From assembly GCF_000380505.1 (NCBI RefSeq), contig NZ_AQYH01000010.1, forward strand, positions 310,001 through 374,000: 64,000 nucleotides of DNA. Reading direction: 5' to 3'. Below the pieces are notes generated by a model. It was given only the letters and a program-made list of their open reading frames with translations. It was not told the origin of the DNA and did not search any database. The first letter of the stretch is position 1. Each line of letters opens with the position of its first letter. Origin of the DNA: Kaistia granuli DSM 23481. GTDB lineage: Bacteria; Pseudomonadota; Alphaproteobacteria; Rhizobiales; Kaistiaceae. Positions 1 to 64,000 of this stretch are shown in pieces. The position numbers were made by a program, and so were the translations under genes.

Positions 1-1608
1 GATGGAGTTTCCGGCCTTGTCGAGCACCTCGCCGAAGGCGGGATTGGCGCTGCGCGAGCCGGACAGAGCACCGGCGAAGATCGCGGTGTTGTCGTATTTC
101 AGCACGTAGCGGCCGAACAGCATCGTGATGACCAACGGCAGGATGGTGACGACGACGCCGATCAGGAAGATGGAAAGCCCGTGCGACATGACGGTCTGAA
201 CCGCCTGCTGGCCGGACTGTAGGCCGACGACGGCGACGAAGCCGGCGAGGCCGAGATCGCGCAGCAAGGTCGAGGCGGCCGTCGGCATGTTGCCGATGGC
301 GAGGTTTCGGCTGCGGTACCAGCCGAACAGCAGGCCGGACAGCAGGGCGCCGCCGCCGCTGCCGAGCGTCAGCGGGATGGAACCGATGCGAACCACGGCC
401 AATCCGACGAGAAGGCCGACGACCAGGCCGAGGCCATGGAAGACGAAGTCCGTCTTGTCGCTCGGCAGGATGACCGTGCCAATCGACTTGGCCGCGCGCT
501 GCAGGTCCTGATCGGTGCCGTAGAGCGTTACGACGTCGCCGGCCTCGATCTTGGTTTCCGGCTGCATCGCCAGCGGCTTGTCGGCGCGCTTGACGCCGAC
601 GACATAGATGCCGTGGCGGAGATCCGCCCCGGCGAGGGCCCGGATCTCGGCGATCGTCTTGTCGACGAATTCCGGGCTGTTGATGGTGACGTCGCGCATC
701 GCCACGACGACATCCATGCCTTCGGACGATTGCAGTTCGGTGCCGATCGCCTGAGCGGCCGCGACCACGCCGGCGCGCCGGCCGACCAGCAGAACGATGT
801 CGCCATTGGCGAGGGGAAGATTGGGCTCTACGCCGATCAGCTTGCCGTTGCGCTTGATCCGCTCGAGCGTGAATGGGGCCTCGCCCGGTGCCGTCGCCTC
901 GACTTCGGCGACCGTCTGGCCGGCGGCCCGGCCGACCCGATAGATGCGGCCGACCAGATCGGGTGCGGCGGGGACCTCGCCGGGGCCATAGACGCGAACG
1001 CCGGCGAGCATCTCCGCCTCTGCCTTGATCGCGTCGTCGCGGATGCTGCGCCCCATCAGCCAGGGCAGCAGGTTGACGCAGACGAGGATCGCGCCAAACG
1101 AACCGAAGATGTAGGTGACGGCATAGCCGACGGCGACGTTGCCCTGCAGGCGCTGCACTTCCTCGGCGGCGAGGCCAAGCTTGCCGATCGCCGAGCTGGC
1201 CGTGCCGATGATCGCGGATTGCGTGAGGCCGCCGGCGGCGATGCCGGCCGCGAGGCCCTTGTCGAGGCCGAACATCCGCGCCAGTACCACGACGGTGATC
1301 AGCCCGCTGACGGCGAGGACGACCGCCATGGCGATCTCGCGCACCGAGTGACGGCCGAGCGAGCGGAAGAACTGCGGCCCGCTCTCGAAGCCGACCGCGT
1401 AGATGAAGAGCGCGAAGAGGACCGACTTGACGCCGTTGTCGATGGTGACGCCGACCTGGCTGATCAGCACGGCGACCAGCAGCGAGCCGGCGACGCCGCC
1501 CAGCTGGAATTTGCCGAACTGGATCTTGCCGATGGCATAACCGCCGGCCAGAGATAGAAAGAGCGCAATCTCCGGAGACTGTCGAAAAATCTCGTGAATC
1601 CAGTTCAT
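1..1608 (-). CDS. Aspartate:alanine exchanger family (AspT/YidE) transporter, 3' end cut by window edge
   Basis: This is an inner-membrane secondary transporter of the AspT/YidE/YbjL type (aspartate:alanine antiporter family). 536 residues are visible and the frame is open to base 1, so only a short C-terminal piece is missing compared with the usual 540-560 residues. Layout: N-terminal membrane half (about residues 10-185, with hydrophobic segments near 12-30, 40-56, 62-76, 92-112 and 158-182), two cytoplasmic RCK_C/TrkA-C domains (about 205-290 and 293-378), then a second membrane half from about 388. The duplicated membrane repeat around two RCK_C domains is diagnostic of the family. The ATG at 1606-1608 is preceded by GGAGG at good spacing. 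It stands alone here. The substrate cannot be told from sequence; many members are annotated only as putative transporters. Confidence 0.9.
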   Translation of the reverse strand, partial: MNWIHEIFRQSPEIALFLSLAGGYAIGKIQFGKFQLGGVAGSLLVAVLISQVGVTIDNGVKSVLFALFIYAVGFESGPQFFRSLGRHSVREIAMAVVLAVSGLITVVVLARMFGLDKGLAAGIAAGGLTQSAIIGTASSAIGKLGLAAEEVQRLQGNVAVGYAVTYIFGSFGAILVCVNLLPWLMGRSIRDDAIKAEAEMLAGVRVYGPGEVPAAPDLVGRIYRVGRAAGQTVAEVEATAPGEAPFTLERIKRNGKLIGVEPNLPLANGDIVLLVGRRAGVVAAAQAIGTELQSSEGMDVVVAMRDVTINSPEFVDKTIAEIRALAGADLRHGIYVVGVKRADKPLAMQPETKIEAGDVVTLYGTDQDLQRAAKSIGTVILPSDKTDFVFHGLGLVVGLLVGLAVVRIGSIPLTLGSGGGALLSGLLFGWYRSRNLAIGNMPTAASTLLRDLGLAGFVAVVGLQSGQQAVQTVMSHGLSIFLIGVVVTILPLVITMLFGRYVLKYDNTAIFAGALSGSRSANPAFGEVLDKAGNSI

Positions 1609-2177
1609 CGCGACCTCCAACGAAGTTGGCCTATAGCTGGATATCAAAACACTCCAATGTCAAATAACAAAGACTCATTCGACAATCGGAGCAAATTTTC
1701 TTCTTGAGTTGACGGTAATCAAGACAAAACGGTGGCTATATGTCCTTGGGCATTTTCTAAGTTGTGGTGACGTTTCGGCAGGCCGTCTCGGGTCGAACCC
1801 GGATGTGACGCAGGTTCGCCATGCGGGCGGCAATCATGAGGCGGCGGCAGGCTGAATATCGGGAAAGTCCGTCAGCACGATGATCAGGCGGATGCGTGAT
1901 CAATACAGCGGGGATTTTGGTCCATTTCGCAACCGGCCCTGTTCGTTCCAGTGGTTGTGCGAGCGGGTGCACGTCCTGTTTTTCCACGCAACCGCCAAGA
2001 TGCGGCCGGCGTGGGCGTCCGAAGCCGCGTCGTGGTATGGATTCCGTCTGGCTACGCAACAGGCGGCGCCGGTCTGATCGTCGTGTATAACGGCGATTAA
2101 TTTGGGTCATGGGGTTCCAAACGGCGGTTCGACCTCCTATATCACCACTGCGCGACGACGAAAGACGAAGCGCGTGA
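1609..2177. other. Intergenic region between the exchanger and the initiator tRNA
   Basis: About 570 bases without a convincing gene. The first 150 bases are AT-rich and must hold the promoter of the exchanger (minus strand). A TTGACG at about 1709 on the plus strand could be a -35 element for the tRNA side, but no well-spaced -10 follows. Short open frames on both strands lack ribosome sites and have unprotein-like, Arg/Pro-rich composition. Confidence 0.5.
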
Positions 2178-2254
<77 letters not shown>

Positions 2255-2262
2255 GCATGACG

Positions 2263-2295
2263 AAAAGCCCTGGATCGCAAGATCCGGGGCTTTTT
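2263..2295 (+). terminator. Rho-independent terminator of the initiator tRNA (probably bidirectional)
   Basis: Stem AAAAGCCCTGGATC / GATCCGGGGCTTTTT with loop GCAA, ending in a T run. Read on the minus strand it also ends in a T run, so it can stop the ABC operon transcribed from the right. Confidence 0.85.
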
Positions 2296-2613
2296 GTTCG
2301 TCCAGGGCCCCCGCCAGCGGCCATCGCTGCCAGGCTGGCGCCTGGAGTTTCCCGTTGATCTTGAATGTGCCGAAACCTCGTCGGCGAACTGGCCGGAGCA
2401 GGCGGCGCCCAGCGGCGCGCTGGCCCTCAGCGAGACGTCGAGGCCAGCCTCCAGCGCTTGGCGATCGGCACGCGCGACATTTCGAACGAGGCGCCGGCAA
2501 TGGACAATAGCTGGCAGCTCTGCGCTCGGTCCGGATGCCGACATCTTGGGCCGGCACCCGGATCTCGCCCTCGATCCGGATGGTCGAGCTGTTCGGTCGC
2601 CCGTCCGCCGGGA
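2296..2613. other. Unassigned stretch downstream of livM, possibly a decayed coding sequence
   Basis: About 320 bases between the tRNA terminator and the stop codon of the LivM-like gene. On the minus strand pieces of protein-like sequence appear in different frames (for example around 2300-2400 and 2480-2600), none with a start codon and ribosome site. It may be a frameshifted remnant or simply 3' untranslated sequence of the ABC operon. I do not recognise a family. Confidence 0.2.
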
Positions 2614-3579
2614 CTAGTCCCGGCGCAGTCGATAGGGCGGCGGCAGCTTGAAGAAGCGGCCCAGTAGGCCCTCCGGGAAAAGCACGACCACGGCGATGAA
2701 GGCAACGCCGGTCACCAGCAGCCAGTAATTGCCGATGGTCTCCGAGAGATAGCCTTCCATGTACTTGACGCCGATGGCACCGATGAAGGCCGCCATCAGC
2801 ACGCCCTTGCCGCCGACCGCCGCCCAGATCAGGATCTCCGTCGACAGCGCCAGGCCGATCACGGCCGGCGAGACGAAGTTGAACTGCGTGGCGAACAGTC
2901 CGCCGGCGAGCCCGGCGACACCGCCCGAGAGGGCCAGCGCCACCATTTTCCAAAGCGGTACGAAATAGCCGAGGCTCATGATGCGGCGCTCGTCGCAGCG
3001 TATGCCGCGCAGCACCGTGCCATAGGGCGAGCGCTCGACGGCGAGCAGGAACAGGAAGGCAAGCAGCGCGAAGCCCAGCACGAGAAGGTAGCCGGCCAGC
3101 GGGTCGGCGCTATCGAGTCCGCCGGGCAGGGGCAGCGGCGGCACGTCGAGGATGCCGTTGAAGCCGCCGATGAAGCGCCAGTTGGTCGTCACCCGCTCGG
3201 CGATGACCGCGGCGGCGATGGTGATGATGCCGAAATAGGCGGTGCGCAGTCCCTTGCCGAAGAACAGCGCCGCGCCGACCAGTCCGCCGAACGCGGTACC
3301 GGCGGCGATGGCCAGCAGCAGGCCGAGCCAGGGCGAGGCCGGGATGCCCGGCAGCATCCCCTTGGCGGTCAGCGACATGGCGTAGGCGCCGGCGCCGAAG
3401 AACAGTGCCTGGCCGAAGCTCACCAGGCCGCCCTGTCCCCAGATGAAGGCGAGGCTGATCGCGGCAATGCCATAGATCAGGAGCTGGCCGAACATGGCGA
3501 GCTCCCAATGACCCAGAAGCAGCGGCAGCAGCGCAAGTACGGCCCAGACCGCGAGTGTCGGAAGAAGACGAACCATCAT
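2614..3579 (-). CDS. LivM/UrtC-type ABC transporter permease
   Basis: Second membrane subunit of a branched-chain amino acid or urea/amide type ABC importer, 321 residues. It shows the LivM-family layout of many hydrophobic segments and the conserved stretches GQGGLVSFGQALFFG (about residues 44-58) and the cytoplasmic loop carrying RGIRCDERR that contacts the ATPases. The start ATG (3577-3579) overlaps the stop of the preceding permease gene as ATGA, so translation is coupled. A longer frame runs upstream through the permease gene but is only a shadow. Last gene of a five-gene minus-strand operon that reads binding protein, UrtD-like, UrtE-like, LivH-like, LivM-like. Confidence 0.9.
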   Translation of the reverse strand: MMVRLLPTLAVWAVLALLPLLLGHWELAMFGQLLIYGIAAISLAFIWGQGGLVSFGQALFFGAGAYAMSLTAKGMLPGIPASPWLGLLLAIAAGTAFGGLVGAALFFGKGLRTAYFGIITIAAAVIAERVTTNWRFIGGFNGILDVPPLPLPGGLDSADPLAGYLLVLGFALLAFLFLLAVERSPYGTVLRGIRCDERRIMSLGYFVPLWKMVALALSGGVAGLAGGLFATQFNFVSPAVIGLALSTEILIWAAVGGKGVLMAAFIGAIGVKYMEGYLSETIGNYWLLVTGVAFIAVVVLFPEGLLGRFFKLPPPYRLRRD

Positions 3580-4433
3580 TTGCGGCGAAGCCCCGACAGA
3601 CCGGTGGGAAGGAAGCGGATGGTGACGATCGCCAGCAGGAACACCACGATCTGCGCCACGACGGGGGTCCACCAGGCGGACACCAGCGTCGTCGAGCCGC
3701 CGATGACGACGGAACCCCAGATCGCGCCGACCGGACTTCCGACGCCACCGACCAGGATCGACAGGAAGGCGGGCAGGACGAAGCCCATGCCCATCTGCGG
3801 ATCGACGCTCATCAGCGGCGCCATCACCGCGCCGGAGAGGCCGGCGAGACCCGCGCCGACGCTGAAGGTGGTCCGATCGAGGCGGCGCATGTTGATGCCG
3901 AGGCACTGCGCCATCTGGCGGTTGGCCATGGCCGCACGGGCGGCGAGGCCGATGGAGGTACGGTACAGCACCAGGAACACCGCGAGCGCGACCAGGATGG
4001 CGATCAGCATCACCACCAGCCGGTAGGACGAGTAGGAGACGCCGAGAAACTGGACCGGCTCCGTCAGCGGCGCGATCACCTGCTGCGATTGCGCGCCAAA
4101 CACGATGACAATCGCCTGGCGGATCGCCAGCGACAGGCCCCATGTCGCGAGGATCGTGTCGACGGGCCTGTCATAGATGAAGCGCAGGATCGCGGCGTCG
4201 CATAGCAACCCGACGATCGCGACGGCGACGAAGGCCATAGGCACCGCCAGAAAGAACGGCACGCCGACGCCCTGCGCCACCAGCACCGTATAGGCGCCGA
4301 GCAGGAAGAATTCGCCATGGGCGAGGTTGATCACCTGCATCAGGCCGAAGATGACCACCAGCCCGATGCAGACCAGCAGCAGGACCGAGATGTAGTTCAG
4401 GGCGTCGAGCCCCAGACCGAAGAATGTCGCCAT
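3576..4433 (-). CDS. LivH/UrtB-type ABC transporter permease
   Basis: First membrane subunit of the same importer, 285 residues with about eight hydrophobic segments. The family signature FGLMQVINLAHGEFFLLG lies near residues 29-46, and AMANRQMAQCLGIN near 170-183 is the cytoplasmic loop that meets the ATP-binding subunits. Starts four bases after the stop of the UrtE-like ATPase and ends in an ATGA overlap with the LivM-like gene. The family covers leucine/isoleucine/valine, urea and short-chain amide importers; sequence alone does not choose between them. Confidence 0.9.
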   Translation of the reverse strand: MATFFGLGLDALNYISVLLLVCIGLVVIFGLMQVINLAHGEFFLLGAYTVLVAQGVGVPFFLAVPMAFVAVAIVGLLCDAAILRFIYDRPVDTILATWGLSLAIRQAIVIVFGAQSQQVIAPLTEPVQFLGVSYSSYRLVVMLIAILVALAVFLVLYRTSIGLAARAAMANRQMAQCLGINMRRLDRTTFSVGAGLAGLSGAVMAPLMSVDPQMGMGFVLPAFLSILVGGVGSPVGAIWGSVVIGGSTTLVSAWWTPVVAQIVVFLLAIVTIRFLPTGLSGLRRK

Positions 4434-4437
4434 CGCG

Positions 4438-5142
4438 TCAAAGACCCATGTTCTGCGTGATCAGCTCAGGCTCAGCGATCAATCGAGCAGTGAGGCTCTC
4501 GCCCGTAATCAATCCGTTCTCGAGGAAGGCCACCCGTTCGGCGAGGATCTCGACCATCTCGAAATTCTGCTCGATGACGATCACGGTCAGCCCCTCGGTG
4601 GCGCTGATCGTGCTCAGCTTCTCGGCGATCTCGTGGACGATGTTGGGCTGGATTCCCTCGGACGGTTCGTCCAGCAGCAGCAGCTTCGGCCGCCCGATCA
4701 GCGCGCGCGCAATGGCGAGCTGCTGCATCTGGCCGCCCGACATGGTGCCGGCGCGTTGCGTCTGGCGCTCGCGCAGGATCGGGAACCAGTCGTAGATCTG
4801 GTCCAGATATTCGAGCCCCAGCTTGGGCTTGCCGATGACGCCCATGCGCAGGTTTTCGAGAATGGTGAAATCGCCGAAGATCTCGCGACCCTGCGGCACA
4901 TAGGCGACGCCCATATTGCTGATCCGGTGCGCCGGCATGCCGCCGATCGGCGTGCCCTCCAGCCGGATCTCTCCGGCCGACGGCTTCACCAGCCCCATGA
5001 TGGTCTTGGCGAGCAGGGTCTTGCCCATGCCGTTGCGACCCATGATCGCCAGCCGCTCGCCGGGAGTGACCTTCAGGTCGATGCCCTTGAGGACGTCGGC
5101 GCCGCGTGCATAGCCGGATCGGACACCCTGGATCTCAAGCAT
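4438..5142 (-). CDS. LivF/UrtE-type ABC transporter ATP-binding protein
   Basis: 234-residue ATPase of the importer. Walker A GRNGMGKT at residues 35-42, ABC signature MSGGQ at about 134-138, and Walker B LLLLDEP at about 154-160 are all intact. The GRNGMGKT form, a Gln-rich signature and length match the UrtE branch slightly better than classic LivF. The start ATG lies inside the last codons of the UrtD-like gene (8-base overlap), typical of a tightly coupled operon. Confidence 0.9.
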   Translation of the reverse strand: MLEIQGVRSGYARGADVLKGIDLKVTPGERLAIMGRNGMGKTLLAKTIMGLVKPSAGEIRLEGTPIGGMPAHRISNMGVAYVPQGREIFGDFTILENLRMGVIGKPKLGLEYLDQIYDWFPILRERQTQRAGTMSGGQMQQLAIARALIGRPKLLLLDEPSEGIQPNIVHEIAEKLSTISATEGLTVIVIEQNFEMVEILAERVAFLENGLITGESLTARLIAEPELITQNMGL

Positions 5143-5899
5143 GACGATCTCCCAGATAGGCTGCGCGCACCTCCGGATCGGCGCGCACCTCGTCGTAGCT
5201 GCCCTCGCGCAGCACCTCGCCGCGCATCATGACGATCAGCGGGCAGGCGAGGCTGCGAACGAAGGTCATGTCATGCTCGATGACGAGAATGGCGGCGCCG
5301 GTGGTCTGGTTGATCCGGTGGATCAGGTCGATGGTCGCCTGCGTCTCGGTCGCGGTCATGCCGGCCGTCGGCTCGTCGAGCAGCAGCAGCTTCATGCCGC
5401 GCGCAACCAGCATCAGGATTTCCAGGCGCTGCTTGATGCCGTGCGGCAATTGCGAGGCGATCTTGTCGCCATACTCTGCGAGGCCCGCCTCTTCCAGCAT
5501 GGCGAGGGCGCCGGCGCGATCGCCGCGCCAGCGCAAGGTGTCCCAGACCTTGCCGCCGGTCGCCCGGGCGGCAAGGGAGACTTCCATGTGCTCCATGACA
5601 GTCAGGTCGGAGAGCACGCCGGGCACCTGGAATTTGCGCCCGACGCCCATGCGGCTGACACGATGTGCGCTGAGGCCGGAAATCCGGCTCCCTTCCAGCG
5701 TCGCCGTGCCGGCATCCGGGGTCAGCACCCCGGTCAACACGTTGAACAGGGTGCTCTTTCCGCAACCGTTCGGCCCGACGATGCACTTGATCCCGGCGGC
5801 ACCGAGCGAGAAGCTCACCCCTTGCAGGGCATGGATGCCGCCGAAGCTCTTGCGCAATCCGTCAATGTTCAGGAAGTCGACGGTCACAGACGGCCCCAT
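5135..5899 (-). CDS. LivG/UrtD-type ABC transporter ATP-binding protein
   Basis: 254-residue ATPase of the same importer. Walker A GPNGCGKS (about residues 42-49), Walker B LLLLDEPTAGM and H-loop VIEHDM are present; the signature region reads LPHGIKQRLEI, as in LivG/UrtD, which lack the canonical LSGGQ. The GVGRKFQVPGVL stretch resembles UrtD. I chose the ATG at 5897-5899 because it overlaps the stop codon of the binding-protein gene as TGATG; another in-frame ATG four codons upstream (5909-5911) is possible. Confidence 0.88.
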   Translation of the reverse strand: MGPSVTVDFLNIDGLRKSFGGIHALQGVSFSLGAAGIKCIVGPNGCGKSTLFNVLTGVLTPDAGTATLEGSRISGLSAHRVSRMGVGRKFQVPGVLSDLTVMEHMEVSLAARATGGKVWDTLRWRGDRAGALAMLEEAGLAEYGDKIASQLPHGIKQRLEILMLVARGMKLLLLDEPTAGMTATETQATIDLIHRINQTTGAAILVIEHDMTFVRSLACPLIVMMRGEVLREGSYDEVRADPEVRAAYLGDRHA

Positions 5900-7095
5900 C
5901 AGACGCTGCACTGATCCGGAGCAGCGACCTTGCCGATATACTCTTCCATCGCCAGCTTGCCGCCCTGGACGGAGGCAATCAGGATGTTGAGGTCGACATG
6001 GCGGTCCGACGGCCGCAGCGTGACCTCGCCATTGCCGGACATCTGAGTCTGGTTGGGCAGCGCGGCCATGATCGCGGCCTTGTCGTCCGTGTCGGCCTTG
6101 CGCACGGCGTTCAGGTAGAACTTGGTCAGCCCGTAATGCGCATCGGCATAGTAGGTGACGACCACGTCATCGCCGAACATCTTGCGCTGCTTGGCAACGA
6201 ATTCCTGCGCCTCGGGGCGGTCGAGCGACTGCATGAACGGCAGCGGCGCGATGATGCCCTCGGCCTCGCTGCCGCTGAAGCCCGGCAGGTAGTTCTCGTT
6301 GAAGCCGAGGAACGAGAGACCGACCTTGCCCTTCAGGCCCGAGGCGGCGAACTGCTTGACGAAGGTGACGCCATCGGCGCCCGGCAGGGTCAGGATGACG
6401 AAGTCGGTGCCGGATTCCTCGATCTTGCGCAGCGTCGGCGCGAAATCCTTCATGCCGAACGGCGTGTATTCCTCGCCGGCGACGGCGCCGCCGGTCGATT
6501 CGATCTTGGCGCGGATCGCCGCGTTCATCTTCTGCGGCCAGGTGTAGTCGGCGCCGAACAGATAGAAGCGCTTGGCGCCCTTGCCAGCCAGGAATGGGAT
6601 CAGCGGCTCGACGAAATGGGCCGGCACGGCGCTGTAGCAGGCCATCCACGGGCTGCAGACGCCACCCTCATAGTCCGTCGCGTAGAGCAGCGGGGTCTTG
6701 CCGCGCTCGATGGTAGACTTGATGGCGTCGCGGTTGGCACTGGTCACCGGGCCGACGATGGCGTTCACGGCATCGCGGCGGATCAGCTGCGTCGCGCGCT
6801 CGACGGCGGTGCGCGGATCGGTCTTGTCGTCGGCCTGGACGATCTCGATCTGCCGGCCGAGCACGCCGCCATCGGCATTGAACTCGTCGACGGCCATCTT
6901 GACGCCCTGCATGCCCTGCTGGGCAAAGAGCTCCAGGCCACCGGAGAACGGCAGCAGGACGCCGAGCTTGAACGGCTCGGCCTGTGCCCGCGCCAGGCTG
7001 GGCATGCCCAGCGGCAAGGTCAGCGCCGCGGCGCCGCCCAGGAAGGAGCGACGGCTCAGGTGGCCGCCCAGAATGAAGTTTTTCTCTCGCGTCAT
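5899..7095 (-). CDS. Tat-exported periplasmic binding protein of a urea/amide/branched-chain type ABC importer
   Basis: 398-residue solute-binding protein, first gene of the five-gene importer operon. The N terminus has a twin-arginine signal: LSRRSFLGG at residues 13-21, hydrophobic stretch AALTLPLGM, cleavage near ARAQA at about residue 39. The mature part is a Peripla_BP_5/6 domain with FYLFGADYTWP and DADAHYG-like elements resembling AmiC/UrtA rather than LivJ. Start: the ATG at 7093-7095 has a GGGGG ribosome site six bases away; an ATG two codons earlier (7101) lies directly on that site. No urease or amidase lies nearby, so the substrate stays open. A promoter with an embedded palindrome lies just upstream. 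Confidence 0.9.
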   Translation of the reverse strand: MTREKNFILGGHLSRRSFLGGAAALTLPLGMPSLARAQAEPFKLGVLLPFSGGLELFAQQGMQGVKMAVDEFNADGGVLGRQIEIVQADDKTDPRTAVERATQLIRRDAVNAIVGPVTSANRDAIKSTIERGKTPLLYATDYEGGVCSPWMACYSAVPAHFVEPLIPFLAGKGAKRFYLFGADYTWPQKMNAAIRAKIESTGGAVAGEEYTPFGMKDFAPTLRKIEESGTDFVILTLPGADGVTFVKQFAASGLKGKVGLSFLGFNENYLPGFSGSEAEGIIAPLPFMQSLDRPEAQEFVAKQRKMFGDDVVVTYYADAHYGLTKFYLNAVRKADTDDKAAIMAALPNQTQMSGNGEVTLRPSDRHVDLNILIASVQGGKLAMEEYIGKVAAPDQCSV

Positions 7096-7149
7096 GATCA
7101 TCCCCCTGTTTCGCTGCGCTTGTCTTCGCAAGACGGCAGCAGATGGAGG

Positions 7150-7178
7150 GATAATTTCATGTGTACACAAACAGTCAA
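7150..7178 (-). promoter_or_regulatory. Candidate promoter with palindromic operator for the five-gene ABC operon
   Basis: On the minus strand TTGACT (7173-7178) and ATTATC (7150-7155) are 17 bases apart, a plausible sigma-70 promoter about 50 bases before the start codon. The perfect palindrome TGTGTACACA (7160-7169) sits in the spacer, a usual place for a repressor site. Confidence 0.45.
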
Positions 7179-7541
7179 GCCAGTCCTGATATCTTTCTGT
7201 TGGATGCTCACAAATTGCGCAATCTGATTTAAAATGGCGCTCATAAAGCAATGCTCACGGTGGTTCCGAAGGGGTGGGCTCCTGTGTGACTCAACGGAGA
7301 TTGTTCCTCATCACATGAGTTTGCCTGCCGACGCCGCCAGCAACCTCGGAAGGGGCGCAAGGATCCCTGCCGGGGGATTGGAGCATTGGCTTCGCCCCAT
7401 CCGCGGTGCCGGACAGTCGTCGCCTCCGCGTCACGACCCCGTCTTGCTCCATGCAAGCGCCTGAGCGGCGGAGGTTGCATCCCGCGGAGCTATATCGATC
7501 GGCATATTGATTCAAAGCGCCGGAAATCGTTGTCTTTTTGC
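7179..7541. other. Divergent intergenic region between ABC operon and SxtJ gene
   Basis: About 360 bases. A second perfect palindrome, ATTGCGCAAT, lies at 7214-7223. The rest has no convincing gene; overlapping short frames have no ribosome site. It must also contain the promoter for the SxtJ/carbamoyltransferase unit, which I could not pin down. Confidence 0.4.
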
Positions 7542-7985
7542 ATGACGCACGCAAAGCAATCCCTGATCGAACCACTCGTCGAGCAAACGATCGAAGGACC
7601 GTCGAACCGGAGCTTTGGCTATACCGTCGGTGGCATCCTTCTCGGATTGGTGCTGCTTCGATGGCTGATATCGGGCCACATGACGCCGTTTTTGATCGGG
7701 CTAGGGGCGATCGGAGCGGTGCTGGTTCTATTGGCGCTGGTGGCTCCGGCGACCCTCACGGTTCCCAATCAGCTCTGGGGCAAGCTGGGCCTGCTCCTGT
7801 TCAAGATCGTCAATCCGATCGTGATGTTCCTGATCTACGCCACGACCTTCGTGCCGATCGGACTGTTCCTGAGGTGGCGGGGCCACGATCCGCTCGCCGC
7901 CTCGTTCGACCGCAACGCGGATACCTATTGGATTTCGCGGTCGACGGGCGATATGGAGCCGTCTTCCATGCGCAATCAGTTCTGA
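7542..7985 (+). CDS. SxtJ-family membrane protein
   Basis: 147-residue protein with three hydrophobic segments (about 27-45, 48-70, 82-112) and the conserved tail DPLAASFDRNADTYWISR (about 117-134) that is typical of SxtJ proteins. Members are nearly always encoded beside a NodU/CmcH-type carbamoyltransferase and a small DUF5989 protein, as here; a role in anchoring or assisting the carbamoyltransferase is assumed but not proven. The ATG at 7542 is chosen over upstream in-frame starts because it gives the family length; its ribosome site is weak. Confidence 0.82.
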   Translation: MTHAKQSLIEPLVEQTIEGPSNRSFGYTVGGILLGLVLLRWLISGHMTPFLIGLGAIGAVLVLLALVAPATLTVPNQLWGKLGLLLFKIVNPIVMFLIYATTFVPIGLFLRWRGHDPLAASFDRNADTYWISRSTGDMEPSSMRNQF

Positions 7986-8036
7986 CGTCACTCGGGCGAG
8001 GCTGGTCCCCGCCCTCGTTGAACCGGGAGATCCAAA

Positions 8037-8186
8037 ATGGAAATGGTGCGTGAACTGTGGTCCTACATGGGCAGCCGCAAGAAGTTCTGGCTGCTTCCGA
8101 TCTTCGTCATGGTCGGCGTTTTCGGCACCTTGGTTGTCCTGACGCAGGGCACGGCCGTGGCTCCCTTCATCTATACGCTGTTCTGA
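8037..8186 (+). CDS. DUF5989 family small membrane protein
   Basis: 49-residue single-pass membrane protein: short N terminus with ELWSYMGSRKKFWLLP, then a hydrophobic segment about residues 18-45. This is the form of the DUF5989 proteins found between sxtJ-like and carbamoyltransferase genes. It starts 51 bases after the SxtJ gene with GGGAG upstream and ends 12 bases before the carbamoyltransferase start, so the three are one operon. Function unknown. Confidence 0.85.
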   Translation: MEMVRELWSYMGSRKKFWLLPIFVMVGVFGTLVVLTQGTAVAPFIYTLF

Positions 8187-8198
8187 TCGCGGCCCCCG

Positions 8199-10031
8199 AT
8201 GCGGATCCTTGGCATATCGGCATTCTACCACGACAGCGCCGCAGCGCTGATTGAGGACGGGCGCATCGTTGCCGCCGCGCAGGAGGAGAGGTTCACCCGC
8301 CAGAAGCATGATCCGGCGTTCCCGACCCAGGCCATCAATTATTGCCTGGCCGAGGCGGGATGCCGGATGGCGGACATTGACCACGTCGTCTTCTACGACA
8401 AGCCGTTCCTGAAGTTCGAGCGGCTGCTGGAGACCTATCTGGCGACGAGCCCGCGAGGGTTCCGTTCGTTCAAGACGGCGATGCCGGTCTGGATCAAGGA
8501 GAAGCTCTTCCAGAAGGGAGTGCTGCGCAAGCAACTGGGCAAGATCGCCGGGACCAGGTCCTGGGACGGCTCGCTGCTGTTTACGGAGCACCATCTGGCC
8601 CATGCGGCCAGCGCCTTCTTCCCGTCGCCCTTTACCAGCGCGGCGGTGCTGACCATGGACGGGGTGGGCGAGTGGTGCACGACGTCGCTCGGCCATGGTC
8701 GCGGCAACGACATCGAGATCCTGAAGGAAATCCACTTCCCGCATTCGCTCGGCCTGCTGTATTCAGCCTTCACCTACTATACCGGCTTCAAGGTGAATTC
8801 CGGCGAGTACAAGTTGATGGGCCTGGCGCCCTATGGCCGGCCGCTCTTCGTCCAGACGATCCTGGATCATCTGATCGACCTCAAGGAGGATGGCTCCTTC
8901 CGGCTCGACCAGCGCTATTTCGACTATTGCACCGGCCTGACCATGACGTCCGATGCCTTCCATCGGTTGTTCGGGGGCGGGCCGCGCAAGCCGGAATCGC
9001 CGCTGACACAGCGCGAGATGGATCTCGCGGCCTCGATCCAGGTGGTTACGGAGGAGGTGGTGATGAGACTGGCGCGCTATGCGCGGCGCGAGACGGGCGA
9101 ACGCAATCTCTGCCTTGCCGGTGGCGTCGCGCTGAACTGCGTCGCCAATGGCAAGCTTCTCAAGGAGGGCGTCTTCGACGAGATCTGGATCCAGCCGGCC
9201 GCCGGTGATGCAGGCGGCGCGCTCGGGGCCGCGCTGGCGGTCTGGCACGGCTATCTGGACAGTGCCCGCACCGTCAACGGCGGCGACAGCATGTCCGGCG
9301 CCTATCTCGGCCCGAAATTCGGCCAGGATGAAATCGAGCAGCGCCTGGCCGCGGCTGGCGCCATCTACAATGTCCTGGACGACGGCGCTCTGATCACCAG
9401 CACGGTCGACTCGCTCGCCGAGGAAAAGGCGGTCGGGTGGATGCAGGGCCGGATGGAGTTCGGACCGCGCGCCCTTGGTGGGCGTTCGATATTGGGCGAT
9501 CCGCGTTCGCCGACCATGCAGAAAACCCTCAATCTCAAGGTGAAGTATCGCGAGAGCTTCCGTCCGTTCGCCCCGTCGGTCCGGCGCGAGGATGTGGCGG
9601 ACTGGTTCGATATCGACACGGACAGTCCCTACATGCTTCTGGTCGGCGACGTTCTGGACCGCCGGCGGCTGCGGCCGAACCGCGATGACGAGGGGCTGTT
9701 CGGCATCGATCGGCTGAATGTGCCGCGCTCGGAGATCCCGGCAGTGACGCATGTCGACTATTCCGCCCGCGTGCAGACCGTGCATCGCGACACCAATCCG
9801 CGCTATTGGGAGCTTCTGAGCGCCTTCAAGGAGCGGACGGGTTGCCCGGTGCTGGTCAACACCAGCTTCAACGTTCGCGGCGAGCCGATCGTCTGTACGC
9901 CGGAAGATGCGTTCCGCTGCTTCATGGGCACCGAGATCGAGCGGCTCGTGGTGGGCAATTGCATGCTGCGCAAGGAAGATCAGCCCGCCGCGCTCCGGCA
10001 GGACTACAAGGACCGATTCGAGCTCGACTGA
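8199..10031 (+). CDS. NodU/CmcH-family O-carbamoyltransferase
   Basis: 610-residue cytoplasmic enzyme expected to transfer a carbamoyl group from carbamoyl phosphate to a hydroxyl of a sugar or polymer precursor. The N-terminal ASKHA-fold part opens with SAFYHDSAAAL (residues 7-17, including the conserved His-Asp pair) and contains EHHLAHAASAFFPSPF and TMDGVGEW; the C-terminal YrdC-like carbamoyl-binding part carries EFGPRALGGRSILGDPR (about residues 418-434). Length matches the family. With the SxtJ and DUF5989 genes it forms one plus-strand operon. The neighbouring SGNH hydrolases and PL10-like protein on the other strand suggest decoration of a surface polysaccharide, not an antibiotic or Nod factor. 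Confidence 0.92.
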   Translation: MRILGISAFYHDSAAALIEDGRIVAAAQEERFTRQKHDPAFPTQAINYCLAEAGCRMADIDHVVFYDKPFLKFERLLETYLATSPRGFRSFKTAMPVWIKEKLFQKGVLRKQLGKIAGTRSWDGSLLFTEHHLAHAASAFFPSPFTSAAVLTMDGVGEWCTTSLGHGRGNDIEILKEIHFPHSLGLLYSAFTYYTGFKVNSGEYKLMGLAPYGRPLFVQTILDHLIDLKEDGSFRLDQRYFDYCTGLTMTSDAFHRLFGGGPRKPESPLTQREMDLAASIQVVTEEVVMRLARYARRETGERNLCLAGGVALNCVANGKLLKEGVFDEIWIQPAAGDAGGALGAALAVWHGYLDSARTVNGGDSMSGAYLGPKFGQDEIEQRLAAAGAIYNVLDDGALITSTVDSLAEEKAVGWMQGRMEFGPRALGGRSILGDPRSPTMQKTLNLKVKYRESFRPFAPSVRREDVADWFDIDTDSPYMLLVGDVLDRRRLRPNRDDEGLFGIDRLNVPRSEIPAVTHVDYSARVQTVHRDTNPRYWELLSAFKERTGCPVLVNTSFNVRGEPIVCTPEDAFRCFMGTEIERLVVGNCMLRKEDQPAALRQDYKDRFELD

Positions 10032-10057
10032 GCGCGCTTCGGCGCCGGTCGTCAGGG

Positions 10058-11533
10058 CTATTTCTCGCCCGGCTGCGGGCCCAGCGACCGGACAGCCCGG
10101 ATGAAGGTGCCGCTGCTGATCCAGCCGTCCTCGACGAGCCGCCCCTCCTTGTCGACCTTGCCAAGCGCCAGTTTCGGTTCCTTGCTGGTATAGGGGGTTG
10201 GCTCGAAGACCCAGTCCCAGCCCTCGAAGACAGCCGGCTTCTTGCCTGCCGCGACCTGATCGACGAGGTCGAGTGCGGCCTCAATGCCGAACTCGCCGAC
10301 CAGGCCGTATCCCTTGTGCAACTCCTTGTCGTCATAGGTGAGTTCGCCTTCCCCCTTCACATAGAGCGGCCGGTTGGTCCCCATCTCGTAGAAGCGCGCC
10401 CAGTCGCCGGATGGGCGCCGGCTCTTGCGGAGCCAGTCGGCGGCTTCGACCGCTCCTTCGAGATAGCGCTTCTCGCCCGTTCTGACGTAGAGCTGCAGCA
10501 GCGCTTCGATCGCGCCGGCGGTCTCGCGCGAGGCGACGGCCGGCGGCTCGAAAGGCCGTCCCCAGATCGGCTCGAGATCCAGATTGTAGGTCTGCGCCCA
10601 GCCGCGCTGTGGCGCCGGCAATTGCGCCGCCAGCAGGAAGTCACCGGTCCGCCGCGCCGCGGCGATAAGATCCTCTCGTTGGAAAAGCTGATCGGCGGCG
10701 AGCAGCAGGCGCATGACATCCCGCACGAGCTGGTCATTCAGGACCAGTGCAGAGTTGGGCGGCTTCACCCACTCCTTCGACCAGGTTTCCGGAAGCCGCG
10801 CCCGCCACGCGGCGGCGAATCGCCGGTGCGGAAAGACGCGACCGAGAAAGACGGGCCACGCGCCATTGGGATACTGCGCCTTGAGAAGTTGATTGAGACC
10901 GAACTGTGTGGCCTGGCCCACGGCAGGATCCTGGCCCTTGGTAACGGCGTCGTACCACATCAGGAAGCCGAGATTGCTCTGCGTGATGTTGTCGTCGAGC
11001 GTGCCGTTGTTGCGCTCTTTGTTGCCGTCAATCTTTTCGCAGGCATCGAGGTTCGCGACGGCGACCCGATAACACCATTCTGCGCGGCGCTCGGGCAAGG
11101 TTTCGGTGAAATTGTACCAGCCCCCCGAAAGCAGTTGCCCGTTGACGGTTGCCTTCGCTGCCGCGCCGGCAGCCCGGATCCAGCGTGGATCCTTGGTCAA
11201 TTCGTAGAGGCGGACAAAGGCCGCGCCAACACCCGGTGTGCCGGGAGGCTGGTTCCAGTTGACGCCGTCCTTGGCAGGACCACCTTCGCCACGGCGGACG
11301 GCCAGATCGGCCGAATACGCATAGACGAAGCCGCCCGACATCGCCAAATGGCTGGCAAAATAATCTGCCATGCGTTCGACGGCCGCGACCTTGTCGGAAG
11401 GGGGTGGGGAAGGATCGGCGTCCGCACGGACGGGAAGCGCGACGGCGCTGGCCAGCCCGATTGTGATGGTCAAAATCACCACTCCCGGTCCATGGCGTGG
11501 CGGGATTGATGACGCTCGCACAGAGGATCTCAT
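10058..11533 (-). CDS. Secreted alpha/alpha-toroid protein resembling PL10 pectate lyases
   Basis: 491 residues. A signal peptide occupies about residues 1-39 (hydrophobic core 17-33, Ala-rich cleavage). The mature part is helical-repeat sequence with elements seen in PL10-type pectate lyases: ITQSNLGFLMWYDAV, KAQYPNGAWPVFL, and paired aromatic/acidic loops such as HKGYGLVGEFG. A role in cleaving or binding an acidic exopolysaccharide in the periplasm or outside is likely; strict pectate lyase activity is not demonstrated since I cannot align catalytic residues. I chose the ATG at 11531-11533, which follows GAGGGAG; a TTG nine codons upstream is also open. It is the last gene of the minus-strand group with the SGNH hydrolases (89-base gap). 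Confidence 0.6.
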   Translation of the reverse strand: MRSSVRASSIPPRHGPGVVILTITIGLASAVALPVRADADPSPPPSDKVAAVERMADYFASHLAMSGGFVYAYSADLAVRRGEGGPAKDGVNWNQPPGTPGVGAAFVRLYELTKDPRWIRAAGAAAKATVNGQLLSGGWYNFTETLPERRAEWCYRVAVANLDACEKIDGNKERNNGTLDDNITQSNLGFLMWYDAVTKGQDPAVGQATQFGLNQLLKAQYPNGAWPVFLGRVFPHRRFAAAWRARLPETWSKEWVKPPNSALVLNDQLVRDVMRLLLAADQLFQREDLIAAARRTGDFLLAAQLPAPQRGWAQTYNLDLEPIWGRPFEPPAVASRETAGAIEALLQLYVRTGEKRYLEGAVEAADWLRKSRRPSGDWARFYEMGTNRPLYVKGEGELTYDDKELHKGYGLVGEFGIEAALDLVDQVAAGKKPAVFEGWDWVFEPTPYTSKEPKLALGKVDKEGRLVEDGWISSGTFIRAVRSLGPQPGEK

Positions 11534-11622
11534 CCAGACGCTCCCTCGTGTCAACAGCAAGGCGCCCGAGCACGGGACGGCGAAGCAAAGATCCGCGTTC
11601 CGGTGCGACGGCCACTATCGGT

Positions 11623-12960
11623 TCAGTTTGTTGGGTAGAACCTGTCAGCGAAGGCGTGATCCACCGTTGCCAGATTTTGCACGATCAGGTCCGCGGCGAC
11701 GGAGGCGCCGTCGCGGCTGAAATGGCTATCGGGGGCGTACATGCGCATGGGCGTATGCTCGTCGCGGAACGCCTCATAGAGGTCGATCACCTGGATCCCT
11801 TCCGCGGCCGCGGCTTCGAGCACGAGTGTTCGGATCTGGTCGAAGGCCTGATCGGTCGACATCCTGCTCATGAAGCGATCGACCCTCGGCACATAGACGA
11901 TGGTGAACCTTCCCCCCCAGCTCCGGGTGATGGCTTTCGCCTGACGTAGGGTATCCCGGAATTCAGGAATGGTGCGGGCAATCTTCGGATATACAAGTCC
12001 GAGCCGGGTAAGGGTCAGCTGGAGCGCGAAGAAGTTGCGCAGCATCTCGGTTCTGGTGACCAGGTCCATGAAGGTGATCGGTTCCTGGCTCGCCTCTTCC
12101 AGCGACGTCCGCGCCAGCTGCAGCGGCTTGCTTGCCTGAGCCTGAGAACCGAAGTCGGCATTCGGCGCCAGCGCCGAGCGCAGCCAGGGCTGCTTCAGCT
12201 CGTTCTCGAAATTATCCCAGTCATTGCCTTCGAAGAAGACCATCGCGACGTGGCGAGGCCGGAACATCTGCCCGAAACGGCCGAGTGTCGCGAGTTCCAG
12301 CAGGGGGCCGTTGCCGCGGATGCCCATGCTGGCGGCGACCAGCCCCCGGTCCCGCAATCGAGATGCCAGGTCGTCGCCCGGGGGCAGGCAGAAGCCCTCG
12401 ACGAAGGAGTCACCCAGGAGCATCAGCTCCATGCGGCTGTCGTAGATCTGGTTCGGATTGTTGAAGCCGTATCGGTCGGCCGTGTAGGTCACGGACTTTC
12501 CCCCGGGCGTGCACAGGATGACCTTGGCATTCGGGAAGCCGGAAAGCACTGCGTTCGACAGGCTGTCGGTACCGGCAATATTGTTGAGGCGTGCAAGGGT
12601 AAAGCCGCGAACCACCTTGCCACTGCGGGCCAATGTCTCGCGGCTCTCGTCGCTCAGCTGGCCGAGCATTGCGAGGCGGACTGGCACAGATTGAAAGGTA
12701 AGCAAGGCTTCGAAGGCGAACAGGGCGACCAGGGCTGCGAGGCCGGACAGGCCCGCGATGGCAGCCCATTGCGGCCGCGCCAGCCAGCCGACCAAGAGGA
12801 ACCCGACCCCGATCAGGCTTGGGATCAGCACATAGCGCAGGAAGTGCGGCGTCTCAGAGCCGAACTCGTTGAAGTTCAGCAATGCATAGCCGGGGCTCAG
12901 TAACAGATAGAGCGCAAGAAGCGTGCACGTAACGATGCTGATTTTTCGAGATGTTAACAC
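11623..12960 (-). CDS. Membrane-anchored SGNH/GDSL hydrolase-like protein (first of three)
   Basis: 445 residues. Three hydrophobic segments fill about residues 8-90, followed by an SGNH domain: block I GDSFVEGF (Ser nucleophile), Gly in GIRGNGP, Asn in FFEGNDWDN, and the Asp-His pair in DSHFSRDG near the C terminus. Such proteins usually add or remove acetyl esters on cell-envelope polysaccharides in the periplasm. The start is GTG at 12958-12960 with AGGA about eight bases before it. It lies 107 bases downstream of the second SGNH gene, same strand. Confidence 0.82.
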   Translation of the reverse strand: MLTSRKISIVTCTLLALYLLLSPGYALLNFNEFGSETPHFLRYVLIPSLIGVGFLLVGWLARPQWAAIAGLSGLAALVALFAFEALLTFQSVPVRLAMLGQLSDESRETLARSGKVVRGFTLARLNNIAGTDSLSNAVLSGFPNAKVILCTPGGKSVTYTADRYGFNNPNQIYDSRMELMLLGDSFVEGFCLPPGDDLASRLRDRGLVAASMGIRGNGPLLELATLGRFGQMFRPRHVAMVFFEGNDWDNFENELKQPWLRSALAPNADFGSQAQASKPLQLARTSLEEASQEPITFMDLVTRTEMLRNFFALQLTLTRLGLVYPKIARTIPEFRDTLRQAKAITRSWGGRFTIVYVPRVDRFMSRMSTDQAFDQIRTLVLEAAAAEGIQVIDLYEAFRDEHTPMRMYAPDSHFSRDGASVAADLIVQNLATVDHAFADRFYPTN

Positions 12961-13067
12961 GGTTACATCCTGCCGGGCTTGAATTCCTCTTGTCAGGTCG
13001 GTGGCAGTCTGAAAATCGAGATTTCAACTTGGCGGATCGCGGCATATTCTGCGATTGCTGCGCAATG

Positions 13068-14213
13068 CTAGTGACTCTCGCCGGCGTTCAGAGAGCTGGT
13101 TGTGCTGGTATAGGAAGCCGACTGGTCATTTTGGCTCGCGGACCGATGATATACCTCCGGAAAGTCTTGCGTAAGCTTTTTCGCGATTGCGTCCGCGAAC
13201 CGAACATTGGCCACCCGGTTGGGATGGGCGTCGGTCGGCGACACCCAGAGGCTGGCTGGCTCGAGATCGGCAACGGACGGCAGCAGATCGAGGAAGTCGG
13301 CGCCATGGGCCTTGGCGACCGTCTGTACCCCCGCCGTCACGTCCGGAAACGGATAGTCGCGAAGCTCGTGCAGTTCGGGATAGTTGACGACCAGCAGCTT
13401 GATGTCGTTCTCGCGGCAATAGTCCGCCAACTGACCGATGGCCTGCTGCGCGGCGGCCCAGCCCGGTGCGCCGTCGCGATAGAGATCCCGGTAATAGGTC
13501 TTCCAGTCTGCCTTGCCGAAATACTGACGGGACAGTTTGTCGATTGCCGAGGCCAGGAACACATAGCCGTAGGAATATTCCCGCCAGATCGACGTCTGGC
13601 GCTTCGGCTGCGGTTCGGCGTCGTTGATGAAGTAGTTCAGGACCACGACATCGGGCTTCATCTCCTTGCCGCGATCGAGGAAATACGCGATCTCCATCGT
13701 CGTATTGTAGTTGCCGACGCCGGTGTTGATGACCTCGTCGCGCGGCTCCTTCTGGCCTTCATTCAACTGTGTCTCGATCAGCTTCGCCGGCGTGTCCTCC
13801 GCCTTGACACCCCAGCCGAAGGTGAGCGAGTCGCCCAGCATCAGCGTGCGAACAGGGCCGTCCGGCTTCCGGGCTACGTCGAATTCGCGGTCGCGGAGGC
13901 CGAGCGCGTTGATCTGCACCGGCACGCCCATATAGATGCCGCTTGTGCCGGGCCGATGCTCGTGCCCAATCTGAGGATTGCTGCTGACGCGCTTGATGTC
14001 GCGGGCGTATTTCCACATCTCGACATCGAAATCCATGCCGTCGTCCAGCACCCAGCGAGCGGCGCCCTCGATCAACAGCGCGCCAACGAAGACGCTGACC
14101 GCGATGGACAACAGGGCGGTCCGGACCGAGGATTTCGGCTTCGCGGATACCGGAACCGAGTTCTTCGGCTCGGGCGTCGTGGCCGGGCGGGGATCCTGGT
14201 TGTCGCGGTTCAT
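13068..14213 (-). CDS. Membrane-anchored SGNH/GDSL hydrolase-like protein (second of three)
   Basis: 381 residues with one N-terminal membrane anchor (about residues 30-50) preceded by a Pro-rich cytoplasmic tail. The periplasmic SGNH domain has block I GDSLTFGWG, GVGNYNTT, FINDAEP and the C-terminal catalytic pair in PTDAHPNR. A Ser-rich tail ends the protein. ATG with AAGGACC about eight bases before. It follows the third SGNH gene after a 42-base gap, so the group is one operon. Esterase or acetyltransferase-partner activity on an exopolysaccharide is inferred from the fold and neighbours. Confidence 0.85.
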   Translation of the reverse strand: MNRDNQDPRPATTPEPKNSVPVSAKPKSSVRTALLSIAVSVFVGALLIEGAARWVLDDGMDFDVEMWKYARDIKRVSSNPQIGHEHRPGTSGIYMGVPVQINALGLRDREFDVARKPDGPVRTLMLGDSLTFGWGVKAEDTPAKLIETQLNEGQKEPRDEVINTGVGNYNTTMEIAYFLDRGKEMKPDVVVLNYFINDAEPQPKRQTSIWREYSYGYVFLASAIDKLSRQYFGKADWKTYYRDLYRDGAPGWAAAQQAIGQLADYCRENDIKLLVVNYPELHELRDYPFPDVTAGVQTVAKAHGADFLDLLPSVADLEPASLWVSPTDAHPNRVANVRFADAIAKKLTQDFPEVYHRSASQNDQSASYTSTTSSLNAGESH

Positions 14214-14255
14214 GCGAAAGGTCCTTTTGATCGTACGGGGCGCCGCGAGCGAGGC

Positions 14256-15455
14256 TCACTGCGTGGGCGGCGTCAGCACGAGCTTGAGATAGGCGGCGGC
14301 GTTGCTGCAGTCGGGGATCACCGGTTCCGGCGCCTTGAAGGTGTGCTGGGAAACAGCTGTCTTCGGGCCGCGGGGCCATTCCGCCATGAACCAGCGGTCC
14401 AGCGATTGCGCGACGAGGAAGTGTCCGTAGGGCGTGAGGTGCTTGTCGACGATGCCGTAGGTCTGGTCTGGGTTCTCCGGCGCGAGGATGGGGGCCATGT
14501 CGAGCAGGTATACGCCCGGTGTCGCTGCGGCGAATTCCTCGAGCATGGCGCGCTGACGCTGCGGGTTCATGCCGTCGTCGCGTCCCGCCATTTCTGCCCA
14601 GGACGGCAGAACCAGCAGCAGCAGATCGGCGTTGTTGGCCTTCGCGTCCTGCGCCAGCTTGGCCAGGAGCCGCCGGGTGATTTCGATGGCGCCGTCGATG
14701 TTGCGACGGGCGTCCCAGTTGCCGAAATAGGGCCTGACCAGTGTGTTGTAGACCCAGGGATAGATCTTGCTGTGGTTCCAGAAGAACAGGTGAATGCGAG
14801 CCAGCGGCTTCACCGAACTCTTGGCGGTCCCGACGGCCGGCTTGATCTTGATTTCGACCGTATCGCCGTTGAGCGCGGCGCGCTCGACATTGTCGTCGAT
14901 GTCGGTGCTCAGCGAGTATTGCTGGATGACCAGGTTGTGCTGAAGGTGTGGCGCCTTCTCCTCGTAGACCCGGATCGAGTTCGCCTGTCCGTAGCCGCCG
15001 ACGCCATAGTTGCGGAAGGACCAATCCGGATGCCAGGCGTCCATCAGGTCGGTGAAGGTCTCGTTCTCGTTGACCAGGCTGCCGCGGGTCATTGAATCCC
15101 CGAGCACAAGGACCGGCTTGCCATGGGTGTCGTAATTGTCCCGAAAGCCTTCCTTGTTGATGTGGACATAGGCCCAGGGATCAACCGCGCTGTACCGTTC
15201 GAAATAGCTGTTGCCGGGAGCCTCGGTGTACCCGAACGACGCATTCGGAATATGGCGCGTGTTGATCGCGGAGCAGAACAGGAACTCGCCTTCGCCGGTC
15301 TGGACCTGGAGTTGCGGGAGGGCACGAAGCACCAGTTCCGCCCCGGCCAGGGTCAGCATGATCGACGCCAGAAACAACAAGGTATTGCCGATATAGGATT
15401 TTTGGCGGGGTAGCTGTACTTGGTCGTTTTCGGTCTGCGTTCCGATCGAGGTCAT
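14256..15455 (-). CDS. Membrane-anchored SGNH/GDSL hydrolase-like protein (third of three)
   Basis: 399 residues with one hydrophobic N-terminal anchor (about 22-45). SGNH blocks are recognisable: GDSMTRGS (Ser), YGVGGYGQA (Gly), a region with QYSLSTDIDDN in place of the usual Asn block, and DKHLTPYGH supplying Asp/His. The altered third block means activity should be regarded as less certain than for its two neighbours. The start ATG overlaps the stop of the upstream 153-residue gene as ATGA, so the two are translated together. Confidence 0.8.
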   Translation of the reverse strand: MTSIGTQTENDQVQLPRQKSYIGNTLLFLASIMLTLAGAELVLRALPQLQVQTGEGEFLFCSAINTRHIPNASFGYTEAPGNSYFERYSAVDPWAYVHINKEGFRDNYDTHGKPVLVLGDSMTRGSLVNENETFTDLMDAWHPDWSFRNYGVGGYGQANSIRVYEEKAPHLQHNLVIQQYSLSTDIDDNVERAALNGDTVEIKIKPAVGTAKSSVKPLARIHLFFWNHSKIYPWVYNTLVRPYFGNWDARRNIDGAIEITRRLLAKLAQDAKANNADLLLLVLPSWAEMAGRDDGMNPQRQRAMLEEFAAATPGVYLLDMAPILAPENPDQTYGIVDKHLTPYGHFLVAQSLDRWFMAEWPRGPKTAVSQHTFKAPEPVIPDCSNAAAYLKLVLTPPTQ

Positions 15456-15913
15456 GCTCTGTGGGTCTCCGGAAGCTGGCCGACATGGCGGATTGGCAGA
15501 TGTCGATGAAGCTGATGGTGGCTACCCGGGCGCAGCCAGTAGAATGGCGCGTCAAGACCCTGGCCCAACCGTGTCAGGATCGAGCGCGTCGGCCAGATCC
15601 GTTCGCGATCGACGCCCAGATCCAGCACGGCGCTTCGAAAACGCCGCGTGGCGAAGAACACGATGCCGGCCGATCGGGCAGCCTCGCCGACACGTTCGGT
15701 GTCGTCGATCGGCAGATACGCCACCCCGGGGATCGTCAACGGCATTCGCGCGACGATCGGGTCCAGGATCCGGTCGACGGCGCTCGGCTCGATGCCGTTC
15801 AGGACCAGCGTCACCAGTCCGGTCTGGCTGGCCCGATAGGCATAGCGAAGCAACTTCGTCGGTTGGTTGCCCTCCGTCGCCAGCGAAATCTCGATCACAG
15901 CCCAGTTATTCAT
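15452..15913 (-). CDS. Uncharacterised 153-residue protein coupled to the SGNH operon
   Basis: I do not recognise a family. The protein has an alternating alpha/beta look, with no signal peptide or membrane segment, Arg-rich in its second half and His-rich near the C terminus. Evidence that it is real: the ATG at 15911-15913 has CCGGAG eight bases before it, the frame ends in an ATGA overlap with the third SGNH gene, and base use resembles the neighbours. A longer version from an ATG at 15964 is open but has a poorer ribosome site. As first gene of the minus-strand polysaccharide group it may be a cytoplasmic partner or regulator. Confidence 0.6.
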   Translation of the reverse strand: MNNWAVIEISLATEGNQPTKLLRYAYRASQTGLVTLVLNGIEPSAVDRILDPIVARMPLTIPGVAYLPIDDTERVGEAARSAGIVFFATRRFRSAVLDLGVDRERIWPTRSILTRLGQGLDAPFYWLRPGSHHQLHRHLPIRHVGQLPETHRA

Positions 15914-16231
15914 TGTTTCGCTCCGGACTGGAGTGAAATGCTTTCGGCTGGAAAACAGGGCCATTCCGACAACATGTTTTCATGCGGCCGATCACAGAGG
16001 ATATTGGCTTCGAGCTTAGGACGGAGGGGAGCGATCGGTATATATATCCGACGATGTATAGGCGGTCGGCGTCATTGTGGCTAAAGCGCTCAGAGAGTAC
16101 GCTGGCTGTAGGGATTGCCGACAAGGATGACCTGCGACGCGCACGCATCTGAACGCAAGAGGGACCTCGCTGGGTCAAGGCCCGCCGCGTTCAGGGCGGC
16201 GCGCAGGGTCCGCTTGCGTCCGGACGGTTCC
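15914..16231. other. Divergent region between polysaccharide operon and sensor kinase
   Basis: About 320 bases, AT-rich around 15960-16080, expected to contain divergent promoters. The kinase frame is open upstream to an ATG at 16115, so part of this stretch may be coding. No clear operator seen. Confidence 0.4.
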
Positions 16232-18106
16232 ATGCTGACGCAACGCGAGAGCGCCGGTCAACAGGACGCCTTGTCGCCTGACGAGGTGCCGGCGTCCAGG
16301 CGGCTCGGATGGCGTCTGCCGAAGCGCCGCTTTCTCGCTGCCAAGATCTGGCCGGGCAACCTGGCGACCTGGCGCCTGGCAAGTCAGCAGGATGCGGTGA
16401 CGGGTCGAACGACCTGGATCAATACGTTTCGCGCCCGCTCGGACAGGGTCATCGCCATCGGCAGGATTCTGCTGGCGTTCGGCAGCTTCTATATCGTGTG
16501 GCTGGATTCAGCCCATCCACCGGATTCGCCCGAACTCGTGTTCGTGCTGCTGCTCGCCTATCTGTCCTATGCGGTCATCGCGGCGGTCCTGGTCTGGCGG
16601 ACCGAGATTTCGCGGGTTCGCGGCACGTTGATCCGCCAGGTGATTGATGTCGCCTCTTTTGCCGTTTTCATGTTCCTGACCGACGGCGCGTCGAGCCCCT
16701 TCTTCATGTTCATGCCGTTCACCCTGCTGGCGGCAACCCTGCATTGGCGCTGGAAAGGCGCCTTCTGGACGGCGATTGTCTCCGTCGGCGTGCTCCTGTT
16801 CCTGGTCGCTACGGATACCGGCATGCCGGTCGATCCCGATGTCGGCGCGACGACCGACGTATCGCGCATCCTGTTCATGGTCGTCTCGGGGATTCTGCTG
16901 GTCTGGCTCGGCGCGCATCAGGAGGAGGTGCGGACGGAACTGCTGCGCCTTGTCGAGAAGACGCCGGCGGTTCCGGTAGGTCGCGAATGGCCGGCCAAGG
17001 TGGCGCTCGACTATGCTGCCCATGTCATGCGGGTGCCGCGCGCGCTCCTGATCTGGAGCGATGCCGACGAGCCTTGGACCTATCTGGCAGTCTGGGACCA
17101 GGGCGTCTCGGAAATCCGGCAATTGCCACCGCAGCGCTACATGCCGCTGACTGCCGAGCGCCTGCAACATGCGAGTCTTCTGATTTCCGACGCGACGGCG
17201 TCCCGCCTGCTGATTCACAGGGGGGAGGGACGATTCAGCCAGGCGGGCGGGGAAGGGCCGCTGATATCGCCGGCGCTGATCGCGGACTTCCAGATCGAAT
17301 CGGCCGTGTCCGTGTCCTTCACCGTCGGCGACCTCGAAGCCCGGCTGTTTCTGCTCGATCCGCGGACATTGACGCTCGATGACGTCGCCATTGCGGAGAT
17401 CATTGCCGATCGGCTGAAATCGCTGTTCTACCAGGCAACGCTGGTTCGCAAGCTGAGCGATGCCGCCGCCGTCGAGGAGCGGATCCGGATCGGCCGCGAC
17501 CTGCATGACGGCGTGCTCCAGTCTCTGGCCGGCACGGCGTTGCAGCTTCAGGCGCTGCGATCGCTCGATGCAAACGACGCGATCCAACTCCTCGACGAGC
17601 GTCTGGCGGCCATCCAGGCCATGCTCACCGAGGAGCAGCGCGATCTGCGGATCTTTATTCGGGCGCTCGAGCCGGGGGACGCGCTCGGCAATGGCAACGA
17701 CTTCCAGATCAAGGCGCAGTTCGATGCCCTGGTAGAGCGGCTGCGGCAGCAATGGTCCATCGACTTTCGTTTCGATCTGGATCCCCCCGATCCTCGCCTG
17801 CCGGCGACGGCCATTTATGAGCTGTCCCGCATGATCTCGGAAGCGACCGCCAATGCCGCGCGCCATGGCGCGGCGCGGTCGGTTCGCGCCCGCCTGCGGC
17901 TCGATGCGGGCACGGTCGTGCTGACGGTCGACGACGACGGAACCGGCTTTGGCTTTGGCCGCCGGCTCGAACATGCCGAATTGGAAAGCAGCAATGCCGG
18001 CCCGCGCAGCCTGCGGGAACGCGCCGCGGCGCGCGGTGGAACTCTGACGATCGATCAGGTGGCGCAATGGACACGAATCATCATCCAGTTTCCGACGCAG
18101 CTGTGA
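16232..18106 (+). CDS. NarL-family membrane sensor histidine kinase (HisKA_3)
   Basis: About 624 residues from the chosen ATG. Five or six hydrophobic segments between residues 73 and 228 form a membrane sensor domain, followed by a GAF-like region (about 250-400), the dimerisation/phosphoacceptor helix with RIGRDLHDGVLQSL (His425) and a HATPase_c domain with EATANAARHG and DDDGTGFGFG. It will phosphorylate the response regulator encoded next, whose start overlaps this gene by 40 bases. The start is uncertain: the frame is open to an ATG at 16115, but that extension is Arg/Ala-rich and looks non-coding. The signal sensed is unknown; the neighbouring polysaccharide genes are possible targets. 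Confidence 0.85.
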   Translation: MLTQRESAGQQDALSPDEVPASRRLGWRLPKRRFLAAKIWPGNLATWRLASQQDAVTGRTTWINTFRARSDRVIAIGRILLAFGSFYIVWLDSAHPPDSPELVFVLLLAYLSYAVIAAVLVWRTEISRVRGTLIRQVIDVASFAVFMFLTDGASSPFFMFMPFTLLAATLHWRWKGAFWTAIVSVGVLLFLVATDTGMPVDPDVGATTDVSRILFMVVSGILLVWLGAHQEEVRTELLRLVEKTPAVPVGREWPAKVALDYAAHVMRVPRALLIWSDADEPWTYLAVWDQGVSEIRQLPPQRYMPLTAERLQHASLLISDATASRLLIHRGEGRFSQAGGEGPLISPALIADFQIESAVSVSFTVGDLEARLFLLDPRTLTLDDVAIAEIIADRLKSLFYQATLVRKLSDAAAVEERIRIGRDLHDGVLQSLAGTALQLQALRSLDANDAIQLLDERLAAIQAMLTEEQRDLRIFIRALEPGDALGNGNDFQIKAQFDALVERLRQQWSIDFRFDLDPPDPRLPATAIYELSRMISEATANAARHGAARSVRARLRLDAGTVVLTVDDDGTGFGFGRRLEHAELESSNAGPRSLRERAAARGGTLTIDQVAQWTRIIIQFPTQL

Positions 18107-18756
18107 GCCTGCGCATCGTCATCGTCGACGATCATCTGATTGTTCTCGACGGGCTGCAGCGCATGATCGAGACCGAGCCGGGCTGGCACGTCGTCGCGAC
18201 ATGCCGGCGCGCCGCGCAGGCGATCGAGATTGTCGCGCAGGAGCCGGTCGACCTGGTCGTGCTCGACCTGCGGATGCCCGAGATGGGCGGCCTCGAACTC
18301 ATTCAGCGCCTTCGCCGGGATCGGCCGGAGCTGGCGCTGGTCGTCCTGACTGCGGACATCAGCGACGAAGACCTGGCCGAGACGTCGCGCTACCGGGTCA
18401 ATGGCGTGGTTCTCAAGGAGCAGGCGCCGATCGTGCTGTTGGATTGCATCCGGACGGTGATCGCGGGTGGCACCTATTTCATCGACCAGAACCTCAACGC
18501 GGCGATGGATCGGCTCCGCAAGCGCGACGTCGAACGCGACTGGGTGCTGCAGGCGCTGACGCCGCGCGAGATCGAAGTCTCGCGCCTCGCCGCTTCCGGA
18601 TTGCGTAGCCGGGAAATCGGCTCCCAGCTCGGGATTTCGCCCGGCACCGTCAAGCTGCACTTGCACAGCATCTACAGCAAGCTCGACATCACCAGCCGCG
18701 TCGAGTTGGCCAACCTCTCCCGGAGATTGCAGCTCGAGCTGCTGCAGTCGGACTGA
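18067..18756 (+). CDS. NarL/FixJ-type response regulator
   Basis: 229 residues. Receiver domain residues 15-130 with acidic pair Asp21-Asp22, phosphoacceptor Asp67 in VVLDLRMPEMGG and the conserved Lys in VVLKEQ. The C-terminal LuxR-type helix-turn-helix (about 165-225) has LTPREIEVSRLAASGLRSRE and GISPGTVKLHLHSIYSKL. The 40-base overlap with the kinase gene makes this a dedicated pair. DNA targets are not evident in the window. Confidence 0.93.
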   Translation: MDTNHHPVSDAAVSLRIVIVDDHLIVLDGLQRMIETEPGWHVVATCRRAAQAIEIVAQEPVDLVVLDLRMPEMGGLELIQRLRRDRPELALVVLTADISDEDLAETSRYRVNGVVLKEQAPIVLLDCIRTVIAGGTYFIDQNLNAAMDRLRKRDVERDWVLQALTPREIEVSRLAASGLRSREIGSQLGISPGTVKLHLHSIYSKLDITSRVELANLSRRLQLELLQSD

Positions 18757-18780
18757 AGGAAGTCGCCTGCGGACGAGGCA

Positions 18781-18802
18781 CCCCGCGCCTGGCGGCGCGG
18801 GG
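18781..18802 (+). terminator. GC-rich hairpin after the two-component pair
   Basis: CCCCGCGCC / GGCGCGGGG with a four-base loop, between the convergent response regulator and acetyltransferase genes. There is no T run, so it may be a weak or factor-assisted terminator. Confidence 0.4.
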
Positions 18803-18813
18803 GCAGTTTGTGG

Positions 18814-19272
18814 TCAGACCTCGCGGCGTCGATGCATCCGGATGACTTCGAGCGGCAGGCCGCCGTCATCATTCGGCCGCCGGCTTGTTTCGCGGAAGCC
18901 GAGACGGGCATAGAAGGCGGGCGCCATCGGGTTGGCGGCATAGACGTCGAGCTCCAGCTCGCCTTTCCGCCGCAGCGCGTGCTCGACCAGAGCTCTGCCG
19001 ATGCCGCGCCCCTGCATGGCCGGATCGATGAAAAGCCCGCCGATGAAATGATCGAGCAGGCCGATGAAACCGGCCGGGCGACCGTCGCAGCAGGCGACCC
19101 AGTTTTCTGCCTGCGGCAGGTAGATGTCGCGCACGAGTGCCGACTGGGTCGTCAGTTCCGCGTCGCTGAAGAAGGGGTGGCCGATACGGGAAGCGGCTAG
19201 CCAGATATCGACAAGGGCGTCGGCGTCGCCGCCGTCATAGGCGCGGATCTCGCAGCCAGGGGATCGAGACAT
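18814..19272 (-). CDS. GNAT-family N-acetyltransferase
   Basis: 152 residues from the chosen ATG at 19270-19272. The GNAT fold is seen from IRAYDGGDADALVDIW through the acetyl-CoA-binding motif A, GLFIDPAMQGRGIGRALVEHA (Q-x-x-G-x-G/A pattern), to NPMAPAFYARLGF in motif B. The substrate cannot be read from sequence. The frame is open for 16 more residues upstream, but the chosen ATG starts just before the domain. Single gene, convergent with the response regulator. Confidence 0.85.
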   Translation of the reverse strand: MSRSPGCEIRAYDGGDADALVDIWLAASRIGHPFFSDAELTTQSALVRDIYLPQAENWVACCDGRPAGFIGLLDHFIGGLFIDPAMQGRGIGRALVEHALRRKGELELDVYAANPMAPAFYARLGFRETSRRPNDDGGLPLEVIRMHRRREV

Positions 19273-19567
19273 GAGGATCGTTCCGAAAACTTGGGTTGGT
19301 TCAAGCGCAAGCGCCATCAATCAGCCGCGGGGGCTGTGTTCTGCCGAAGCAGACGCTCTAGTGATGCGGGTCGCTGCGCATTGAACTCCAAGTTGGACGG
19401 TGCTCGATTATCAGAAAGCAGCGACGATTCCAACCGTGGTGGCGTGGGAGGGCGCGCGGGGCGGCTTGGCAGCTCTGGCCGGTCGGCAGCCGCAAATCGG
19501 TTCTGCTGCGGAACCAATTCGGTTTCCAGTGGTTGACCCTTGCAAGTTCAACATGAAGGATTTCACG

Positions 19568-19759
19568 ATGAGCAGCACGACTGACAAGATCAAGGGCGTC
19601 GCCAACGAGGCAGTTGGCAATGTGAAGCAGGGTATCGGCAAGGCGACAGACAATGATCGTCTTCGCGCCGAGGGCAAGGCCCAGGAAATCAAGGGCGAAG
19701 CTCAGCAGGCCGTCGGTAAGGCGAAGGATGCCGTGAAGAATATCGTCGACAAGGCCTGA
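19568..19759 (+). CDS. CsbD family stress-response protein
   Basis: 63-residue, Lys/Ala/Glu-rich helical protein with the CsbD pattern: [37 protein letters not shown] and GKAKDAV. CsbD proteins are abundant under general stress in many bacteria; their molecular role is not settled. The start ATG at 19568 has AAGGA at proper distance; the open frame extends upstream without protein-like sequence. Followed by a strong terminator, so it is monocistronic. Confidence 0.92.
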
Positions 19760-19792
19760 CGCCTTTTCGTCAATCATCCTTGAAGATGTGCG

Positions 19793-19820
19793 AAACCCCG
19801 GTCGGAAACGACCGGGGTTT
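19793..19820. terminator. Bidirectional terminator between csbD-like and diaminopropionate ammonia-lyase genes
   Basis: Perfect 12-base stem AAACCCCGGTCG / CGACCGGGGTTT with loop GAAA. A-rich on one side and T-rich on the other, so it can serve both convergent genes. Confidence 0.8.
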
Positions 19821-19877
19821 CGTGTGTCTGGATAGCGCTGTCGGATGGCGCCGAGGCGCCATGGGCGGCAAGCCGGG

Positions 19878-21083
19878 CTAGGCAGGGACGGCGTTGGCCT
19901 CGGCAACGGCCTCGGGCGACAGGCCCACCAGCTTCTCGTAGAGCTCCGGATCGGTGGCTCCCTCGGTATTGATGAGGAAGATCCGCGCGTCGGGACCCAG
20001 CCCGATCTGGGCGCGCAGTGCGGGATCGGCCGCCACCTTGACCAATCCGGCAAGCCCGGCACCGCCGCTCTCGCCCGCGACGATCGCCGGATCGTTGCCG
20101 GCCGGACGCGCGAGGCGGTTCATCACTGCGACGGCCTCCTCCTCGTCCACGGTCATGAAGGCGTCCGCCAGTCGCGACAGGATGCGCCAGGCGACCATGG
20201 ACGGCTCGTAGCATTCGAGCATCGCCATCACCGTCGCCTCGCCATGGTCCACCTTGACCGCATGGCCGGCGCGGGCGCTTTCGAACAGACAGGCGGCGCG
20301 CGCCGGGTCGACGACGACAAAGAACGGCCGGCTTTCGCCGAAGACGATGGAGAAATAGCCCGACACCGCCGCTGCGACGCCGCCGACGCCGGCCTGCACG
20401 AAGACATGGGTCGGTGGTTCGGGCAGAGCCTTCAGGGCCTCGCGCAGCAGCGCGGTATAGCCCTGCATGACCAGCCCCGGAATGCGCTCATAGCCGGGCC
20501 AGGACGTATCGGACACCACGGTCCAGCCCTTTTCGGCGGCCATGCGCGACGCCTCGGCTACGGAGTCGTCGTAATTGCCGTCGACCCGGATCATCTCGGC
20601 GCCGTAGCGCGCGATGGCGGCGATGCGCTCGTCGCTGACGCCGGAGTGGACGAATATCGCGGCCCGGGCGCCGACCAGCTGGGCGCCCTGCGCGACCGAG
20701 CGGCCATGGTTGCCGTCTGTGGCGCAGGCGACCGTCATGCCGGCGGCGACCGCCCGCACTTCCGGACTATGGAGTTCGGCGACGTCGACCGTCCGCCCGG
20801 CCTGGCGCGAGGCTTCCTCCAATACGAGGCGGATCACGGCATAGGAGCCGCCGAGTGCCTTGAAGCTGCCGAGCCCGAGCCGCAGTCCTTCGTCCTTGAT
20901 ATGGACGGCGCCGACGCCGAGCTCGCGAGCGAGCTGCGGCAGGGCGACCAGCGGTGTCGGCCGGTGGTTGTCGCGGAAGGACAGATAGCGCTCGACTTCC
21001 TGTGCGGCAGCGACGCCCAGCGTCTCGGCGTCGACGGGATCGAGCGGCTTTCGATGGTCGGGATGCGCGTTCAGAATGAGCAA
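19878..21083 (-). CDS. dpaL: Diaminopropionate ammonia-lyase (DpaL/YgeX family)
   Basis: 401-residue fold-type-II PLP enzyme that splits 2,3-diaminopropionate into pyruvate and two ammonia. Lys75 in GLGSFKALGG matches the Schiff-base lysine (Lys77 of the E. coli enzyme); CATDGNHGRSVA is the phosphate/asparagine loop and QAGVGGVAAA the glycine loop. Length equals the family norm. The start codon is TTG at 21081-21083, with GGGAG eight bases before. It runs divergently from the LIV permease operon across an 820-base gap. In E. coli the ygeX gene sits with an M20 gene and Mo-hydroxylase genes in a purine degradation cluster; an M20 and a Mo-hydroxylase gene also lie further right in this window, but a link is inference. 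Confidence 0.88.
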   Translation of the reverse strand: MLILNAHPDHRKPLDPVDAETLGVAAAQEVERYLSFRDNHRPTPLVALPQLARELGVGAVHIKDEGLRLGLGSFKALGGSYAVIRLVLEEASRQAGRTVDVAELHSPEVRAVAAGMTVACATDGNHGRSVAQGAQLVGARAAIFVHSGVSDERIAAIARYGAEMIRVDGNYDDSVAEASRMAAEKGWTVVSDTSWPGYERIPGLVMQGYTALLREALKALPEPPTHVFVQAGVGGVAAAVSGYFSIVFGESRPFFVVVDPARAACLFESARAGHAVKVDHGEATVMAMLECYEPSMVAWRILSRLADAFMTVDEEEAVAVMNRLARPAGNDPAIVAGESGGAGLAGLVKVAADPALRAQIGLGPDARIFLINTEGATDPELYEKLVGLSPEAVAEANAVPA

Positions 21084-21538
21084 GCTGGTTTACTCCCGAA
21101 GCTGAGGCAATGACGAGTTCTCGACTGTCATGTAGAGAATATCGCATCGGCCCCGAGATATTTCCGCGATTTCAGGGTGTCAGATGCAATTCTGTTTCAT
21201 CAAATGCCGGAATGATGAAAGTATCCACCGTAGGCGGGTCCTGGGGGATTGCCACGAATTTTGTGGGTCGCCGGTTCGCGAGGTCCCGGGACGGGCATCG
21301 AGGACAAGACCTTGGCGAGGTCTTTTGGCAGGGGGATTGAATGGCGCGGGGCGGCCAAAACCTTGGCGCGACAAGGTCAAATCACCAACGAAAGTCCGAT
21401 CCGACTCCTGAGGCCGTTCGGACCGGCGCTGCTCCGAGGGCGGAGTGGCGACGCTCGACGACTGCCCGTTTTTGAGCCGCCGGCTGGCTGAAATATCGGC
21501 TTGCCGACAGGTGGAAGTCGGTGGCACCTTAGAGATGG

Positions 21539-21563
21539 TCTCATTGTCATGCTAACAATGAGA
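21539..21563. promoter_or_regulatory. Perfect inverted repeat, candidate operator
   Basis: TCTCATTGT, seven bases, ACAATGAGA. A perfect 9-base dyad in an AT-rich patch about 340 bases before the LivH start and directly left of the shared motif copy. Could bind one of the island regulators (GntR or Lrp type) or form an RNA hairpin. Confidence 0.4.
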
Positions 21564-21580
21564 TGATAGAAAGATTCATC
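21562..21580. promoter_or_regulatory. Shared island motif, copy 1
   Basis: GATGATAGAAAGATTCATC: the core ATAGAAAGA (21566-21574) is the reverse complement of TCTTTCTAT, flanked by GATGA/TCATC arms. The same core occurs upstream of the F420, pnt and Mo-hydroxylase units. Confidence 0.4.
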
Positions 21581-21904
21581 AGTCTTCTATGGTGACGAGC
21601 GTCGCCGGGAGGCCGGAAGTCGTCGCCCTGGAGCGGGGGGAGAAACTGCTTCGGGCGTCGTCCGAGTGATCTGCTGACAGCGGTGGAGGGCGATGGTGAA
21701 TGACTGACTCATTGTAGGGCGAAGGCTGCGCGTGCGCCAAGCCGGCTTGCGAGCATGTTCGTGTGATGGATGGCGGCCTCCGTGTTTTCCGCGGGAGTCG
21801 GCTCGTATCCCGCGCGTGCCGCCGATCTGCCTTGGCGTCGTCGAAGCCCGCAATCCGCATGCCAGGAAGTCGTTGTCTGTCTGCCATTAGGGTGAGGAAC
21901 AGTC

Positions 21905-22777
21905 TTGGATCAGCTATCTCAGCACATAGTCAATGCGCTAATCATGGGTGGAACCTATGCTTTGCTCGGCATTGGCTTGACCCTGATATTCGGGATCATG
22001 CGTATCGTTAACTTTACGCATGGAGAGCTATATGCGCTCGGCGCATATATGATGTACTTCTTCGCGACCATCCTGGGGCTGAATTTCTTCGTCTCCATTG
22101 CGTTCGCCATCGTCGCCGGCATGGCGGTGGGATCGGTGATCGAATTCACGCTGCTCCGACCCAAGCGAGGGGCCGACATCGATACAACGATGTTGCTGAT
22201 GATCGGTGCCTGGATCGTGCTCCAGAATGTCGAGCATCTGACCTGGGGCGGCATCGCCAAGTCGATCCCGTCGCCCTTGCCAGAACAGCCGCTGGTGATC
22301 GGGCCGGTCTCGATCTCCTGGCTTCGGGTCATGGTCCTCGGCGTGTCGTTGTTCCTGATCGCCGCGACCTATGTGCTGATCAATCGTACCAAGCTCGGCA
22401 AGGCGATGCGGGCGACATTCCAGGACGGCGGCACCGCCGCCCTGATGGGCGTCAACGTCAACGCCATCTACACGACGACCTTCGCGCTCGGCTCCGGCCT
22501 CGGCGCCGCCGCCGGAGCGCTGCTCGGCCCGGTCTTCGTGGTGACGCCGACCATGGGCGATCTCGCCTCGCTCAAGGCCTTCGCCATCGTCATCCTTGGC
22601 GGCCTCGGCAACATCACTGGCGCTGCGATCGGCGGCTTCATGCTCGCCTTCGCCGAGGAGATCGGTGCCGGCTACATCTCGTCCGGCTATCGCGACGCCA
22701 TGGGCTTCCTGATCATCATCGTCGTCCTCCTCTTCAAGCCCACGGGCCTGTTCGCACGTTCGGAGCGCATCGGATGA
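21905..22777 (+). CDS. livH: LivH-type ABC transporter permease (island transporter)
   Basis: 290-residue membrane subunit of a branched-chain amino acid type importer. The signature IFGIMRIVNFTHGELYALGAY lies near residues 28-48; about eight hydrophobic segments; ATFQDGGTAALMGVN in the ATPase-contact loop. The start codon is TTG at 21905 with GAGGA five bases before. First gene of livHMGF; no binding-protein gene is in this operon, and the solitary binding protein at the far end of the island (46776-47927) is the likely partner. Cargo unknown; probably the island's substrate. Confidence 0.9.
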   Translation: MDQLSQHIVNALIMGGTYALLGIGLTLIFGIMRIVNFTHGELYALGAYMMYFFATILGLNFFVSIAFAIVAGMAVGSVIEFTLLRPKRGADIDTTMLLMIGAWIVLQNVEHLTWGGIAKSIPSPLPEQPLVIGPVSISWLRVMVLGVSLFLIAATYVLINRTKLGKAMRATFQDGGTAALMGVNVNAIYTTTFALGSGLGAAAGALLGPVFVVTPTMGDLASLKAFAIVILGGLGNITGAAIGGFMLAFAEEIGAGYISSGYRDAMGFLIIIVVLLFKPTGLFARSERIG

Positions 22778-23817
22778 AACGCTTTCTTCCCTATCTCGCC
22801 GTTGCGTTCTTCGCCTCGGTGCCGCTGTGGCTGCAGGACCAGTATTTCCTGCACACGCTGGTGGTCACCGGCATCTTCATCATCGCCGCCATGAGCCTGA
22901 ACCTGCTGCTCGGCTATACCGGCCAGCTCAGCCTCGGCCATGTCGCCTTCTTCGGCATCGGCGCCTATGTCAGCGCGCTGACGTCGCTCGGCTTCAGCCT
23001 GTCGATCTTCGGCGTCCAGATCACGCATGAACCCTGGCCCGCCGTGGTCGGCGTGATCCTCGGCACGATCATCGCCGGTCTCTGCGGCTATCTGATCGGC
23101 AAGCTCGCCTTCCGGGTGCGTGGCGCCTATTTCGTCATCGTCACCATCAGCTTCGCCGAGGTCGTGCGCCTCGTCTCGCTGAACTGGGTCGAGCTGACCA
23201 ACGGGCCGCTGGCATTGCCGGGCATTCCGCCGTTGACGCTTGGCTTCGAGTGGACCGGCTTCGCGACGCTGTGGGGCAAGGGCCAGAACTACTACGTCGT
23301 CCTCGCCACCATCGTGCTCGCCTATGTGCTGATCAAGCGCATCGTCAACTCGCCCTACGGCCGGGCCATGATCGCGCTTCGCGAGAACGAGACCCTGGCG
23401 ACGTCGGTCGGCGTCAGCGTGACGAAATACCTGGTTCTCGCCGCGGTGATTTCCGGCGCGATGGCAGGTACGGCGGGCGGGCTCTACGCCCACTACATCC
23501 AGATCATCGATCCGATGGTCTTCATGTTCCTGAACACGGTGACGATGGTGATCATGGTGATCACCGGCGGCAAGGGCACGCTGGCCGGGCCGCTGGTCGG
23601 CGGGCTGATCTTCGGCATCGCGCCGGTGATCCTGCGCGACTATGTCGGCCCCGAGGTGCAGTGGATCCTCTATGGCCTGCTGATGATCCTGATCGTCTTC
23701 GTCCTGCCCGAGGGCATCGTCCCGGCGGTCGAACGCTGGTTCACCCGCAAGACCGGCAACTCGGCCGCCAAGCGGTCGGCCCTGGTCCTCGAGTCCAGCA
23801 AGGGAGCACGCTCATGA
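22774..23817 (+). CDS. livM: LivM-type ABC transporter permease (island transporter)
   Basis: 347 residues, about nine or ten hydrophobic segments, with the LivM stretch GYTGQLSLGHVAFFGIGAY near residues 47-65 and the loop IALRENETLATSVGV. Start ATG overlaps the LivH stop (ATGA) and its own stop overlaps the LivG start (ATGA), showing translational coupling through the operon. Confidence 0.92.
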   Translation: MKRFLPYLAVAFFASVPLWLQDQYFLHTLVVTGIFIIAAMSLNLLLGYTGQLSLGHVAFFGIGAYVSALTSLGFSLSIFGVQITHEPWPAVVGVILGTIIAGLCGYLIGKLAFRVRGAYFVIVTISFAEVVRLVSLNWVELTNGPLALPGIPPLTLGFEWTGFATLWGKGQNYYVVLATIVLAYVLIKRIVNSPYGRAMIALRENETLATSVGVSVTKYLVLAAVISGAMAGTAGGLYAHYIQIIDPMVFMFLNTVTMVIMVITGGKGTLAGPLVGGLIFGIAPVILRDYVGPEVQWILYGLLMILIVFVLPEGIVPAVERWFTRKTGNSAAKRSALVLESSKGARS

Positions 23818-24608
23818 GCAGCGCAGCGGTTGCGGCGAAGCCGATCCTCGCCGTCGAGCACGTCGCGGTTCATTTCGGCGGGCTGATCGCCATCTCGGAC
23901 ATGAACTTCGACGTCCGCGAGGGCGAACTGGTCAGCCTGATCGGCCCGAACGGCGCCGGCAAGACCACCGCCTTCAACGTCATCACCGGCTTCCTGAAGC
24001 CGACCAAGGGGAGGGTGACGTTCCGCGGCGAGTCGTTGAACGGCTTGAAGCCGCATGAGGTGACGTCGCTCGGACTGGTCCGTACGTTCCAGCGCACCAG
24101 CGTGTTCGAGAAGATCTCGGTCTTCGAGAACGTGCTGATCGGCCTACACCGGCGCACCAAGGCCAGCCTGCTTGGCACCATTCTCGCGCTTCCAAGCGAG
24201 CGCCGGGCCGAGGCCGCCTTGCGGGAGGAGGTCTGGGAGATCCTTCGTCTCGTCGGCATCGATCACCAGGCCGACGAGATGGGCGGCAGCCTGCCTTATG
24301 GCGACCAGCGTCTGCTCGGTGTCGCACTGGCACTCGCCGCCAATCCGTCGGCGCTGCTTCTGGACGAGCCGGTTTCGGGCATGAACGCGTCGGAAACCGG
24401 TCGTTTCATCGACCTGCTCAACAAGCTCCGCGCCAATGGCAAGACCATCCTGCTGGTCGAGCACGACATGCCCATGGTGATGGGCATCTCCGACCGCATC
24501 GTCGTTCTCAACTACGGCCGCATCATCGCCAACGGCACGCCGTCGCAGATCCAGAACGATCCGGACGTCATCCAAGCCTATCTGGGGCAGGGAGTGAAAC
24601 ATGCTTGA
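23814..24608 (+). CDS. livG: LivG-type ABC transporter ATP-binding protein (island transporter)
   Basis: 264-residue ATPase. Walker A GPNGAGKT (about residues 44-51), signature-region LPYGDQRLLGVALAL, Walker B LLLDEPVSGM and H-loop LVEHDM are intact. The start ATG at 23814 overlaps the LivM stop; a longer frame upstream is a shadow of livM. Works with LivF as the nucleotide-binding pair. Confidence 0.92.
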   Translation: MSSAAVAAKPILAVEHVAVHFGGLIAISDMNFDVREGELVSLIGPNGAGKTTAFNVITGFLKPTKGRVTFRGESLNGLKPHEVTSLGLVRTFQRTSVFEKISVFENVLIGLHRRTKASLLGTILALPSERRAEAALREEVWEILRLVGIDHQADEMGGSLPYGDQRLLGVALALAANPSALLLDEPVSGMNASETGRFIDLLNKLRANGKTILLVEHDMPMVMGISDRIVVLNYGRIIANGTPSQIQNDPDVIQAYLGQGVKHA

Positions 24609-25320
24609 GATCTCGAACCTGGTCTGCCGCTACGGCAAGGTCACCGCGCTCAAGGGCATCTCGCTGACCGTCCCGGCAGGCCAACTGGTCGTGCTGGTCG
24701 GCGCCAACGGAGCCGGCAAGAGCACGACGCTGCGGGCGATCTCCGGCCTCGTGCCGGCGGCGTCCGGCAAGATCGTCTTCAACGGCCAGGACATTACCGG
24801 TATGTCGGCCGGAAAGATCCTGTCGCTCGGCATCGCCCATTGTCCGGAAGGGCGGCGGGTGTTCAGCCAGATGTCGGTTCTCGAAAATCTCGAGATGGGC
24901 TGCTACCTGCGCACCGACAGCAAGGGCATCACCAGCGATCTCGACAAGATCTTCGGGCTGTTCCCGCGCCTTGCCGAGCGTCGCAAGCAGGTCGCCGGCA
25001 CGCTGTCGGGCGGCGAGCAGCAGATGCTCGCCATCGGTCGTGCGATGATGTCGCGACCCAAGCTGATCATGTTCGACGAGCCGTCGCTGGGCCTCGCGCC
25101 CAATATCGTCGAGCAGACTTTCGGCATTATCCGGGGCATCCGGGAATCCGGCACCACCGTGCTGATGGTCGAGCAGAACGCCTATGCCGCGCTCGACATG
25201 TGCAACTACGCCTATCTGCTCGAGGCGGGCACGATGGCGCTGGCGGGGCCGGGCGACAAGCTGATCAACGATCCGCATGTCCGCGAGGCCTATCTCGGCG
25301 CGGGCCTCGCCCACGCCTGA
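24601..25320 (+). CDS. livF: LivF-type ABC transporter ATP-binding protein (island transporter)
   Basis: 239-residue ATPase with Walker A GANGAGKS (about residues 34-41), signature LSGGEQQMLAIGRAMM, Walker B LIMFDEPSLGLAP and the VEQNAY switch typical of LivF. Overlaps livG by eight bases and ends the transporter operon; hairpins follow. Confidence 0.92.
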   Translation: MLEISNLVCRYGKVTALKGISLTVPAGQLVVLVGANGAGKSTTLRAISGLVPAASGKIVFNGQDITGMSAGKILSLGIAHCPEGRRVFSQMSVLENLEMGCYLRTDSKGITSDLDKIFGLFPRLAERRKQVAGTLSGGEQQMLAIGRAMMSRPKLIMFDEPSLGLAPNIVEQTFGIIRGIRESGTTVLMVEQNAYAALDMCNYAYLLEAGTMALAGPGDKLINDPHVREAYLGAGLAHA

Positions 25321-25342
25321 GCCTGTAATTCGGTTCGTGAGC

Positions 25343-25410
25343 GGCGATGCGTGCATCGCCCGCGCATGATGACGACCGGCCGTGACGGATGGTGTCGCGC
25401 CGGTCGTTTT
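25343..25410 (+). terminator. Two hairpins after livF, the second terminator-like
   Basis: GGCGATGC / GCATCGCC with a two-base loop (25343-25360), then ACGACCGGC (25372-25380) pairing with GCCGGTCGT (25399-25407) followed by TTT. The second has an 18-base loop, so it is only moderately convincing. Confidence 0.5.
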
Positions 25411-25530
25411 CGTTTGGGCGGCCCGATCCGCCTGCAGCGTGGCCATCTGCCCCCGCAAGCGCTCGTTCCGAAGGGGCTGGTTCGGGAGCTCTTTCCGCTC
25501 CGATCCGCGCCTTCAAAACCAGCTTGTCTT

Positions 25531-25546
25531 ATCTTTCTATTGATAG
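25531..25546. promoter_or_regulatory. Shared island motif, copy 2 (upstream of F420 operon)
   Basis: ATCTTTCTATTGATAG; the core TCTTTCTAT is at 25532-25540 and CTATTGATAG (25537-25546) is a small dyad. About 115 bases before the npdG start in the only AT-rich patch of the gap. TTCTAT could alternatively be a -10 box with TTCAAA 17 bases upstream. Confidence 0.45.
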
Positions 25547-25655
25547 TACGACTCTTGTGTAGCGGCCGTCGACACGAGGCTGCGCGGAGCAGGCGAGGGG
25601 CCTGTCGCGCGATCCGGTCCCGGGCGCCCCACGCGAGCTACAGGGCAGGAATTTT

Positions 25656-26321
25656 ATGTCTGAAACGTCGAAGCCGGTCATTGGCATCATCGGAGGAACC
25701 GGCGATCTGGGTTCGGGTCTGGCCAAGTGCTGGGCAACCGCGGGCTACAAGGTCGTGATCGGCTCCCGCTCGCGTGAGAAGGCCGAAGCCCTCGCGCCGG
25801 AACTCGGCGCCGACGTCACCGGCGAGGATAATGTCGGCGCCGCGCGCGCGGCGGACATCGTTATCCTGGCCGTGCCGTTCGCCAGCCACGACGCGACGAT
25901 CAACGAGATCAAGGACGTCGTGCAGGGCAAGATCGTCGTCGACGCCGCCGTGCCGCTGGTGCCGCCGAAAGTCTCCACCGTCCAGCTGCCGAGCGCCGGT
26001 TCCGCAGCGCAGATCGCCCAGCAGTTGCTCGGCGAGAATGTCCGCGTCGTCTCCGCCTTCCACAATGTCGGCGCCACCAAGCTGCACGCCGGCGGCAAGA
26101 TCGATTGCGACGTGCTCGTCTTCAGCGACGACAAGGAAGCCCGCAACGCCGTCATCGAGCTCGCCGGGGCTGTCGCCAATCGCGGCGTCGGCGGCGGCGT
26201 CCTTGCCAATTCGGCCGCGGCCGAGGCGCTGACCTCGGTGCTGATCTGGATCAACCGGACCTACAAGGTTCCGGGCGCCGGCATCGCCATCACCGGCCTT
26301 GAAGACGCCGTCCGGGCTTGA
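25656..26321 (+). CDS. npdG: NADPH-dependent F420 reductase (F420:NADP oxidoreductase)
   Basis: 221 residues. Transfers hydride between NADPH and coenzyme F420; in bacteria it makes F420H2. Rossmann motif GGTGDLGSGLA (residues 13-23) and the NADP-phosphate-binding GSRSREKA (36-43) match the Fno/NpdG family, as do AVPLVPPK and SAFHNVGA. AGGAA six bases before the ATG. First gene of npdG-cofE-cofD-cofC-fbiC, the following genes overlapping or nearly so, a complete F420 biosynthesis and reduction operon. Placing the reductase first suggests the operon exists to supply F420H2. Confidence 0.92.
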   Translation: MSETSKPVIGIIGGTGDLGSGLAKCWATAGYKVVIGSRSREKAEALAPELGADVTGEDNVGAARAADIVILAVPFASHDATINEIKDVVQGKIVVDAAVPLVPPKVSTVQLPSAGSAAQIAQQLLGENVRVVSAFHNVGATKLHAGGKIDCDVLVFSDDKEARNAVIELAGAVANRGVGGGVLANSAAAEALTSVLIWINRTYKVPGAGIAITGLEDAVRA

Positions 26322-26326
26322 AATGA

Positions 26327-27102
26327 ATGTCGGCGCCCGCGTCCGTTTCCTTCTTTGCTCTCCGGGGCGTTCCGCTCGTCGAGCCCGGGGATGATCTGGC
26401 CGGCATCCTGCTGGATGCCCTGCGGGACAATGGTCTCGATCTGGTCGAGGGTGACATCCTCGTTCTCGCCCAGAAGATCGTCTCCAAGGCGGAAGGGCTC
26501 TATGTCGAGCTCGACACGGTCGAGCCGTCCGAGCGGGCGCTGGAGCTGGCGAAGAAGGTCGGCAAGGATCCGCGCCATGTCGAGGTGGTGCTCTCCGAGT
26601 CCGACGAGATCGTCAAGGTCGGGCCGCATGTGATCGTCGCGGCGCATCGGCTCGGCTTCGTCATGGCGAACGCCGGCATCGACGAATCCAACATCAGCCA
26701 TGGCGATGGCGATGGCGGCGGCCGCGTGCTGCTCCTCCCGCGCGACCCGGACGGGTCGGCGGCGGAACTGAAGCGCCGGCTGGAAGAGGCGTCCGGAGTC
26801 ACGATCGGCGTCGTCATCAATGACAGCTTCGGCCGCCCCTGGCGCAACGGCGTCGTCGGCGTGGCGCTGGGCGCGGCCGGCGTACCCTCGCTGGTCGATC
26901 GCATCGGCAGCCAGGACCTGTTCGGCCGCAAGTTGAAAGTCACCGAGATCGCGGTCGCCGATGAGCTGGCCTCCGCCGCCTCGCTGCTGATGGGGCAGGC
27001 CGATGAAGGCGTCCCCGTTGTCCTAATCCGCGGTGTCCGCTTCACCGCGCCCGAAAACCCCGCCAAGTCGCTGATCCGAAGCCGCGAGAGGGATATGTTC
27101 CG

Positions 27103-27106
<4 letters not shown>
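26327..27106 (+). CDS. cofE: Coenzyme F420-0:L-glutamate ligase (CofE)
   Basis: 259 residues. Adds gamma-linked glutamates to F420-0 using GTP. The CofE domain fills the whole protein, from the GVPLVEPGDDL start through ILVLAQKIVSKAEG, VVINDSFGRPWRNG and GVALGAAG. It lacks the extra C-terminal FMN reductase domain of actinobacterial FbiB, so any dehydro-F420 reduction must be done elsewhere or not be needed. Starts five bases after npdG and overlaps cofD by four bases. Confidence 0.93.
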
Positions 27107-28097
<991 letters not shown>

Positions 28098-28101
<4 letters not shown>

Positions 28102-28802
28102 CCCCGATCCTCGCCGGTCCGGACGTCTGGGCGCTGGTCCCCGTCAAAAAGCTCGATCGGGCCAAGTCGCGTCTCGCCGACATCCTGGATCCGGCCGACC
28201 GCAAGCAGCTCGCCCGGGCGATGCTGTCGGATGTGCTCGGCACGCTGGTCCGGGTCGAGGGCCTTGCCGGTATCCTCGTCGTCACCAGCGACGTCGAGGT
28301 CGCGGCGCTGGCGACCGAGCATGACGCGGCCGTGATCGCCGATCCGCCGGAAACTGGCTTCAACGAGGCGGTGCTGCACGGCATGCGCTGGCTCGATGAC
28401 CGCTATCATGCCGGCGCCGTTGTGGTCCCCGGCGACATTCCTTTCGTCACGGTGGCGGAGCTGGACGCGGTGCTCGCCGCGACGGGCGAGAGCCCGATCG
28501 TCGTGGTTCCCGCCACGCGCGACGGCGGCACCAACATGCTGGCGGTCGCGCCGCCCTTGCTGATGCCGCCCGCCTTCGGTCCCGACAGCTTCGCCCGGCA
28601 CGTCGCCGCCGCGCATGCGCTCGGCATCACGCCGCAGACATTGCGGCTCGAGGGCGCCGGCCACGACATCGACGTCGCGGCTGATCTCTTCATCGAAGCC
28701 GGGGCAGGGCGGGCGAGCCACACGCGCGCCTGTCTCGGCCGTCTTCTCGGCGTCTCTCTCCCGGTTGCCGCGGGTTCATCCAAGGAGGCATTTTTGCCAT
28801 GA
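28098..28802 (+). CDS. cofC: CofC/FbiD-type phospho-(lactate/enolpyruvate/glycerate) guanylyltransferase
   Basis: 234 residues, nucleotidyltransferase fold with VPVKKLDRAKSRLAD near the N terminus (residues 14-28, binds GTP), GDIPFVTVAEL and RDGGTNMLAVAPP. Activates the three-carbon phospho-acid for CofD. Family members differ in substrate: 2-phospholactate in archaea, phosphoenolpyruvate in mycobacteria, 3-phosphoglycerate in a few bacteria; I cannot tell which applies here. Overlaps cofD and fbiC by four bases each. Confidence 0.92.
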
Positions 28803-31228
28803 GCATCCAGACGCTTCTCGCCGATTTTGCCCACGACCGCCGGCTGACCCGCGACGAGGCGCTCGGGCTGGTCGATATGGATGACCTGTCGCCGCTGTTG
28901 GCCGCTGCCTCGGCGCGGCGCGACTTCGCCCATGGCGACCTCGTCTCCTATTCGCGAAAAGTCTTCATTCCGCTGACGCAGCTCTGCCGGGACGTTTGCC
29001 ATTATTGCACCTTCGCCCATCCGCCGCGGAAGGGCGAACGCGCCTTCCTGACGCGCGAGGAGGTTCTGGCGATCGCCGTGGCCGGCAAGAAGGCCGGCTG
29101 CAAGGAGGCGCTGTTCACGCTCGGCGACAAGCCGGAGCTGCGCTACAAGATCGCTCGCGAGGAACTCGCCGCGCTCGGCCACGAGACGACCTTGTCCTAT
29201 CTGGCCGAGATGGCCGAGATGGTCTACCGCGAGACCGGCCTGCTGCCGCATGCCAATCCGGGATTGCTGACCGATGCCGACCTCGTCGCGCTGCGCCGGG
29301 TCTCGATATCGCAGGGCATCATGCTGGAGAGCACCTCGGAGCGGCTTTGCGCCAAGGGCGGCGCCCATTACGGCTCGCCCGACAAGCTGCCGGCAGCGCG
29401 TCTCGACACCATCCGTCGCGCCGGCGAGCAGGCGGTCCCCTTCACCTCCGGTATCCTGATCGGCATCGGCGAGACGCGCGCCGAGCGCATCGACGCGCTG
29501 CTGGCGCTGCGCGAGCTGAACGATGCGCATGGCCACATCCAGGAGATCATCGTCCAGAATTTCCGGCCCAAGGCCGATACCAAGATGGCTGACGTCGAGG
29601 CGCCGTCTGAAGAAGACCACCTCTGGACCATCGCCATCACGCGTCTGATCTTCGAGCCGGAGATGAACATCCAGGCGCCGCCAAATCTGAGCCCGGGCGC
29701 GCTGCCGCAGATCGTCGCTGCCGGCATCAATGATTGGGGCGGCGTCTCGCCGGTCACGCCGGACCACGTCAATCCCGAGGCGCCGTGGCCGCATGTGCAG
29801 GAGCTCGCCGAGGCGACCCGCGCCGCCGGCAAGGAACTGACCGAACGGCTGGCTATCTATCCGGCGCATGCGCGCCATTCGCTGCGCTGGGTCGATCCGG
29901 CGCTGCGGACCGGCCTCTACAATCTCGTCGATGGCGACGGCTGGCCGCGCAGCGACAGCTGGTGTCCGGGCCGCGCCGATCCGCTGCCGCAGAACGATGT
30001 CGCGCTGCTGCGGGCCAAGGCGCCGTCTTCGACCAAGGCGCCTTCCGCCAGCAAGGCCGAAGTACGGGCGATCCTCGACAAGGCGATGGCCGCCAAGGCG
30101 CTGAGCGAAGCCGAGATCGTGCGGCTATTCCGGGCGCGTGGCGAGGAGTTCACGGCCGTCTGCGCCGCCGCCGACGAGCTTCGCCGCAAGGTGAATGGCG
30201 ACATCGTCAGCTACGTCGTCACCCGCAACATCAACTACACCAATGTCTGCTACTTCAAATGCCAGTTTTGCGCCTTCTCGAAGGGCAAGATGAGCGAGAA
30301 CCTGCGCGGCCGTCCCTATGATCTGGAGATGGAGGAAGTCGCGCGCCGGGTGCGCGAGGCGGCCGAGCGCGGGGCGTCGGAAGTCTGCATGCAGGGCGGC
30401 ATCCATCCCTCCTATACCGGCCGGAAATATCTGGAGCTCTGCCAGGCGGTGAAGGAAAGCGTGCCCGGCATGCACATGCATGCCTTCTCGCCGCTCGAGG
30501 TCTCGCAGGGCGCCAAGACGCTCGGCATTCCGGTGGCCGAGTTCCTGCAGCAGCTGAAGGTGGCCGGGCTCAATACCTTGCCCGGCACGGCGGCCGAGAT
30601 CCTCGACGACGAAGTGCGGGCGCTGCTCTGCGCCGACAAGGTCAACACCGCCGAGTGGCTCGACGTCATGCGCACCGCGCACGGCCTCGGCTACCGCTCG
30701 ACCGCCACGATCATGTTCGGCCATATCGAGCGCTACGAGCACTGGGCGCGCCATCTGATCCGCGTCCGCGATCTGCAGGCGGAGACCGGCGGCTTCACCG
30801 AGTTCGTGCCGCTGCCCTTCGTCCACATGGAGGCGCCGATCTACCTCAAGGGCAAGTCGCGGCCGGGGCCGACCTTCCGGGAAGTGATGTTGATGCATGC
30901 GGTGGCGCGCCTGGCGCTGCACCCGCACATCACCAATATCCAGGCTTCCTGGGTCAAGCTCGGTCCGGACGGCGTACGGCATTGCCTGAATGCCGGCGTC
31001 AACGATCTTGGCGGCACGCTGATGGACGAGAGCATCTCGCGCTCCGCCGGCGCCAGCCACGGCCAGGAAATGACGCCACAGCGGATGGAGGAAATCATCC
31101 GCACGGCCGACCGCCTGCCGCGCCAGCGCAACACGCTCTACGGCCATCCGCCGACCGATCTCTACGAGCGTTCCTTCTCGCCGCGCCAGGACATTTCGGC
31201 GCCGCCTGAGCCCGCCTACGCCAACTGA
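28799..31228 (+). CDS. fbiC: FbiC, Fo synthase (CofG-CofH fusion, two radical SAM domains)
   Basis: 809 residues. Makes the deazaflavin Fo from tyrosine and 5-amino-6-ribitylaminouracil. The N-terminal CofG half has Cys63-x3-Cys67-x2-Cys70 (CRDVCHYC); the C-terminal CofH half has Cys484-x3-Cys488-x2-Cys491 (CYFKCQFC). The two halves are joined by a linker around residues 400-425 rich in Ala, Ser and Lys. Fused FbiC is the actinobacterial-type arrangement, also found in some proteobacteria; archaea use two proteins. Last gene of the F420 operon, followed by a perfect hairpin. Confidence 0.96.
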   Translation: MSIQTLLADFAHDRRLTRDEALGLVDMDDLSPLLAAASARRDFAHGDLVSYSRKVFIPLTQLCRDVCHYCTFAHPPRKGERAFLTREEVLAIAVAGKKAGCKEALFTLGDKPELRYKIAREELAALGHETTLSYLAEMAEMVYRETGLLPHANPGLLTDADLVALRRVSISQGIMLESTSERLCAKGGAHYGSPDKLPAARLDTIRRAGEQAVPFTSGILIGIGETRAERIDALLALRELNDAHGHIQEIIVQNFRPKADTKMADVEAPSEEDHLWTIAITRLIFEPEMNIQAPPNLSPGALPQIVAAGINDWGGVSPVTPDHVNPEAPWPHVQELAEATRAAGKELTERLAIYPAHARHSLRWVDPALRTGLYNLVDGDGWPRSDSWCPGRADPLPQNDVALLRAKAPSSTKAPSASKAEVRAILDKAMAAKALSEAEIVRLFRARGEEFTAVCAAADELRRKVNGDIVSYVVTRNINYTNVCYFKCQFCAFSKGKMSENLRGRPYDLEMEEVARRVREAAERGASEVCMQGGIHPSYTGRKYLELCQAVKESVPGMHMHAFSPLEVSQGAKTLGIPVAEFLQQLKVAGLNTLPGTAAEILDDEVRALLCADKVNTAEWLDVMRTAHGLGYRSTATIMFGHIERYEHWARHLIRVRDLQAETGGFTEFVPLPFVHMEAPIYLKGKSRPGPTFREVMLMHAVARLALHPHITNIQASWVKLGPDGVRHCLNAGVNDLGGTLMDESISRSAGASHGQEMTPQRMEEIIRTADRLPRQRNTLYGHPPTDLYERSFSPRQDISAPPEPAYAN

Positions 31229-31243
31229 CGGCCTCGCGATCCC

Positions 31244-31269
31244 ATTCCACCGCGTCCGCGCGGTGGAAT
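31244..31269. terminator. Hairpin ending the F420 operon
   Basis: Perfect 11-base stem ATTCCACCGCG / CGCGGTGGAAT with loop TCCG, directly after fbiC. No long T run follows, so termination may be partial. Confidence 0.55.
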
Positions 31270-31290
31270 ATTCACGCCATGGGATAGTAG

Positions 31291-31304
31291 TACTAACATT
31301 AGTA
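31291..31304. promoter_or_regulatory. Near-perfect dyad upstream of the PLP enzyme gene
   Basis: TACTAACATTAGTA, a dyad with only the central pair broken, within an AT-rich patch flanked by two GATAG copies (about 31283 and 31306). Lies 60-70 bases before the chosen start. Related in look to the shared island motif but not an exact copy. Confidence 0.4.
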
Positions 31305-31362
31305 TGATAGCCTGATTTGGCCGTTGAGTGGGGCGGCTGAATGGGGACGGGAGCTAGCAGAG

Positions 31363-32865
<1,503 letters not shown>

Positions 32866-32902
32866 CAGAAGCGGCCCGTGCCGCCAGCGTAAGGAGAAGC
32901 GT

Positions 32903-33868
32903 GTGCTGAACGCCCAGGTAGAGCCCTACGAGCGGCTCAGGGAGAATCTGTCCCAGCGCGACCGCAGTCTGCGCGAAAAGGTGATGACGCTGGAGGAAGC
33001 TGCCTCCTTCGTCCAGGACGGCATGAAGGTCGGCATCGGTGGTTCCACCATGTCGCGCACGCCGATGGCGATGATCTGGGAGCTGGTCCGCCAGCGCCGC
33101 AAGAACCTGTCCTGCTCGCGGGCCATAACCTCGACGGATGGCGACATCCTGTTCGGATCCGGCGTCTCCGACCACATCATCACCAGCTGGTTCGCGCAGG
33201 GCATCCTGTGGGGTCTGTCCAAGGTGATGCGGCGCCATGTCGAGCAGGGCCTCGCCCGCTACGAGGAATGGAGCCACATGGCGGTCGGCATGCGCTTCCG
33301 TGCCGGCGGCATGGGCGTGCCGTTCCTGCCGATCCGTTCGATGCTCGGTTCCGGCGTCATGGATCAGCGCCCCGAGGCCAAGCCGATCGATTGCCCGTTC
33401 ACCGGCGAGAAGCTGCTGCTGGTGCCGGCGCTCAATCCCGACGTGGCGTTGATCCACGTCCAGCGTTGCGACGCCTATGGCAATGCGCAGATCGACGGCC
33501 TGCAGTTCATGGACATCGACCTGGCGCTTGCCGCCAACCGGGTCATCCTGACGACCGAGCGGATCGTCTCCAACGACCAGATCCGCCGCGCGCCCGACCA
33601 GACCAAGATCCCGTTCTTCTGTGTCGATGCCGTCGTCGAGGTTCCCTACGGCTCGGCGCCGCATGAGTGCTTCGGCCTGTACGAGCCGATGCTGAAGCAC
33701 ATGGAAGCCTATGTCGGCCAGGTCAATTCGGACCCGGTGGAAGGCATGCGCGATTACCTCGAGCGCTACTTCTACGCGCCGAAATCCTGGAACGAATACC
33801 TCTCGCTGATCGGCATGGAAGAAGTCCTCGAAGCGAGCCAGAGGGGCCGGAGCATCTACAATGACTGA
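32903..33868 (+). CDS. CoA-transferase subunit A (glutaconate CoA-transferase type, GctA-like)
   Basis: 321 residues, the usual length for GctA-like alpha subunits. Family features: VQDGMKVGIGGSTMSRTP near residues 38-55, a central LPIRSMLGSG, ALNPDVALIHVQRCDAYGNAQIDG. With the overlapping subunit B gene it forms a heteromeric enzyme that moves CoA between carboxylic acids. The start is GTG at 32903 with AAGGAG seven bases before. The related mycobacterial IpdAB use this fold as a hydrolase, but the catalytic glutamate of true transferases is kept in subunit B here. Confidence 0.85.
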   Translation: MLNAQVEPYERLRENLSQRDRSLREKVMTLEEAASFVQDGMKVGIGGSTMSRTPMAMIWELVRQRRKNLSCSRAITSTDGDILFGSGVSDHIITSWFAQGILWGLSKVMRRHVEQGLARYEEWSHMAVGMRFRAGGMGVPFLPIRSMLGSGVMDQRPEAKPIDCPFTGEKLLLVPALNPDVALIHVQRCDAYGNAQIDGLQFMDIDLALAANRVILTTERIVSNDQIRRAPDQTKIPFFCVDAVVEVPYGSAPHECFGLYEPMLKHMEAYVGQVNSDPVEGMRDYLERYFYAPKSWNEYLSLIGMEEVLEASQRGRSIYND

Positions 33869-34631
33869 TACCCCGCGCTACACAGCCAGTGAGATCCTGG
33901 CGATCCTCAGCTCCCGTCAGCTGAAGGACGGGCAGGTGGTGTTCGCCGGCGTCGGCACGCCGCTTCTCGCCGCGACGCTGGCCCAGCGGCTTCGTTGCCC
34001 GGGCCTCACCATCCTGTTCGAAGGCGGTGTCGTCGGCGCCTTCGTCGAGCCCGGCAAGCTGCCGCCCTCGACCAATGACCAGCGCTGCACCAAGCGCGCC
34101 AACATGGTGCTCGGCAGCGCCGACGTGTTGCTGCTCTTGCAGCGCGGCTATGTCGACATCGGCTTCATGGGCGGCGCCCAGATCGACCAGTTCGGCAATC
34201 TGAACTCGTCCTTCATCGGCGATCCCGCCGCGCCGAAGACGCGTCTGCCCGGCACGGGTGGTGGCAACGACATCTCGAGCCTCACCAACATGATCGTGGC
34301 GATGAAGCACGAGAAGCGCCGCTTCGTGGAGCATGTCGACTTCATCACCAGCCCCGGATTCATCCGGGGCGGCACGAGCCGCGCCGAGAGCGGCCTGCCG
34401 GCCGGCGGCATGTTCCGCGTCATCACCGAACTCGCCGTCTTCGGCTTCGATGCCGAGACGCGCCGGATGAAGGTTCTGGCCCTCAATCCCGGCGTCAGCC
34501 GCGAGAACGTCCAGGACAATACCGGCTTCGACCTCGTCTTCGACGAGCAGATCGCGATCACCGCGCCGCCAACCGAGCACGAACTCGAGACGCTGCGGAT
34601 GCTCGATCCCGAGCGGCTCTTCACTGCCTGA
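33861..34631 (+). CDS. CoA-transferase subunit B (glutaconate CoA-transferase type, GctB-like)
   Basis: 256 residues. Glu54, in TILFEGGVVGAF, falls at the same number as the catalytic Glu54 of the Acidaminococcus glutaconate CoA-transferase beta subunit, supporting real CoA-transferase activity. VDIGFMGGAQIDQFGNLNSSFIG and LPGTGGGNDI are family features. Overlaps the subunit A gene by eight bases. Likely substrate is a dicarboxylic or unsaturated acid produced upstream in the pathway. Confidence 0.85.
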   Translation: MTDTPRYTASEILAILSSRQLKDGQVVFAGVGTPLLAATLAQRLRCPGLTILFEGGVVGAFVEPGKLPPSTNDQRCTKRANMVLGSADVLLLLQRGYVDIGFMGGAQIDQFGNLNSSFIGDPAAPKTRLPGTGGGNDISSLTNMIVAMKHEKRRFVEHVDFITSPGFIRGGTSRAESGLPAGGMFRVITELAVFGFDAETRRMKVLALNPGVSRENVQDNTGFDLVFDEQIAITAPPTEHELETLRMLDPERLFTA

Positions 34632-34652
34632 TTTTTCATTGGGAGGACTTCA

Positions 34653-35639
34653 ATGACCACTGCTCTGTCCAACACGTTCGGCATCGCCGCGCGGAACTTC
34701 GTCGCCTATCCGAACATGCCCGATGCCCGCGCGCTCGTTGACTACGGCGTCCGCGTCGAGGAGCTCGGCTACGATTCGGTATGGGTCTGGGATCACATGC
34801 TGCTCGGCGTCGACCCGAACTTCCCGATCATCGACTCGCTGACCGCGCTGACCGGCATCGCCGCCCGCACCACTCGCCTCAAGATGGGCACGGGCATCCT
34901 CGTCCTGCCGCTGCGCAATCCGGTCGCGCTCGCCAAGCAGCTTTCGTCGATGGACCAACTGTCGAATGGTCGCCTTGTCATGGGCATGGCCGCCGGCTGG
35001 TACAAGCGCGAGTTCGACGCCATGAGCCTGCCGTTCAGCAAGCGCGGCAAGATCATGGACCAGAACCTTGAGATCATGCGCCGCCTGTGGACCGAAGACC
35101 TCGTCACTGGCGACTATACGATCGAGGACGAAGCTACCGGCGTGCAGCTCAATTACAAGCTGTCGAAGGCGGTGATGTATCCCAAGCCCGCGCAGCCGCA
35201 TTTGCCGATCCTGATTGGCGGCTATGCCGATGCGGCGCTGAAGCGTGCCGGCACCACCGGCGATGGCTGGCTGACCTATTTCTATCGCGCCGAAGACTTC
35301 AAGAAGTCGTGGGACAAGGTGCTCGGCTTCGCCAAGGATGCCGGCAAGGACCCGTCGAAGGTCATGAACGCCTCGCAGCTGCCGATCATGGTCGGCCCGT
35401 CCAAGGAAGCCGTCCACGACGACATGATGGACTGGCTCAACAAGGAATGGGATTTCCCGGAGCACAGCGACTGCACCCGCGAGAGCGCGATCATGGGCTC
35501 GGTCGACGAGTGCGTCGAGCAGCTTCGCGCCCATATCGACGCCGGCGTCCAGAAGATCATCTTCGTCCCCTACAAGTATCAGACGGACCAGATCGAGACG
35601 ATCGCCCGCGAGATCATTCCGCGCCTGAAGGCTCTCTAA
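34653..35639 (+). CDS. F420-type LLM class oxidoreductase (luciferase-like TIM barrel)
   Basis: 328 residues. The luciferase-like fold is clear: ARALVDYGVRVEELGYDSVWVWDH, RLKMGTGILVLPLRNPVALAKQ, DQLSNGRLVMGMAAGW and LIGGYADAALKRAG. The GTGILVLP...LAKQLSSMDQLSNGR block is usual in F420-dependent members (mycobacterial F420 enzymes, methylene-H4MPT reductase). It is the only LLM enzyme in the window and sits in the island that makes F420, so it is the best candidate for the F420H2-using step; FMN or F420 cannot be told apart with certainty by eye. Starts 21 bases after subunit B with GGGAGGA before the ATG. Confidence 0.85.
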   Translation: MTTALSNTFGIAARNFVAYPNMPDARALVDYGVRVEELGYDSVWVWDHMLLGVDPNFPIIDSLTALTGIAARTTRLKMGTGILVLPLRNPVALAKQLSSMDQLSNGRLVMGMAAGWYKREFDAMSLPFSKRGKIMDQNLEIMRRLWTEDLVTGDYTIEDEATGVQLNYKLSKAVMYPKPAQPHLPILIGGYADAALKRAGTTGDGWLTYFYRAEDFKKSWDKVLGFAKDAGKDPSKVMNASQLPIMVGPSKEAVHDDMMDWLNKEWDFPEHSDCTRESAIMGSVDECVEQLRAHIDAGVQKIIFVPYKYQTDQIETIAREIIPRLKAL

Positions 35640-35654
35640 GCCGTCTTGCCAAAA

Positions 35655-35680
35655 GCCCCCGCGCGTTACCGCGCGGGGGC
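35655..35680. terminator. Strong GC hairpin between LLM and M20 genes
   Basis: Perfect 11-base stem GCCCCCGCGCG / CGCGCGGGGGC with loop TTAC. No T run. Could be a partial terminator or an mRNA-stability element inside the operon. Confidence 0.5.
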
Positions 35681-35738
35681 GGGCCGCTGCCATTCGCGGA
35701 AGAACAACAACGTCCAGAAGGATTCCGGGGACTTCTCC

Positions 35739-37022
35739 ATGACCGATGCCAACCGCCAGAAGATTATCGATGCGATCGACGGGAACCGTGATCAGGCGAT
35801 CCGTTTCCTGCAGGACATGATCGCCATTCCCAGCGTGACCGGCGACGAGGCCGCGATCCAGGAGTTCGTCTCCGGCTACATGACCGGGATCGGCCTCGAC
35901 GTCGACATGTGGGAGACGGACTGGGAAGAGCTGAAGAAGCACCCCGGCTACCGTCCGGTCGATCGCGGCTATGAGGGGCGCCCCAACATCGTCGCCACCC
36001 GCAAGGGTACCGGTGGCGGCCGCTCGCTGCTGCTGAACGGCCATACCGACGTCATCCCGGTCGGCAATGGCGAGGGCTGGAGCGATGATCCGTGGTCGGC
36101 CGCCATCAAGGATGGCCGCATCTATGGCCGCGGCTCCTGCGACATGAAGAGCGGCGTCGCCAGCCACATCCTGGCAGTCCAGTATCTGAAGGAAGCCGGC
36201 ATCGATCTGAAGGGCGATGTCTACATCAACGTCGTCATCGACGAGGAGGTGTCGGGTCACGGCACGCTCGATACCGTCATCCGCGGCTACACCGCTGACG
36301 CCGGCATCTCGGGCGAGACCAGCGATCTCGCCGTCCAGCCTGCCTGCATCGGCCGCATCTGGTTCCAGATCGACGTGCAGGGCAAGCCGGCCGGCATCCA
36401 GCAGCGCTATATGGGCATCAGCGCCATCGAGCTCGGCAACAAGGTCGTCAAGGCCGTGCAGGAGCTGGAGGATCACCGCGTCGCGACGGTGAAGCATCCG
36501 CTCTACCCGAGCGCGCTCGACTCGCTGCCCTGCATCATCGGCTCGTTCCAGGCCGGCAACTATCCGAGCGCCTTCCCGGCCAGCGCCGTGCTCAAGGGCA
36601 GCATCGGCACCGTGCCGGGCGAGGACCACGAGGGCGTCAAGCAGAGCCTCGTCGACAAGATCGCCGAAATGGCGAAGAACGATCCCTGGATGAAGGACCA
36701 TCCGCCGGTCGTCCGCTTCGTCGGCTATGACGCGCAGGCGTCCGAGATCCCGCGCGACCACGGCATCGTCGAGACGGTGTGCCGGACCTATACCGAGGTG
36801 ACGGGCAAGACGCCAGTGATCAGCGGCCGCCAGGGCGCCGCGGATACCCGCTTCCTGAACGAGTACGGCCATACCCCGACCGTGATCTTCGGACCGGGCT
36901 CGACGGCGGTCATGCACGCCAATGACGAATATGTCTCGATCGACGACTACCTCACCTCGATCAAGGTGATGGCGCTCAGCATCTATGACTGGTGCAACAG
37001 CGAGCCGATCGCGAAGGCCTGA
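35739..37022 (+). CDS. M20-family metallohydrolase (ArgE/DapE deacylase type)
   Basis: 427 residues. Zinc ligands and catalytic residues of M20 amidohydrolases are in place: His102-x-Asp104 (NGHTDV), Asp135 (SCDMKSG), Glu169-Glu170 (DEEVSGHG), GETSD and the late His in VMHANDE. Expected to hydrolyse an N-acyl or amide bond of an intermediate. Resembles the YgeY/ArgE/DapE group rather than carboxypeptidase G. The ATG at 35739 gives a normal N terminus; an upstream in-frame extension is not protein-like. Ends the first half of the island, followed by a perfect terminator. Confidence 0.88.
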   Translation: MTDANRQKIIDAIDGNRDQAIRFLQDMIAIPSVTGDEAAIQEFVSGYMTGIGLDVDMWETDWEELKKHPGYRPVDRGYEGRPNIVATRKGTGGGRSLLLNGHTDVIPVGNGEGWSDDPWSAAIKDGRIYGRGSCDMKSGVASHILAVQYLKEAGIDLKGDVYINVVIDEEVSGHGTLDTVIRGYTADAGISGETSDLAVQPACIGRIWFQIDVQGKPAGIQQRYMGISAIELGNKVVKAVQELEDHRVATVKHPLYPSALDSLPCIIGSFQAGNYPSAFPASAVLKGSIGTVPGEDHEGVKQSLVDKIAEMAKNDPWMKDHPPVVRFVGYDAQASEIPRDHGIVETVCRTYTEVTGKTPVISGRQGAADTRFLNEYGHTPTVIFGPGSTAVMHANDEYVSIDDYLTSIKVMALSIYDWCNSEPIAKA

Positions 37023-37055
37023 CGGCCGCCGACCCGCAGCGGCCCGAGGAGGGGA

Positions 37056-37086
37056 AGAGGCATCGCCTGGCGATGCCTCTTTTTTT
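37056..37086 (+). terminator. Rho-independent terminator after the M20 gene
   Basis: AGAGGCATCGC / GCGATGCCTCT with a three-base loop followed by an unbroken T run. The clearest intrinsic terminator on the plus strand of the island; separates the catabolic operon from the pnt operon. Confidence 0.92.
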
Positions 37087-37147
37087 ATGCGCGTTTCGCT
37101 CTGGGGTTGTGCCCTGAGGTGGCTATTAATTTCGACATCAATAGTTT

Positions 37148-37165
37148 CTATCTTACTATAAATAG
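37148..37165. promoter_or_regulatory. Shared island motif, copy 3 (upstream of pnt operon)
   Basis: CTATCTTACTATAAATAG; core TCTTACTAT at 37151-37159. Preceded by ATAGTTTCTAT (37141-37151), itself a small dyad. TACTAT could also act as a -10 box with TCGACA 16 bases upstream. About 110 bases before the pntAA start. Confidence 0.45.
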
Positions 37166-37271
37166 GTTGATTCTATTTTGCGCTGGGCGCAGTGTGGGCT
37201 CGATGTCAGGGCAAATGACCGTGGGGGCACACTGTCGGCTCTGCCGTCTTGCCAGTTCAGGAGACGAGGCC

Positions 37272-38411
37272 ATGCATATTGCGGTTCTGTCCGATACGAT
37301 GACCGACACGCGGGTGGCAGCCACCCCGGAGACGGTGAAGAAATACGAGACGCTGGGCGGGAAGGTCCTGGTACAGGGCGGCGCCGGCCACGGCGCCGGC
37401 TTCTCCGATCAGGAGTTCGAGCGTGCCGGTGCCCGTGTCGCGCCCGACGCCGCCACGACGGTCCGCCATGCCGACATCGTGCTGTCGGTCAACCGGCCCT
37501 CGGCAGACGTCATCCGCGCCTGCAAGCCGGGCGCGATCGTCATCGCTACCATGGATCCGCATCGCCCGGCCGACTCGCTCGACGTCATGGCGAGCGCCGG
37601 CGTCTCCGCCTTCGCCATGGAGCTTATGCCGCGCATCACCCGGGCGCAGAGCATGGACGTGCTGTCGAGCCAGGCCAATCTGGCCGGCTACCGCTCGGTG
37701 ATCGACGCCTCAGCCGCTTACACGCGCTCGCTGCCGATGATGATGACCGCGGCCGGCACCGTCCCCGCCGCCCAGATCTTCGTCATGGGCGCCGGCGTCG
37801 CCGGCCTGCAGGCGATCGCCACCGCGCGGCGCCTCGGCGCCGTGGTGACGGCCACGGATGTTCGTCCGGCGGCGCGCGAACAGGTCGAGTCGCTCGGCGC
37901 CAAGTTCATCGCCGTCGAGGACGACGAGTTCAAGAAGGCCGAGGCCGCCGGCGGCTATGCCAAGGAGATGTCGAAGGCCTACCAGGCCAAGCAGGCGGAG
38001 CTCGTCAGCGAGCATCTCCGCCGCCAGGACATCGTCATCACCACAGCGCTGATCCCGGGCCGTACGGCGCCGATCCTGATCACCTCGGCGATGATCGAGC
38101 CGATGCGTGCCGGATCGGTGATCGTCGATCTCGCCGTCGAGCGCGGCGGCAATGTCGAGGGAGCGAAGGCCGGCGAGGTGGTCACCACCGCCAATGGCGT
38201 GAAGATCCTCGGCAATTCGAGCGTGCTGCGAGTCGCTGCCACCGCATCCAATCTCTATGCGCGCAATCTCTACTCGTTCGTCTCGACGCTCGTCGATCAG
38301 CGCACCGCCGACCTCGCGATCAACTGGGACGATGATCTGATCAAGAGCACCAATCTGACGCGGGGAGGGCAGATCGTTCATCCGTCCTTTGCCAACGCGC
38401 TGGCGAGCTGA
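37272..38411 (+). CDS. pntAA: NAD(P) transhydrogenase subunit alpha part 1 (PntAA)
   Basis: 379 residues, soluble NAD(H)-binding subunit (domain I) of proton-translocating transhydrogenase, which uses the proton gradient to make NADPH from NADH. Rossmann motif GAGVAGLQAIATARRLGA at about residues 177-194, plus RPAAREQVESLGAKF. The protein is the short alpha-1 of the three-gene Rhodospirillum-type arrangement, not the fused E. coli PntA. The ATG at 37272 has AGGAG about nine bases before; longer frames upstream are not protein-like. Its presence beside an NADPH:F420 reductase operon suggests it feeds NADPH to F420 reduction. Confidence 0.93.
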   Translation: MHIAVLSDTMTDTRVAATPETVKKYETLGGKVLVQGGAGHGAGFSDQEFERAGARVAPDAATTVRHADIVLSVNRPSADVIRACKPGAIVIATMDPHRPADSLDVMASAGVSAFAMELMPRITRAQSMDVLSSQANLAGYRSVIDASAAYTRSLPMMMTAAGTVPAAQIFVMGAGVAGLQAIATARRLGAVVTATDVRPAAREQVESLGAKFIAVEDDEFKKAEAAGGYAKEMSKAYQAKQAELVSEHLRRQDIVITTALIPGRTAPILITSAMIEPMRAGSVIVDLAVERGGNVEGAKAGEVVTTANGVKILGNSSVLRVAATASNLYARNLYSFVSTLVDQRTADLAINWDDDLIKSTNLTRGGQIVHPSFANALAS

Positions 38412-38567
38412 CCGGCTTCGCCGGCCGGCCGCGCTGACGCGGCTTCATTCCTAGTTCCATCGGCCAGCCGCAGGACGGCTCGGCACAACTCCCGCGGGCG
38501 ACCGCGGGGGAACGACCTTTCTTGCGCCGCCCTCCGCGACGGCCGGTCATAATTTTGGAGGATCGTC

Positions 38568-38891
38568 ATGACGTCTACCGCCGTCATTCAGCTGTTTGTT
38601 TTCGTGCTCGCCGGCTTTGTCGGCTTCCAGGCCATCACCCGCGTGCCGCCGTTGCTGCACACGCCGCTGATGGCAGCGACCAACGCCATCTCCGGCATTT
38701 CACTCGTCGCCTCGATCGTGCTCGCCGGCGCCAATCAGAGCCTGCTGAGCACGGTGCTCGGTACCATCGCCGTCGGTTGCGCCATGGCCAATGTCGTCGG
38801 CGGCTTCCTGATCACCGACCGCATGCTCGCCATGTTCGACAAGGCCAAGGCCACCAAGCAGGGGGAGCGCGCGAGCGCTAAGGTCCATTGA
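38568..38891 (+). CDS. pntAB: NAD(P) transhydrogenase subunit alpha part 2 (PntAB)
   Basis: 107-residue membrane subunit with three hydrophobic segments (about 7-25, 38-58, 63-83). The family's GFQAITRVPPLLHTPLMAAT and NAISGI near residues 17-43 are conserved. A 156-base gap with GC hairpins separates it from pntAA; TTGGAGGATCGTC precedes the ATG. The stop codon overlaps the pntB start. Confidence 0.93.
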   Translation: MTSTAVIQLFVFVLAGFVGFQAITRVPPLLHTPLMAATNAISGISLVASIVLAGANQSLLSTVLGTIAVGCAMANVVGGFLITDRMLAMFDKAKATKQGERASAKVH

Positions 38892-40276
38892 TCGACGTCT
38901 TCATCCAACTGGCCTATCTGCTGGCCTCGGTCCTCTTCATCTTCGCGCTGCGTTCGCTGAGCCGCCCGGATACGGCGCGGCGCGGCATGCAGCTCGCCGC
39001 CTTCGGCATGTTCATCGCCGTCGCCGCGACGCTGCTGCATACGCGCATCGTCACCTATGAGTGGATCCTCATCGGCGCCGCCGTCGGCGCGCTGATCGGC
39101 TACCCGCTCGGCATGTGGGTGCCGATGACGGCGATGCCACAGCGCATCGCCTTCAGCCACGCCTTCGGTGCGCTGGCCGCCACCCTCGTCGGCATCGGCG
39201 AATATGCGCATCTCTATCATGAGCAGAGCCTGACCCGCGGCGTCATGACGGCGCTCGGCTTCGAAGTGCTGCTCGGCGCGCTGACGGTGACGGGAAGCTT
39301 GATGGCCTTCGGCAAGCTGCAGGAACTGCTGCCCGGCCGGCCGATCACCTTCCCCTTCCAGAATTTCTTCAACCTGGCTCTCTTCGCGCTGGGCGTCGCC
39401 GGCCTCATCTGGGTCGTGATTTTCCCCTATGACGTCTGGGTCTTCGGCCTCATCTGCGTGATTGGCCTGCTCGTCGGCATCCTGATCGTCATGCCCATCG
39501 GCGGCGCGGACATGCCGGTCGTCGTCTCGCTGCTCAACGCCTATGCCGGCCTCGCCGCCGTAGCGACCGGCTTTGCCCTCGACAATAACGTGCTGATCGT
39601 GGTTGGCGCACTGGACGGCGCCAGCGGCTTCATCCTCTCGGTCGCCATGAGCAAGGCGATGAACCGCTCCTTCGCCAACGTGCTGTTCGGCGCCTTCGGT
39701 TCCGCGAGTGGCCCGGACGAGGCGACCGCTTCCGGAGCCTCCGGCGAAATGACGGCGATCCAGGTCGACGACGCGGCGTTGCGCCTCGCCTTCGCCAATC
39801 GCGTCATCATCGTGCCGGGCTACGGCCTCGCCGTCGCGCAGGCCCAGCACCAGGCGCGCGAACTGGTCGACCTCCTGGAGAAGCGCGGCGTCGACGTACG
39901 CTTCGCCATCCATCCGGTTGCCGGCCGCATGCCCGGGCACATGAACGTGCTGCTCGCCGAGGCGGGAATCTCCTACGACAAGCTGATCGACATGGAGGAC
40001 ATCAACGAGCGCTTTGCCGGCACCGACGTGGCGCTGGTGGTGGGTGCCAACGACGTCGTCAATCCGGCGGCGCGCACCAACAAGAGCTCGCCGATCTACG
40101 GCATGCCGATCCTCAACGTGTCGGAAGCCACAAGCGTCATCGTGCTGAAGCGCGGCAAGGGCGCCGGCTTCTCGGGCGTCGAGAACGATCTCTTCGTCGC
40201 CCCGAAGACGACGATGCTGTTCGGCGATGCCAAGGAGTCGCTGACGCGGCTGGGCGCAGAGGTCAAGTTGGCCTAG
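38888..40276 (+). CDS. pntB: NAD(P) transhydrogenase subunit beta (PntB)
   Basis: 462 residues. The N-terminal two-thirds is membrane (about nine hydrophobic segments) and forms the proton path with PntAB; the C-terminal NADP(H)-binding domain III has VPGYGLAVAQAQHQ, HPVAGRMPGHMNVLLAEA, VVGANDVVNPAA and RGKGAGFSGVEN. The start codon appears to be TTG at 38888, sharing bases with the TGA of pntAB (TTGA). Followed by a hairpin. Confidence 0.93.
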   Translation: MIDVFIQLAYLLASVLFIFALRSLSRPDTARRGMQLAAFGMFIAVAATLLHTRIVTYEWILIGAAVGALIGYPLGMWVPMTAMPQRIAFSHAFGALAATLVGIGEYAHLYHEQSLTRGVMTALGFEVLLGALTVTGSLMAFGKLQELLPGRPITFPFQNFFNLALFALGVAGLIWVVIFPYDVWVFGLICVIGLLVGILIVMPIGGADMPVVVSLLNAYAGLAAVATGFALDNNVLIVVGALDGASGFILSVAMSKAMNRSFANVLFGAFGSASGPDEATASGASGEMTAIQVDDAALRLAFANRVIIVPGYGLAVAQAQHQARELVDLLEKRGVDVRFAIHPVAGRMPGHMNVLLAEAGISYDKLIDMEDINERFAGTDVALVVGANDVVNPAARTNKSSPIYGMPILNVSEATSVIVLKRGKGAGFSGVENDLFVAPKTTMLFGDAKESLTRLGAEVKLA

Positions 40277-40286
40277 CGTGGCAATC

Positions 40287-40316
40287 GGGATGGCGCCGTT
40301 GGGTCGGCGCCATCCC
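40287..40316. terminator. Hairpin after pntB
   Basis: Perfect 11-base stem GGGATGGCGCC / GGCGCCATCCC with an eight-base loop. No T run, so termination strength is uncertain. Confidence 0.5.
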
Positions 40317-40381
40317 GTACCGATTCGGGTGCTGCCGGCATCGGCGTCGCGTCCGGCAAGCCTGGGTGGGCGCTGACCACA

Positions 40382-40398
40382 ATAGTCTTGCTATCATT
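40382..40398. promoter_or_regulatory. Shared island motif, copy 4 (upstream of Mo-hydroxylase operon)
   Basis: ATAGTCTTGCTATCATT; core TCTTGCTAT at 40386-40394, and ATAG/CTAT form a dyad with a five-base centre. It lies about 100 bases before the large-subunit start, in the only AT-rich stretch of the gap. Confidence 0.45.
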
Positions 40399-40495
40399 CC
40401 AAAAATAAGATGAGCTAACGACCGTAGGCGACCAGGAGGTCAGTGGCCGGCATCCGTTCGCCAGCGCTGATTAGCCCTGCATCGGGAGGATTACC

Positions 40496-42862
40496 ATGAC
40501 TGAACAGGGTGTTGGCGCGTCCTTGCTCCGGAAGGAGGATGATCGCTTCCTCCGCGGACGCGGCCAGTATGTTGCCGATATCCGCCTGCCCGGCATGAAG
40601 GACGTCGCCTTCGTTCGCTCGCCGCTGGCCCATGCCAGGATCGCTGGCATCCGCATTCCCGACGCGAATCGCGACCGCATCTATGTCGCCGCCGACCTTG
40701 AGGGCGTGAAGCCGATCGTCGCGGTGTCCGGTCTCGCCGGCTTCAAGGTGTCCGAGCAGCCGGTACTGGCCTTCGAGAAGGTGCGCCAGGTCGGGGAGCT
40801 GCTCGCGGTCTGCGTCGGCGCGTCGCGCGCCGAGGCCGAGGACCTCGCCGCCTCGGTCGAGCTCGATCTCGACGAATTGCCGGCCCTGCACGACATGATC
40901 GCCGCCCGCAAGCCCGGCGCCGCCCTGGTGCACGAGCATTGGGGCGACAACGTCTTTCTCGAGACCTTCGTCGATGTCAACATGGAGGCCGCCTACGACG
41001 CCCCGATCAAGGTGACGCGCGAGATCTCGACGGCGCGCCAGAGCATGGCGCCGATGGAAGGGCGCGGCACCGTAGCCGTCTGGGACAAGCGGATGGAGCA
41101 GCTCGTGCTCCATACCGGCAGCCAGATGCCGCACATCGTCCGCACCGGCCTCGCCGAATGCCTCGGCCTCGGCCAGGAGCAGGTCCGCATCGTTTCGCCG
41201 GATGTCGGCGGCGGCTTCGGTTACAAGGGCATCCTGCTGCCCGAGGACATCTGCCTCGCCTTCCTCGCCATGAAGCTCGACCATCCAGTGCGTTGGATCG
41301 AGGATCGCCGCGAACATCTGACGGCCGGCGCCAATTGCCGCGAGCACCATTACATCATCACCGGCTATGCCGACCGCGACGGTAAGCTGCGCGGTATCGA
41401 GTGCGAGGCGACCGTCGATTCCGGCGCCTATTCGTCCTATCCGTTCTCGGCCTGCCTGGAGGCGGCGCAGGTCGCCAGCATCCTGCCGGGCCCCTATGAT
41501 TTCCCGTCCTATCGCTGCCGCACCTGGTCGGTCGCCACCAACAAGTGCCCGATCCTGCCGTATCGCGGCGTCGCCCGTACCGGCGTCTGCTACGCCCTCG
41601 AGCTGGTCCTCGACGCGATCGCCCGCGAAGCGGGGATCGAGCCGCATGAAGTTCGGCTGAAGAACCTCGTCCAGCCCGAGCAGATGCCGTTCGACAACAT
41701 CACCCGCAAGCATTTCGACTCGGGCGACTATCCCGAGGCGCTGCAGCGCGCCATGGCGGCGATTGACCTCGAAGGCATCCGTGCCCGGCAGCGCCAGGGC
41801 GAGCCGGACGGGCGGCTTATCGGCATCGGACATTCGATCTATTGCGAGCAGGGCGCGCATGGCACCTCGGTCTATGCCGGCTGGGGCATTCCGATGGTGC
41901 CCGGCCATGAACAGGCGACGGCGCGGATGACGCCGGATGGTGGCCTCGAAATCCGCGTCGGCGTGCATTCGCATGGCCAGAGCATGGAGACGACGCTGCC
42001 GCAGGTCGCGCACGAGATCCTCGGCATCGACACCGCCAAGATCAAGCTCGTGCATGGCGATACCGAATACACGCCCTATTCGACGGGCAGCTGGGGCTCG
42101 CGTTGCGCCGTGATGGCGGGTGGCGCGGTGGCGACGGCGGCGCGCGAAGTGGCCGGTCTCGCCAAGGGGATCGGTGCGCATCTGCTGCAGGCCGATGTCG
42201 CCGACGTGAAGCTGGTCGATGGTCATGTCGTCGGCCCGAGCGGCAGCGTCTCTCTCGAGACGGTCGCCTTCACCTGGTACCGCCGGCCGCAGGACCTGCC
42301 GGCCTCGGTCGACCCGCGCGGACTGGAATCGACGATCGGCTACAAGCCGGTGCGCGATTCCGGCACGTTCAGCTACGCCGCGCACGCGGTTGTCGTCGCC
42401 GTGGACCCGGAAATGGGCGACATCGAGATCCTCGACTACGTCATCGTCGAAGACGGCGGCAAGCTGATCAATCCGATGGTCGTCGATGGCCAGATCTATG
42501 GCGGCCTGGCGCAGGGCATCGGCACGGCGCTCTACGAGGAGATGAACTTCGACGCCTCCGGCCAGCCGCTGGCTTCGACCTTCGCCGACTATCTGTTGCC
42601 CGGCCCGACCGAGGTGCCGGCCCCGCGCCTCGATCACATGGAGACGCTGGCGCCCTATACCGAATTCGGCGTCAAGGGCATCGGCGAGGGCGGCGCCATC
42701 GCACCGCCGGCCGCGATCGGCAACGCCGTCAACGACGCGCTCAAGGGCTTTGGCGCCGAACTGCTGCGCTCGCCGATGACGCCGAGGCGGGTGCTGGAGG
42801 CGATTCAAAGCGCGAAGCAATCAAAGGAAGTCCTTGAAATGACTCAGGGAGAGATGGCGTGA
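40496..42862 (+). CDS. Molybdenum hydroxylase large subunit (xanthine dehydrogenase/CoxL family, form II)
   Basis: 788 residues. Binds molybdopterin cytosine dinucleotide and hydroxylates a substrate carbon with water as oxygen source. Conserved parts: DVGGGFGYKG, PYRGVARTG near residue 358, GVHSHGQSMETTL, and the catalytic glutamate Glu731 in VKGIGEGGAIAPPAA. The PYRGVAR loop shows this is not a true CO dehydrogenase, which carries a cysteine in the AYxCSFR loop. The arrangement L-M-S with four-base overlaps is the operon order here. Best read as a hydroxylase for an N-heterocycle or aldehyde; substrate unknown. Confidence 0.9.
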   Translation: MTEQGVGASLLRKEDDRFLRGRGQYVADIRLPGMKDVAFVRSPLAHARIAGIRIPDANRDRIYVAADLEGVKPIVAVSGLAGFKVSEQPVLAFEKVRQVGELLAVCVGASRAEAEDLAASVELDLDELPALHDMIAARKPGAALVHEHWGDNVFLETFVDVNMEAAYDAPIKVTREISTARQSMAPMEGRGTVAVWDKRMEQLVLHTGSQMPHIVRTGLAECLGLGQEQVRIVSPDVGGGFGYKGILLPEDICLAFLAMKLDHPVRWIEDRREHLTAGANCREHHYIITGYADRDGKLRGIECEATVDSGAYSSYPFSACLEAAQVASILPGPYDFPSYRCRTWSVATNKCPILPYRGVARTGVCYALELVLDAIAREAGIEPHEVRLKNLVQPEQMPFDNITRKHFDSGDYPEALQRAMAAIDLEGIRARQRQGEPDGRLIGIGHSIYCEQGAHGTSVYAGWGIPMVPGHEQATARMTPDGGLEIRVGVHSHGQSMETTLPQVAHEILGIDTAKIKLVHGDTEYTPYSTGSWGSRCAVMAGGAVATAAREVAGLAKGIGAHLLQADVADVKLVDGHVVGPSGSVSLETVAFTWYRRPQDLPASVDPRGLESTIGYKPVRDSGTFSYAAHAVVVAVDPEMGDIEILDYVIVEDGGKLINPMVVDGQIYGGLAQGIGTALYEEMNFDASGQPLASTFADYLLPGPTEVPAPRLDHMETLAPYTEFGVKGIGEGGAIAPPAAIGNAVNDALKGFGAELLRSPMTPRRVLEAIQSAKQSKEVLEMTQGEMA

Positions 42863-43698
42863 AGCCGGTCAATTTCGACTATGCGCGGCCGGCAGATGTC
42901 GGCGCGGCGCTCGCTCTCCTGGCCGACGACACGCTCGCGGTTAAGATCATGGCCGGCGGCCAGTCGCTGGGGCCGATGCTCAACATGCGGCTGGTCCAGC
43001 CCGATCTGCTGGTCGATATCGCCGGCATCGAGGAACTGAAGCAGGTGACGGACCGGCCGGACGAGATCGTCTTCGGCGCCTGCATCACCCATGCCGACAT
43101 CGAGGACCGGCGCGTTCCGGACGTGACGCGCGGCGCGCTGCCTAGCGTCGCCAACGGCATCGCCTACCGGGCGGTGCGCAATCGCGGCACGGTCGGCGGC
43201 AGCCTCACCCATGCGGATCCGTCGGCCGACTGGATTTCGATACTTTCCGCCGTCGGGGCCCGGGTGACGCTGCGCGGCCCGGCCGGCAACCGCACGATCG
43301 CCGTCGAGGACTACATGCTCGGCGCGCTCGAGGCGGATCTCCGTCCCGGCGAGATGCTCGTCTCCGTCACCGTGCCCAAACTCGGCCGGTCGGCGCGCTG
43401 GGGCTACTACAAGAGCTGCCGCAAGACGGGCGAATTCGCCCATGCGATCGGCGCCTTCCTGTCCGATCCGGAACGGGGTGTCAGCCGCGTCGTCATCGGC
43501 GCCACCGAGAGCCGGCCGATCGTCGTCACCGATGCGCAGCATCTGATTGGGGACGGCCGGGCGGAGCGCCTCGATCGGGTCTTTGACAGCCACGCCGCCG
43601 CCGAAGCGATCGCCGCTGCCGGCATGGCCGATCCGATCGACCGGCAGACCCATGTCGTCGCGCTCCGGCGCGCCATCGAGCGAGCCTATTCAGCATGA
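42859..43698 (+). CDS. Molybdenum hydroxylase FAD subunit (CoxM type)
   Basis: 279 residues. FAD-binding motifs AGGQSLGPMLNMRL (about residues 32-45) and RNRGTVGGSLTHADPSADW (about 110-128) match the CoxM/XdhB-type medium subunit. Passes electrons from the Fe-S subunit to the final acceptor. Overlaps both neighbours by four bases. Confidence 0.93.
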   Translation: MKPVNFDYARPADVGAALALLADDTLAVKIMAGGQSLGPMLNMRLVQPDLLVDIAGIEELKQVTDRPDEIVFGACITHADIEDRRVPDVTRGALPSVANGIAYRAVRNRGTVGGSLTHADPSADWISILSAVGARVTLRGPAGNRTIAVEDYMLGALEADLRPGEMLVSVTVPKLGRSARWGYYKSCRKTGEFAHAIGAFLSDPERGVSRVVIGATESRPIVVTDAQHLIGDGRAERLDRVFDSHAAAEAIAAAGMADPIDRQTHVVALRRAIERAYSA

Positions 43699-44927
43699 AC
43701 ACCGTCACTCTCAAGGTAAACGGCAAGCCGGCCAGCGCCGACATCGAAGCGCGCATGCATCTGGCCGATTTCCTGCGCGACACCCAGAACCTGACCGGCA
43801 CGCATATCGGCTGCGAGCATGGCGTCTGCGGCGCCTGCACCATCCTGGTCGACGGCGTGCCGACGCGCTCCTGCATCACCTTCGCCGTTGCCTGCGAGCA
43901 GGCCGAGGTGACCACCGTCGAAGGGCTCGATGCCGACGAGGTGGCGACGGAACTGCGAGCTGCCTTCAGTAAGGAGCATGGGCTCCAGTGCGGCTATTGC
44001 ACGCCCGGCATGATCGTCTCGGCCCGCGACGTCGTGCTGCGCATGCAGGAGCCGACCGAGCACGAGATCCGCGTGGCGATGAGCGGCAATCTCTGCCGCT
44101 GCACCGGCTATGTCGGCATCGTCCGCGCCATCCAGGGCGTGATCGCGGCGCGACGCGCGCGCGGCATTGCCGCCATTCCCGGCGGCGACCATCGCAAGGC
44201 ACTTGGCCCGGCCGGATCCGGCCATGCCACGGCCTCCGCCAACGGTACGGCCACGCGCATCCGGACCAGTCCGGCGGCTCCCGCCCTGGCGGCGGCGACC
44301 CCGGCGAAGGCTGCCGCGGCCCCGCGCCAGGAAGCTGACTGGAAGCCGCAGACGACCTTCACCGAGAGCTTCGTCGTCGGCCATCCGGTCGATGAGGTCT
44401 GGGCGTTCTTCGACCGTATCGGCGAAGTCGCGTCCTGCCTGCCGGGAGCGTCGCTCGCCGGAGAGCCGGTCGACGGCCATGTCGAGGGCCAGATCCGCAT
44501 CAAGGTCGGGCCGATCTCGGCCGAGTTCCAGGGCGTGGCCGACGTCAGTCGCGACGAGGCGACCCGAACCGGCACGATCAACGGCTCTGGCAAGGACAAG
44601 CGCAGCAATTCGGCGACGCGCGGCCTGATCGGCTATGCCGTCAAGCCGGGCGACAAGCCCGGGGAGACCCGCGTCGATGTCAGCATCGGCTACACGCTGA
44701 CCGGTGTTCTGGCACAGTTCGGCCGGTCCGGGCTGGTGCAGGATGTCGCCGGCCGGCTGATCGCCGCCTTCGTCAAGAATCTGGAGGCCAAGCTTTCGCA
44801 TCAGTCCGGTGGCGGGGACGCCGAGGCGCCGCCCGTCATCACGGAGCTCGATGCGGGATCGCTGGTGTCTTCGGTCATCCTGGGCCGGATCAAGCGGTTC
44901 TTTGCCGCGCTGTTCGGTCGCCGCTGA
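43695..44927 (+). CDS. Fusion of Mo-hydroxylase 2Fe-2S subunit and CoxG (SRPBCC) domain
   Basis: 410 residues. Residues 1-160 are the CoxS-type subunit with both 2Fe-2S sites: Cys40, Cys45, Cys48, Cys60 (plant-type) and Cys99, Cys102, Cys134, Cys136 (LCRCTGY). An Ala/Pro/Thr-rich linker (about 160-215) leads to a CoxG/SRPBCC domain (about 220-375, FVVGHPVDEVWAFFDRIGEVASCLPG) and a basic amphipathic tail (about 390-410) that could touch the membrane. CoxG in carboxydotrophs helps anchor CO dehydrogenase at the membrane, so this fusion may attach the enzyme to the respiratory chain. No internal stop or start suggests two separate genes. Confidence 0.92.
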   Translation: MNTVTLKVNGKPASADIEARMHLADFLRDTQNLTGTHIGCEHGVCGACTILVDGVPTRSCITFAVACEQAEVTTVEGLDADEVATELRAAFSKEHGLQCGYCTPGMIVSARDVVLRMQEPTEHEIRVAMSGNLCRCTGYVGIVRAIQGVIAARRARGIAAIPGGDHRKALGPAGSGHATASANGTATRIRTSPAAPALAAATPAKAAAAPRQEADWKPQTTFTESFVVGHPVDEVWAFFDRIGEVASCLPGASLAGEPVDGHVEGQIRIKVGPISAEFQGVADVSRDEATRTGTINGSGKDKRSNSATRGLIGYAVKPGDKPGETRVDVSIGYTLTGVLAQFGRSGLVQDVAGRLIAAFVKNLEAKLSHQSGGGDAEAPPVITELDAGSLVSSVILGRIKRFFAALFGRR

Positions 44928-45156
44928 CAGCGGCGCAGGCTCGGCCAGGGGCGCGCGCCCGTTCGGCGGCCTCCGTCGAGCGCCATACAGGGGGTTGCCG
45001 CAGGGACTGGCTGGACGTATCGAAGTTGTGGGGGCGTTGGGTTTCGCGTCGCGATTTCGTCATCGTGACAATTTCGGGAGAGTGGCGCGACGCCTTGGTC
45101 AATCCGTCCATCGGGTTGTGCTGGCAAATTAGGGCCATCTGACGTATGTTGGTATT

Positions 45157-45924
45157 ATGAATAAACTGACATCGATCTACGACCGCAGCCGCGTTCCGCT
45201 CTACATTCAGGTCGCATCCGTGATGCGCCAGCGCATCGATACCGGGCACTGGCTGGAAGGCGACAAGATCTCGACGCTCGAGGAGCTCGAGAAGGAGTTC
45301 GCCGTTGCCCGCGTCACCATCCGCCAGGCTATCGAGCTTCTGCGTGAGGAAGGTCTTCTCAACGCCCAGCAGGGCCGGGGAACCTTTGTCTCCGGCAAGC
45401 CCAAGCACAATCGCTGGCTGAACCTCGCCAACGACTTCGACGTGATGGTGTCCTCGATCAAGGACAACGTGCTGAAGCGCGTCCATATCGAGGAGACTGC
45501 GTCGAGCCCCGAGCTTTCAGAAGGCGAGGGCCAGCTCGCCGAGGACGGCTACGTCTTCCTGCGCAGCGTCCAGTACAATAGCGGCGAGCCGTTCTCCGTC
45601 GTCAATCTGCACCTGGCGCGCTCGATCTTCGACAAGGGCGGCAAGCAGTTCATGCATGCCGCCGCGCTGCCGAAGATCGTCGAGATGGCGGATGTCACGA
45701 TCAGCCACGCGCATCAGACGCTGACGATCGGCGTCGCCAGCCCGGAAACGGCCGACCTTCTGAAGATTGGCCTGGGCGAACCGACGGCGGATTGCCGGCT
45801 CGTGCTGGTGGACGACAAGGACGTGGCGATCTATGTCGCCGACATCCACTATCACAAGAACTGCTTCGCGCTCCGCACCGACCTGCTGGAGCGAAGCGGG
45901 CCGCGGCGCGGCGCCGGGAAGTAA
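45157..45924 (+). CDS. GntR family transcriptional regulator (HutC/UTRA type)
   Basis: 255 residues. N-terminal winged helix-turn-helix (about 12-80: VPLYIQVASVMRQRI, TLEELEKEFAVARVTIRQAIELLREEGLL, QQGRGTFV) and C-terminal UTRA ligand domain (about 95-245). Such regulators usually repress a catabolic operon until its substrate or an intermediate binds. Own transcription unit between the Mo-hydroxylase operon and the Lrp gene; likely the local repressor of the island and a candidate for binding the shared motif, though that is inference. Confidence 0.9.
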   Translation: MNKLTSIYDRSRVPLYIQVASVMRQRIDTGHWLEGDKISTLEELEKEFAVARVTIRQAIELLREEGLLNAQQGRGTFVSGKPKHNRWLNLANDFDVMVSSIKDNVLKRVHIEETASSPELSEGEGQLAEDGYVFLRSVQYNSGEPFSVVNLHLARSIFDKGGKQFMHAAALPKIVEMADVTISHAHQTLTIGVASPETADLLKIGLGEPTADCRLVLVDDKDVAIYVADIHYHKNCFALRTDLLERSGPRRGAGK

Positions 45925-45941
45925 CGCTTCCGCATTCCTGC

Positions 45942-45964
45942 GGCCTGATGCGGAGCATCAGGCC
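45942..45964. terminator. Hairpin after the GntR gene
   Basis: GGCCTGATGC / GCATCAGGCC with a three-base loop. No T run on either side. Confidence 0.45.
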
Positions 45965-46165
45965 CGGAATCGCAATCTCCGACCGCAGCCGTGTCCGGAC
46001 CTCGTTCGTCGAGGTCGATCTCGTTCGCCGCAAGGTCGGACCAAGATCGGGCGCAGGTTTCAATAGATATTTCCCGCTTGAAGCCGAGCAAGTTCATTGC
46101 AATTGTGACGCGAACTGCGCTCTACTTGCGAGGTCTGGTGAAAGGTTCTTGCGGGGAGTTGTGTT

Positions 46166-46663
46166 TTGCAAAGTGAAACTGCTAACGGGCCGTCAGGGCT
46201 TGATCGCTTCGATCTGGCGATCTTGGCTATTCTGCAGCGGGACAACACGACGCCGCAGCGTCTGATCGGCGAGCAGGTGCACCTCTCCGCCGCCGCCGTG
46301 CATCGTCGCATCCGCCGCATGGAGGCGGACGGGGTGATCGCCGGCAATGTCGCCAGCGTCGATCCGGGCCGTGTCGGACGGCCGCTCACCATCGTCGTCG
46401 AAGTCCATATCGAGAGCGAGAGGCTGGATCTGCTCGACGGCGCCAAGAAGAGCTTCGCCGAGGCGCCGGAAGTGCAGCAATGCTACTACGTCACCGGCGA
46501 TGCCGACTTCGTCCTGATCGTCACGGTCGCGACGATGAGCGAATATGAGGCGCTGACGCGCCGCCTGTTCTTCCAGAACCACAATGTGAAGCGCTTCCGC
46601 ACCCTGGTGGTAATGGATCGCATCAAGACCAGCCTCGCCGTGCCGCTGGACGCCGTCGGCTAG
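46166..46663 (+). CDS. Lrp/AsnC family transcriptional regulator
   Basis: 165 residues: AsnC-type helix-turn-helix (about 12-60, LDRFDLAILAILQRDNTTPQ... HLSAAAVHRRIRRMEADG) and RAM ligand-binding domain (about 72-150). The start is TTG at 46166 with GGGGAG nine bases before. These proteins commonly respond to amino acids. It is convergent with the solitary binding-protein gene and next to the amino-acid oxidase/dehydrogenase pair, so it may control either. Confidence 0.9.
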   Translation: MQSETANGPSGLDRFDLAILAILQRDNTTPQRLIGEQVHLSAAAVHRRIRRMEADGVIAGNVASVDPGRVGRPLTIVVEVHIESERLDLLDGAKKSFAEAPEVQQCYYVTGDADFVLIVTVATMSEYEALTRRLFFQNHNVKRFRTLVVMDRIKTSLAVPLDAVG

Positions 46664-46724
46664 ACCCTTTCGCTGGGGGCACGAGCCGCCTTCGACCTTG
46701 CCCGAACGACATTCTGGACAAAGA

Positions 46725-46757
46725 AAAGCCCCGGCGAGCGGATGCTGCCGGGGCTTT
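46725..46757. terminator. Bidirectional terminator between Lrp and binding-protein genes
   Basis: AAAGCCCCGGC / GCCGGGGCTTT with an 11-base loop; A-rich before, T-rich after, working for both convergent genes. Confidence 0.8.
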
Positions 46758-46775
46758 CTGTCGTTTCGGTTGTGA

Positions 46776-47927
46776 CTACGGCAGCGTGACCTTGCCGTCG
46801 ACGATCGTCACCAGCGTGCCGTTCGCCATGTACTGGCCGCTTTCCCGGCCTTCCGGGCCGTCCTTGACGAAGGTGACGGTGCCGTTGAGCGTCGGCACGG
46901 AGATCTGCCAGAACGCATCGCGGATCGCCTTCGGCTCGGCGACGCCGGCCTTCTCGATGGCGGCCTTGATGACGTGGATGCCGTCATAGCCGCGATAGCT
47001 CTCGGTCAGGCCGGCGCTGCCATGGCCAGCCTTGGCCCAGGCGTCGATGAAGGCCTTGGCCTGGTCGGGATGCGGGGTCTTGGCCGGATCCCACGGCGCG
47101 AAGAACACCATGTGCATGGTGTTGTTGGCGGCGGAGCCGGCCTGCTCGATCAGCTGGTCGGGGTTCTGCGAACCGCCCGTGGTGATGATCCGCTTGGTGA
47201 TGCCGAGCGCCGCCGCCTGCTTCAGGACCAGCGTCAACTGCTCGACGGCGGTGGTGACGATGATGGTGTCGGAGTCGGACGACTTGATCTTGGAGAGCTG
47301 CGCGCTCATGTCCTGCGCGGCCTGGTCCATGATCTCGGACAGCCCGACCTCGACGCCGTTCTCCTTGAACATCGCCGTGAAGTCGGTGATCGTCCCGCGA
47401 CCCCAGTCATTGTTGATGGCGAGGAAGTCGACCTTCTTGATGCCGAGATCCGGCAGCAGGGTCTTGAACAAGGCCGCCTCGACGAAGGAGGGCGGCGAGA
47501 TGCGGAAGATGAACGGATTGCCCTGCTTGGTGATCTTGCTGGACGACGACGTCTCCACCAGCATCGGCACTTCATACTGCATCAGCTTCGGCATGGCGGC
47601 GAGCGTCAGGCTGGAGCCCCAGGCGCCCATCATGACCGGCACCTTGTCGCGCTCGATCAGCTTCTCGGCGACCGCGGCGGCTTCGGTCGGGTTGCTCTTA
47701 TTGTCTTCGATCACGAGCTCGATCGGATTGCCGAGAACGCCGCCGGCGGCGTTGATCTGCTCGACGGCGATCTTGGCGCCGTCGACGATATAGGTGCCGG
47801 AGGCCGCGAACGGTCCGGTGAGGGGCTGGTTGACGCCAATCTTGATCGCGTCAGCAGCCGACAGGCCGGTCGTCGCCATGAGAAGCGACAAGGCCAGCAT
47901 CGGGATGGAAGTTCTTGTCATAGGCAT
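46776..47927 (-). CDS. LIV-type periplasmic binding protein (solitary, likely partner of livHMGF)
   Basis: 383 residues. Sec signal peptide at residues 1-26 (LALSLLMATTGLSAADA), then a Peripla_BP_6 domain opening with IKIGVNQPLTGPFAASG and ending in VTFVKDGPEGRESGQY. No permease or ATPase gene adjoins it, whereas livHMGF at the opposite end of the island lacks a binding protein, so the two probably form one importer. The ATG at 47925-47927 has GAGGAGA five bases before; a longer frame upstream lacks protein character. A motif copy lies about 145 bases upstream. Confidence 0.9.
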   Translation of the reverse strand: MPMTRTSIPMLALSLLMATTGLSAADAIKIGVNQPLTGPFAASGTYIVDGAKIAVEQINAAGGVLGNPIELVIEDNKSNPTEAAAVAEKLIERDKVPVMMGAWGSSLTLAAMPKLMQYEVPMLVETSSSSKITKQGNPFIFRISPPSFVEAALFKTLLPDLGIKKVDFLAINNDWGRGTITDFTAMFKENGVEVGLSEIMDQAAQDMSAQLSKIKSSDSDTIIVTTAVEQLTLVLKQAAALGITKRIITTGGSQNPDQLIEQAGSAANNTMHMVFFAPWDPAKTPHPDQAKAFIDAWAKAGHGSAGLTESYRGYDGIHVIKAAIEKAGVAEPKAIRDAFWQISVPTLNGTVTFVKDGPEGRESGQYMANGTLVTIVDGKVTLP

Positions 47928-48305
47928 TCGTTCTCCTCGGTTGGGCCGCATGCATCTGCGCGCCCACGACGACGCCGTACAACCTGGGCGGCCGCGTACA
48001 GCTTTGGACATCGTCGTTGGAGCAGGCCTTGCCTCATCTTCGCTCAGTCAAGGGCCTGACGCATTGGTACTATCTTGCTGTTTTTAGGATGTTCTCGCAA
48101 GAGGAATATAGAAACTCTTTTCGCGCCGTAACGACGGTCTAGCTCGCCAATTTCCCTAACGGACGAAGCGACGAAAATCTTCACAAGATCAAAATGTTGC
48201 TAGGCCTTCCTGTGGTCCTATGTTGGTACGACCGGCGGCCGGAGCTGTCCCGGATGGATGAGAGGGGCACGCCGTCAGCCGCCGCGCTTTCGATGAGGCC
48301 ATGAG
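47928..48305. other. Upstream region of the solitary binding protein
   Basis: About 380 bases with no gene. Contains the degenerate shared motif (48070-48081), an ATATAGAAACTC patch near 48106, and TATGTTGGTA at 48219-48228, a 10-base sequence that also lies just before the GntR start (45145-45154). Confidence 0.45.
48070..48081. promoter_or_regulatory. Shared island motif, degenerate copy 5 (upstream of solitary binding protein)
   Basis: CTATCTTGCTGT; one base differs from the TCTTNCTAT core (48073-48081). It is in antisense orientation relative to the binding-protein gene. Confidence 0.35.
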
Positions 48306-48334
48306 AAAACGGGCCCGGCGATGGCCGGACCCGT
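48306..48334 (-). terminator. Terminator of the aldehyde dehydrogenase gene
   Basis: On the minus strand ACGGGTCCGGCC, short loop, GCCGGGCCCGT then TTTTC; one G-T type mismatch in the stem. Placed 30 bases after the dehydrogenase stop. Confidence 0.7.
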
Positions 48335-48364
48335 AGGGTCGTCGAGCGGGATGCGTCTCGCGGC

Positions 48365-49909
48365 TCAGGCGATGTCGAACTGGACGCCCTGCGCCAGCGG
48401 CAGCGTCTTGCCGTAGTTGATGGTGTTGGTGGCGCGGCGCATATAGGCCTTCCAGGCGTCGGATCCGGATTCACGGCCGCCGCCGGTTTCCTTCTCGCCG
48501 CCGAAGGCGCCGCCGATCTCGGCGCCGGACGGGCCGATGTTCACATTGGCGATGCCGCAATCCGAGCCGCGCGCCGACAGGAAGGTCTCTGCCTCGCGCA
48601 GATCGTTGGTGAAGATCGACGAGGAAAGACCCTGCGGCACTGCATTGTGCAGTGCGAGCACGTCCTCGAACTCCGCATAGCGCATGACATAGAGGATCGG
48701 CGCGAACGTCTCCTGCGCGACCGGGCCGCTCTGCTCCGGCATCTCGACGATCGCCGGGCGGACGTAATAGGCGCCGGGCGCCGTATCGGCATCGACGCGG
48801 GCGCCACCGGTCACCGTACCGCCAGCCGCCTTTGCCGCCTCGAGCGCCTTCTGCATGCCGTCATAGGCGCGGGCGTCGATCAGCGGCCCGACCAGCGTGC
48901 CGGCGACCAGCGGATTGCCGATGGCGACCGAGCCATAGGCCTGCTTCAGGCGCGGCACAAGCTGGTCATAGACGCTGTCATGCACGAACAGCCGGCGGAG
49001 CGAGGTGCAGCGTTGGCCGGCCGTGCCCATGGCGGCGAAGGCGACACCGCGCAGCGTCAGGTCGAGATCGGCCGACGGGCAGACGATGGCCGCGTTGTTG
49101 CCGCCAAGCTCCAGGATGGCGCGGGCGAAGCGGCCGGCGAGGCGAGGGCCGACGGCGCGGCCCATGGCGGTCGAGCCGGTGGCCGAGACCAGCGGCACGA
49201 GCGGATGGTCGACCAGCCGTTCTCCGACGCCGCGGCCGCCGATCAGCACGGTCGAAAGGCCGGCCGGGGCAGTGCCGCCTTCGGCCACGAAGCGCTGCTT
49301 CGCACGCTCGAACAGAGCTGCGGTCGCCAGCGCCGTCAGGGGCGTCTTCTCCGACGGTTTCCAAACGACGCTGTTGCCGCAGACGAGCGCCAGGGCCGCG
49401 TTCCACGACCAGACGGCGACGGGAAAGTTGAAGGCCGAGATCACGCCGGTGACGCCGAGCGGATGCCAGGTCTCCATCATCCGGTGGTCGCTGCGTTCGG
49501 TGGCGATGGTCAGGCCATAGAGCTGGCGCGACAGGCCGACGGCGAAATCGCAGATGTCGATCATCTCCTGCACTTCGCCGAGCCCTTCGGAGACGATCTT
49601 GCCGGCCTCGATCGAGACCAGCCGGCCGAGGGCGGCCTTGTGTTCGCGAAGTTCCTCGCCGAGCAGGCGGATCAGTTCGCCGCGCTTCGGCGCCGGCACG
49701 GAGCGCCATTCGAGGAACGCCGCATGCGCCGCCTCGATGGCGCGGTCGGCATCGGCCTCGCCGGCTTCCGCCAGCCGCGCCAGCTCCTCGCCGCTGATCG
49801 GCGAGTGGACCGCGAGCGTCCCGCCCGCAAGCGTCGAGGTGGCGACGCCCATGCCGGCCAGAAGGATGTCGACCTCGGCCTTGAGGCTGTTCTTGATGAC
49901 GATGGTCAT
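48365..49909 (-). CDS. ALDH7-type aldehyde dehydrogenase (aminoadipate-semialdehyde / piperideine-6-carboxylate dehydrogenase-like)
   Basis: 514 residues. Catalytic Cys301 (GTAGQRCTSL), general base Glu267 (LELGGNN), Asn161 (FNFP) and Lys184 (KPSEKTP) are all present. The C-terminal GGAFGGEKETGGGRESGSDAW and NTINYG are hallmarks of the ALDH7 branch (antiquitin/AmaB), which oxidises alpha-aminoadipate semialdehyde. Follows the FAD oxidase gene by 36 bases; the pair matches the pseudomonad AmaA-AmaB pair that turns pipecolate into aminoadipate. Whether it belongs to the neighbouring F420 island is unclear. Confidence 0.88.
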   Translation of the reverse strand: MTIVIKNSLKAEVDILLAGMGVATSTLAGGTLAVHSPISGEELARLAEAGEADADRAIEAAHAAFLEWRSVPAPKRGELIRLLGEELREHKAALGRLVSIEAGKIVSEGLGEVQEMIDICDFAVGLSRQLYGLTIATERSDHRMMETWHPLGVTGVISAFNFPVAVWSWNAALALVCGNSVVWKPSEKTPLTALATAALFERAKQRFVAEGGTAPAGLSTVLIGGRGVGERLVDHPLVPLVSATGSTAMGRAVGPRLAGRFARAILELGGNNAAIVCPSADLDLTLRGVAFAAMGTAGQRCTSLRRLFVHDSVYDQLVPRLKQAYGSVAIGNPLVAGTLVGPLIDARAYDGMQKALEAAKAAGGTVTGGARVDADTAPGAYYVRPAIVEMPEQSGPVAQETFAPILYVMRYAEFEDVLALHNAVPQGLSSSIFTNDLREAETFLSARGSDCGIANVNIGPSGAEIGGAFGGEKETGGGRESGSDAWKAYMRRATNTINYGKTLPLAQGVQFDIA

Positions 49910-49945
49910 GATGCTTCTTCCTCGAAATCCGGATCTTGCCCCGGC

Positions 49946-51229
49946 TTAGAGCCGGGCGTCGGCGAGATGGGCGATCTGCGCCCCCACTTCGTAATAGGCT
50001 TCTTTGAGACGGCGCAAGCGCGCCTCGCGGGCGTCCGTGACGGGCAGCGGCAGATCGGCCTCTCCGATCCGTCCGGCGACATGCTCGGCCAGCAGGCGGC
50101 CGAACACCGTCCCCGGCGCGATGCCCCGGCCGTTGTAGCCGCTGAAGGCGACGACGTTCGGCGCGAGCCGGTGAAAGCGCGGCAGGCTGTTTTCGGTCAT
50201 GCCGATCTGGCCATACCATTCCGCCTCGAAGGCGACGTCGCCAAGCTGCGGGAAGATCCGCGCCAAGGCCCGCTTCGCCCAGGCGCGGTGGACCCGCGCA
50301 CCAGTGCCGCGCAATGCGCCGACGCTGCCGAAGACCAGCCGGCCGGCGCGATCGAAGCGGAACGAGCTCAGCACGTCCTTGGTGTCCCAGGCGCCTTGCC
50401 GCTCCGGCAAGATCGAGCGCCGGAGGGCTTCGTCGAGCGGCACAGTGGCGAAGTTGAAATAGGGCAGGTGGATCTGCTCGGTGCGGATCTCGGACCAGGG
50501 CAGGTTGGTGTAGGCGTCGGTCGCCACCACGATCCAGTCGGCGGTGACGGAGCCCGTTTCGGTTGCTACGCGCCAGCCGCCCGGCACCTTTTCGGCTGCC
50601 CGTACCGGGCTTTGCGTGTGGATGCGGGCGCCATGCTCAAGCGCTGCCCTGGCGAGGCCGCGAACATAGGCGAGCGGCTGGATCGTCCCGGCCCGACGAT
50701 CGAGCAGCGACCCCGCATAGGCGGGGCTGCCGATCTTCGCAGCCGTCTCCGCGGCGTCGAGCAGGCGGACGTCGGCGCCGCGCGCCAGCCATTGTTCCGC
50801 CCGCTGGCCGAGTTCGGCCAGTCCCTTGGCGCCGACGGCGCAATGCAGGGTGCCGGCCGTCTCCAGCTCGCAATCGATCCCGTGCATCCTCACCAGCTCG
50901 AACACCCGCTTCGGCGCATCGCCCAAAAGGTCGAGCAGGCGGTCGCCATGCTCGCGGCCGAGCGTCGCCGGCACGTCGTCGGGCATCACCCACATGCCGG
51001 CATTGACCAGCCCGACATTGCGCCCGGAGCCGCCGAAGCCGATCTCGACCCCTTCGAGCAGCACGACGTCGAGCCCGTCACGCGCCGCGTGCAGCGCGGT
51101 CGAGAGACCGGTATAGCCGCCGCCGACAACCACCACATCGGCCTTCAGATCGCCGGCAAGCGGCGCTGTGGCGGGGCTCGGGGGTGCCGTGCGTTCCCAG
51201 AGACCGTGCGATCGCGGATCGTTCTGCAT
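49946..51229 (-). CDS. FAD-dependent amino acid oxidoreductase (DAO family, AmaA/pipecolate oxidase-like)
   Basis: 427 residues. Dinucleotide-binding motif VVVGGGYTGLSTAL at about residues 33-46, GGSGRNVGLVNAG and the C-terminal GYNGRGIAPGTVFGRLLAEH of the DAO/gamma-glutamylputrescine oxidase group. Oxidises a C-N bond of an amino acid or cyclic imino acid; L-pipecolate is suggested by the adjoining ALDH7-type gene. The ATG at 51227-51229 is chosen because the upstream extension lacks protein character. Confidence 0.82.
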   Translation of the reverse strand: MQNDPRSHGLWERTAPPSPATAPLAGDLKADVVVVGGGYTGLSTALHAARDGLDVVLLEGVEIGFGGSGRNVGLVNAGMWVMPDDVPATLGREHGDRLLDLLGDAPKRVFELVRMHGIDCELETAGTLHCAVGAKGLAELGQRAEQWLARGADVRLLDAAETAAKIGSPAYAGSLLDRRAGTIQPLAYVRGLARAALEHGARIHTQSPVRAAEKVPGGWRVATETGSVTADWIVVATDAYTNLPWSEIRTEQIHLPYFNFATVPLDEALRRSILPERQGAWDTKDVLSSFRFDRAGRLVFGSVGALRGTGARVHRAWAKRALARIFPQLGDVAFEAEWYGQIGMTENSLPRFHRLAPNVVAFSGYNGRGIAPGTVFGRLLAEHVAGRIGEADLPLPVTDAREARLRRLKEAYYEVGAQIAHLADARL

Positions 51230-51400
51230 CTGCCTGTTCCGCCAGCTGCCCGGATGACGAATGGGATCATGGCTGGCGAGCGCGTCGCCGACAATGGAAT
51301 TCCACGGCTGCATCCGGCTGTCATCGTTCTGTCATGGGATCCGTCACATGTGGTGCCGCCGCGCGCGGCGTCGAGTGTCCCAGCCTGACCGGCAAGCGAT

Positions 51401-52432
51401 GTGATGAACAACCCGGCAATGCCCGCTGATGGCCATCTGCGGTCCCGTCCCGTATCCGGCGTGATCTGGGCCTATCGTTTCGACGCTCGCGGCCGGGCGC
51501 AGGCGATCGCGCTGGACCAGGCGGTCGGACCCAGCGATCCCGCCGACGGCTTCGTCTGGGTGCATATCGACTTCGTCGACCGGCTGGCGCGCGACTGGGT
51601 CAACGGCCTCGACTGGCTGAGCGAGGCGGCGCGCCGGCTGCTGCTCTCCGTCGACGACCATCCGACGCTCGATTTCGACGCCCATGCCGTCTGGGGGCGC
51701 TTCTCCGATACGCTGCAGGATCATCCGGGCGAGGACACCGACCGCTCGGTGCCGATGCGTTTCGCCTTCGGTCCGGGCTATCTGGTTTCCGGGCGTCGCC
51801 ATCCCGTCCGCGCCGCCGCGCTGGCGCGCAGCCGCATCGAGGGCGGCCAGCCTGTCGCCGGGCCGGTGGCGCTGTTCGAACTGATGATCGAGCAGGTGCT
51901 GCGCGCCATGGCGGAGATGTTGCGGGCGCTACGGACGGAAGCGGATTCGATCGAGGATCGGGTGCTGGACGAGCGGCTGCATGACGAGTCGCGCCGTTTG
52001 GGTCCGCTGCGGCGGACGGCGGTGAAGCTGCACCGCCAGCTGTCGGGCTTCCGCAGCATCCTGCGCGAGTTTCCGGAGGATGACTGCGAGACGGAGGAGA
52101 ACCACCATGCGGCCTCCGCGGCGGCGGAACGGCTGCTGCGGCGGATCGAGACGCTCGACCAGGAGGTGCAGGAGGTGCAGGACCGCGCCCGCTTCCTGCA
52201 GGACGAGATCGCGGCGAAGCTCGCCAATATCAGCAACCGCCACCTCTACGTGCTGTCGATCATGACTGCGCTCTTGATGCCGCCGACCCTCGTCACCGGC
52301 TTCTTCGGCATGAATACCGGCGGCCTGCCGTTCCTCGATGGCGCCAATGGCTGGATCGGCGCGTCGATCATCGGCGCCGTCGCGTCCGGTTTCACGTTGC
52401 TCCTGCTACGGCGGCTCGGCTTCTTCGACTGA
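51401..52432 (+). CDS. CorA-family divalent cation transporter, ZntB-like
   Basis: 343 residues. Large N-terminal cytoplasmic domain, long coiled helix (about 165-275, charged and Gln/Glu-rich), then two membrane helices with the pore motif GFFGMNTGGLPF near residue 300. In CorA the motif is GMN as here; ZntB members share this longer GGLPF ending and transport zinc. The start is GTG at 51401 or ATG at 51404; neither has a good ribosome site. Single gene, followed by a terminator. Confidence 0.88.
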   Translation: MMNNPAMPADGHLRSRPVSGVIWAYRFDARGRAQAIALDQAVGPSDPADGFVWVHIDFVDRLARDWVNGLDWLSEAARRLLLSVDDHPTLDFDAHAVWGRFSDTLQDHPGEDTDRSVPMRFAFGPGYLVSGRRHPVRAAALARSRIEGGQPVAGPVALFELMIEQVLRAMAEMLRALRTEADSIEDRVLDERLHDESRRLGPLRRTAVKLHRQLSGFRSILREFPEDDCETEENHHAASAAAERLLRRIETLDQEVQEVQDRARFLQDEIAAKLANISNRHLYVLSIMTALLMPPTLVTGFFGMNTGGLPFLDGANGWIGASIIGAVASGFTLLLLRRLGFFD

Positions 52433-52447
52433 AGCAACCCAAATGCA

Positions 52448-52489
52448 AACGACCGCCGGAAGAATCGTTAGATCCCGCCGGCGGTCGTT
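52448..52489. terminator. Bidirectional terminator between zntB-like and cydX genes
   Basis: AACGACCGCCGG / CCGGCGGTCGTT, a perfect 12-base stem with an 18-base loop, between convergent genes. Confidence 0.65.
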
Positions 52490-52516
52490 CGGTTCGTTCA
52501 GGCTCGGCTGGGCCGA

Positions 52517-52645
52517 TCAGTCGCGCGGCTGGGTGATGCCGAGGCGGCCCTTCAGCCGGTCGTCACGCAGCTCGTACCAGATGGCGTTGAGGATGCCGAA
52601 GGCGCAGGCGAGGCTGAGGCCGAGAATCCAGGAAAAATACCACAT
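52517..52645 (-). CDS. cydX: CydX, small subunit of cytochrome bd oxidase
   Basis: 42 residues, single membrane helix. MWYFSWILGLSLACAFGILN at the N terminus and AIWYE after it match CydX/CbdX/YbgT. CydX stabilises the haem site of cytochrome bd. It starts 16 bases after cydB with GGAGGA before the ATG. Confidence 0.93.
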   Translation of the reverse strand: MWYFSWILGLSLACAFGILNAIWYELRDDRLKGRLGITQPRD

Positions 52646-52661
52646 TGCTCAAATCCTCCGC

Positions 52662-53813
52662 TCAATAGGCGTTCGGGTTCTTGTCCATGCTGACCGTCGT
52701 CACCTTGCCGCGCATGACCCGGTAGATGAAGGCCGTGTAGATCAGGATGATCGGCAGGAAGAAGGCGGTCGACAGCAGCATCACCCAGAGGGTCAGCTTC
52801 GACGAGGACGCATCCCAGACCGTCAGACCGTTGCTCGGATCGAGCGAGGACGGCAGCAGGAAGGGGAACAGCGACACGCCGGCCGTCGCGATGATGCCGA
52901 AGATCGCCACGCCCGAGGTGATGAAGGTGAGGGCGGGACGCTTGGCCGTGAAGCCGACCAGGGCCAGCAGGGCACCGGCGAAGCCGAGGATCGGCGCGAT
53001 CATCATCCACGGATAGGCCGTGTAGTTGGCAAGCCAGGCGCCGGGTTCGACCGCGACGGTCTTGCCGAGCGGGTTCGACGGCCCGAGCGGGTCAACAACG
53101 CTGGTCAGGACGTGGCCGCCGATGCCGTAGGCGGTCCAGACGCCGGCCACCGCGAACAGTACGATGGTGGCGAGCGCCGCCAGGCGGCCGTAGCTACGGG
53201 CCCGGTCGGCGATGACGCCTTCGGTCTTCCACGTCAGCAGCGCTGCGCCATGCATGATCAGCATGGAGAGGCTGACGAGGCCGGCCAGCAGGGCATAGGG
53301 CGTCAGCAGCTGGAAGAAGTTGCCGCGATAGAAGGTCCGCAGCGTGTCGTCGAATTCGAACGGCAGGCCGAGCAGCACGTTGCCGACGGCGACGCCGAGG
53401 ATCAGGGCCGGCACGGTGCCGGCGATGCACAGGATGATGTCCCAGGTCGAACGCCAGCCGGGATCGCCGATCTTGCTGCGGTACTTGAAGCCGACCGGCC
53501 GCAGGATGAGGGCGACCAGGATCACCATCATCGCCAGATAGAGCCCCGAGAACGACACGGCATAGAGCATCGGGAAGGCGGCGAAGATGGCGCCGCCGCC
53601 GAGGATCAGCCAGACCTGGTTACCCTCCCAGACCGGGCCGACGACATTGATCACGACGCGGCGTTCCTCATCCGTCTTGGCGACGAAGGGCAGGAGGGCG
53701 CCGATGCCGAGATCGAAGCCGTCCATGACGGCGAAGCCGATCAGCAGGATGCCGAGGAGAAGCCACCAGACCAGGCGGAGCGTTTCGTAGTCGAACGGTA
53801 TCAGATTACTCAT
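52662..53813 (-). CDS. cydB: Cytochrome bd ubiquinol oxidase subunit II (CydB)
   Basis: 383 residues with about eight or nine hydrophobic segments. Family features are WWLLLGILLIGFAVMDGFDLG near residues 16-36, GPVWEGNQVWLILGGGAIFAAFP and RGNFFQLLTPYALLAG. Pairs with CydA in the inner membrane to reduce oxygen to water with quinol under low oxygen or stress. Second gene of cydABX, 15 bases after cydA. Confidence 0.96.
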   Translation of the reverse strand: MSNLIPFDYETLRLVWWLLLGILLIGFAVMDGFDLGIGALLPFVAKTDEERRVVINVVGPVWEGNQVWLILGGGAIFAAFPMLYAVSFSGLYLAMMVILVALILRPVGFKYRSKIGDPGWRSTWDIILCIAGTVPALILGVAVGNVLLGLPFEFDDTLRTFYRGNFFQLLTPYALLAGLVSLSMLIMHGAALLTWKTEGVIADRARSYGRLAALATIVLFAVAGVWTAYGIGGHVLTSVVDPLGPSNPLGKTVAVEPGAWLANYTAYPWMMIAPILGFAGALLALVGFTAKRPALTFITSGVAIFGIIATAGVSLFPFLLPSSLDPSNGLTVWDASSSKLTLWVMLLSTAFFLPIILIYTAFIYRVMRGKVTTVSMDKNPNAY

Positions 53814-53828
53814 CTCAATCCCCGCGGA

Positions 53829-55418
53829 TCAGAGCTTGGGGCCGGCGGCGGCCGTGATCGGCAGCACGTCGGGGCCTGCGATGGTCGGCTGCAGCGGATC
53901 GTGCTCCAGCGGGCCCTTCTTGATCGTCTTCACCATCAGGATCACTTCGATCACCGCCAGCACGCTGTAGATCAGAAGGAAGATCGACAGGCTGATGACG
54001 AGGTCGGTGAAGGTCAGGCCGGATGCCGCGTAGAAGGTCGGCAACACGCCTTCGATGGCCCAGGGCTGGCGGCCATATTCGGCCAGGAGCCAACCGCATT
54101 CGATGGCGAGCCAGGGCAGCGGCAGGCTGAACAGCGCAACCCACAGCGTCCAGCGCTGTTCGCCGAGCTTGTGGCGCGAGGCGATCCAGAAGGCGGCGGC
54201 GAAGAAGGCGATGAAGTAGAAACCGAGGCCCACCATCACGCGGAAGCTCCAGAACACCACCGGGACGTTCGGGATCGTCGATGCGGCGGCCGCGGCGACA
54301 TCCGCTTCGGTCGCGTTCTCGACGTCGGGGCGGATCTGCTTGACGAGCAGGCCGTAGCCGAGGTTCGGCCACTTCTGGCTGAAGATCTCGCGGGCGGCCG
54401 TGTCACCCGGATTGGCGCGGACGACCTGGAGCGCCTTGTAGGCCTCGATGCCGTCGCGGACCCGCTCCTTGGCCGTTTCGACCAGATTGACGATGCCGGG
54501 AAGTTCGGTCGTTAGCGAGCGCGTGCCGATGATGCCGAGCAGGTAGGGGACGCTGATGGCGAAGGTGTTTTCCTGCTTCTCCATGTTCGGGAAAGCAATG
54601 ATGTTGAGCGCGGCGGGCGCCGGCTCGGTGTGCCACATGCTTTCCATCGCGGCGATCTTCATCTTCTGGTTTTCCGTCGTGACGTAACCGCTCTCGTCAC
54701 CGAGAACGACGACGGAAAGCGCCGCGGCGAGACCGAAGCTGGCGGCGACCGCCATGGAGCGCTTGGCGAATTCCTGGTGGCGACCCTTGAGCAGGAACCA
54801 GGAGCTGACGGCCATCACGAACATCGCGCCCGTGACGTAGCCGGCGCTGACGGTGTGGACGAACTTGGCCTGTGCGACCGGGTTGAACACGACGGCCATG
54901 AAGTCGGTGACTTCCATGCGCATCGTGTCGGGATTGAAGACGGCGCCGACGGGATGCTGCATCCAGCCATTGGCGACCAGGATCCAGAGCGCGGAGAAGT
55001 TCGCGCCGAAGGCAACCAGCCAGGTGACGCACAGGTGGCCGACCTTCGACATCCGGTCCCAGCCGAAGAAGAACAGGCCGATGAAGGAGGCTTCGAGGAA
55101 GAACGCCATCAGGCCTTCGAGCGCCAGCGGCGCGCCAAAGATGTCGCCCACGTAGTGGCTGTAATAGGACCAGTTCATGCCGAACTGGAACTCCATGACG
55201 ACGCCCGTCGCCACACCCATGGCGAAGTTGATGCCGAAGCAGGTACCCCAGAACAAGGTCATGCGACGCCAGACCTCGCGGCCCGTCATAACATAGACGC
55301 TCTCCATGATCGCCATCAGGAAGGAGAGCCCGAGCGTTAGGGGAACGAAGAGAAAATGATACATAGCCGTGGCTGCGAATTGCAGCCTCGACAGCGTAAC
55401 GACATCGATATCAATCAT
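53829..55418 (-). CDS. cydA: Cytochrome bd ubiquinol oxidase subunit I (CydA)
   Basis: 529 residues. Haem ligand His21 in MYHFLFVPLTLG (E. coli His19), a second His in KFVHTVSAGYV, Met in FRVMVGLGF, and the GRQPWAIEGVLPT quinol-site motif in the C-terminal part. The long Q-loop between helices VI and VII (about residues 245-385) places it in the long, E. coli-like class. Transcribed divergently from cydDC. Confidence 0.96.
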   Translation of the reverse strand: MIDIDVVTLSRLQFAATAMYHFLFVPLTLGLSFLMAIMESVYVMTGREVWRRMTLFWGTCFGINFAMGVATGVVMEFQFGMNWSYYSHYVGDIFGAPLALEGLMAFFLEASFIGLFFFGWDRMSKVGHLCVTWLVAFGANFSALWILVANGWMQHPVGAVFNPDTMRMEVTDFMAVVFNPVAQAKFVHTVSAGYVTGAMFVMAVSSWFLLKGRHQEFAKRSMAVAASFGLAAALSVVVLGDESGYVTTENQKMKIAAMESMWHTEPAPAALNIIAFPNMEKQENTFAISVPYLLGIIGTRSLTTELPGIVNLVETAKERVRDGIEAYKALQVVRANPGDTAAREIFSQKWPNLGYGLLVKQIRPDVENATEADVAAAAASTIPNVPVVFWSFRVMVGLGFYFIAFFAAAFWIASRHKLGEQRWTLWVALFSLPLPWLAIECGWLLAEYGRQPWAIEGVLPTFYAASGLTFTDLVISLSIFLLIYSVLAVIEVILMVKTIKKGPLEHDPLQPTIAGPDVLPITAAAGPKL

Positions 55419-55477
55419 GGCCTATACCTTCTGAGCCGCCAGTCCTGCACAGCTAGGACGCTAGTAGGCTCCCAACA

Positions 55478-55491
55478 TTGCGCGAAATCAA
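55478..55491. promoter_or_regulatory. Candidate FNR/FixK-type box between cydA and cydD
   Basis: TTGCGCGAAATCAA resembles TTGAT-N4-ATCAA, with two changes in the left half. Its place between divergent cytochrome bd and CydDC genes fits oxygen control. Confidence 0.45.
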
Positions 55492-55566
55492 TGCAGCGAG
55501 ATTACGCGTGCGGTCGATTGGCACAGGGGCGGTTGTAAATGCCCTCAACACGATAAGCTTTGGTGC

Positions 55567-57351
55567 ATGAACACAGTCGATTCCACACCGGGTTCCGCGC
55601 CCGCCCGTTCGTCGTCGCACGAAATCCGATGGCTGAAGCAACGGGGGCGAGTCGGCCGTCACGCTATCGGTATCGCGATTCTGGTGCCGTTGCTGAGCGC
55701 CTGCCTCACGGTCGCGCAGGCTTATTGGCTCGCCACCATCCTTCACCGTGCCATTGTCGACCAGGTCGCCACCAAGACGCAGATTCCGGCTCTGCTGGGC
55801 CTGGCCGGCCTCGTGGCCGTGCGCGCCGCTTTGGCATGGATCGGCGAATCGGCCGGTATTCGCGCCGCCGAGGACATCAAACTGGCGATTCGCCGGGACC
55901 TTTTCGCCGCGCTGATGCGGCGCGGGCCCGACTGGATGCGGCAACGCGCCTCGGGAGAGCTGGCGAGCCAGATCCTCGATCAGGTCGAGGCTCTTGACGG
56001 CTATTTCGCCCGATTCGTGCCGGCGATGATCGCCGCCGGCGTCGTGCCCATCGCCTTCGCCGTCGGCCTGATGCCGGTCGATCTGGTCGTCGGCATCGTG
56101 CTTCTGGTCACCGCCCCGCTCATTCCCGTCTTCATGGCGCTGGCCGGCTGGGGCGCCGAGGCGGCGAGCCGGCAGCATTTGACGGCGCTGTCGCGGCTCT
56201 CCGGCATGTTCGCCGACCGCCTGCGCGGCCTGCTCGTCCTGAAATTGTTCGGCCGGGCCGAGGACGAGGTCGTCCGGGTGCGCAACGCCAGCGATGAATT
56301 CGCCCAGCGCACGCTCGCCGTGCTGCGAATCGCCTTCCTGTCCTCGGCGGTGCTGGAGTTCTTCGCGGCACTCGGCGTCGCCGGCGTCGCGCTCTATGTC
56401 GGCCTCACCTATCTCGACATGTTGAACCTGCGCGGCAGCAGCGAGCTCGGCCTGCAGGCCGGCCTGTTCTGCCTGCTGATGGCACCCGAGGTCTACATGC
56501 CGCTGCGCACCCTGGCGGCCCACTATCACGACCGCGCCAACGCCAAGGCGGCGGTGGCCAGCATCGAGGCGGCGTTCGGCGGCCTGCCGGCGGTCGAGCC
56601 CGCCGAAGCGCCGCGTGGCGCCGGCTGGACGGCGAACGGCGCGGTCGCCGTCTCCGCGCGCCACCTGACCATCGATACGCCGGAGCGCGATACCATCCTT
56701 TCCGATGCGACGCTGGAGATCGCGGCGGCCGAAACCGTGGCGCTGCTCGGTCCCAGCGGCATCGGCAAGTCGACGCTGATCGAGGTGCTGGCGCGCCTGC
56801 GCGGCCATCAGGGCGAGATCCGGATCGGCGGCACCGGGCTCGCGGCGATCGAGGAGGAGGCGCTCCGCCGGCATGTGGCGGTGCTCGGCCAGCGTCCACG
56901 CCTGTTCCATGGCACCATCGCCAGCAACATCCGGCTCGGTCGTCCAGCGGCTACCGATGCCGAGGTACGCCGCGCGGCCGAGCGGGCCTGTGTACTCGAT
57001 TTCGCCGATCGGCTGCCCGAGGGGCTGGCGACACCGATCGGCGAGCGGGGCAGGGGCCTGTCCGGTGGTGAGGGCCAGCGCGTCGCGCTTGCCCGCATCT
57101 TCCTGCGCGATCCCGCGCTGGTCCTGCTGGATGAGCCCACGGCCCATCTCGACACCGAGACGGAAGCACGGGTGATCCGCTCGATTCTCGCCTTCGCCGA
57201 GGGCCGCACCCTGCTGATCGCCACCCATTCCATGGCCGTGGCGGCGCAGATGGACACCATCTACGAGATTGACGACCGCAAGCGGATCGCTCGCCGCGCG
57301 CCCGGTTTCGGCTTGTCTTCCGCCGCCATCCCAATCGACGGAGCGGCCTGA
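55567..57351 (+). CDS. cydD: CydD, thiol exporter ABC half-transporter
   Basis: 594 residues: six-helix membrane domain (about 20-320) and ATPase domain with Walker A GPSGIGKST, signature LSGGEGQRVALARI, Walker B LVLLDEPTAHLD. With CydC it exports cysteine and glutathione to the periplasm, needed for cytochrome bd assembly. Its stop overlaps the cydC start as TGATG. Confidence 0.95.
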   Translation: MNTVDSTPGSAPARSSSHEIRWLKQRGRVGRHAIGIAILVPLLSACLTVAQAYWLATILHRAIVDQVATKTQIPALLGLAGLVAVRAALAWIGESAGIRAAEDIKLAIRRDLFAALMRRGPDWMRQRASGELASQILDQVEALDGYFARFVPAMIAAGVVPIAFAVGLMPVDLVVGIVLLVTAPLIPVFMALAGWGAEAASRQHLTALSRLSGMFADRLRGLLVLKLFGRAEDEVVRVRNASDEFAQRTLAVLRIAFLSSAVLEFFAALGVAGVALYVGLTYLDMLNLRGSSELGLQAGLFCLLMAPEVYMPLRTLAAHYHDRANAKAAVASIEAAFGGLPAVEPAEAPRGAGWTANGAVAVSARHLTIDTPERDTILSDATLEIAAAETVALLGPSGIGKSTLIEVLARLRGHQGEIRIGGTGLAAIEEEALRRHVAVLGQRPRLFHGTIASNIRLGRPAATDAEVRRAAERACVLDFADRLPEGLATPIGERGRGLSGGEGQRVALARIFLRDPALVLLDEPTAHLDTETEARVIRSILAFAEGRTLLIATHSMAVAAQMDTIYEIDDRKRIARRAPGFGLSSAAIPIDGAA

Positions 57352-59003
57352 TGCGCCTTCTCTGCAGCCTTTTCGCGGCGCGCGCCGGGGGCCTCTCGCT
57401 GGCGCTGGCGCTCGCCTGCATGACGCTTGCGGCAGGCGTCGCCCTGTTCGGCGTATCCGGCTGGTTCCTGACCGGGGCGGCACTGGCCGCCTCGGCGATG
57501 ACCTTCGATCTGTTCGCGCCCTCGGCGATGGTGCGCGGCTTCTCGTTCCTGCGCATCGCCTCGCGCTATGGCGAGCGGCTGTCCGGCCATGCCACCACCT
57601 TCAAGATCCTGTCGGACATTCGCGTCCGGATCTTCTCGCGGCTGATTCCGCTGGTGCCGTTCAAGGCGGCCGCCCATCGCACCGGCGATTTCGTCGCCAG
57701 GCTGACGGCCGATGTCGAGACGCTTGACATGGTGTTCCTGCAGATGGTGGCGCCGATCGCGACGGCGATCCTGGGCGCGGTCGGCCTCGGCATCTTCCTC
57801 GTCCTCGTCATGCCGGATGCGCTGCCGGTCGTCCTGATTGGCTTCGGGCTGACCGCGCTGGCGTTGCCGGCGCTGATCGTCGTCGCCGGCCGGCACAGCG
57901 GCGCCGAAACGGTCCGGACGGCGGCGGATCTGCGGATCGCCGTGCTCGACGGCATTGATGGCCATGCCGATCTGGTCGCGCTCGGCGCCGTCGGCGAGGC
58001 GCGGCAGACCGTCGATGCCGCCGCCGCCGAGGTGCGGCGCGCGCGGCTACGCCAGGCGTGGCGCATCGCCTGCGGTCCCGGCTTCGTCGTGCTCGGTTCG
58101 GGCGCCACCCTGATCGGCACGCTCTGGGTCGGGCTGCAGGTTCTGGCCGAGGGCCGCGTCAGCGGCCCGGTCATGGTCGGCGTGCTGCTCGCTGTCACCG
58201 CCATCTTCGAGGTCGCGGGGCCGATCCTGCGCGGAGCCGGGCGGCTGGGGGCCGCCAGCGCCGCGGCGCGCCGGGTGCAGTCGCTCGTCGACATGCAGCC
58301 GGCCATCCGCGATACGGCCCGGCCGGTCGCCATGCCGGCGTCCGGCACGATCTCGTTTGAGAACGTCGGGTATAGCTACGGCCGCGACCATGTCGTGCTG
58401 TCGGGCCTCGACCTCGACATCCGCGATGGCGAGCACATCGCCATCATCGGCGAGAGCGGCACCGGCAAGTCGACGCTGCTCGGCCTGCTGCTTCGGCTCT
58501 ACGAAGTCGATGCGGGAGCGATCCGGATCGGCGGCGTCGATATCCGCGACGTCCGTCAGGCGGATCTGCATGCCCATATCGCCCTGCTGACCCAGGAGGC
58601 GCCCGTCTTCATCGGCACCATCCGCGACAATCTCCAGATCGCAGATCCCGCGGCCGACGATGAGGCTCTCTACGCGGTGCTGGCCAAGGCCCGGCTCGAC
58701 GGTTTCGTGCGCGGTCTGCCGCAAGGGCTCGGCACGTGGCTGGGGGAGTCGGGCGAGACGCTTTCGGCCGGACAGGCGCGGCGCCTCTGCCTGGCACGCA
58801 CCCTGCTGTCGCCGGCGAAGGTACTCCTGCTCGACGAGCCGACCGCCGGTCTCGATCGGCCGACCGAAGCTGCCTTCCTAGCGGATCTGCTGGCGGTGAC
58901 GACCGGGCGCACGCTGGTGCTCGCCACGCATGCGGCGCTGCCGGACGGCGCGGTCGACCAGGTCTACCGGCTGGAAGCGGGCGCGCTCAGCCCGGTGGGC
59001 TGA
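57351..59003 (+). CDS. cydC: CydC, thiol exporter ABC half-transporter
   Basis: 550 residues with six membrane helices (about 15-300) and an ATPase domain having Walker A GESGTGKST, Walker B VLLLDEPTAGLD; the signature reads LSAGQARRLCLAR, with Ala for the first Gly. Forms the heterodimer with CydD. Its stop directly abuts the convergent tetR-type gene stop. Confidence 0.95.
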   Translation: MRLLCSLFAARAGGLSLALALACMTLAAGVALFGVSGWFLTGAALAASAMTFDLFAPSAMVRGFSFLRIASRYGERLSGHATTFKILSDIRVRIFSRLIPLVPFKAAAHRTGDFVARLTADVETLDMVFLQMVAPIATAILGAVGLGIFLVLVMPDALPVVLIGFGLTALALPALIVVAGRHSGAETVRTAADLRIAVLDGIDGHADLVALGAVGEARQTVDAAAAEVRRARLRQAWRIACGPGFVVLGSGATLIGTLWVGLQVLAEGRVSGPVMVGVLLAVTAIFEVAGPILRGAGRLGAASAAARRVQSLVDMQPAIRDTARPVAMPASGTISFENVGYSYGRDHVVLSGLDLDIRDGEHIAIIGESGTGKSTLLGLLLRLYEVDAGAIRIGGVDIRDVRQADLHAHIALLTQEAPVFIGTIRDNLQIADPAADDEALYAVLAKARLDGFVRGLPQGLGTWLGESGETLSAGQARRLCLARTLLSPAKVLLLDEPTAGLDRPTEAAFLADLLAVTTGRTLVLATHAALPDGAVDQVYRLEAGALSPVG

Positions 59004-59615
59004 TCAGCGCCGGTGCGAGGCGATGATGCCGGCTGCGAGCGTCGCCAGATCGGCGCCGGGCCGGTCCTCGCCGGCATGCTGCCAAGTGACGCGCGAGCCC
59101 TCGACCAGCAGGAACAGCTGATCCGCCAGCAGCTCCGGCTCGGACAGGCCCGAATTGCGGCAGAGCCGGATCAGGTTGTCGCGGTGCTGGCGGGTATTGT
59201 CCTCGATCACCCGGCGACCGGGATGCGACGGATCGGTGATCTGGACGGCGGCGCTGGCGAGCGCGCAGCCACTCTCATTGCCGTGCTCGGCATGATTGGC
59301 GATGCGGCAGAGCCAGGCGTTGATCTGCGCCAGCGGATCGGCCGGGTGGGCCGCCTCGATTTCGACCCACACCGCCGCGCCCTCGGCGGCGAGGCCGCGC
59401 AGATATTCGGCGACCAGCAGATCCTTCGATTCGAAGTGCCGGTAGAGCGTCATCTTGTTGGTGCCGGCCCGCTCGGCGATCGCCTCGACCCCGACGCCAT
59501 GCACGCCATGGCGCGCGAACAGCTCGCGGGCAGCGATCAGGATGCGCTCGCGCGGCCGCGCCGGGCGGTCCTCCGCGTTCCGGTGAACAGACTGTTCAGC
59601 GATTTTCGCATCCAT
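59004..59615 (-). CDS. TetR family transcriptional regulator
   Basis: 203 residues. TetR_N helix-turn-helix at about 20-70 (RERILIAARELFARHGVHGVGVEAIAERAGTNKMTLYRHFESKDLL), ligand domain behind. Divergent from the azoreductase gene, with a three-part inverted repeat in between that covers the region of both promoters; so it most likely represses itself and the azoreductase. Start ATG 59613-59615; another ATG lies at 59618-59620 out of frame. Confidence 0.92.
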   Translation of the reverse strand: MDAKIAEQSVHRNAEDRPARPRERILIAARELFARHGVHGVGVEAIAERAGTNKMTLYRHFESKDLLVAEYLRGLAAEGAAVWVEIEAAHPADPLAQINAWLCRIANHAEHGNESGCALASAAVQITDPSHPGRRVIEDNTRQHRDNLIRLCRNSGLSEPELLADQLFLLVEGSRVTWQHAGEDRPGADLATLAAGIIASHRR

Positions 59616-59627
59616 TCCATTGACTCG

Positions 59628-59660
59628 ATGTTACCCGATAGTAACATTTAATAATGTTAC
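59628..59660. promoter_or_regulatory. Three-half-site operator between tetR-type and azoreductase genes
   Basis: ATGTTAC (59628-59634), six bases, GTAACAT (59641-59647), six bases, ATGTTAC (59654-59660). Alternating perfect half-sites at equal spacing, so two overlapping palindromes. This is a clear TetR-type site. Confidence 0.8.
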
Positions 59661-59726
59661 TCTACGGTACCAATGCCGCTCCCCCGGGATTGGGCCGGTT
59701 TCCGTAACATAGTGAAGGGAAGACCG

Positions 59727-60365
59727 ATGACCAACATCCTTTTCGTGACCTCGAGCCCCCGTGGTGGCGCCTCGCATTCGAGCAAGGTGGCCGAGCGCGT
59801 GCTCGCCGATCTCGTCGCCAGCAACCCCGATGCCACCGTCGTTCGCCGCGATCTCGCGCGCGAGCCGTTGCCGCATCTCGATGAAACCTATCTCGGCGCC
59901 CTGTTCGGCCCGCCGGAGAACCGCACCGACGAACAGAAGGCGCTCGTCGCACTCTCCGACAAGCTCGTCGACGAGCTTCTGGCCGCCGATATCGTCGTCA
60001 TCGCCTCGGCGATGATCAACTTCACCATCACCTCGACGCTGAAGACCTGGCTCGACTATGTCGCGCGCGCCGGCCGCACGTTCGGCTATGTCGACGGCAA
60101 GTCGGTCGGCTTCGTCACCGGCAAGCGGGTCGTCCTGGTCGAGGCCAAGGGTGGCATCTACACGGAAGGCCCGATGAAGCCGCATGATTTCCAGGGGCCG
60201 TATCTGCGCTATGTGCTCGGCTTCCTGGGCATGACCGATGTCGACGTGATCGCCGTCGAGGGTGTCAATTTCGGTCCGGAACATGCCGAGCGCGCGCTGG
60301 CCGCCGCCGAGATCCGGGCGACCGAGGCGGCGCGGGCACTCACCGTGGTGGCCGAGGCGGCCTGA
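59727..60365 (+). CDS. azoR: FMN-dependent NADH-azoreductase/quinone reductase (AzoR type)
   Basis: 212 residues, flavodoxin-like fold: FVTSSPRGGASHSSKVAERV near the N terminus binds the FMN phosphate; SAMINFTITSTLKTWLDYVARAGRTFGY is the family block; EAKGGIY follows. Two-electron reduction of quinones or azo compounds with NAD(P)H, cytoplasmic. The ATG at 59727 follows GGAAG; the upstream in-frame extension crosses the promoter and is rejected. Confidence 0.92.
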   Translation: MTNILFVTSSPRGGASHSSKVAERVLADLVASNPDATVVRRDLAREPLPHLDETYLGALFGPPENRTDEQKALVALSDKLVDELLAADIVVIASAMINFTITSTLKTWLDYVARAGRTFGYVDGKSVGFVTGKRVVLVEAKGGIYTEGPMKPHDFQGPYLRYVLGFLGMTDVDVIAVEGVNFGPEHAERALAAAEIRATEAARALTVVAEAA

Positions 60366-60392
60366 TCCCCGCCCGAGCCATAGCCTGAATGA

Positions 60393-60422
60393 AAACGGCC
60401 GGATCTTGCGATCCGGCCGTTT
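60393..60422. terminator. Bidirectional terminator between azoreductase and the 655-residue protein gene
   Basis: AAACGGCCGGATC / GATCCGGCCGTTT with loop TTGC, perfect 13-base stem, A-run before and T-run after. Confidence 0.85.
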
Positions 60423-60426
60423 GTCG

Positions 60427-62394
60427 TTACGGGGTGGTCTTGATCTCGACCTGCAGCAGGTCCGGCAGCTTCTGCGGCGTGTTCTCCGCCGCGTCGATCA
60501 GCTGCAGGACGGGGATCGGCGTCGCCGGCGCCGCCGTGATCGTCATCGTGCCCGGCGCCTTGATGAAGGCCTGCAGGGCAGGGGCGAGCTTGGCCTGGAA
60601 GCCGGGGTTCTTCAGCACCATCAGGAACAGCGGCAGCGCGCCGGCGATCTGCTGGCGGAACTTGTCCGGCTCGACATTCATCTTCTTGGCCTGCATGCCG
60701 ACGGCGCGCTCGACGATCGACTTGTCCTCGATCGCCAGCTTGCCGCGCGTGAACAGGAGCGAGGGCAGCGCTGCTTCCAGCGCCTTCGGATCCTCGATCG
60801 CCCGCCGCGTCAAACCGGTCAGCGTCGCGTCCATGGTCACGGTTGCCATGTCCTTGATGGCGAGGCGGAACGAATCGATCGTCACGCTCTCGTCGGCCTC
60901 GCGCCAGGCGATCTTGAAGCCGTAGTCGGCCATCAGCCGGTCATAGCCGAGGCCGCGGATCATCTCGCGCGCCCGGCGATCCTCGATCTGCGACAGGTCG
61001 AGGTCGAGGCCGCGGATGTCGGTGACGATCTTCGTCGGCACCGGACCGATATAGTCGCTGAGATCCGTGCGGGCGCGGTCGACTGAGCCGAGCTTCTTGC
61101 CGCTCTGCGTGACGTCGAAATTAATCGCCTCGGCGAAGCCGAAGGTCGGCACCAGCGGCAGCGGATTGACGTCGATGCCGCGTTCGCTGGCGTAGATCGC
61201 CTGCACCAGCAGGTCCGGATCCGGGAACTTGAAGCCGCCGATCGCCAGGCGCTCGGCGCCGATCGAGCCCTTGTCCTGCACGGCGGCGTCGAGGTCGCTG
61301 AGGCCGATCTCGCCGATGCCGTCGCTCGAGAAGTCGTTGATGTGGAAATCGCCGAGGTGGAAGCGCTCGACCTCGGGCGCGGTGATGTCGAGATCGTTCA
61401 TCCGCAGCGCGCCGACGCCGACGACGCTAAACAGGCCGGCGATGTGGTCGCGCGCGAGCTGGGCCATGTCGTCTTCCGACATATCCGGCTTGGCGAACAG
61501 GGTGTCGAACAGCTCGGAGAAGCTGCGCTTCGGCTGCCGGACGCGCAGATTCTCTGCCTCGAACGAACCGACCCGGACCGAGGCGCCGGGCACGTCGACG
61601 GCGAAGTTGCTATAGACTTCGAGGCCGAGAACGTCGCGCCACTTGCCGTCGCCGACACCGCCGACGAAGCGATCGGGATCGAGCACCGCGATCAGCGCGT
61701 CGAGGTCGTATTTGCGGGCCTCGATCTTGTCGACCTTGAAGGTCACCAGCCCGTCGGGCGAGGGCATCTCCTGCGACACCGGACCGAGCGTGACCTGGTC
61801 GATCTTGCCGTCGGCCATGCCCTTCAGCTCGTAGCTGCCATAGGAGGCCTTGGAGGTCTGCCCCTCGGCCGACTGGGTCGATTCGACATGGCCGATGCGG
61901 ATGCTGTCGATCGACGTCTTGGCGGCGATCGAAAGGCCCTTGACCACCGAGGTGAAGGCGCGGGCCGGATCGAAGACGAAATTGGCGAAGCTCGGCACGG
62001 AGAGATTGTCGACGCGGATGTCGCGCATCTTCACGTCGGCGATGTCGCCAACCACGATCTTGCTGTCGTCGGCGCTGAGCTCGATCGCCTTGAAGCCGCC
62101 ATCCGAGGTCTCGGCATAGCCGGTGACGCCGAGCGTCCCGAAGCTGATCTCGATCTTGGTCGCCAGCGTCTCGCTGCGAATGGTCAGGTTGCGGATGGTG
62201 GCTGCGCGCTGGCTCTCGTCATAGGAAAGCTCGGCGAAGCCGGCGACCCAGTTCGGCGAGGCATCGAGCGCGGCGACCCAGCCGCGGATCGCCGTTTCGA
62301 CCGGTTCCTCGGCAAGGGCAGGCAGCGAGGCCGTCATCGCGGCGGCGCTGACGCCGACGGCGAGAAGACGGTGGCGTAGCGACGAACGACTCAT
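60427..62394 (-). CDS. Secreted protein of unknown function, large paralogue
   Basis: 655 residues with a signal peptide (about 1-28, ALPALAEE cleavage). Long runs of beta-like sequence with repeated short units such as KIEISFGTLGV, DIADVKMRDIRVDNLS and GEIGLSDLD, giving an AsmA-like or other beta-rich envelope protein look. The last 110 residues (ALPLFLMVLKNPGFQ ... PDLLQVEIKTTP) match the end of the next protein upstream (62556-63698) closely, so the two genes are paralogues from a duplication. No catalytic motif recognised. Periplasmic or outer-membrane associated by its signal. Confidence 0.75.
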   Translation of the reverse strand: MSRSSLRHRLLAVGVSAAAMTASLPALAEEPVETAIRGWVAALDASPNWVAGFAELSYDESQRAATIRNLTIRSETLATKIEISFGTLGVTGYAETSDGGFKAIELSADDSKIVVGDIADVKMRDIRVDNLSVPSFANFVFDPARAFTSVVKGLSIAAKTSIDSIRIGHVESTQSAEGQTSKASYGSYELKGMADGKIDQVTLGPVSQEMPSPDGLVTFKVDKIEARKYDLDALIAVLDPDRFVGGVGDGKWRDVLGLEVYSNFAVDVPGASVRVGSFEAENLRVRQPKRSFSELFDTLFAKPDMSEDDMAQLARDHIAGLFSVVGVGALRMNDLDITAPEVERFHLGDFHINDFSSDGIGEIGLSDLDAAVQDKGSIGAERLAIGGFKFPDPDLLVQAIYASERGIDVNPLPLVPTFGFAEAINFDVTQSGKKLGSVDRARTDLSDYIGPVPTKIVTDIRGLDLDLSQIEDRRAREMIRGLGYDRLMADYGFKIAWREADESVTIDSFRLAIKDMATVTMDATLTGLTRRAIEDPKALEAALPSLLFTRGKLAIEDKSIVERAVGMQAKKMNVEPDKFRQQIAGALPLFLMVLKNPGFQAKLAPALQAFIKAPGTMTITAAPATPIPVLQLIDAAENTPQKLPDLLQVEIKTTP

Positions 62395-62473
62395 AACAAG
62401 GCTCCATGGCGGCGGGGCGATCGGCGCTGTGCCGGCGTCGCCCTCTCAGAGGCGGTCTTTCCGATCGCGGAAA

Positions 62474-62502
62474 GAAAAAACCGGGCGGTCTGCACCGCCC
62501 GG
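62474..62502 (-). terminator. Rho-independent terminator after the smaller paralogue
   Basis: On the minus strand CCGGGCGGT / ACCGCCCGG with loop GCAG, followed by TTTTTT. Means the two paralogues are separate transcription units, or that read-through controls their ratio. Confidence 0.85.
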
Positions 62503-62555
62503 GATTCATTCAAGGCGCTTCAGGCGCTTCAGGCGCGGGCGCTGGAGCGCAAGGA

Positions 62556-63698
62556 TCAGTCGTTGGCCTTGATGTCGACGGCCAGGACGTCCGGCAGCGT
62601 CTGCGGAGCGGTCGAGGCGGCGCCGAAGATCTGCATGACCGGGACCGGGTTGCCCGGAGCGGCCGTGATCGTCAGGGACTTCGGATCTTTCAGGAAGGCG
62701 GTCGCGGCGGTGGCGATGCGGTCCTGGAAGCCCTGGTTGCCGACGACGGAGAGCAGCAGCGGCAGCGCGCCGGAGATCTGCTCGACGAACTGGTCCGGCG
62801 TCGCGCCCATGGCCTTCGCCTGCATGTCGATGATGCGCTGGACAATGCCGGCATTGTCGAAGCGGATCGTGGCTGCGTCGACGGTAGCGGTCGCGGCCAG
62901 CTCCGACAGCTTGTCCGGATCCTGCAGCTTCTCGCGCGGCAGGCCGCCGAACGTGCCGGTGATGGCGAGCTTGCCGACGTCCGCGCCGTCGAAGCTGATC
63001 GAGCGGAAGGTGAAGGTCTTGTTGCCGCCGTCATAGCCGCCGTCGATGGCGACGTCGAAGTTCAGCTTGTCATAGCCGAGCTGCTCGACCCAGTCCTTGG
63101 TCTGCTCGTCGGACTTCAGCACGTCACCGGGGACGTTGATGCCCTTGATGTTGAGCTGGCCGTCGTTCGGCGCGCCCTCGATCACGTTGCCGAGCGCGAC
63201 GGTGAAGCTGTCGATGCTGATCGGCGCAGGCGTCTCGGTCGAGGTGACGCTGATCGTCGACACTTCGAGGTTGGAGAACGGAGTGATCTTGGCCTGGGAG
63301 TTGATCTCCTTCGGCGCCGGAACGATCGCGTCCTTGGCGATGCCCTTGGCCCAGGTGATCGTCGTCTCGGCGTCGGCGATCTTGCCCGAATCGAAGCTGA
63401 TGCTCGCCGCCGTGAAGCCGCCGGCAGTCCGCTCCAGCGGGCTCTCGATGACGACCAGCGGGATCGTCACGTCGCCGCCGTCCTTCGCCTTGATCAGCAC
63501 GTTCGACAGGGTGACGTTGTCGCCGTCGGCCTTGGCTGCCTCGAAGGTAACCTTCGCCTCGTCGCGGGTCTGGGCCGCGGCGACGAAGGCGTCTGCGATC
63601 TTCTTGGCATCGGGGGCAGCGAAGGCCGCCGTCGACAGCATCAGCGCCGAAGCCAGCGTGAGGCTGCGCACCGCGAAGCCGGAAACCGTCAGGTTCAT
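62556..63698 (-). CDS. Secreted protein of unknown function, small paralogue
   Basis: 380 residues with a signal peptide (about 1-27, STAAFAAPDA). The rest is beta-rich with no motif I know. Its C-terminal part (ALPLLLSVVGNQGFQ ... PDVLAVDIKAND) is alike in order and length to the end of the 655-residue neighbour, including MQAKAMG / MQAKKMN. The ATG at 63696-63698 has GGAGG five bases before; the open frame upstream is ignored. Confidence 0.8.
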   Translation of the reverse strand: MNLTVSGFAVRSLTLASALMLSTAAFAAPDAKKIADAFVAAAQTRDEAKVTFEAAKADGDNVTLSNVLIKAKDGGDVTIPLVVIESPLERTAGGFTAASISFDSGKIADAETTITWAKGIAKDAIVPAPKEINSQAKITPFSNLEVSTISVTSTETPAPISIDSFTVALGNVIEGAPNDGQLNIKGINVPGDVLKSDEQTKDWVEQLGYDKLNFDVAIDGGYDGGNKTFTFRSISFDGADVGKLAITGTFGGLPREKLQDPDKLSELAATATVDAATIRFDNAGIVQRIIDMQAKAMGATPDQFVEQISGALPLLLSVVGNQGFQDRIATAATAFLKDPKSLTITAAPGNPVPVMQIFGAASTAPQTLPDVLAVDIKAND

Positions 63699-63909
63699 TA
63701 TGTCCTCCAAGGAACGAATCAAGAGTGCCCGGGAATGAGCCCGGGCAATGACTGGGCGGCATTCTGGACGGAGTTCATGGCGAGAGCAAGAACGCGCGCA
63801 CCGGCTGTGACGCGGGTCACCTATGATGAATTGAAGGGTTGCAGCTGCGCGCGGCCTGCCCTCGCGGTTGTTGCCGTTGGCCGATTCGCGTCCGCTCCCG
63901 ACATCGTTC

Positions 63910-64000
63910 TCAACGCGTCCCGGATGAGGAACAGGCGTTGATGTCGGGCGTGCCGCCGGGGCCGCAGGCATTGACCGGCTGCATCGCCTTGATGGCCGGC
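63910..64000 (-). CDS. Possible 3' end of a minus-strand gene cut by the window edge
   Basis: A frame open from the right edge ends with TGA at 63910-63912 and reads about 29 residues with Gly, Pro and three Cys (CGPGGTPDINAC). Too short to assign; it could be chance. The stretch 63699-63909 before it holds the upstream region of the small paralogue and no other feature I can support. Confidence 0.3.
   Translation of the reverse strand, partial: PAIKAMQPVNACGPGGTPDINACSSSGTR

Follow-up and report, generated by a model that had tools for sequence, protein, structure and literature searches.

Organization of the island

The window, a 64,000-nucleotide stretch of the genome of Kaistia granuli DSM 23481 (contig NZ_AQYH01000010.1, positions 310,001 to 374,000), carries a block of about 28 kb in which F420 synthesis genes lie beside genes encoding degradation-type enzymes. 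Curated NCBIfam and profile comparison of the window ORFs recovered all of the genes named in an initial annotation made from the sequence alone, each at its given position; NpdG, CofE, CofD, CofC, FbiC, the LLM and M20 score above their NCBIfam cut-offs. The genes follow the order livHMGF, npdG-cofE-cofD-cofC-fbiC, PLP enzyme, CoA-transferase, LLM, M20, pnt, Mo-hydroxylase and GntR. In livHMGF, npdG-fbiC, coaAB-LLM-M20 and MoLMS they are tightly packed, neighbours overlapping by 1–8 bases or being separated by short gaps. The features are as follows:

19878..21083, minus strand: diaminopropionate ammonia-lyase (DAPAL; PRK08206), left edge of the island
21905..25320, plus strand: livH-livM-livG-livF, HAAT-type ABC uptake system
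25656..26321, plus strand: npdG, NADPH-dependent F420 reductase (TIGR01915, 184.9 bits, cut-off 149.8)
26327..27106, plus strand: cofE, F420-0:glutamate ligase (TIGR01916, 297.4 bits, cut-off 180.65)
27103..28101, plus strand: cofD (TIGR01819, 297.9 bits, cut-off 257.45)
28098..28802, plus strand: cofC (TIGR03552, 159.4 bits, cut-off 105)
28799..31228, plus strand: fbiC, fused CofG-CofH (CofGH), FO synthase (NF006687, 1160 bits, cut-off 1018)
31324..32865, plus strand: cysteine-synthase-like PLP enzyme (PALP2), 513 aa, with additional N- and C-terminal parts
32903..34631, plus strand: class I CoA-transferase, subunits A and B (nearest solved structure, glutaconate CoA-transferase 1poi)
34653..35639, plus strand: LLM oxidoreductase of the TIGR03619 F420 family (185.6 bits, cut-off 166.9), proposed F420H2-dependent reductase
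35646..37022, plus strand: M20 ArgE/DapE-type amidohydrolase (TIGR01910, 276.5 bits, cut-off 217.6)
37107..40276, plus strand: pntAA-pntAB-pntB, proton-translocating transhydrogenase (pntAB, 38568-38891)
40496..44927, plus strand: Mo-hydroxylase large (nearest structure 1t3q), medium (FAD) and small (2Fe-2S and CoxG domain) subunits
45157..45924, plus strand: GntR-UTRA regulator
46166..46663, plus strand: Lrp/AsnC regulator
46776..48011, minus strand: solitary periplasmic binding protein

The block had been described as lying on a single strand and closed by the Lrp regulator and the binding protein; this holds for the genes then listed except the binding protein, which is encoded on the minus strand. 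The gene list itself stands but missed DAPAL, which recurs beside the island in relatives. The solitary binding protein is likely the partner of livHMGF; several relatives have its gene next to those for liv or DAPAL. Branched-chain amino acid transport was rejected as the purpose of the liv genes, as judged from their position within the block. The Lrp gene forms a divergent pair with DAPAL in the genomes of relatives L029, L038 and L061, and the GntR-UTRA regulator is present in 29 of 80 relatives (best 80 of 203).

The right boundary of the island is placed between 48011 and 48365 because three sister genomes lacking this LLM share the backbone of the window from the ALDH gene rightwards; in the 18 kb compared to the left of this shared backbone, the three sisters showed no match to the window. 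The L-piperidine-6-carboxylate dehydrogenase at 48365 was rejected as an island member, as it belongs to the backbone of these LLM-less genomes. No exact repeat of at least 14 bases of the tRNA-Met gene at 2178, considered as a possible integration site, was found elsewhere in the window. Three further families, u241, u312 and u110, were left out of the analysis; u241 has no Pfam match and is probably an antisense frame.

Distribution among relatives

Of 203 confirmed relatives, the best 80 were analysed, down to near 60% identity; 35 of the 80 are shorter than 20.9 kb and stop at contig ends, while 45 have full flanks. Gene counts among the 80 were made with floors of 35–40% identity and 80 bits (26% identity for the PLP count). 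The genes coaA and coaB lie together with the LLM gene, upstream of it, in 78 of these best 80 of 203 relatives, and the other two end at a contig edge. The island is accessory: the LLM occurs in 3 of the 14 genomes of the genus. pntB was found in 12 of the 45 full-flank loci.

Various cyclic amidohydrolases are encoded near the island. PyrC is present in five Sinorhizobium records and in L057 and L011. In L084, the PyrC gene is at 7305, and the ORF at 5668-6696 encodes a helicase. PxpA is accompanied by PxpB and/or PxpC in L026, L055, L057, L060 and L076, and L067 encodes a HyuA/B-type oxoprolinase fusion. PxpABC is weakened as a universal ring opener, as it was not found in the genome of the window nor in 7 of 9 others.

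F420 genes and the LLM enzyme

In an order sample of 347 genomes, fbiC is present in all 11 LLM carriers and in only 26 of the 336 LLM-less genomes (Fisher p = 4.6e-12, a value that overstates the evidence since the genomes share ancestry). F420-related genes were also detected in all 45 relatives with full flanks, including FO synthase in all 41 that were searched for it. This agrees with the initial view of a degradation-type locus that has its own F420 supply. A location of the F420 genes in unrelated places, named at the outset as an observation that would refute this view, was looked for in relatives, and the outcome does not refute it. In the order sample, fbiC lies on the contig of the LLM gene in 11/11 genomes, always within 13 kb and in 10 of them within 4 kb, and at least one F420-related gene lies within 10 kb of the island in 34 of the 45 full-flank relatives. 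In the other 11, mostly Betaproteobacteria and Nitrospinota-like MAGs, these genes are farther off; in the four of them for which contig placement was worked out, all betaproteobacterial (L055, L057, L060 and L061), the distant genes share the contig of the island. LLM-fbiC distances are correlated (r 0.80, n = 40, equalled by none of 2000 permutations; hits below 70% query coverage or 40% identity left out), as are those of other gene pairs tried, kinship being ignored in this calculation. Taken as a whole, the conservation of coaAB-LLM, the co-occurrence of LLM and fbiC and the F420 genes of full-flank relatives make it very probable that the LLM depends on F420; the cofactor genes travel with it.

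A very unlikely alternative is that the LLM uses FMN and that the F420 genes only happen to be its neighbours. Comparison of its fold with those of F420 and FMN enzymes ended in a tie and so does not discriminate, no F420 genes were seen around the partial locus L041, and the K. granuli genome carries seven further LLM-family genes. These points are opposed by the co-occurrence found in both samples, by the TIGR03619 score above cut-off and by the presence of npdG and pnt in the same gene run. The paralogues also bear on the earlier proposal that F420 serves only one pathway in this host: the seven other LLM-family genes keep it short of proof, though fbiC-negative sister species also have LLM paralogues, and the proposal is considered likely.

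Catalytic genes

DAPAL belongs to the island set. Of 22 genomes compared, 17 have it beside the island; for four of the 22 (L006, L009, L013 and L038), coordinates place the DAPAL hit on the contig that carries the island. The protein scores 521.3 bits with PRK08206 (cut-off 276) and 263.7 bits with PDB 4d9g, and falls under the cut-off of TIGR03528 (333.4 versus 532.25). Its K75, D123 and D192, which we take to be the catalytic residues, are kept in 17/17 aligned rows. The PLP enzyme counted as a set member in the initial annotation is indeed present and cysteine-synthase-like, but none was found in the island as carried by Sinorhizobium, and it is therefore not essential. A PLP beta-family enzyme was found in 43 of the 45 full loci with PALP2 or DAPAL as query (26% identity floor), and in 12 relatives (among the best 80 of 203) the gene straight after that of the LLM encodes an L-serine ammonia-lyase.

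Both CoA-transferase subunits match glutaconate CoA-transferase 1poi best among solved structures. Glu54 of subunit B, aligned with what is presumably the catalytic Glu of 1poi_B, is kept in 80/80 relatives (best 80 of 203). The catalytic residues H133, D166 and E200 of the M20 protein are kept in 42/42 aligned rows. The nearest solved structure to the Mo-hydroxylase large subunit is quinoline 2-oxidoreductase 1t3q (479.5 bits). An aerobic CO dehydrogenase was rejected, as the scores with the CoxL models are low (533.8 versus 950 and 457.2 versus 991.15) and the motif stretch reads PYRGVAR instead of the AYRCSFR of CoxL.

Comparison with known systems

No description of a pathway with these genes turned up in full-text literature searches. 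In Actinobacteria, picrate catabolism (npd genes) relies on NpdG, encoded inside the degradation cluster, to reduce F420 for hydride transfer to the aromatic ring. The island likewise has npdG inside a degradation cluster; in picrate catabolism, F420 is made elsewhere in the genome, and the hydride transferase and substrates are other ones. As for glutaconate CoA-transferase (1poi), which takes part in glutamate fermentation, the annotated island proteins include neither the dehydratase nor the decarboxylase of that fermentation.

The closest known pathway is the reductive degradation of uric acid, which proceeds in Escherichia coli through XdhD-YgfK-SsnA-HyuA-YgeW-YgeY-YgeX, with YgeY preceding YgeX (PMC12507026). 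Both systems have a Mo-hydroxylase family enzyme, an M20 hydrolase and a DAPAL leading to pyruvate, and the island would also share reductive dearomatization and a cyclic amidohydrolase. However, SsnA, YgeW and YgfK are absent among the annotated island proteins, M20 and DAPAL remain under the YgeY/YgeX equivalog cut-offs, and the island adds a CoA-transferase, its own F420 synthesis, Pnt and a HAAT transporter. Furthermore, the uric acid pathway was described in anaerobic metabolism (PMC12507026), whereas the island is read as aerobic.

Proposed pathway and alternatives

Genes for uptake, for making F420, for its reduction by NpdG and for NADPH supply by Pnt lie in the island next to those for LLM, CoA-transferase, Mo-hydroxylase, M20 and DAPAL. 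With somewhat better than even confidence, we read it as a mobile, self-sufficient catabolic island whose enzymes degrade an N-heteroaromatic carboxylate aerobically by a reductive route, the last step turning a diaminopropionate-type amino acid into pyruvate and ammonia. An N-heterocycle, already envisaged in the initial annotation, is a plausible substrate, and the choice is narrowed by the genes for ammonia-lyase, 5-oxoprolinase and dihydroorotase that recur in the neighbourhood. For the substrate, the order of reactions and the CoA step that we infer, the process can be viewed as follows: the Mo-hydroxylase would hydroxylate the imported N-heteroaromatic carboxylate, giving a lactam or cyclic ureide, and the LLM would reduce a ring double bond with F420H2. 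The LLM substrate is probably a CoA thioester, the CoA-transferase passing CoA from product to substrate; the acyl-CoA carboxylase genes found straight after coaAB-LLM in four Betaproteobacteria fit such a stage. Ring opening would then fall to a cyclic amidohydrolase, a role for which relatives have PyrC, PxpABC or oxoprolinase as candidates; M20 would take off an acyl or carbamoyl group, and the resulting diaminopropionate-type amino acid would be split into pyruvate and ammonia. Pnt and NpdG may use the proton-motive force to maintain a high level of F420H2, as the reduction is uphill. A reductive route of the nicotinate type was set aside, as it yields no diaminopropionate.

The likeness to the uric acid pathway raises the question of an aerobic, F420-driven variant of this uric acid (yanthine) degradation, with the Mo-hydroxylase in the place of XdhD and LLM in that of YgfK, PyrC/Pxp hydrolysing the ring, and M20 and DAPAL corresponding to YgeY and YgeX. 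Four to five steps match in function, the succession of M20 and DAPAL gives an identical ending, and Chloroflexota uric acid clusters encode putative F420-dependent LLM variants (PMC12507026). This purine or ureide variant is nevertheless unlikely: the annotated island proteins include neither the marker enzyme SsnA nor another amidohydrolase of its kind, M20 reaches 134.3 and 91.3 bits against YgeY cut-offs of 321 and 321.5, DAPAL stays below TIGR03528, the large Mo-hydroxylase subunit is closest to quinoline 2-oxidoreductase among solved structures, and the uric acid pathway has no place for a CoA-transferase. It is equally improbable that the substrate is a beta-substituted alanine (a non-protein amino acid of plants, for instance a heterocyclyl-alanine), whose alanine would first be cleaved by a PLP enzyme, the freed heterocycle being degraded by Mo-hydroxylase, LLM and CoA-transferase. 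DAPAL, cysteine-synthase-like PALP2 and serine dehydratases, all present here or in relatives, belong to families that act on such alanines, and both the location on symbiosis plasmids and an ABC uptake system of the amino-acid type would agree with this reading; against it, the presence of the island in Nitrospinota MAGs would suggest a commoner compound, and genes of TTT and TRAP carboxylate transporters lie near some relatives.

F420 in Proteobacteria and nodule competitiveness

Why Proteobacteria synthesize F420 is presented as an unanswered question in a 2021 review, which also states that outside Actinobacteria no F420-dependent enzyme of F420-producing bacteria had been experimentally investigated (PMC8498797). 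Since then, at least the structure of an F420-dependent glucose-6-phosphate dehydrogenase of Thermomicrobium has been solved (9hav). Cofactor genes that lie beside, and move with, a single recurrent catabolic set offer a concrete, genetically testable answer for Proteobacteria. Only tentatively, we suggest that aerobic bacteria may dearomatize a CoA-activated N-heteroaromatic acid with F420H2 as the driving reductant, yielding 2,3-diaminopropionate, and that this pathway may be carried with its cofactor genes as a mobile unit; that this may be a main reason why Proteobacteria make F420; and that, on symbiosis megaplasmids, it may feed on a root compound and thereby help decide which rhizobium wins the nodule. 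Acids that would suit this scheme are imidazole-4-carboxylate, 5-aminouracil or one derived from a pyrazine or purine.

The island occurs with nearly the same gene order on symbiosis megaplasmids of Sinorhizobium. The earlier statement that no proteobacterial pathway with this set is described holds for the literature found, but what is apparently the same region has been published: a 26-kb accessory region of pSymA in strains GR4, KH35c and KH46 of the alfalfa symbiont S. meliloti was tied by GWAS to nodule competitiveness (PMC8407117). In the passages of that paper devoted to the region, it is given as a list of separate functions with no pathway proposed, and the role of F420 is flagged as meriting more attention (PMC8407117). 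The island links two questions, proteobacterial F420 use and this competitiveness region. As judged from gene content and order, the island here appears to be the same block. Unlike it, the S. meliloti region lacks a detectable PALP2, has PyrC, SBP and DAPAL in line and carries GntR in reversed orientation; the gene set is otherwise in the same order in GR4, KH35c and KH46, with 51–90% protein identity, and spans 26.46 kb from pyrC to GntR in GR4.

Gene content of the island

The island, carried by a genome of 4.77 Mb, is organized as follows:

19.9–48.0 kb of the window: whole island
leftmost gene, minus strand: diaminopropionate ammonia-lyase (DAPAL)
then, in sequence: livHMGF, npdG-cofE-cofD-cofC-fbiC, cysteine-synthase-like PLP enzyme (PALP2), CoA-transferase A and B (coaAB), LLM oxidoreductase (LLM), M20 hydrolase
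then, in sequence: pntAA-AB-B, Mo-hydroxylase L-M-S, GntR, Lrp
last gene, after Lrp, minus strand: solitary binding protein

LLM and all five F420-related genes exceeded the curated cut-offs in a profile search, and the gene block described in the initial annotation was confirmed, all named genes being present in the window. The closest comparison was with Kaistia adipata, whose LLM shares 96% identity with this one.

Other genes of the window flank this block. A histidine kinase and a LuxR-type response regulator (16115–18756) lie left of DAPAL, and both are found in an island-bearing sister genome, G393 (73% and 84%). Farther left is a carbamoyltransferase (8199–10028; Pfam Carbam_trans_N and _C), which we take to be of the NodU/CmcH type. 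The backbone right of the island (48365–55418) encodes an L-piperidine-6-carboxylate dehydrogenase, a DAO-family oxidase, CorA and cytochrome bd subunits.

Accessory status and linkage to F420 genes

FbiC and LLM were used as queries against 347 genomes sampled from the order. FbiC matches were found in 37; by our own row-by-row reading, FbiC is fused in 19 of these (in one case split into two overlapping pieces), whereas the other 18 have separate CofG/CofH-type matches. LLM was detected in 11/347 genomes, all of the fused-FbiC type, and fbiC and LLM share a contig in all 11 (at most 4 kb apart in 10, 13 kb in one). Among the eight genus members of this sample, the source genome has both genes and the other seven lack both; a search of 14 genomes of the genus found LLM in three, at 96–100% identity. 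Three LLM-less sisters share the chromosomal backbone that starts with the ALDH gene at 48.4 kb and runs to the right, and the 18 kb left of that gene in these sisters have no match to any window gene. The island is therefore accessory.

The 18 genomes with separate CofG/CofH-type matches (for example G175, G197 and G219) do not encode an LLM of this kind and point to another use of FO or F420 within the order. Two genomes, G233 and G004, carry two fbiC copies each; the G233 copy with 74% identity is 2 kb away from LLM, and the one with 59% is elsewhere.

A genome scan gave 203 confirmed LLM relatives; the analysis covered the 80 best of them, with flanks no longer than 10 kb per side. Among the 45 of these 80 loci with full flanks, at least one F420-related gene lies within 10 kb of LLM in 34 and fbiC in 27; M20 was found in 28, the Mo-hydroxylase large subunit in 25, PALP2 in 31 and GntR in 24. 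For the 11 full-flank loci lacking such a gene nearby, a search of each genome found F420 genes at another site: FbiC in eight, separate CofG and CofE in three Nitrospinota-like MAGs. Seven further full-flank loci have only npdG, cofE or cofD in the flank, with FbiC farther away in L016, L019 and L021. FO synthase is thus shown for 41/45, all the full-flank loci for which it was sought; the other four are L017, L018, L020 and L024. The FbiC search matched 23 of 25 genomes of relatives; seven matches were weak and CofH-like (37–39%), and all seven genomes have CofG and CofE above cut-off. Two genomes gave no FbiC match: in L053, CofE is present together with a fragment of CofG, whereas in L041, a Vicinamibacteria MAG, neither CofG nor CofE was above cut-off.

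In Nitrospinota-like MAGs (L074, L075, L077 and L078), where F420 synthesis proceeds via a separate CofG, coaAB-M20-LLM is accompanied by a CysK-like gene, UbiD-family decarboxylases and a second LLM (~30% identical). A nitroreductase-family gene recurs near F420 genes (L032:7773–8474; also 3' of fbiC in the genomes of L057, L060 and L061); its product may act as a stand-alone dehydro-F420 reductase, comparable to FbiB's C-terminal half.

Proposed pathway

Among the best 80 of 203 relatives, LLM is most consistently accompanied by the CoA-transferase subunits, encoded immediately 5' of it in 78/80 loci; the other two loci start at LLM or 455 bases before it. Glu54 of subunit B is kept in 80/80 aligned sequences, and four Betaproteobacteria encode an acyl-CoA carboxylase pair directly 3' of LLM. 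These three features favour a model in which the thioester is the form reduced and CoA is recycled: LLM would reduce the thioester, and CoA would be handed from the product to a new substrate. The pair consists of a carboxyltransferase and a biotin carboxylase/BCCP between LLM and pnt (L057:10967–14529, same place in L055, L060 and L061); M20 was not found in the islands of these Betaproteobacteria.

Ring-opening candidates vary with lineage: a dihydroorotase-type PyrC, PxpA with PxpB/PxpC, or a HyuA/HyuB fusion; PxpA has no match in the genome of the window. Their common reaction, established for dihydroorotate and 5-oxoproline, is hydrolysis of a cyclic amide whose ring carries a carboxylate, and 2-oxoimidazolidine-4-carboxylate is an oxoprolinase ligand. 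This suggests a lactam or cyclic ureide that bears a carboxylate and contains an N-C-C-N core.

DAPAL accompanies the island in 17 of 22 searched genomes (13 near LLM, four betaproteobacterial near fbiC on the island's contig); of the remaining five, three gave no DAPAL match at E 1e-60 and two a match elsewhere. An L-serine ammonia-lyase (L042: 650.4 bits, cut-off 345.1) was found in 13 of the best 80 of 203 loci, directly 3' of LLM in 12, and the Nitrospinota-like locus L075 has a plain CysK-like enzyme. Because the substrates of all three families are beta-substituted alanines, the pathway probably passes through such an amino acid, the simplest being 2,3-diaminopropionate.

Taken as a whole, the initial interpretation is supported in part and extended: the case for a dedicated F420 supply serving one catabolic set is strong, and that for a reductive N-heterocycle pathway ending in diaminopropionate is moderate. 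No description of a pathway with this gene set was found in full-text literature, mostly outside subscription journals; the closest described one found, judging from the available part of the article, is reductive uric acid degradation (PMC12507026). The role of F420 in Proteobacteria was left open, only traces being reported, in two Alphaproteobacteria (available part of PMC8498797); such low levels would be in keeping with F420 being produced for a niche pathway that is inducible. F420 genes were merely noted in one Rhizobiales species (PMC5794936).

Sinorhizobium plasmids and nodule competitiveness

In a plasmid collection, LLM was found in 12 records, all from Sinorhizobium and all of conjugative type. 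In S. meliloti GR4, KH46 and KH35c, the gene order is pyrC-livHMGF-npdG-cofEDC-fbiC-coaAB-LLM-M20-pnt-MoLMS-SBP-DAPAL, with GntR reversed (26.46 kb from pyrC to GntR in GR4). According to the available part of a genome-wide association study, nodule-competitiveness k-mers lie in a 26 kb pSymA region that only these three among the study strains have; FbiA, FbiC, LivF, PntA/B, 'caffeine dehydrogenase', glutaconate CoA-transferase, an F420-dependent enzyme, DAPAL, M20, dihydroorotase and GntR are given there as separate functions (PMC8407117). Strain names, size and gene list suggest that this region is the Sinorhizobium version of the island; its link with competitiveness is an association in few strains, without causal proof.

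In S. fredii, a GTP cyclohydrolase II gene adjoins the island (L085:5925–7031; PRK08815, 477.5 bits, cut-off 464) and could supply the FO precursor pathway. A carbonic anhydrase gene (L091:14154–14972) adjoins fbiC in the L061 genome.
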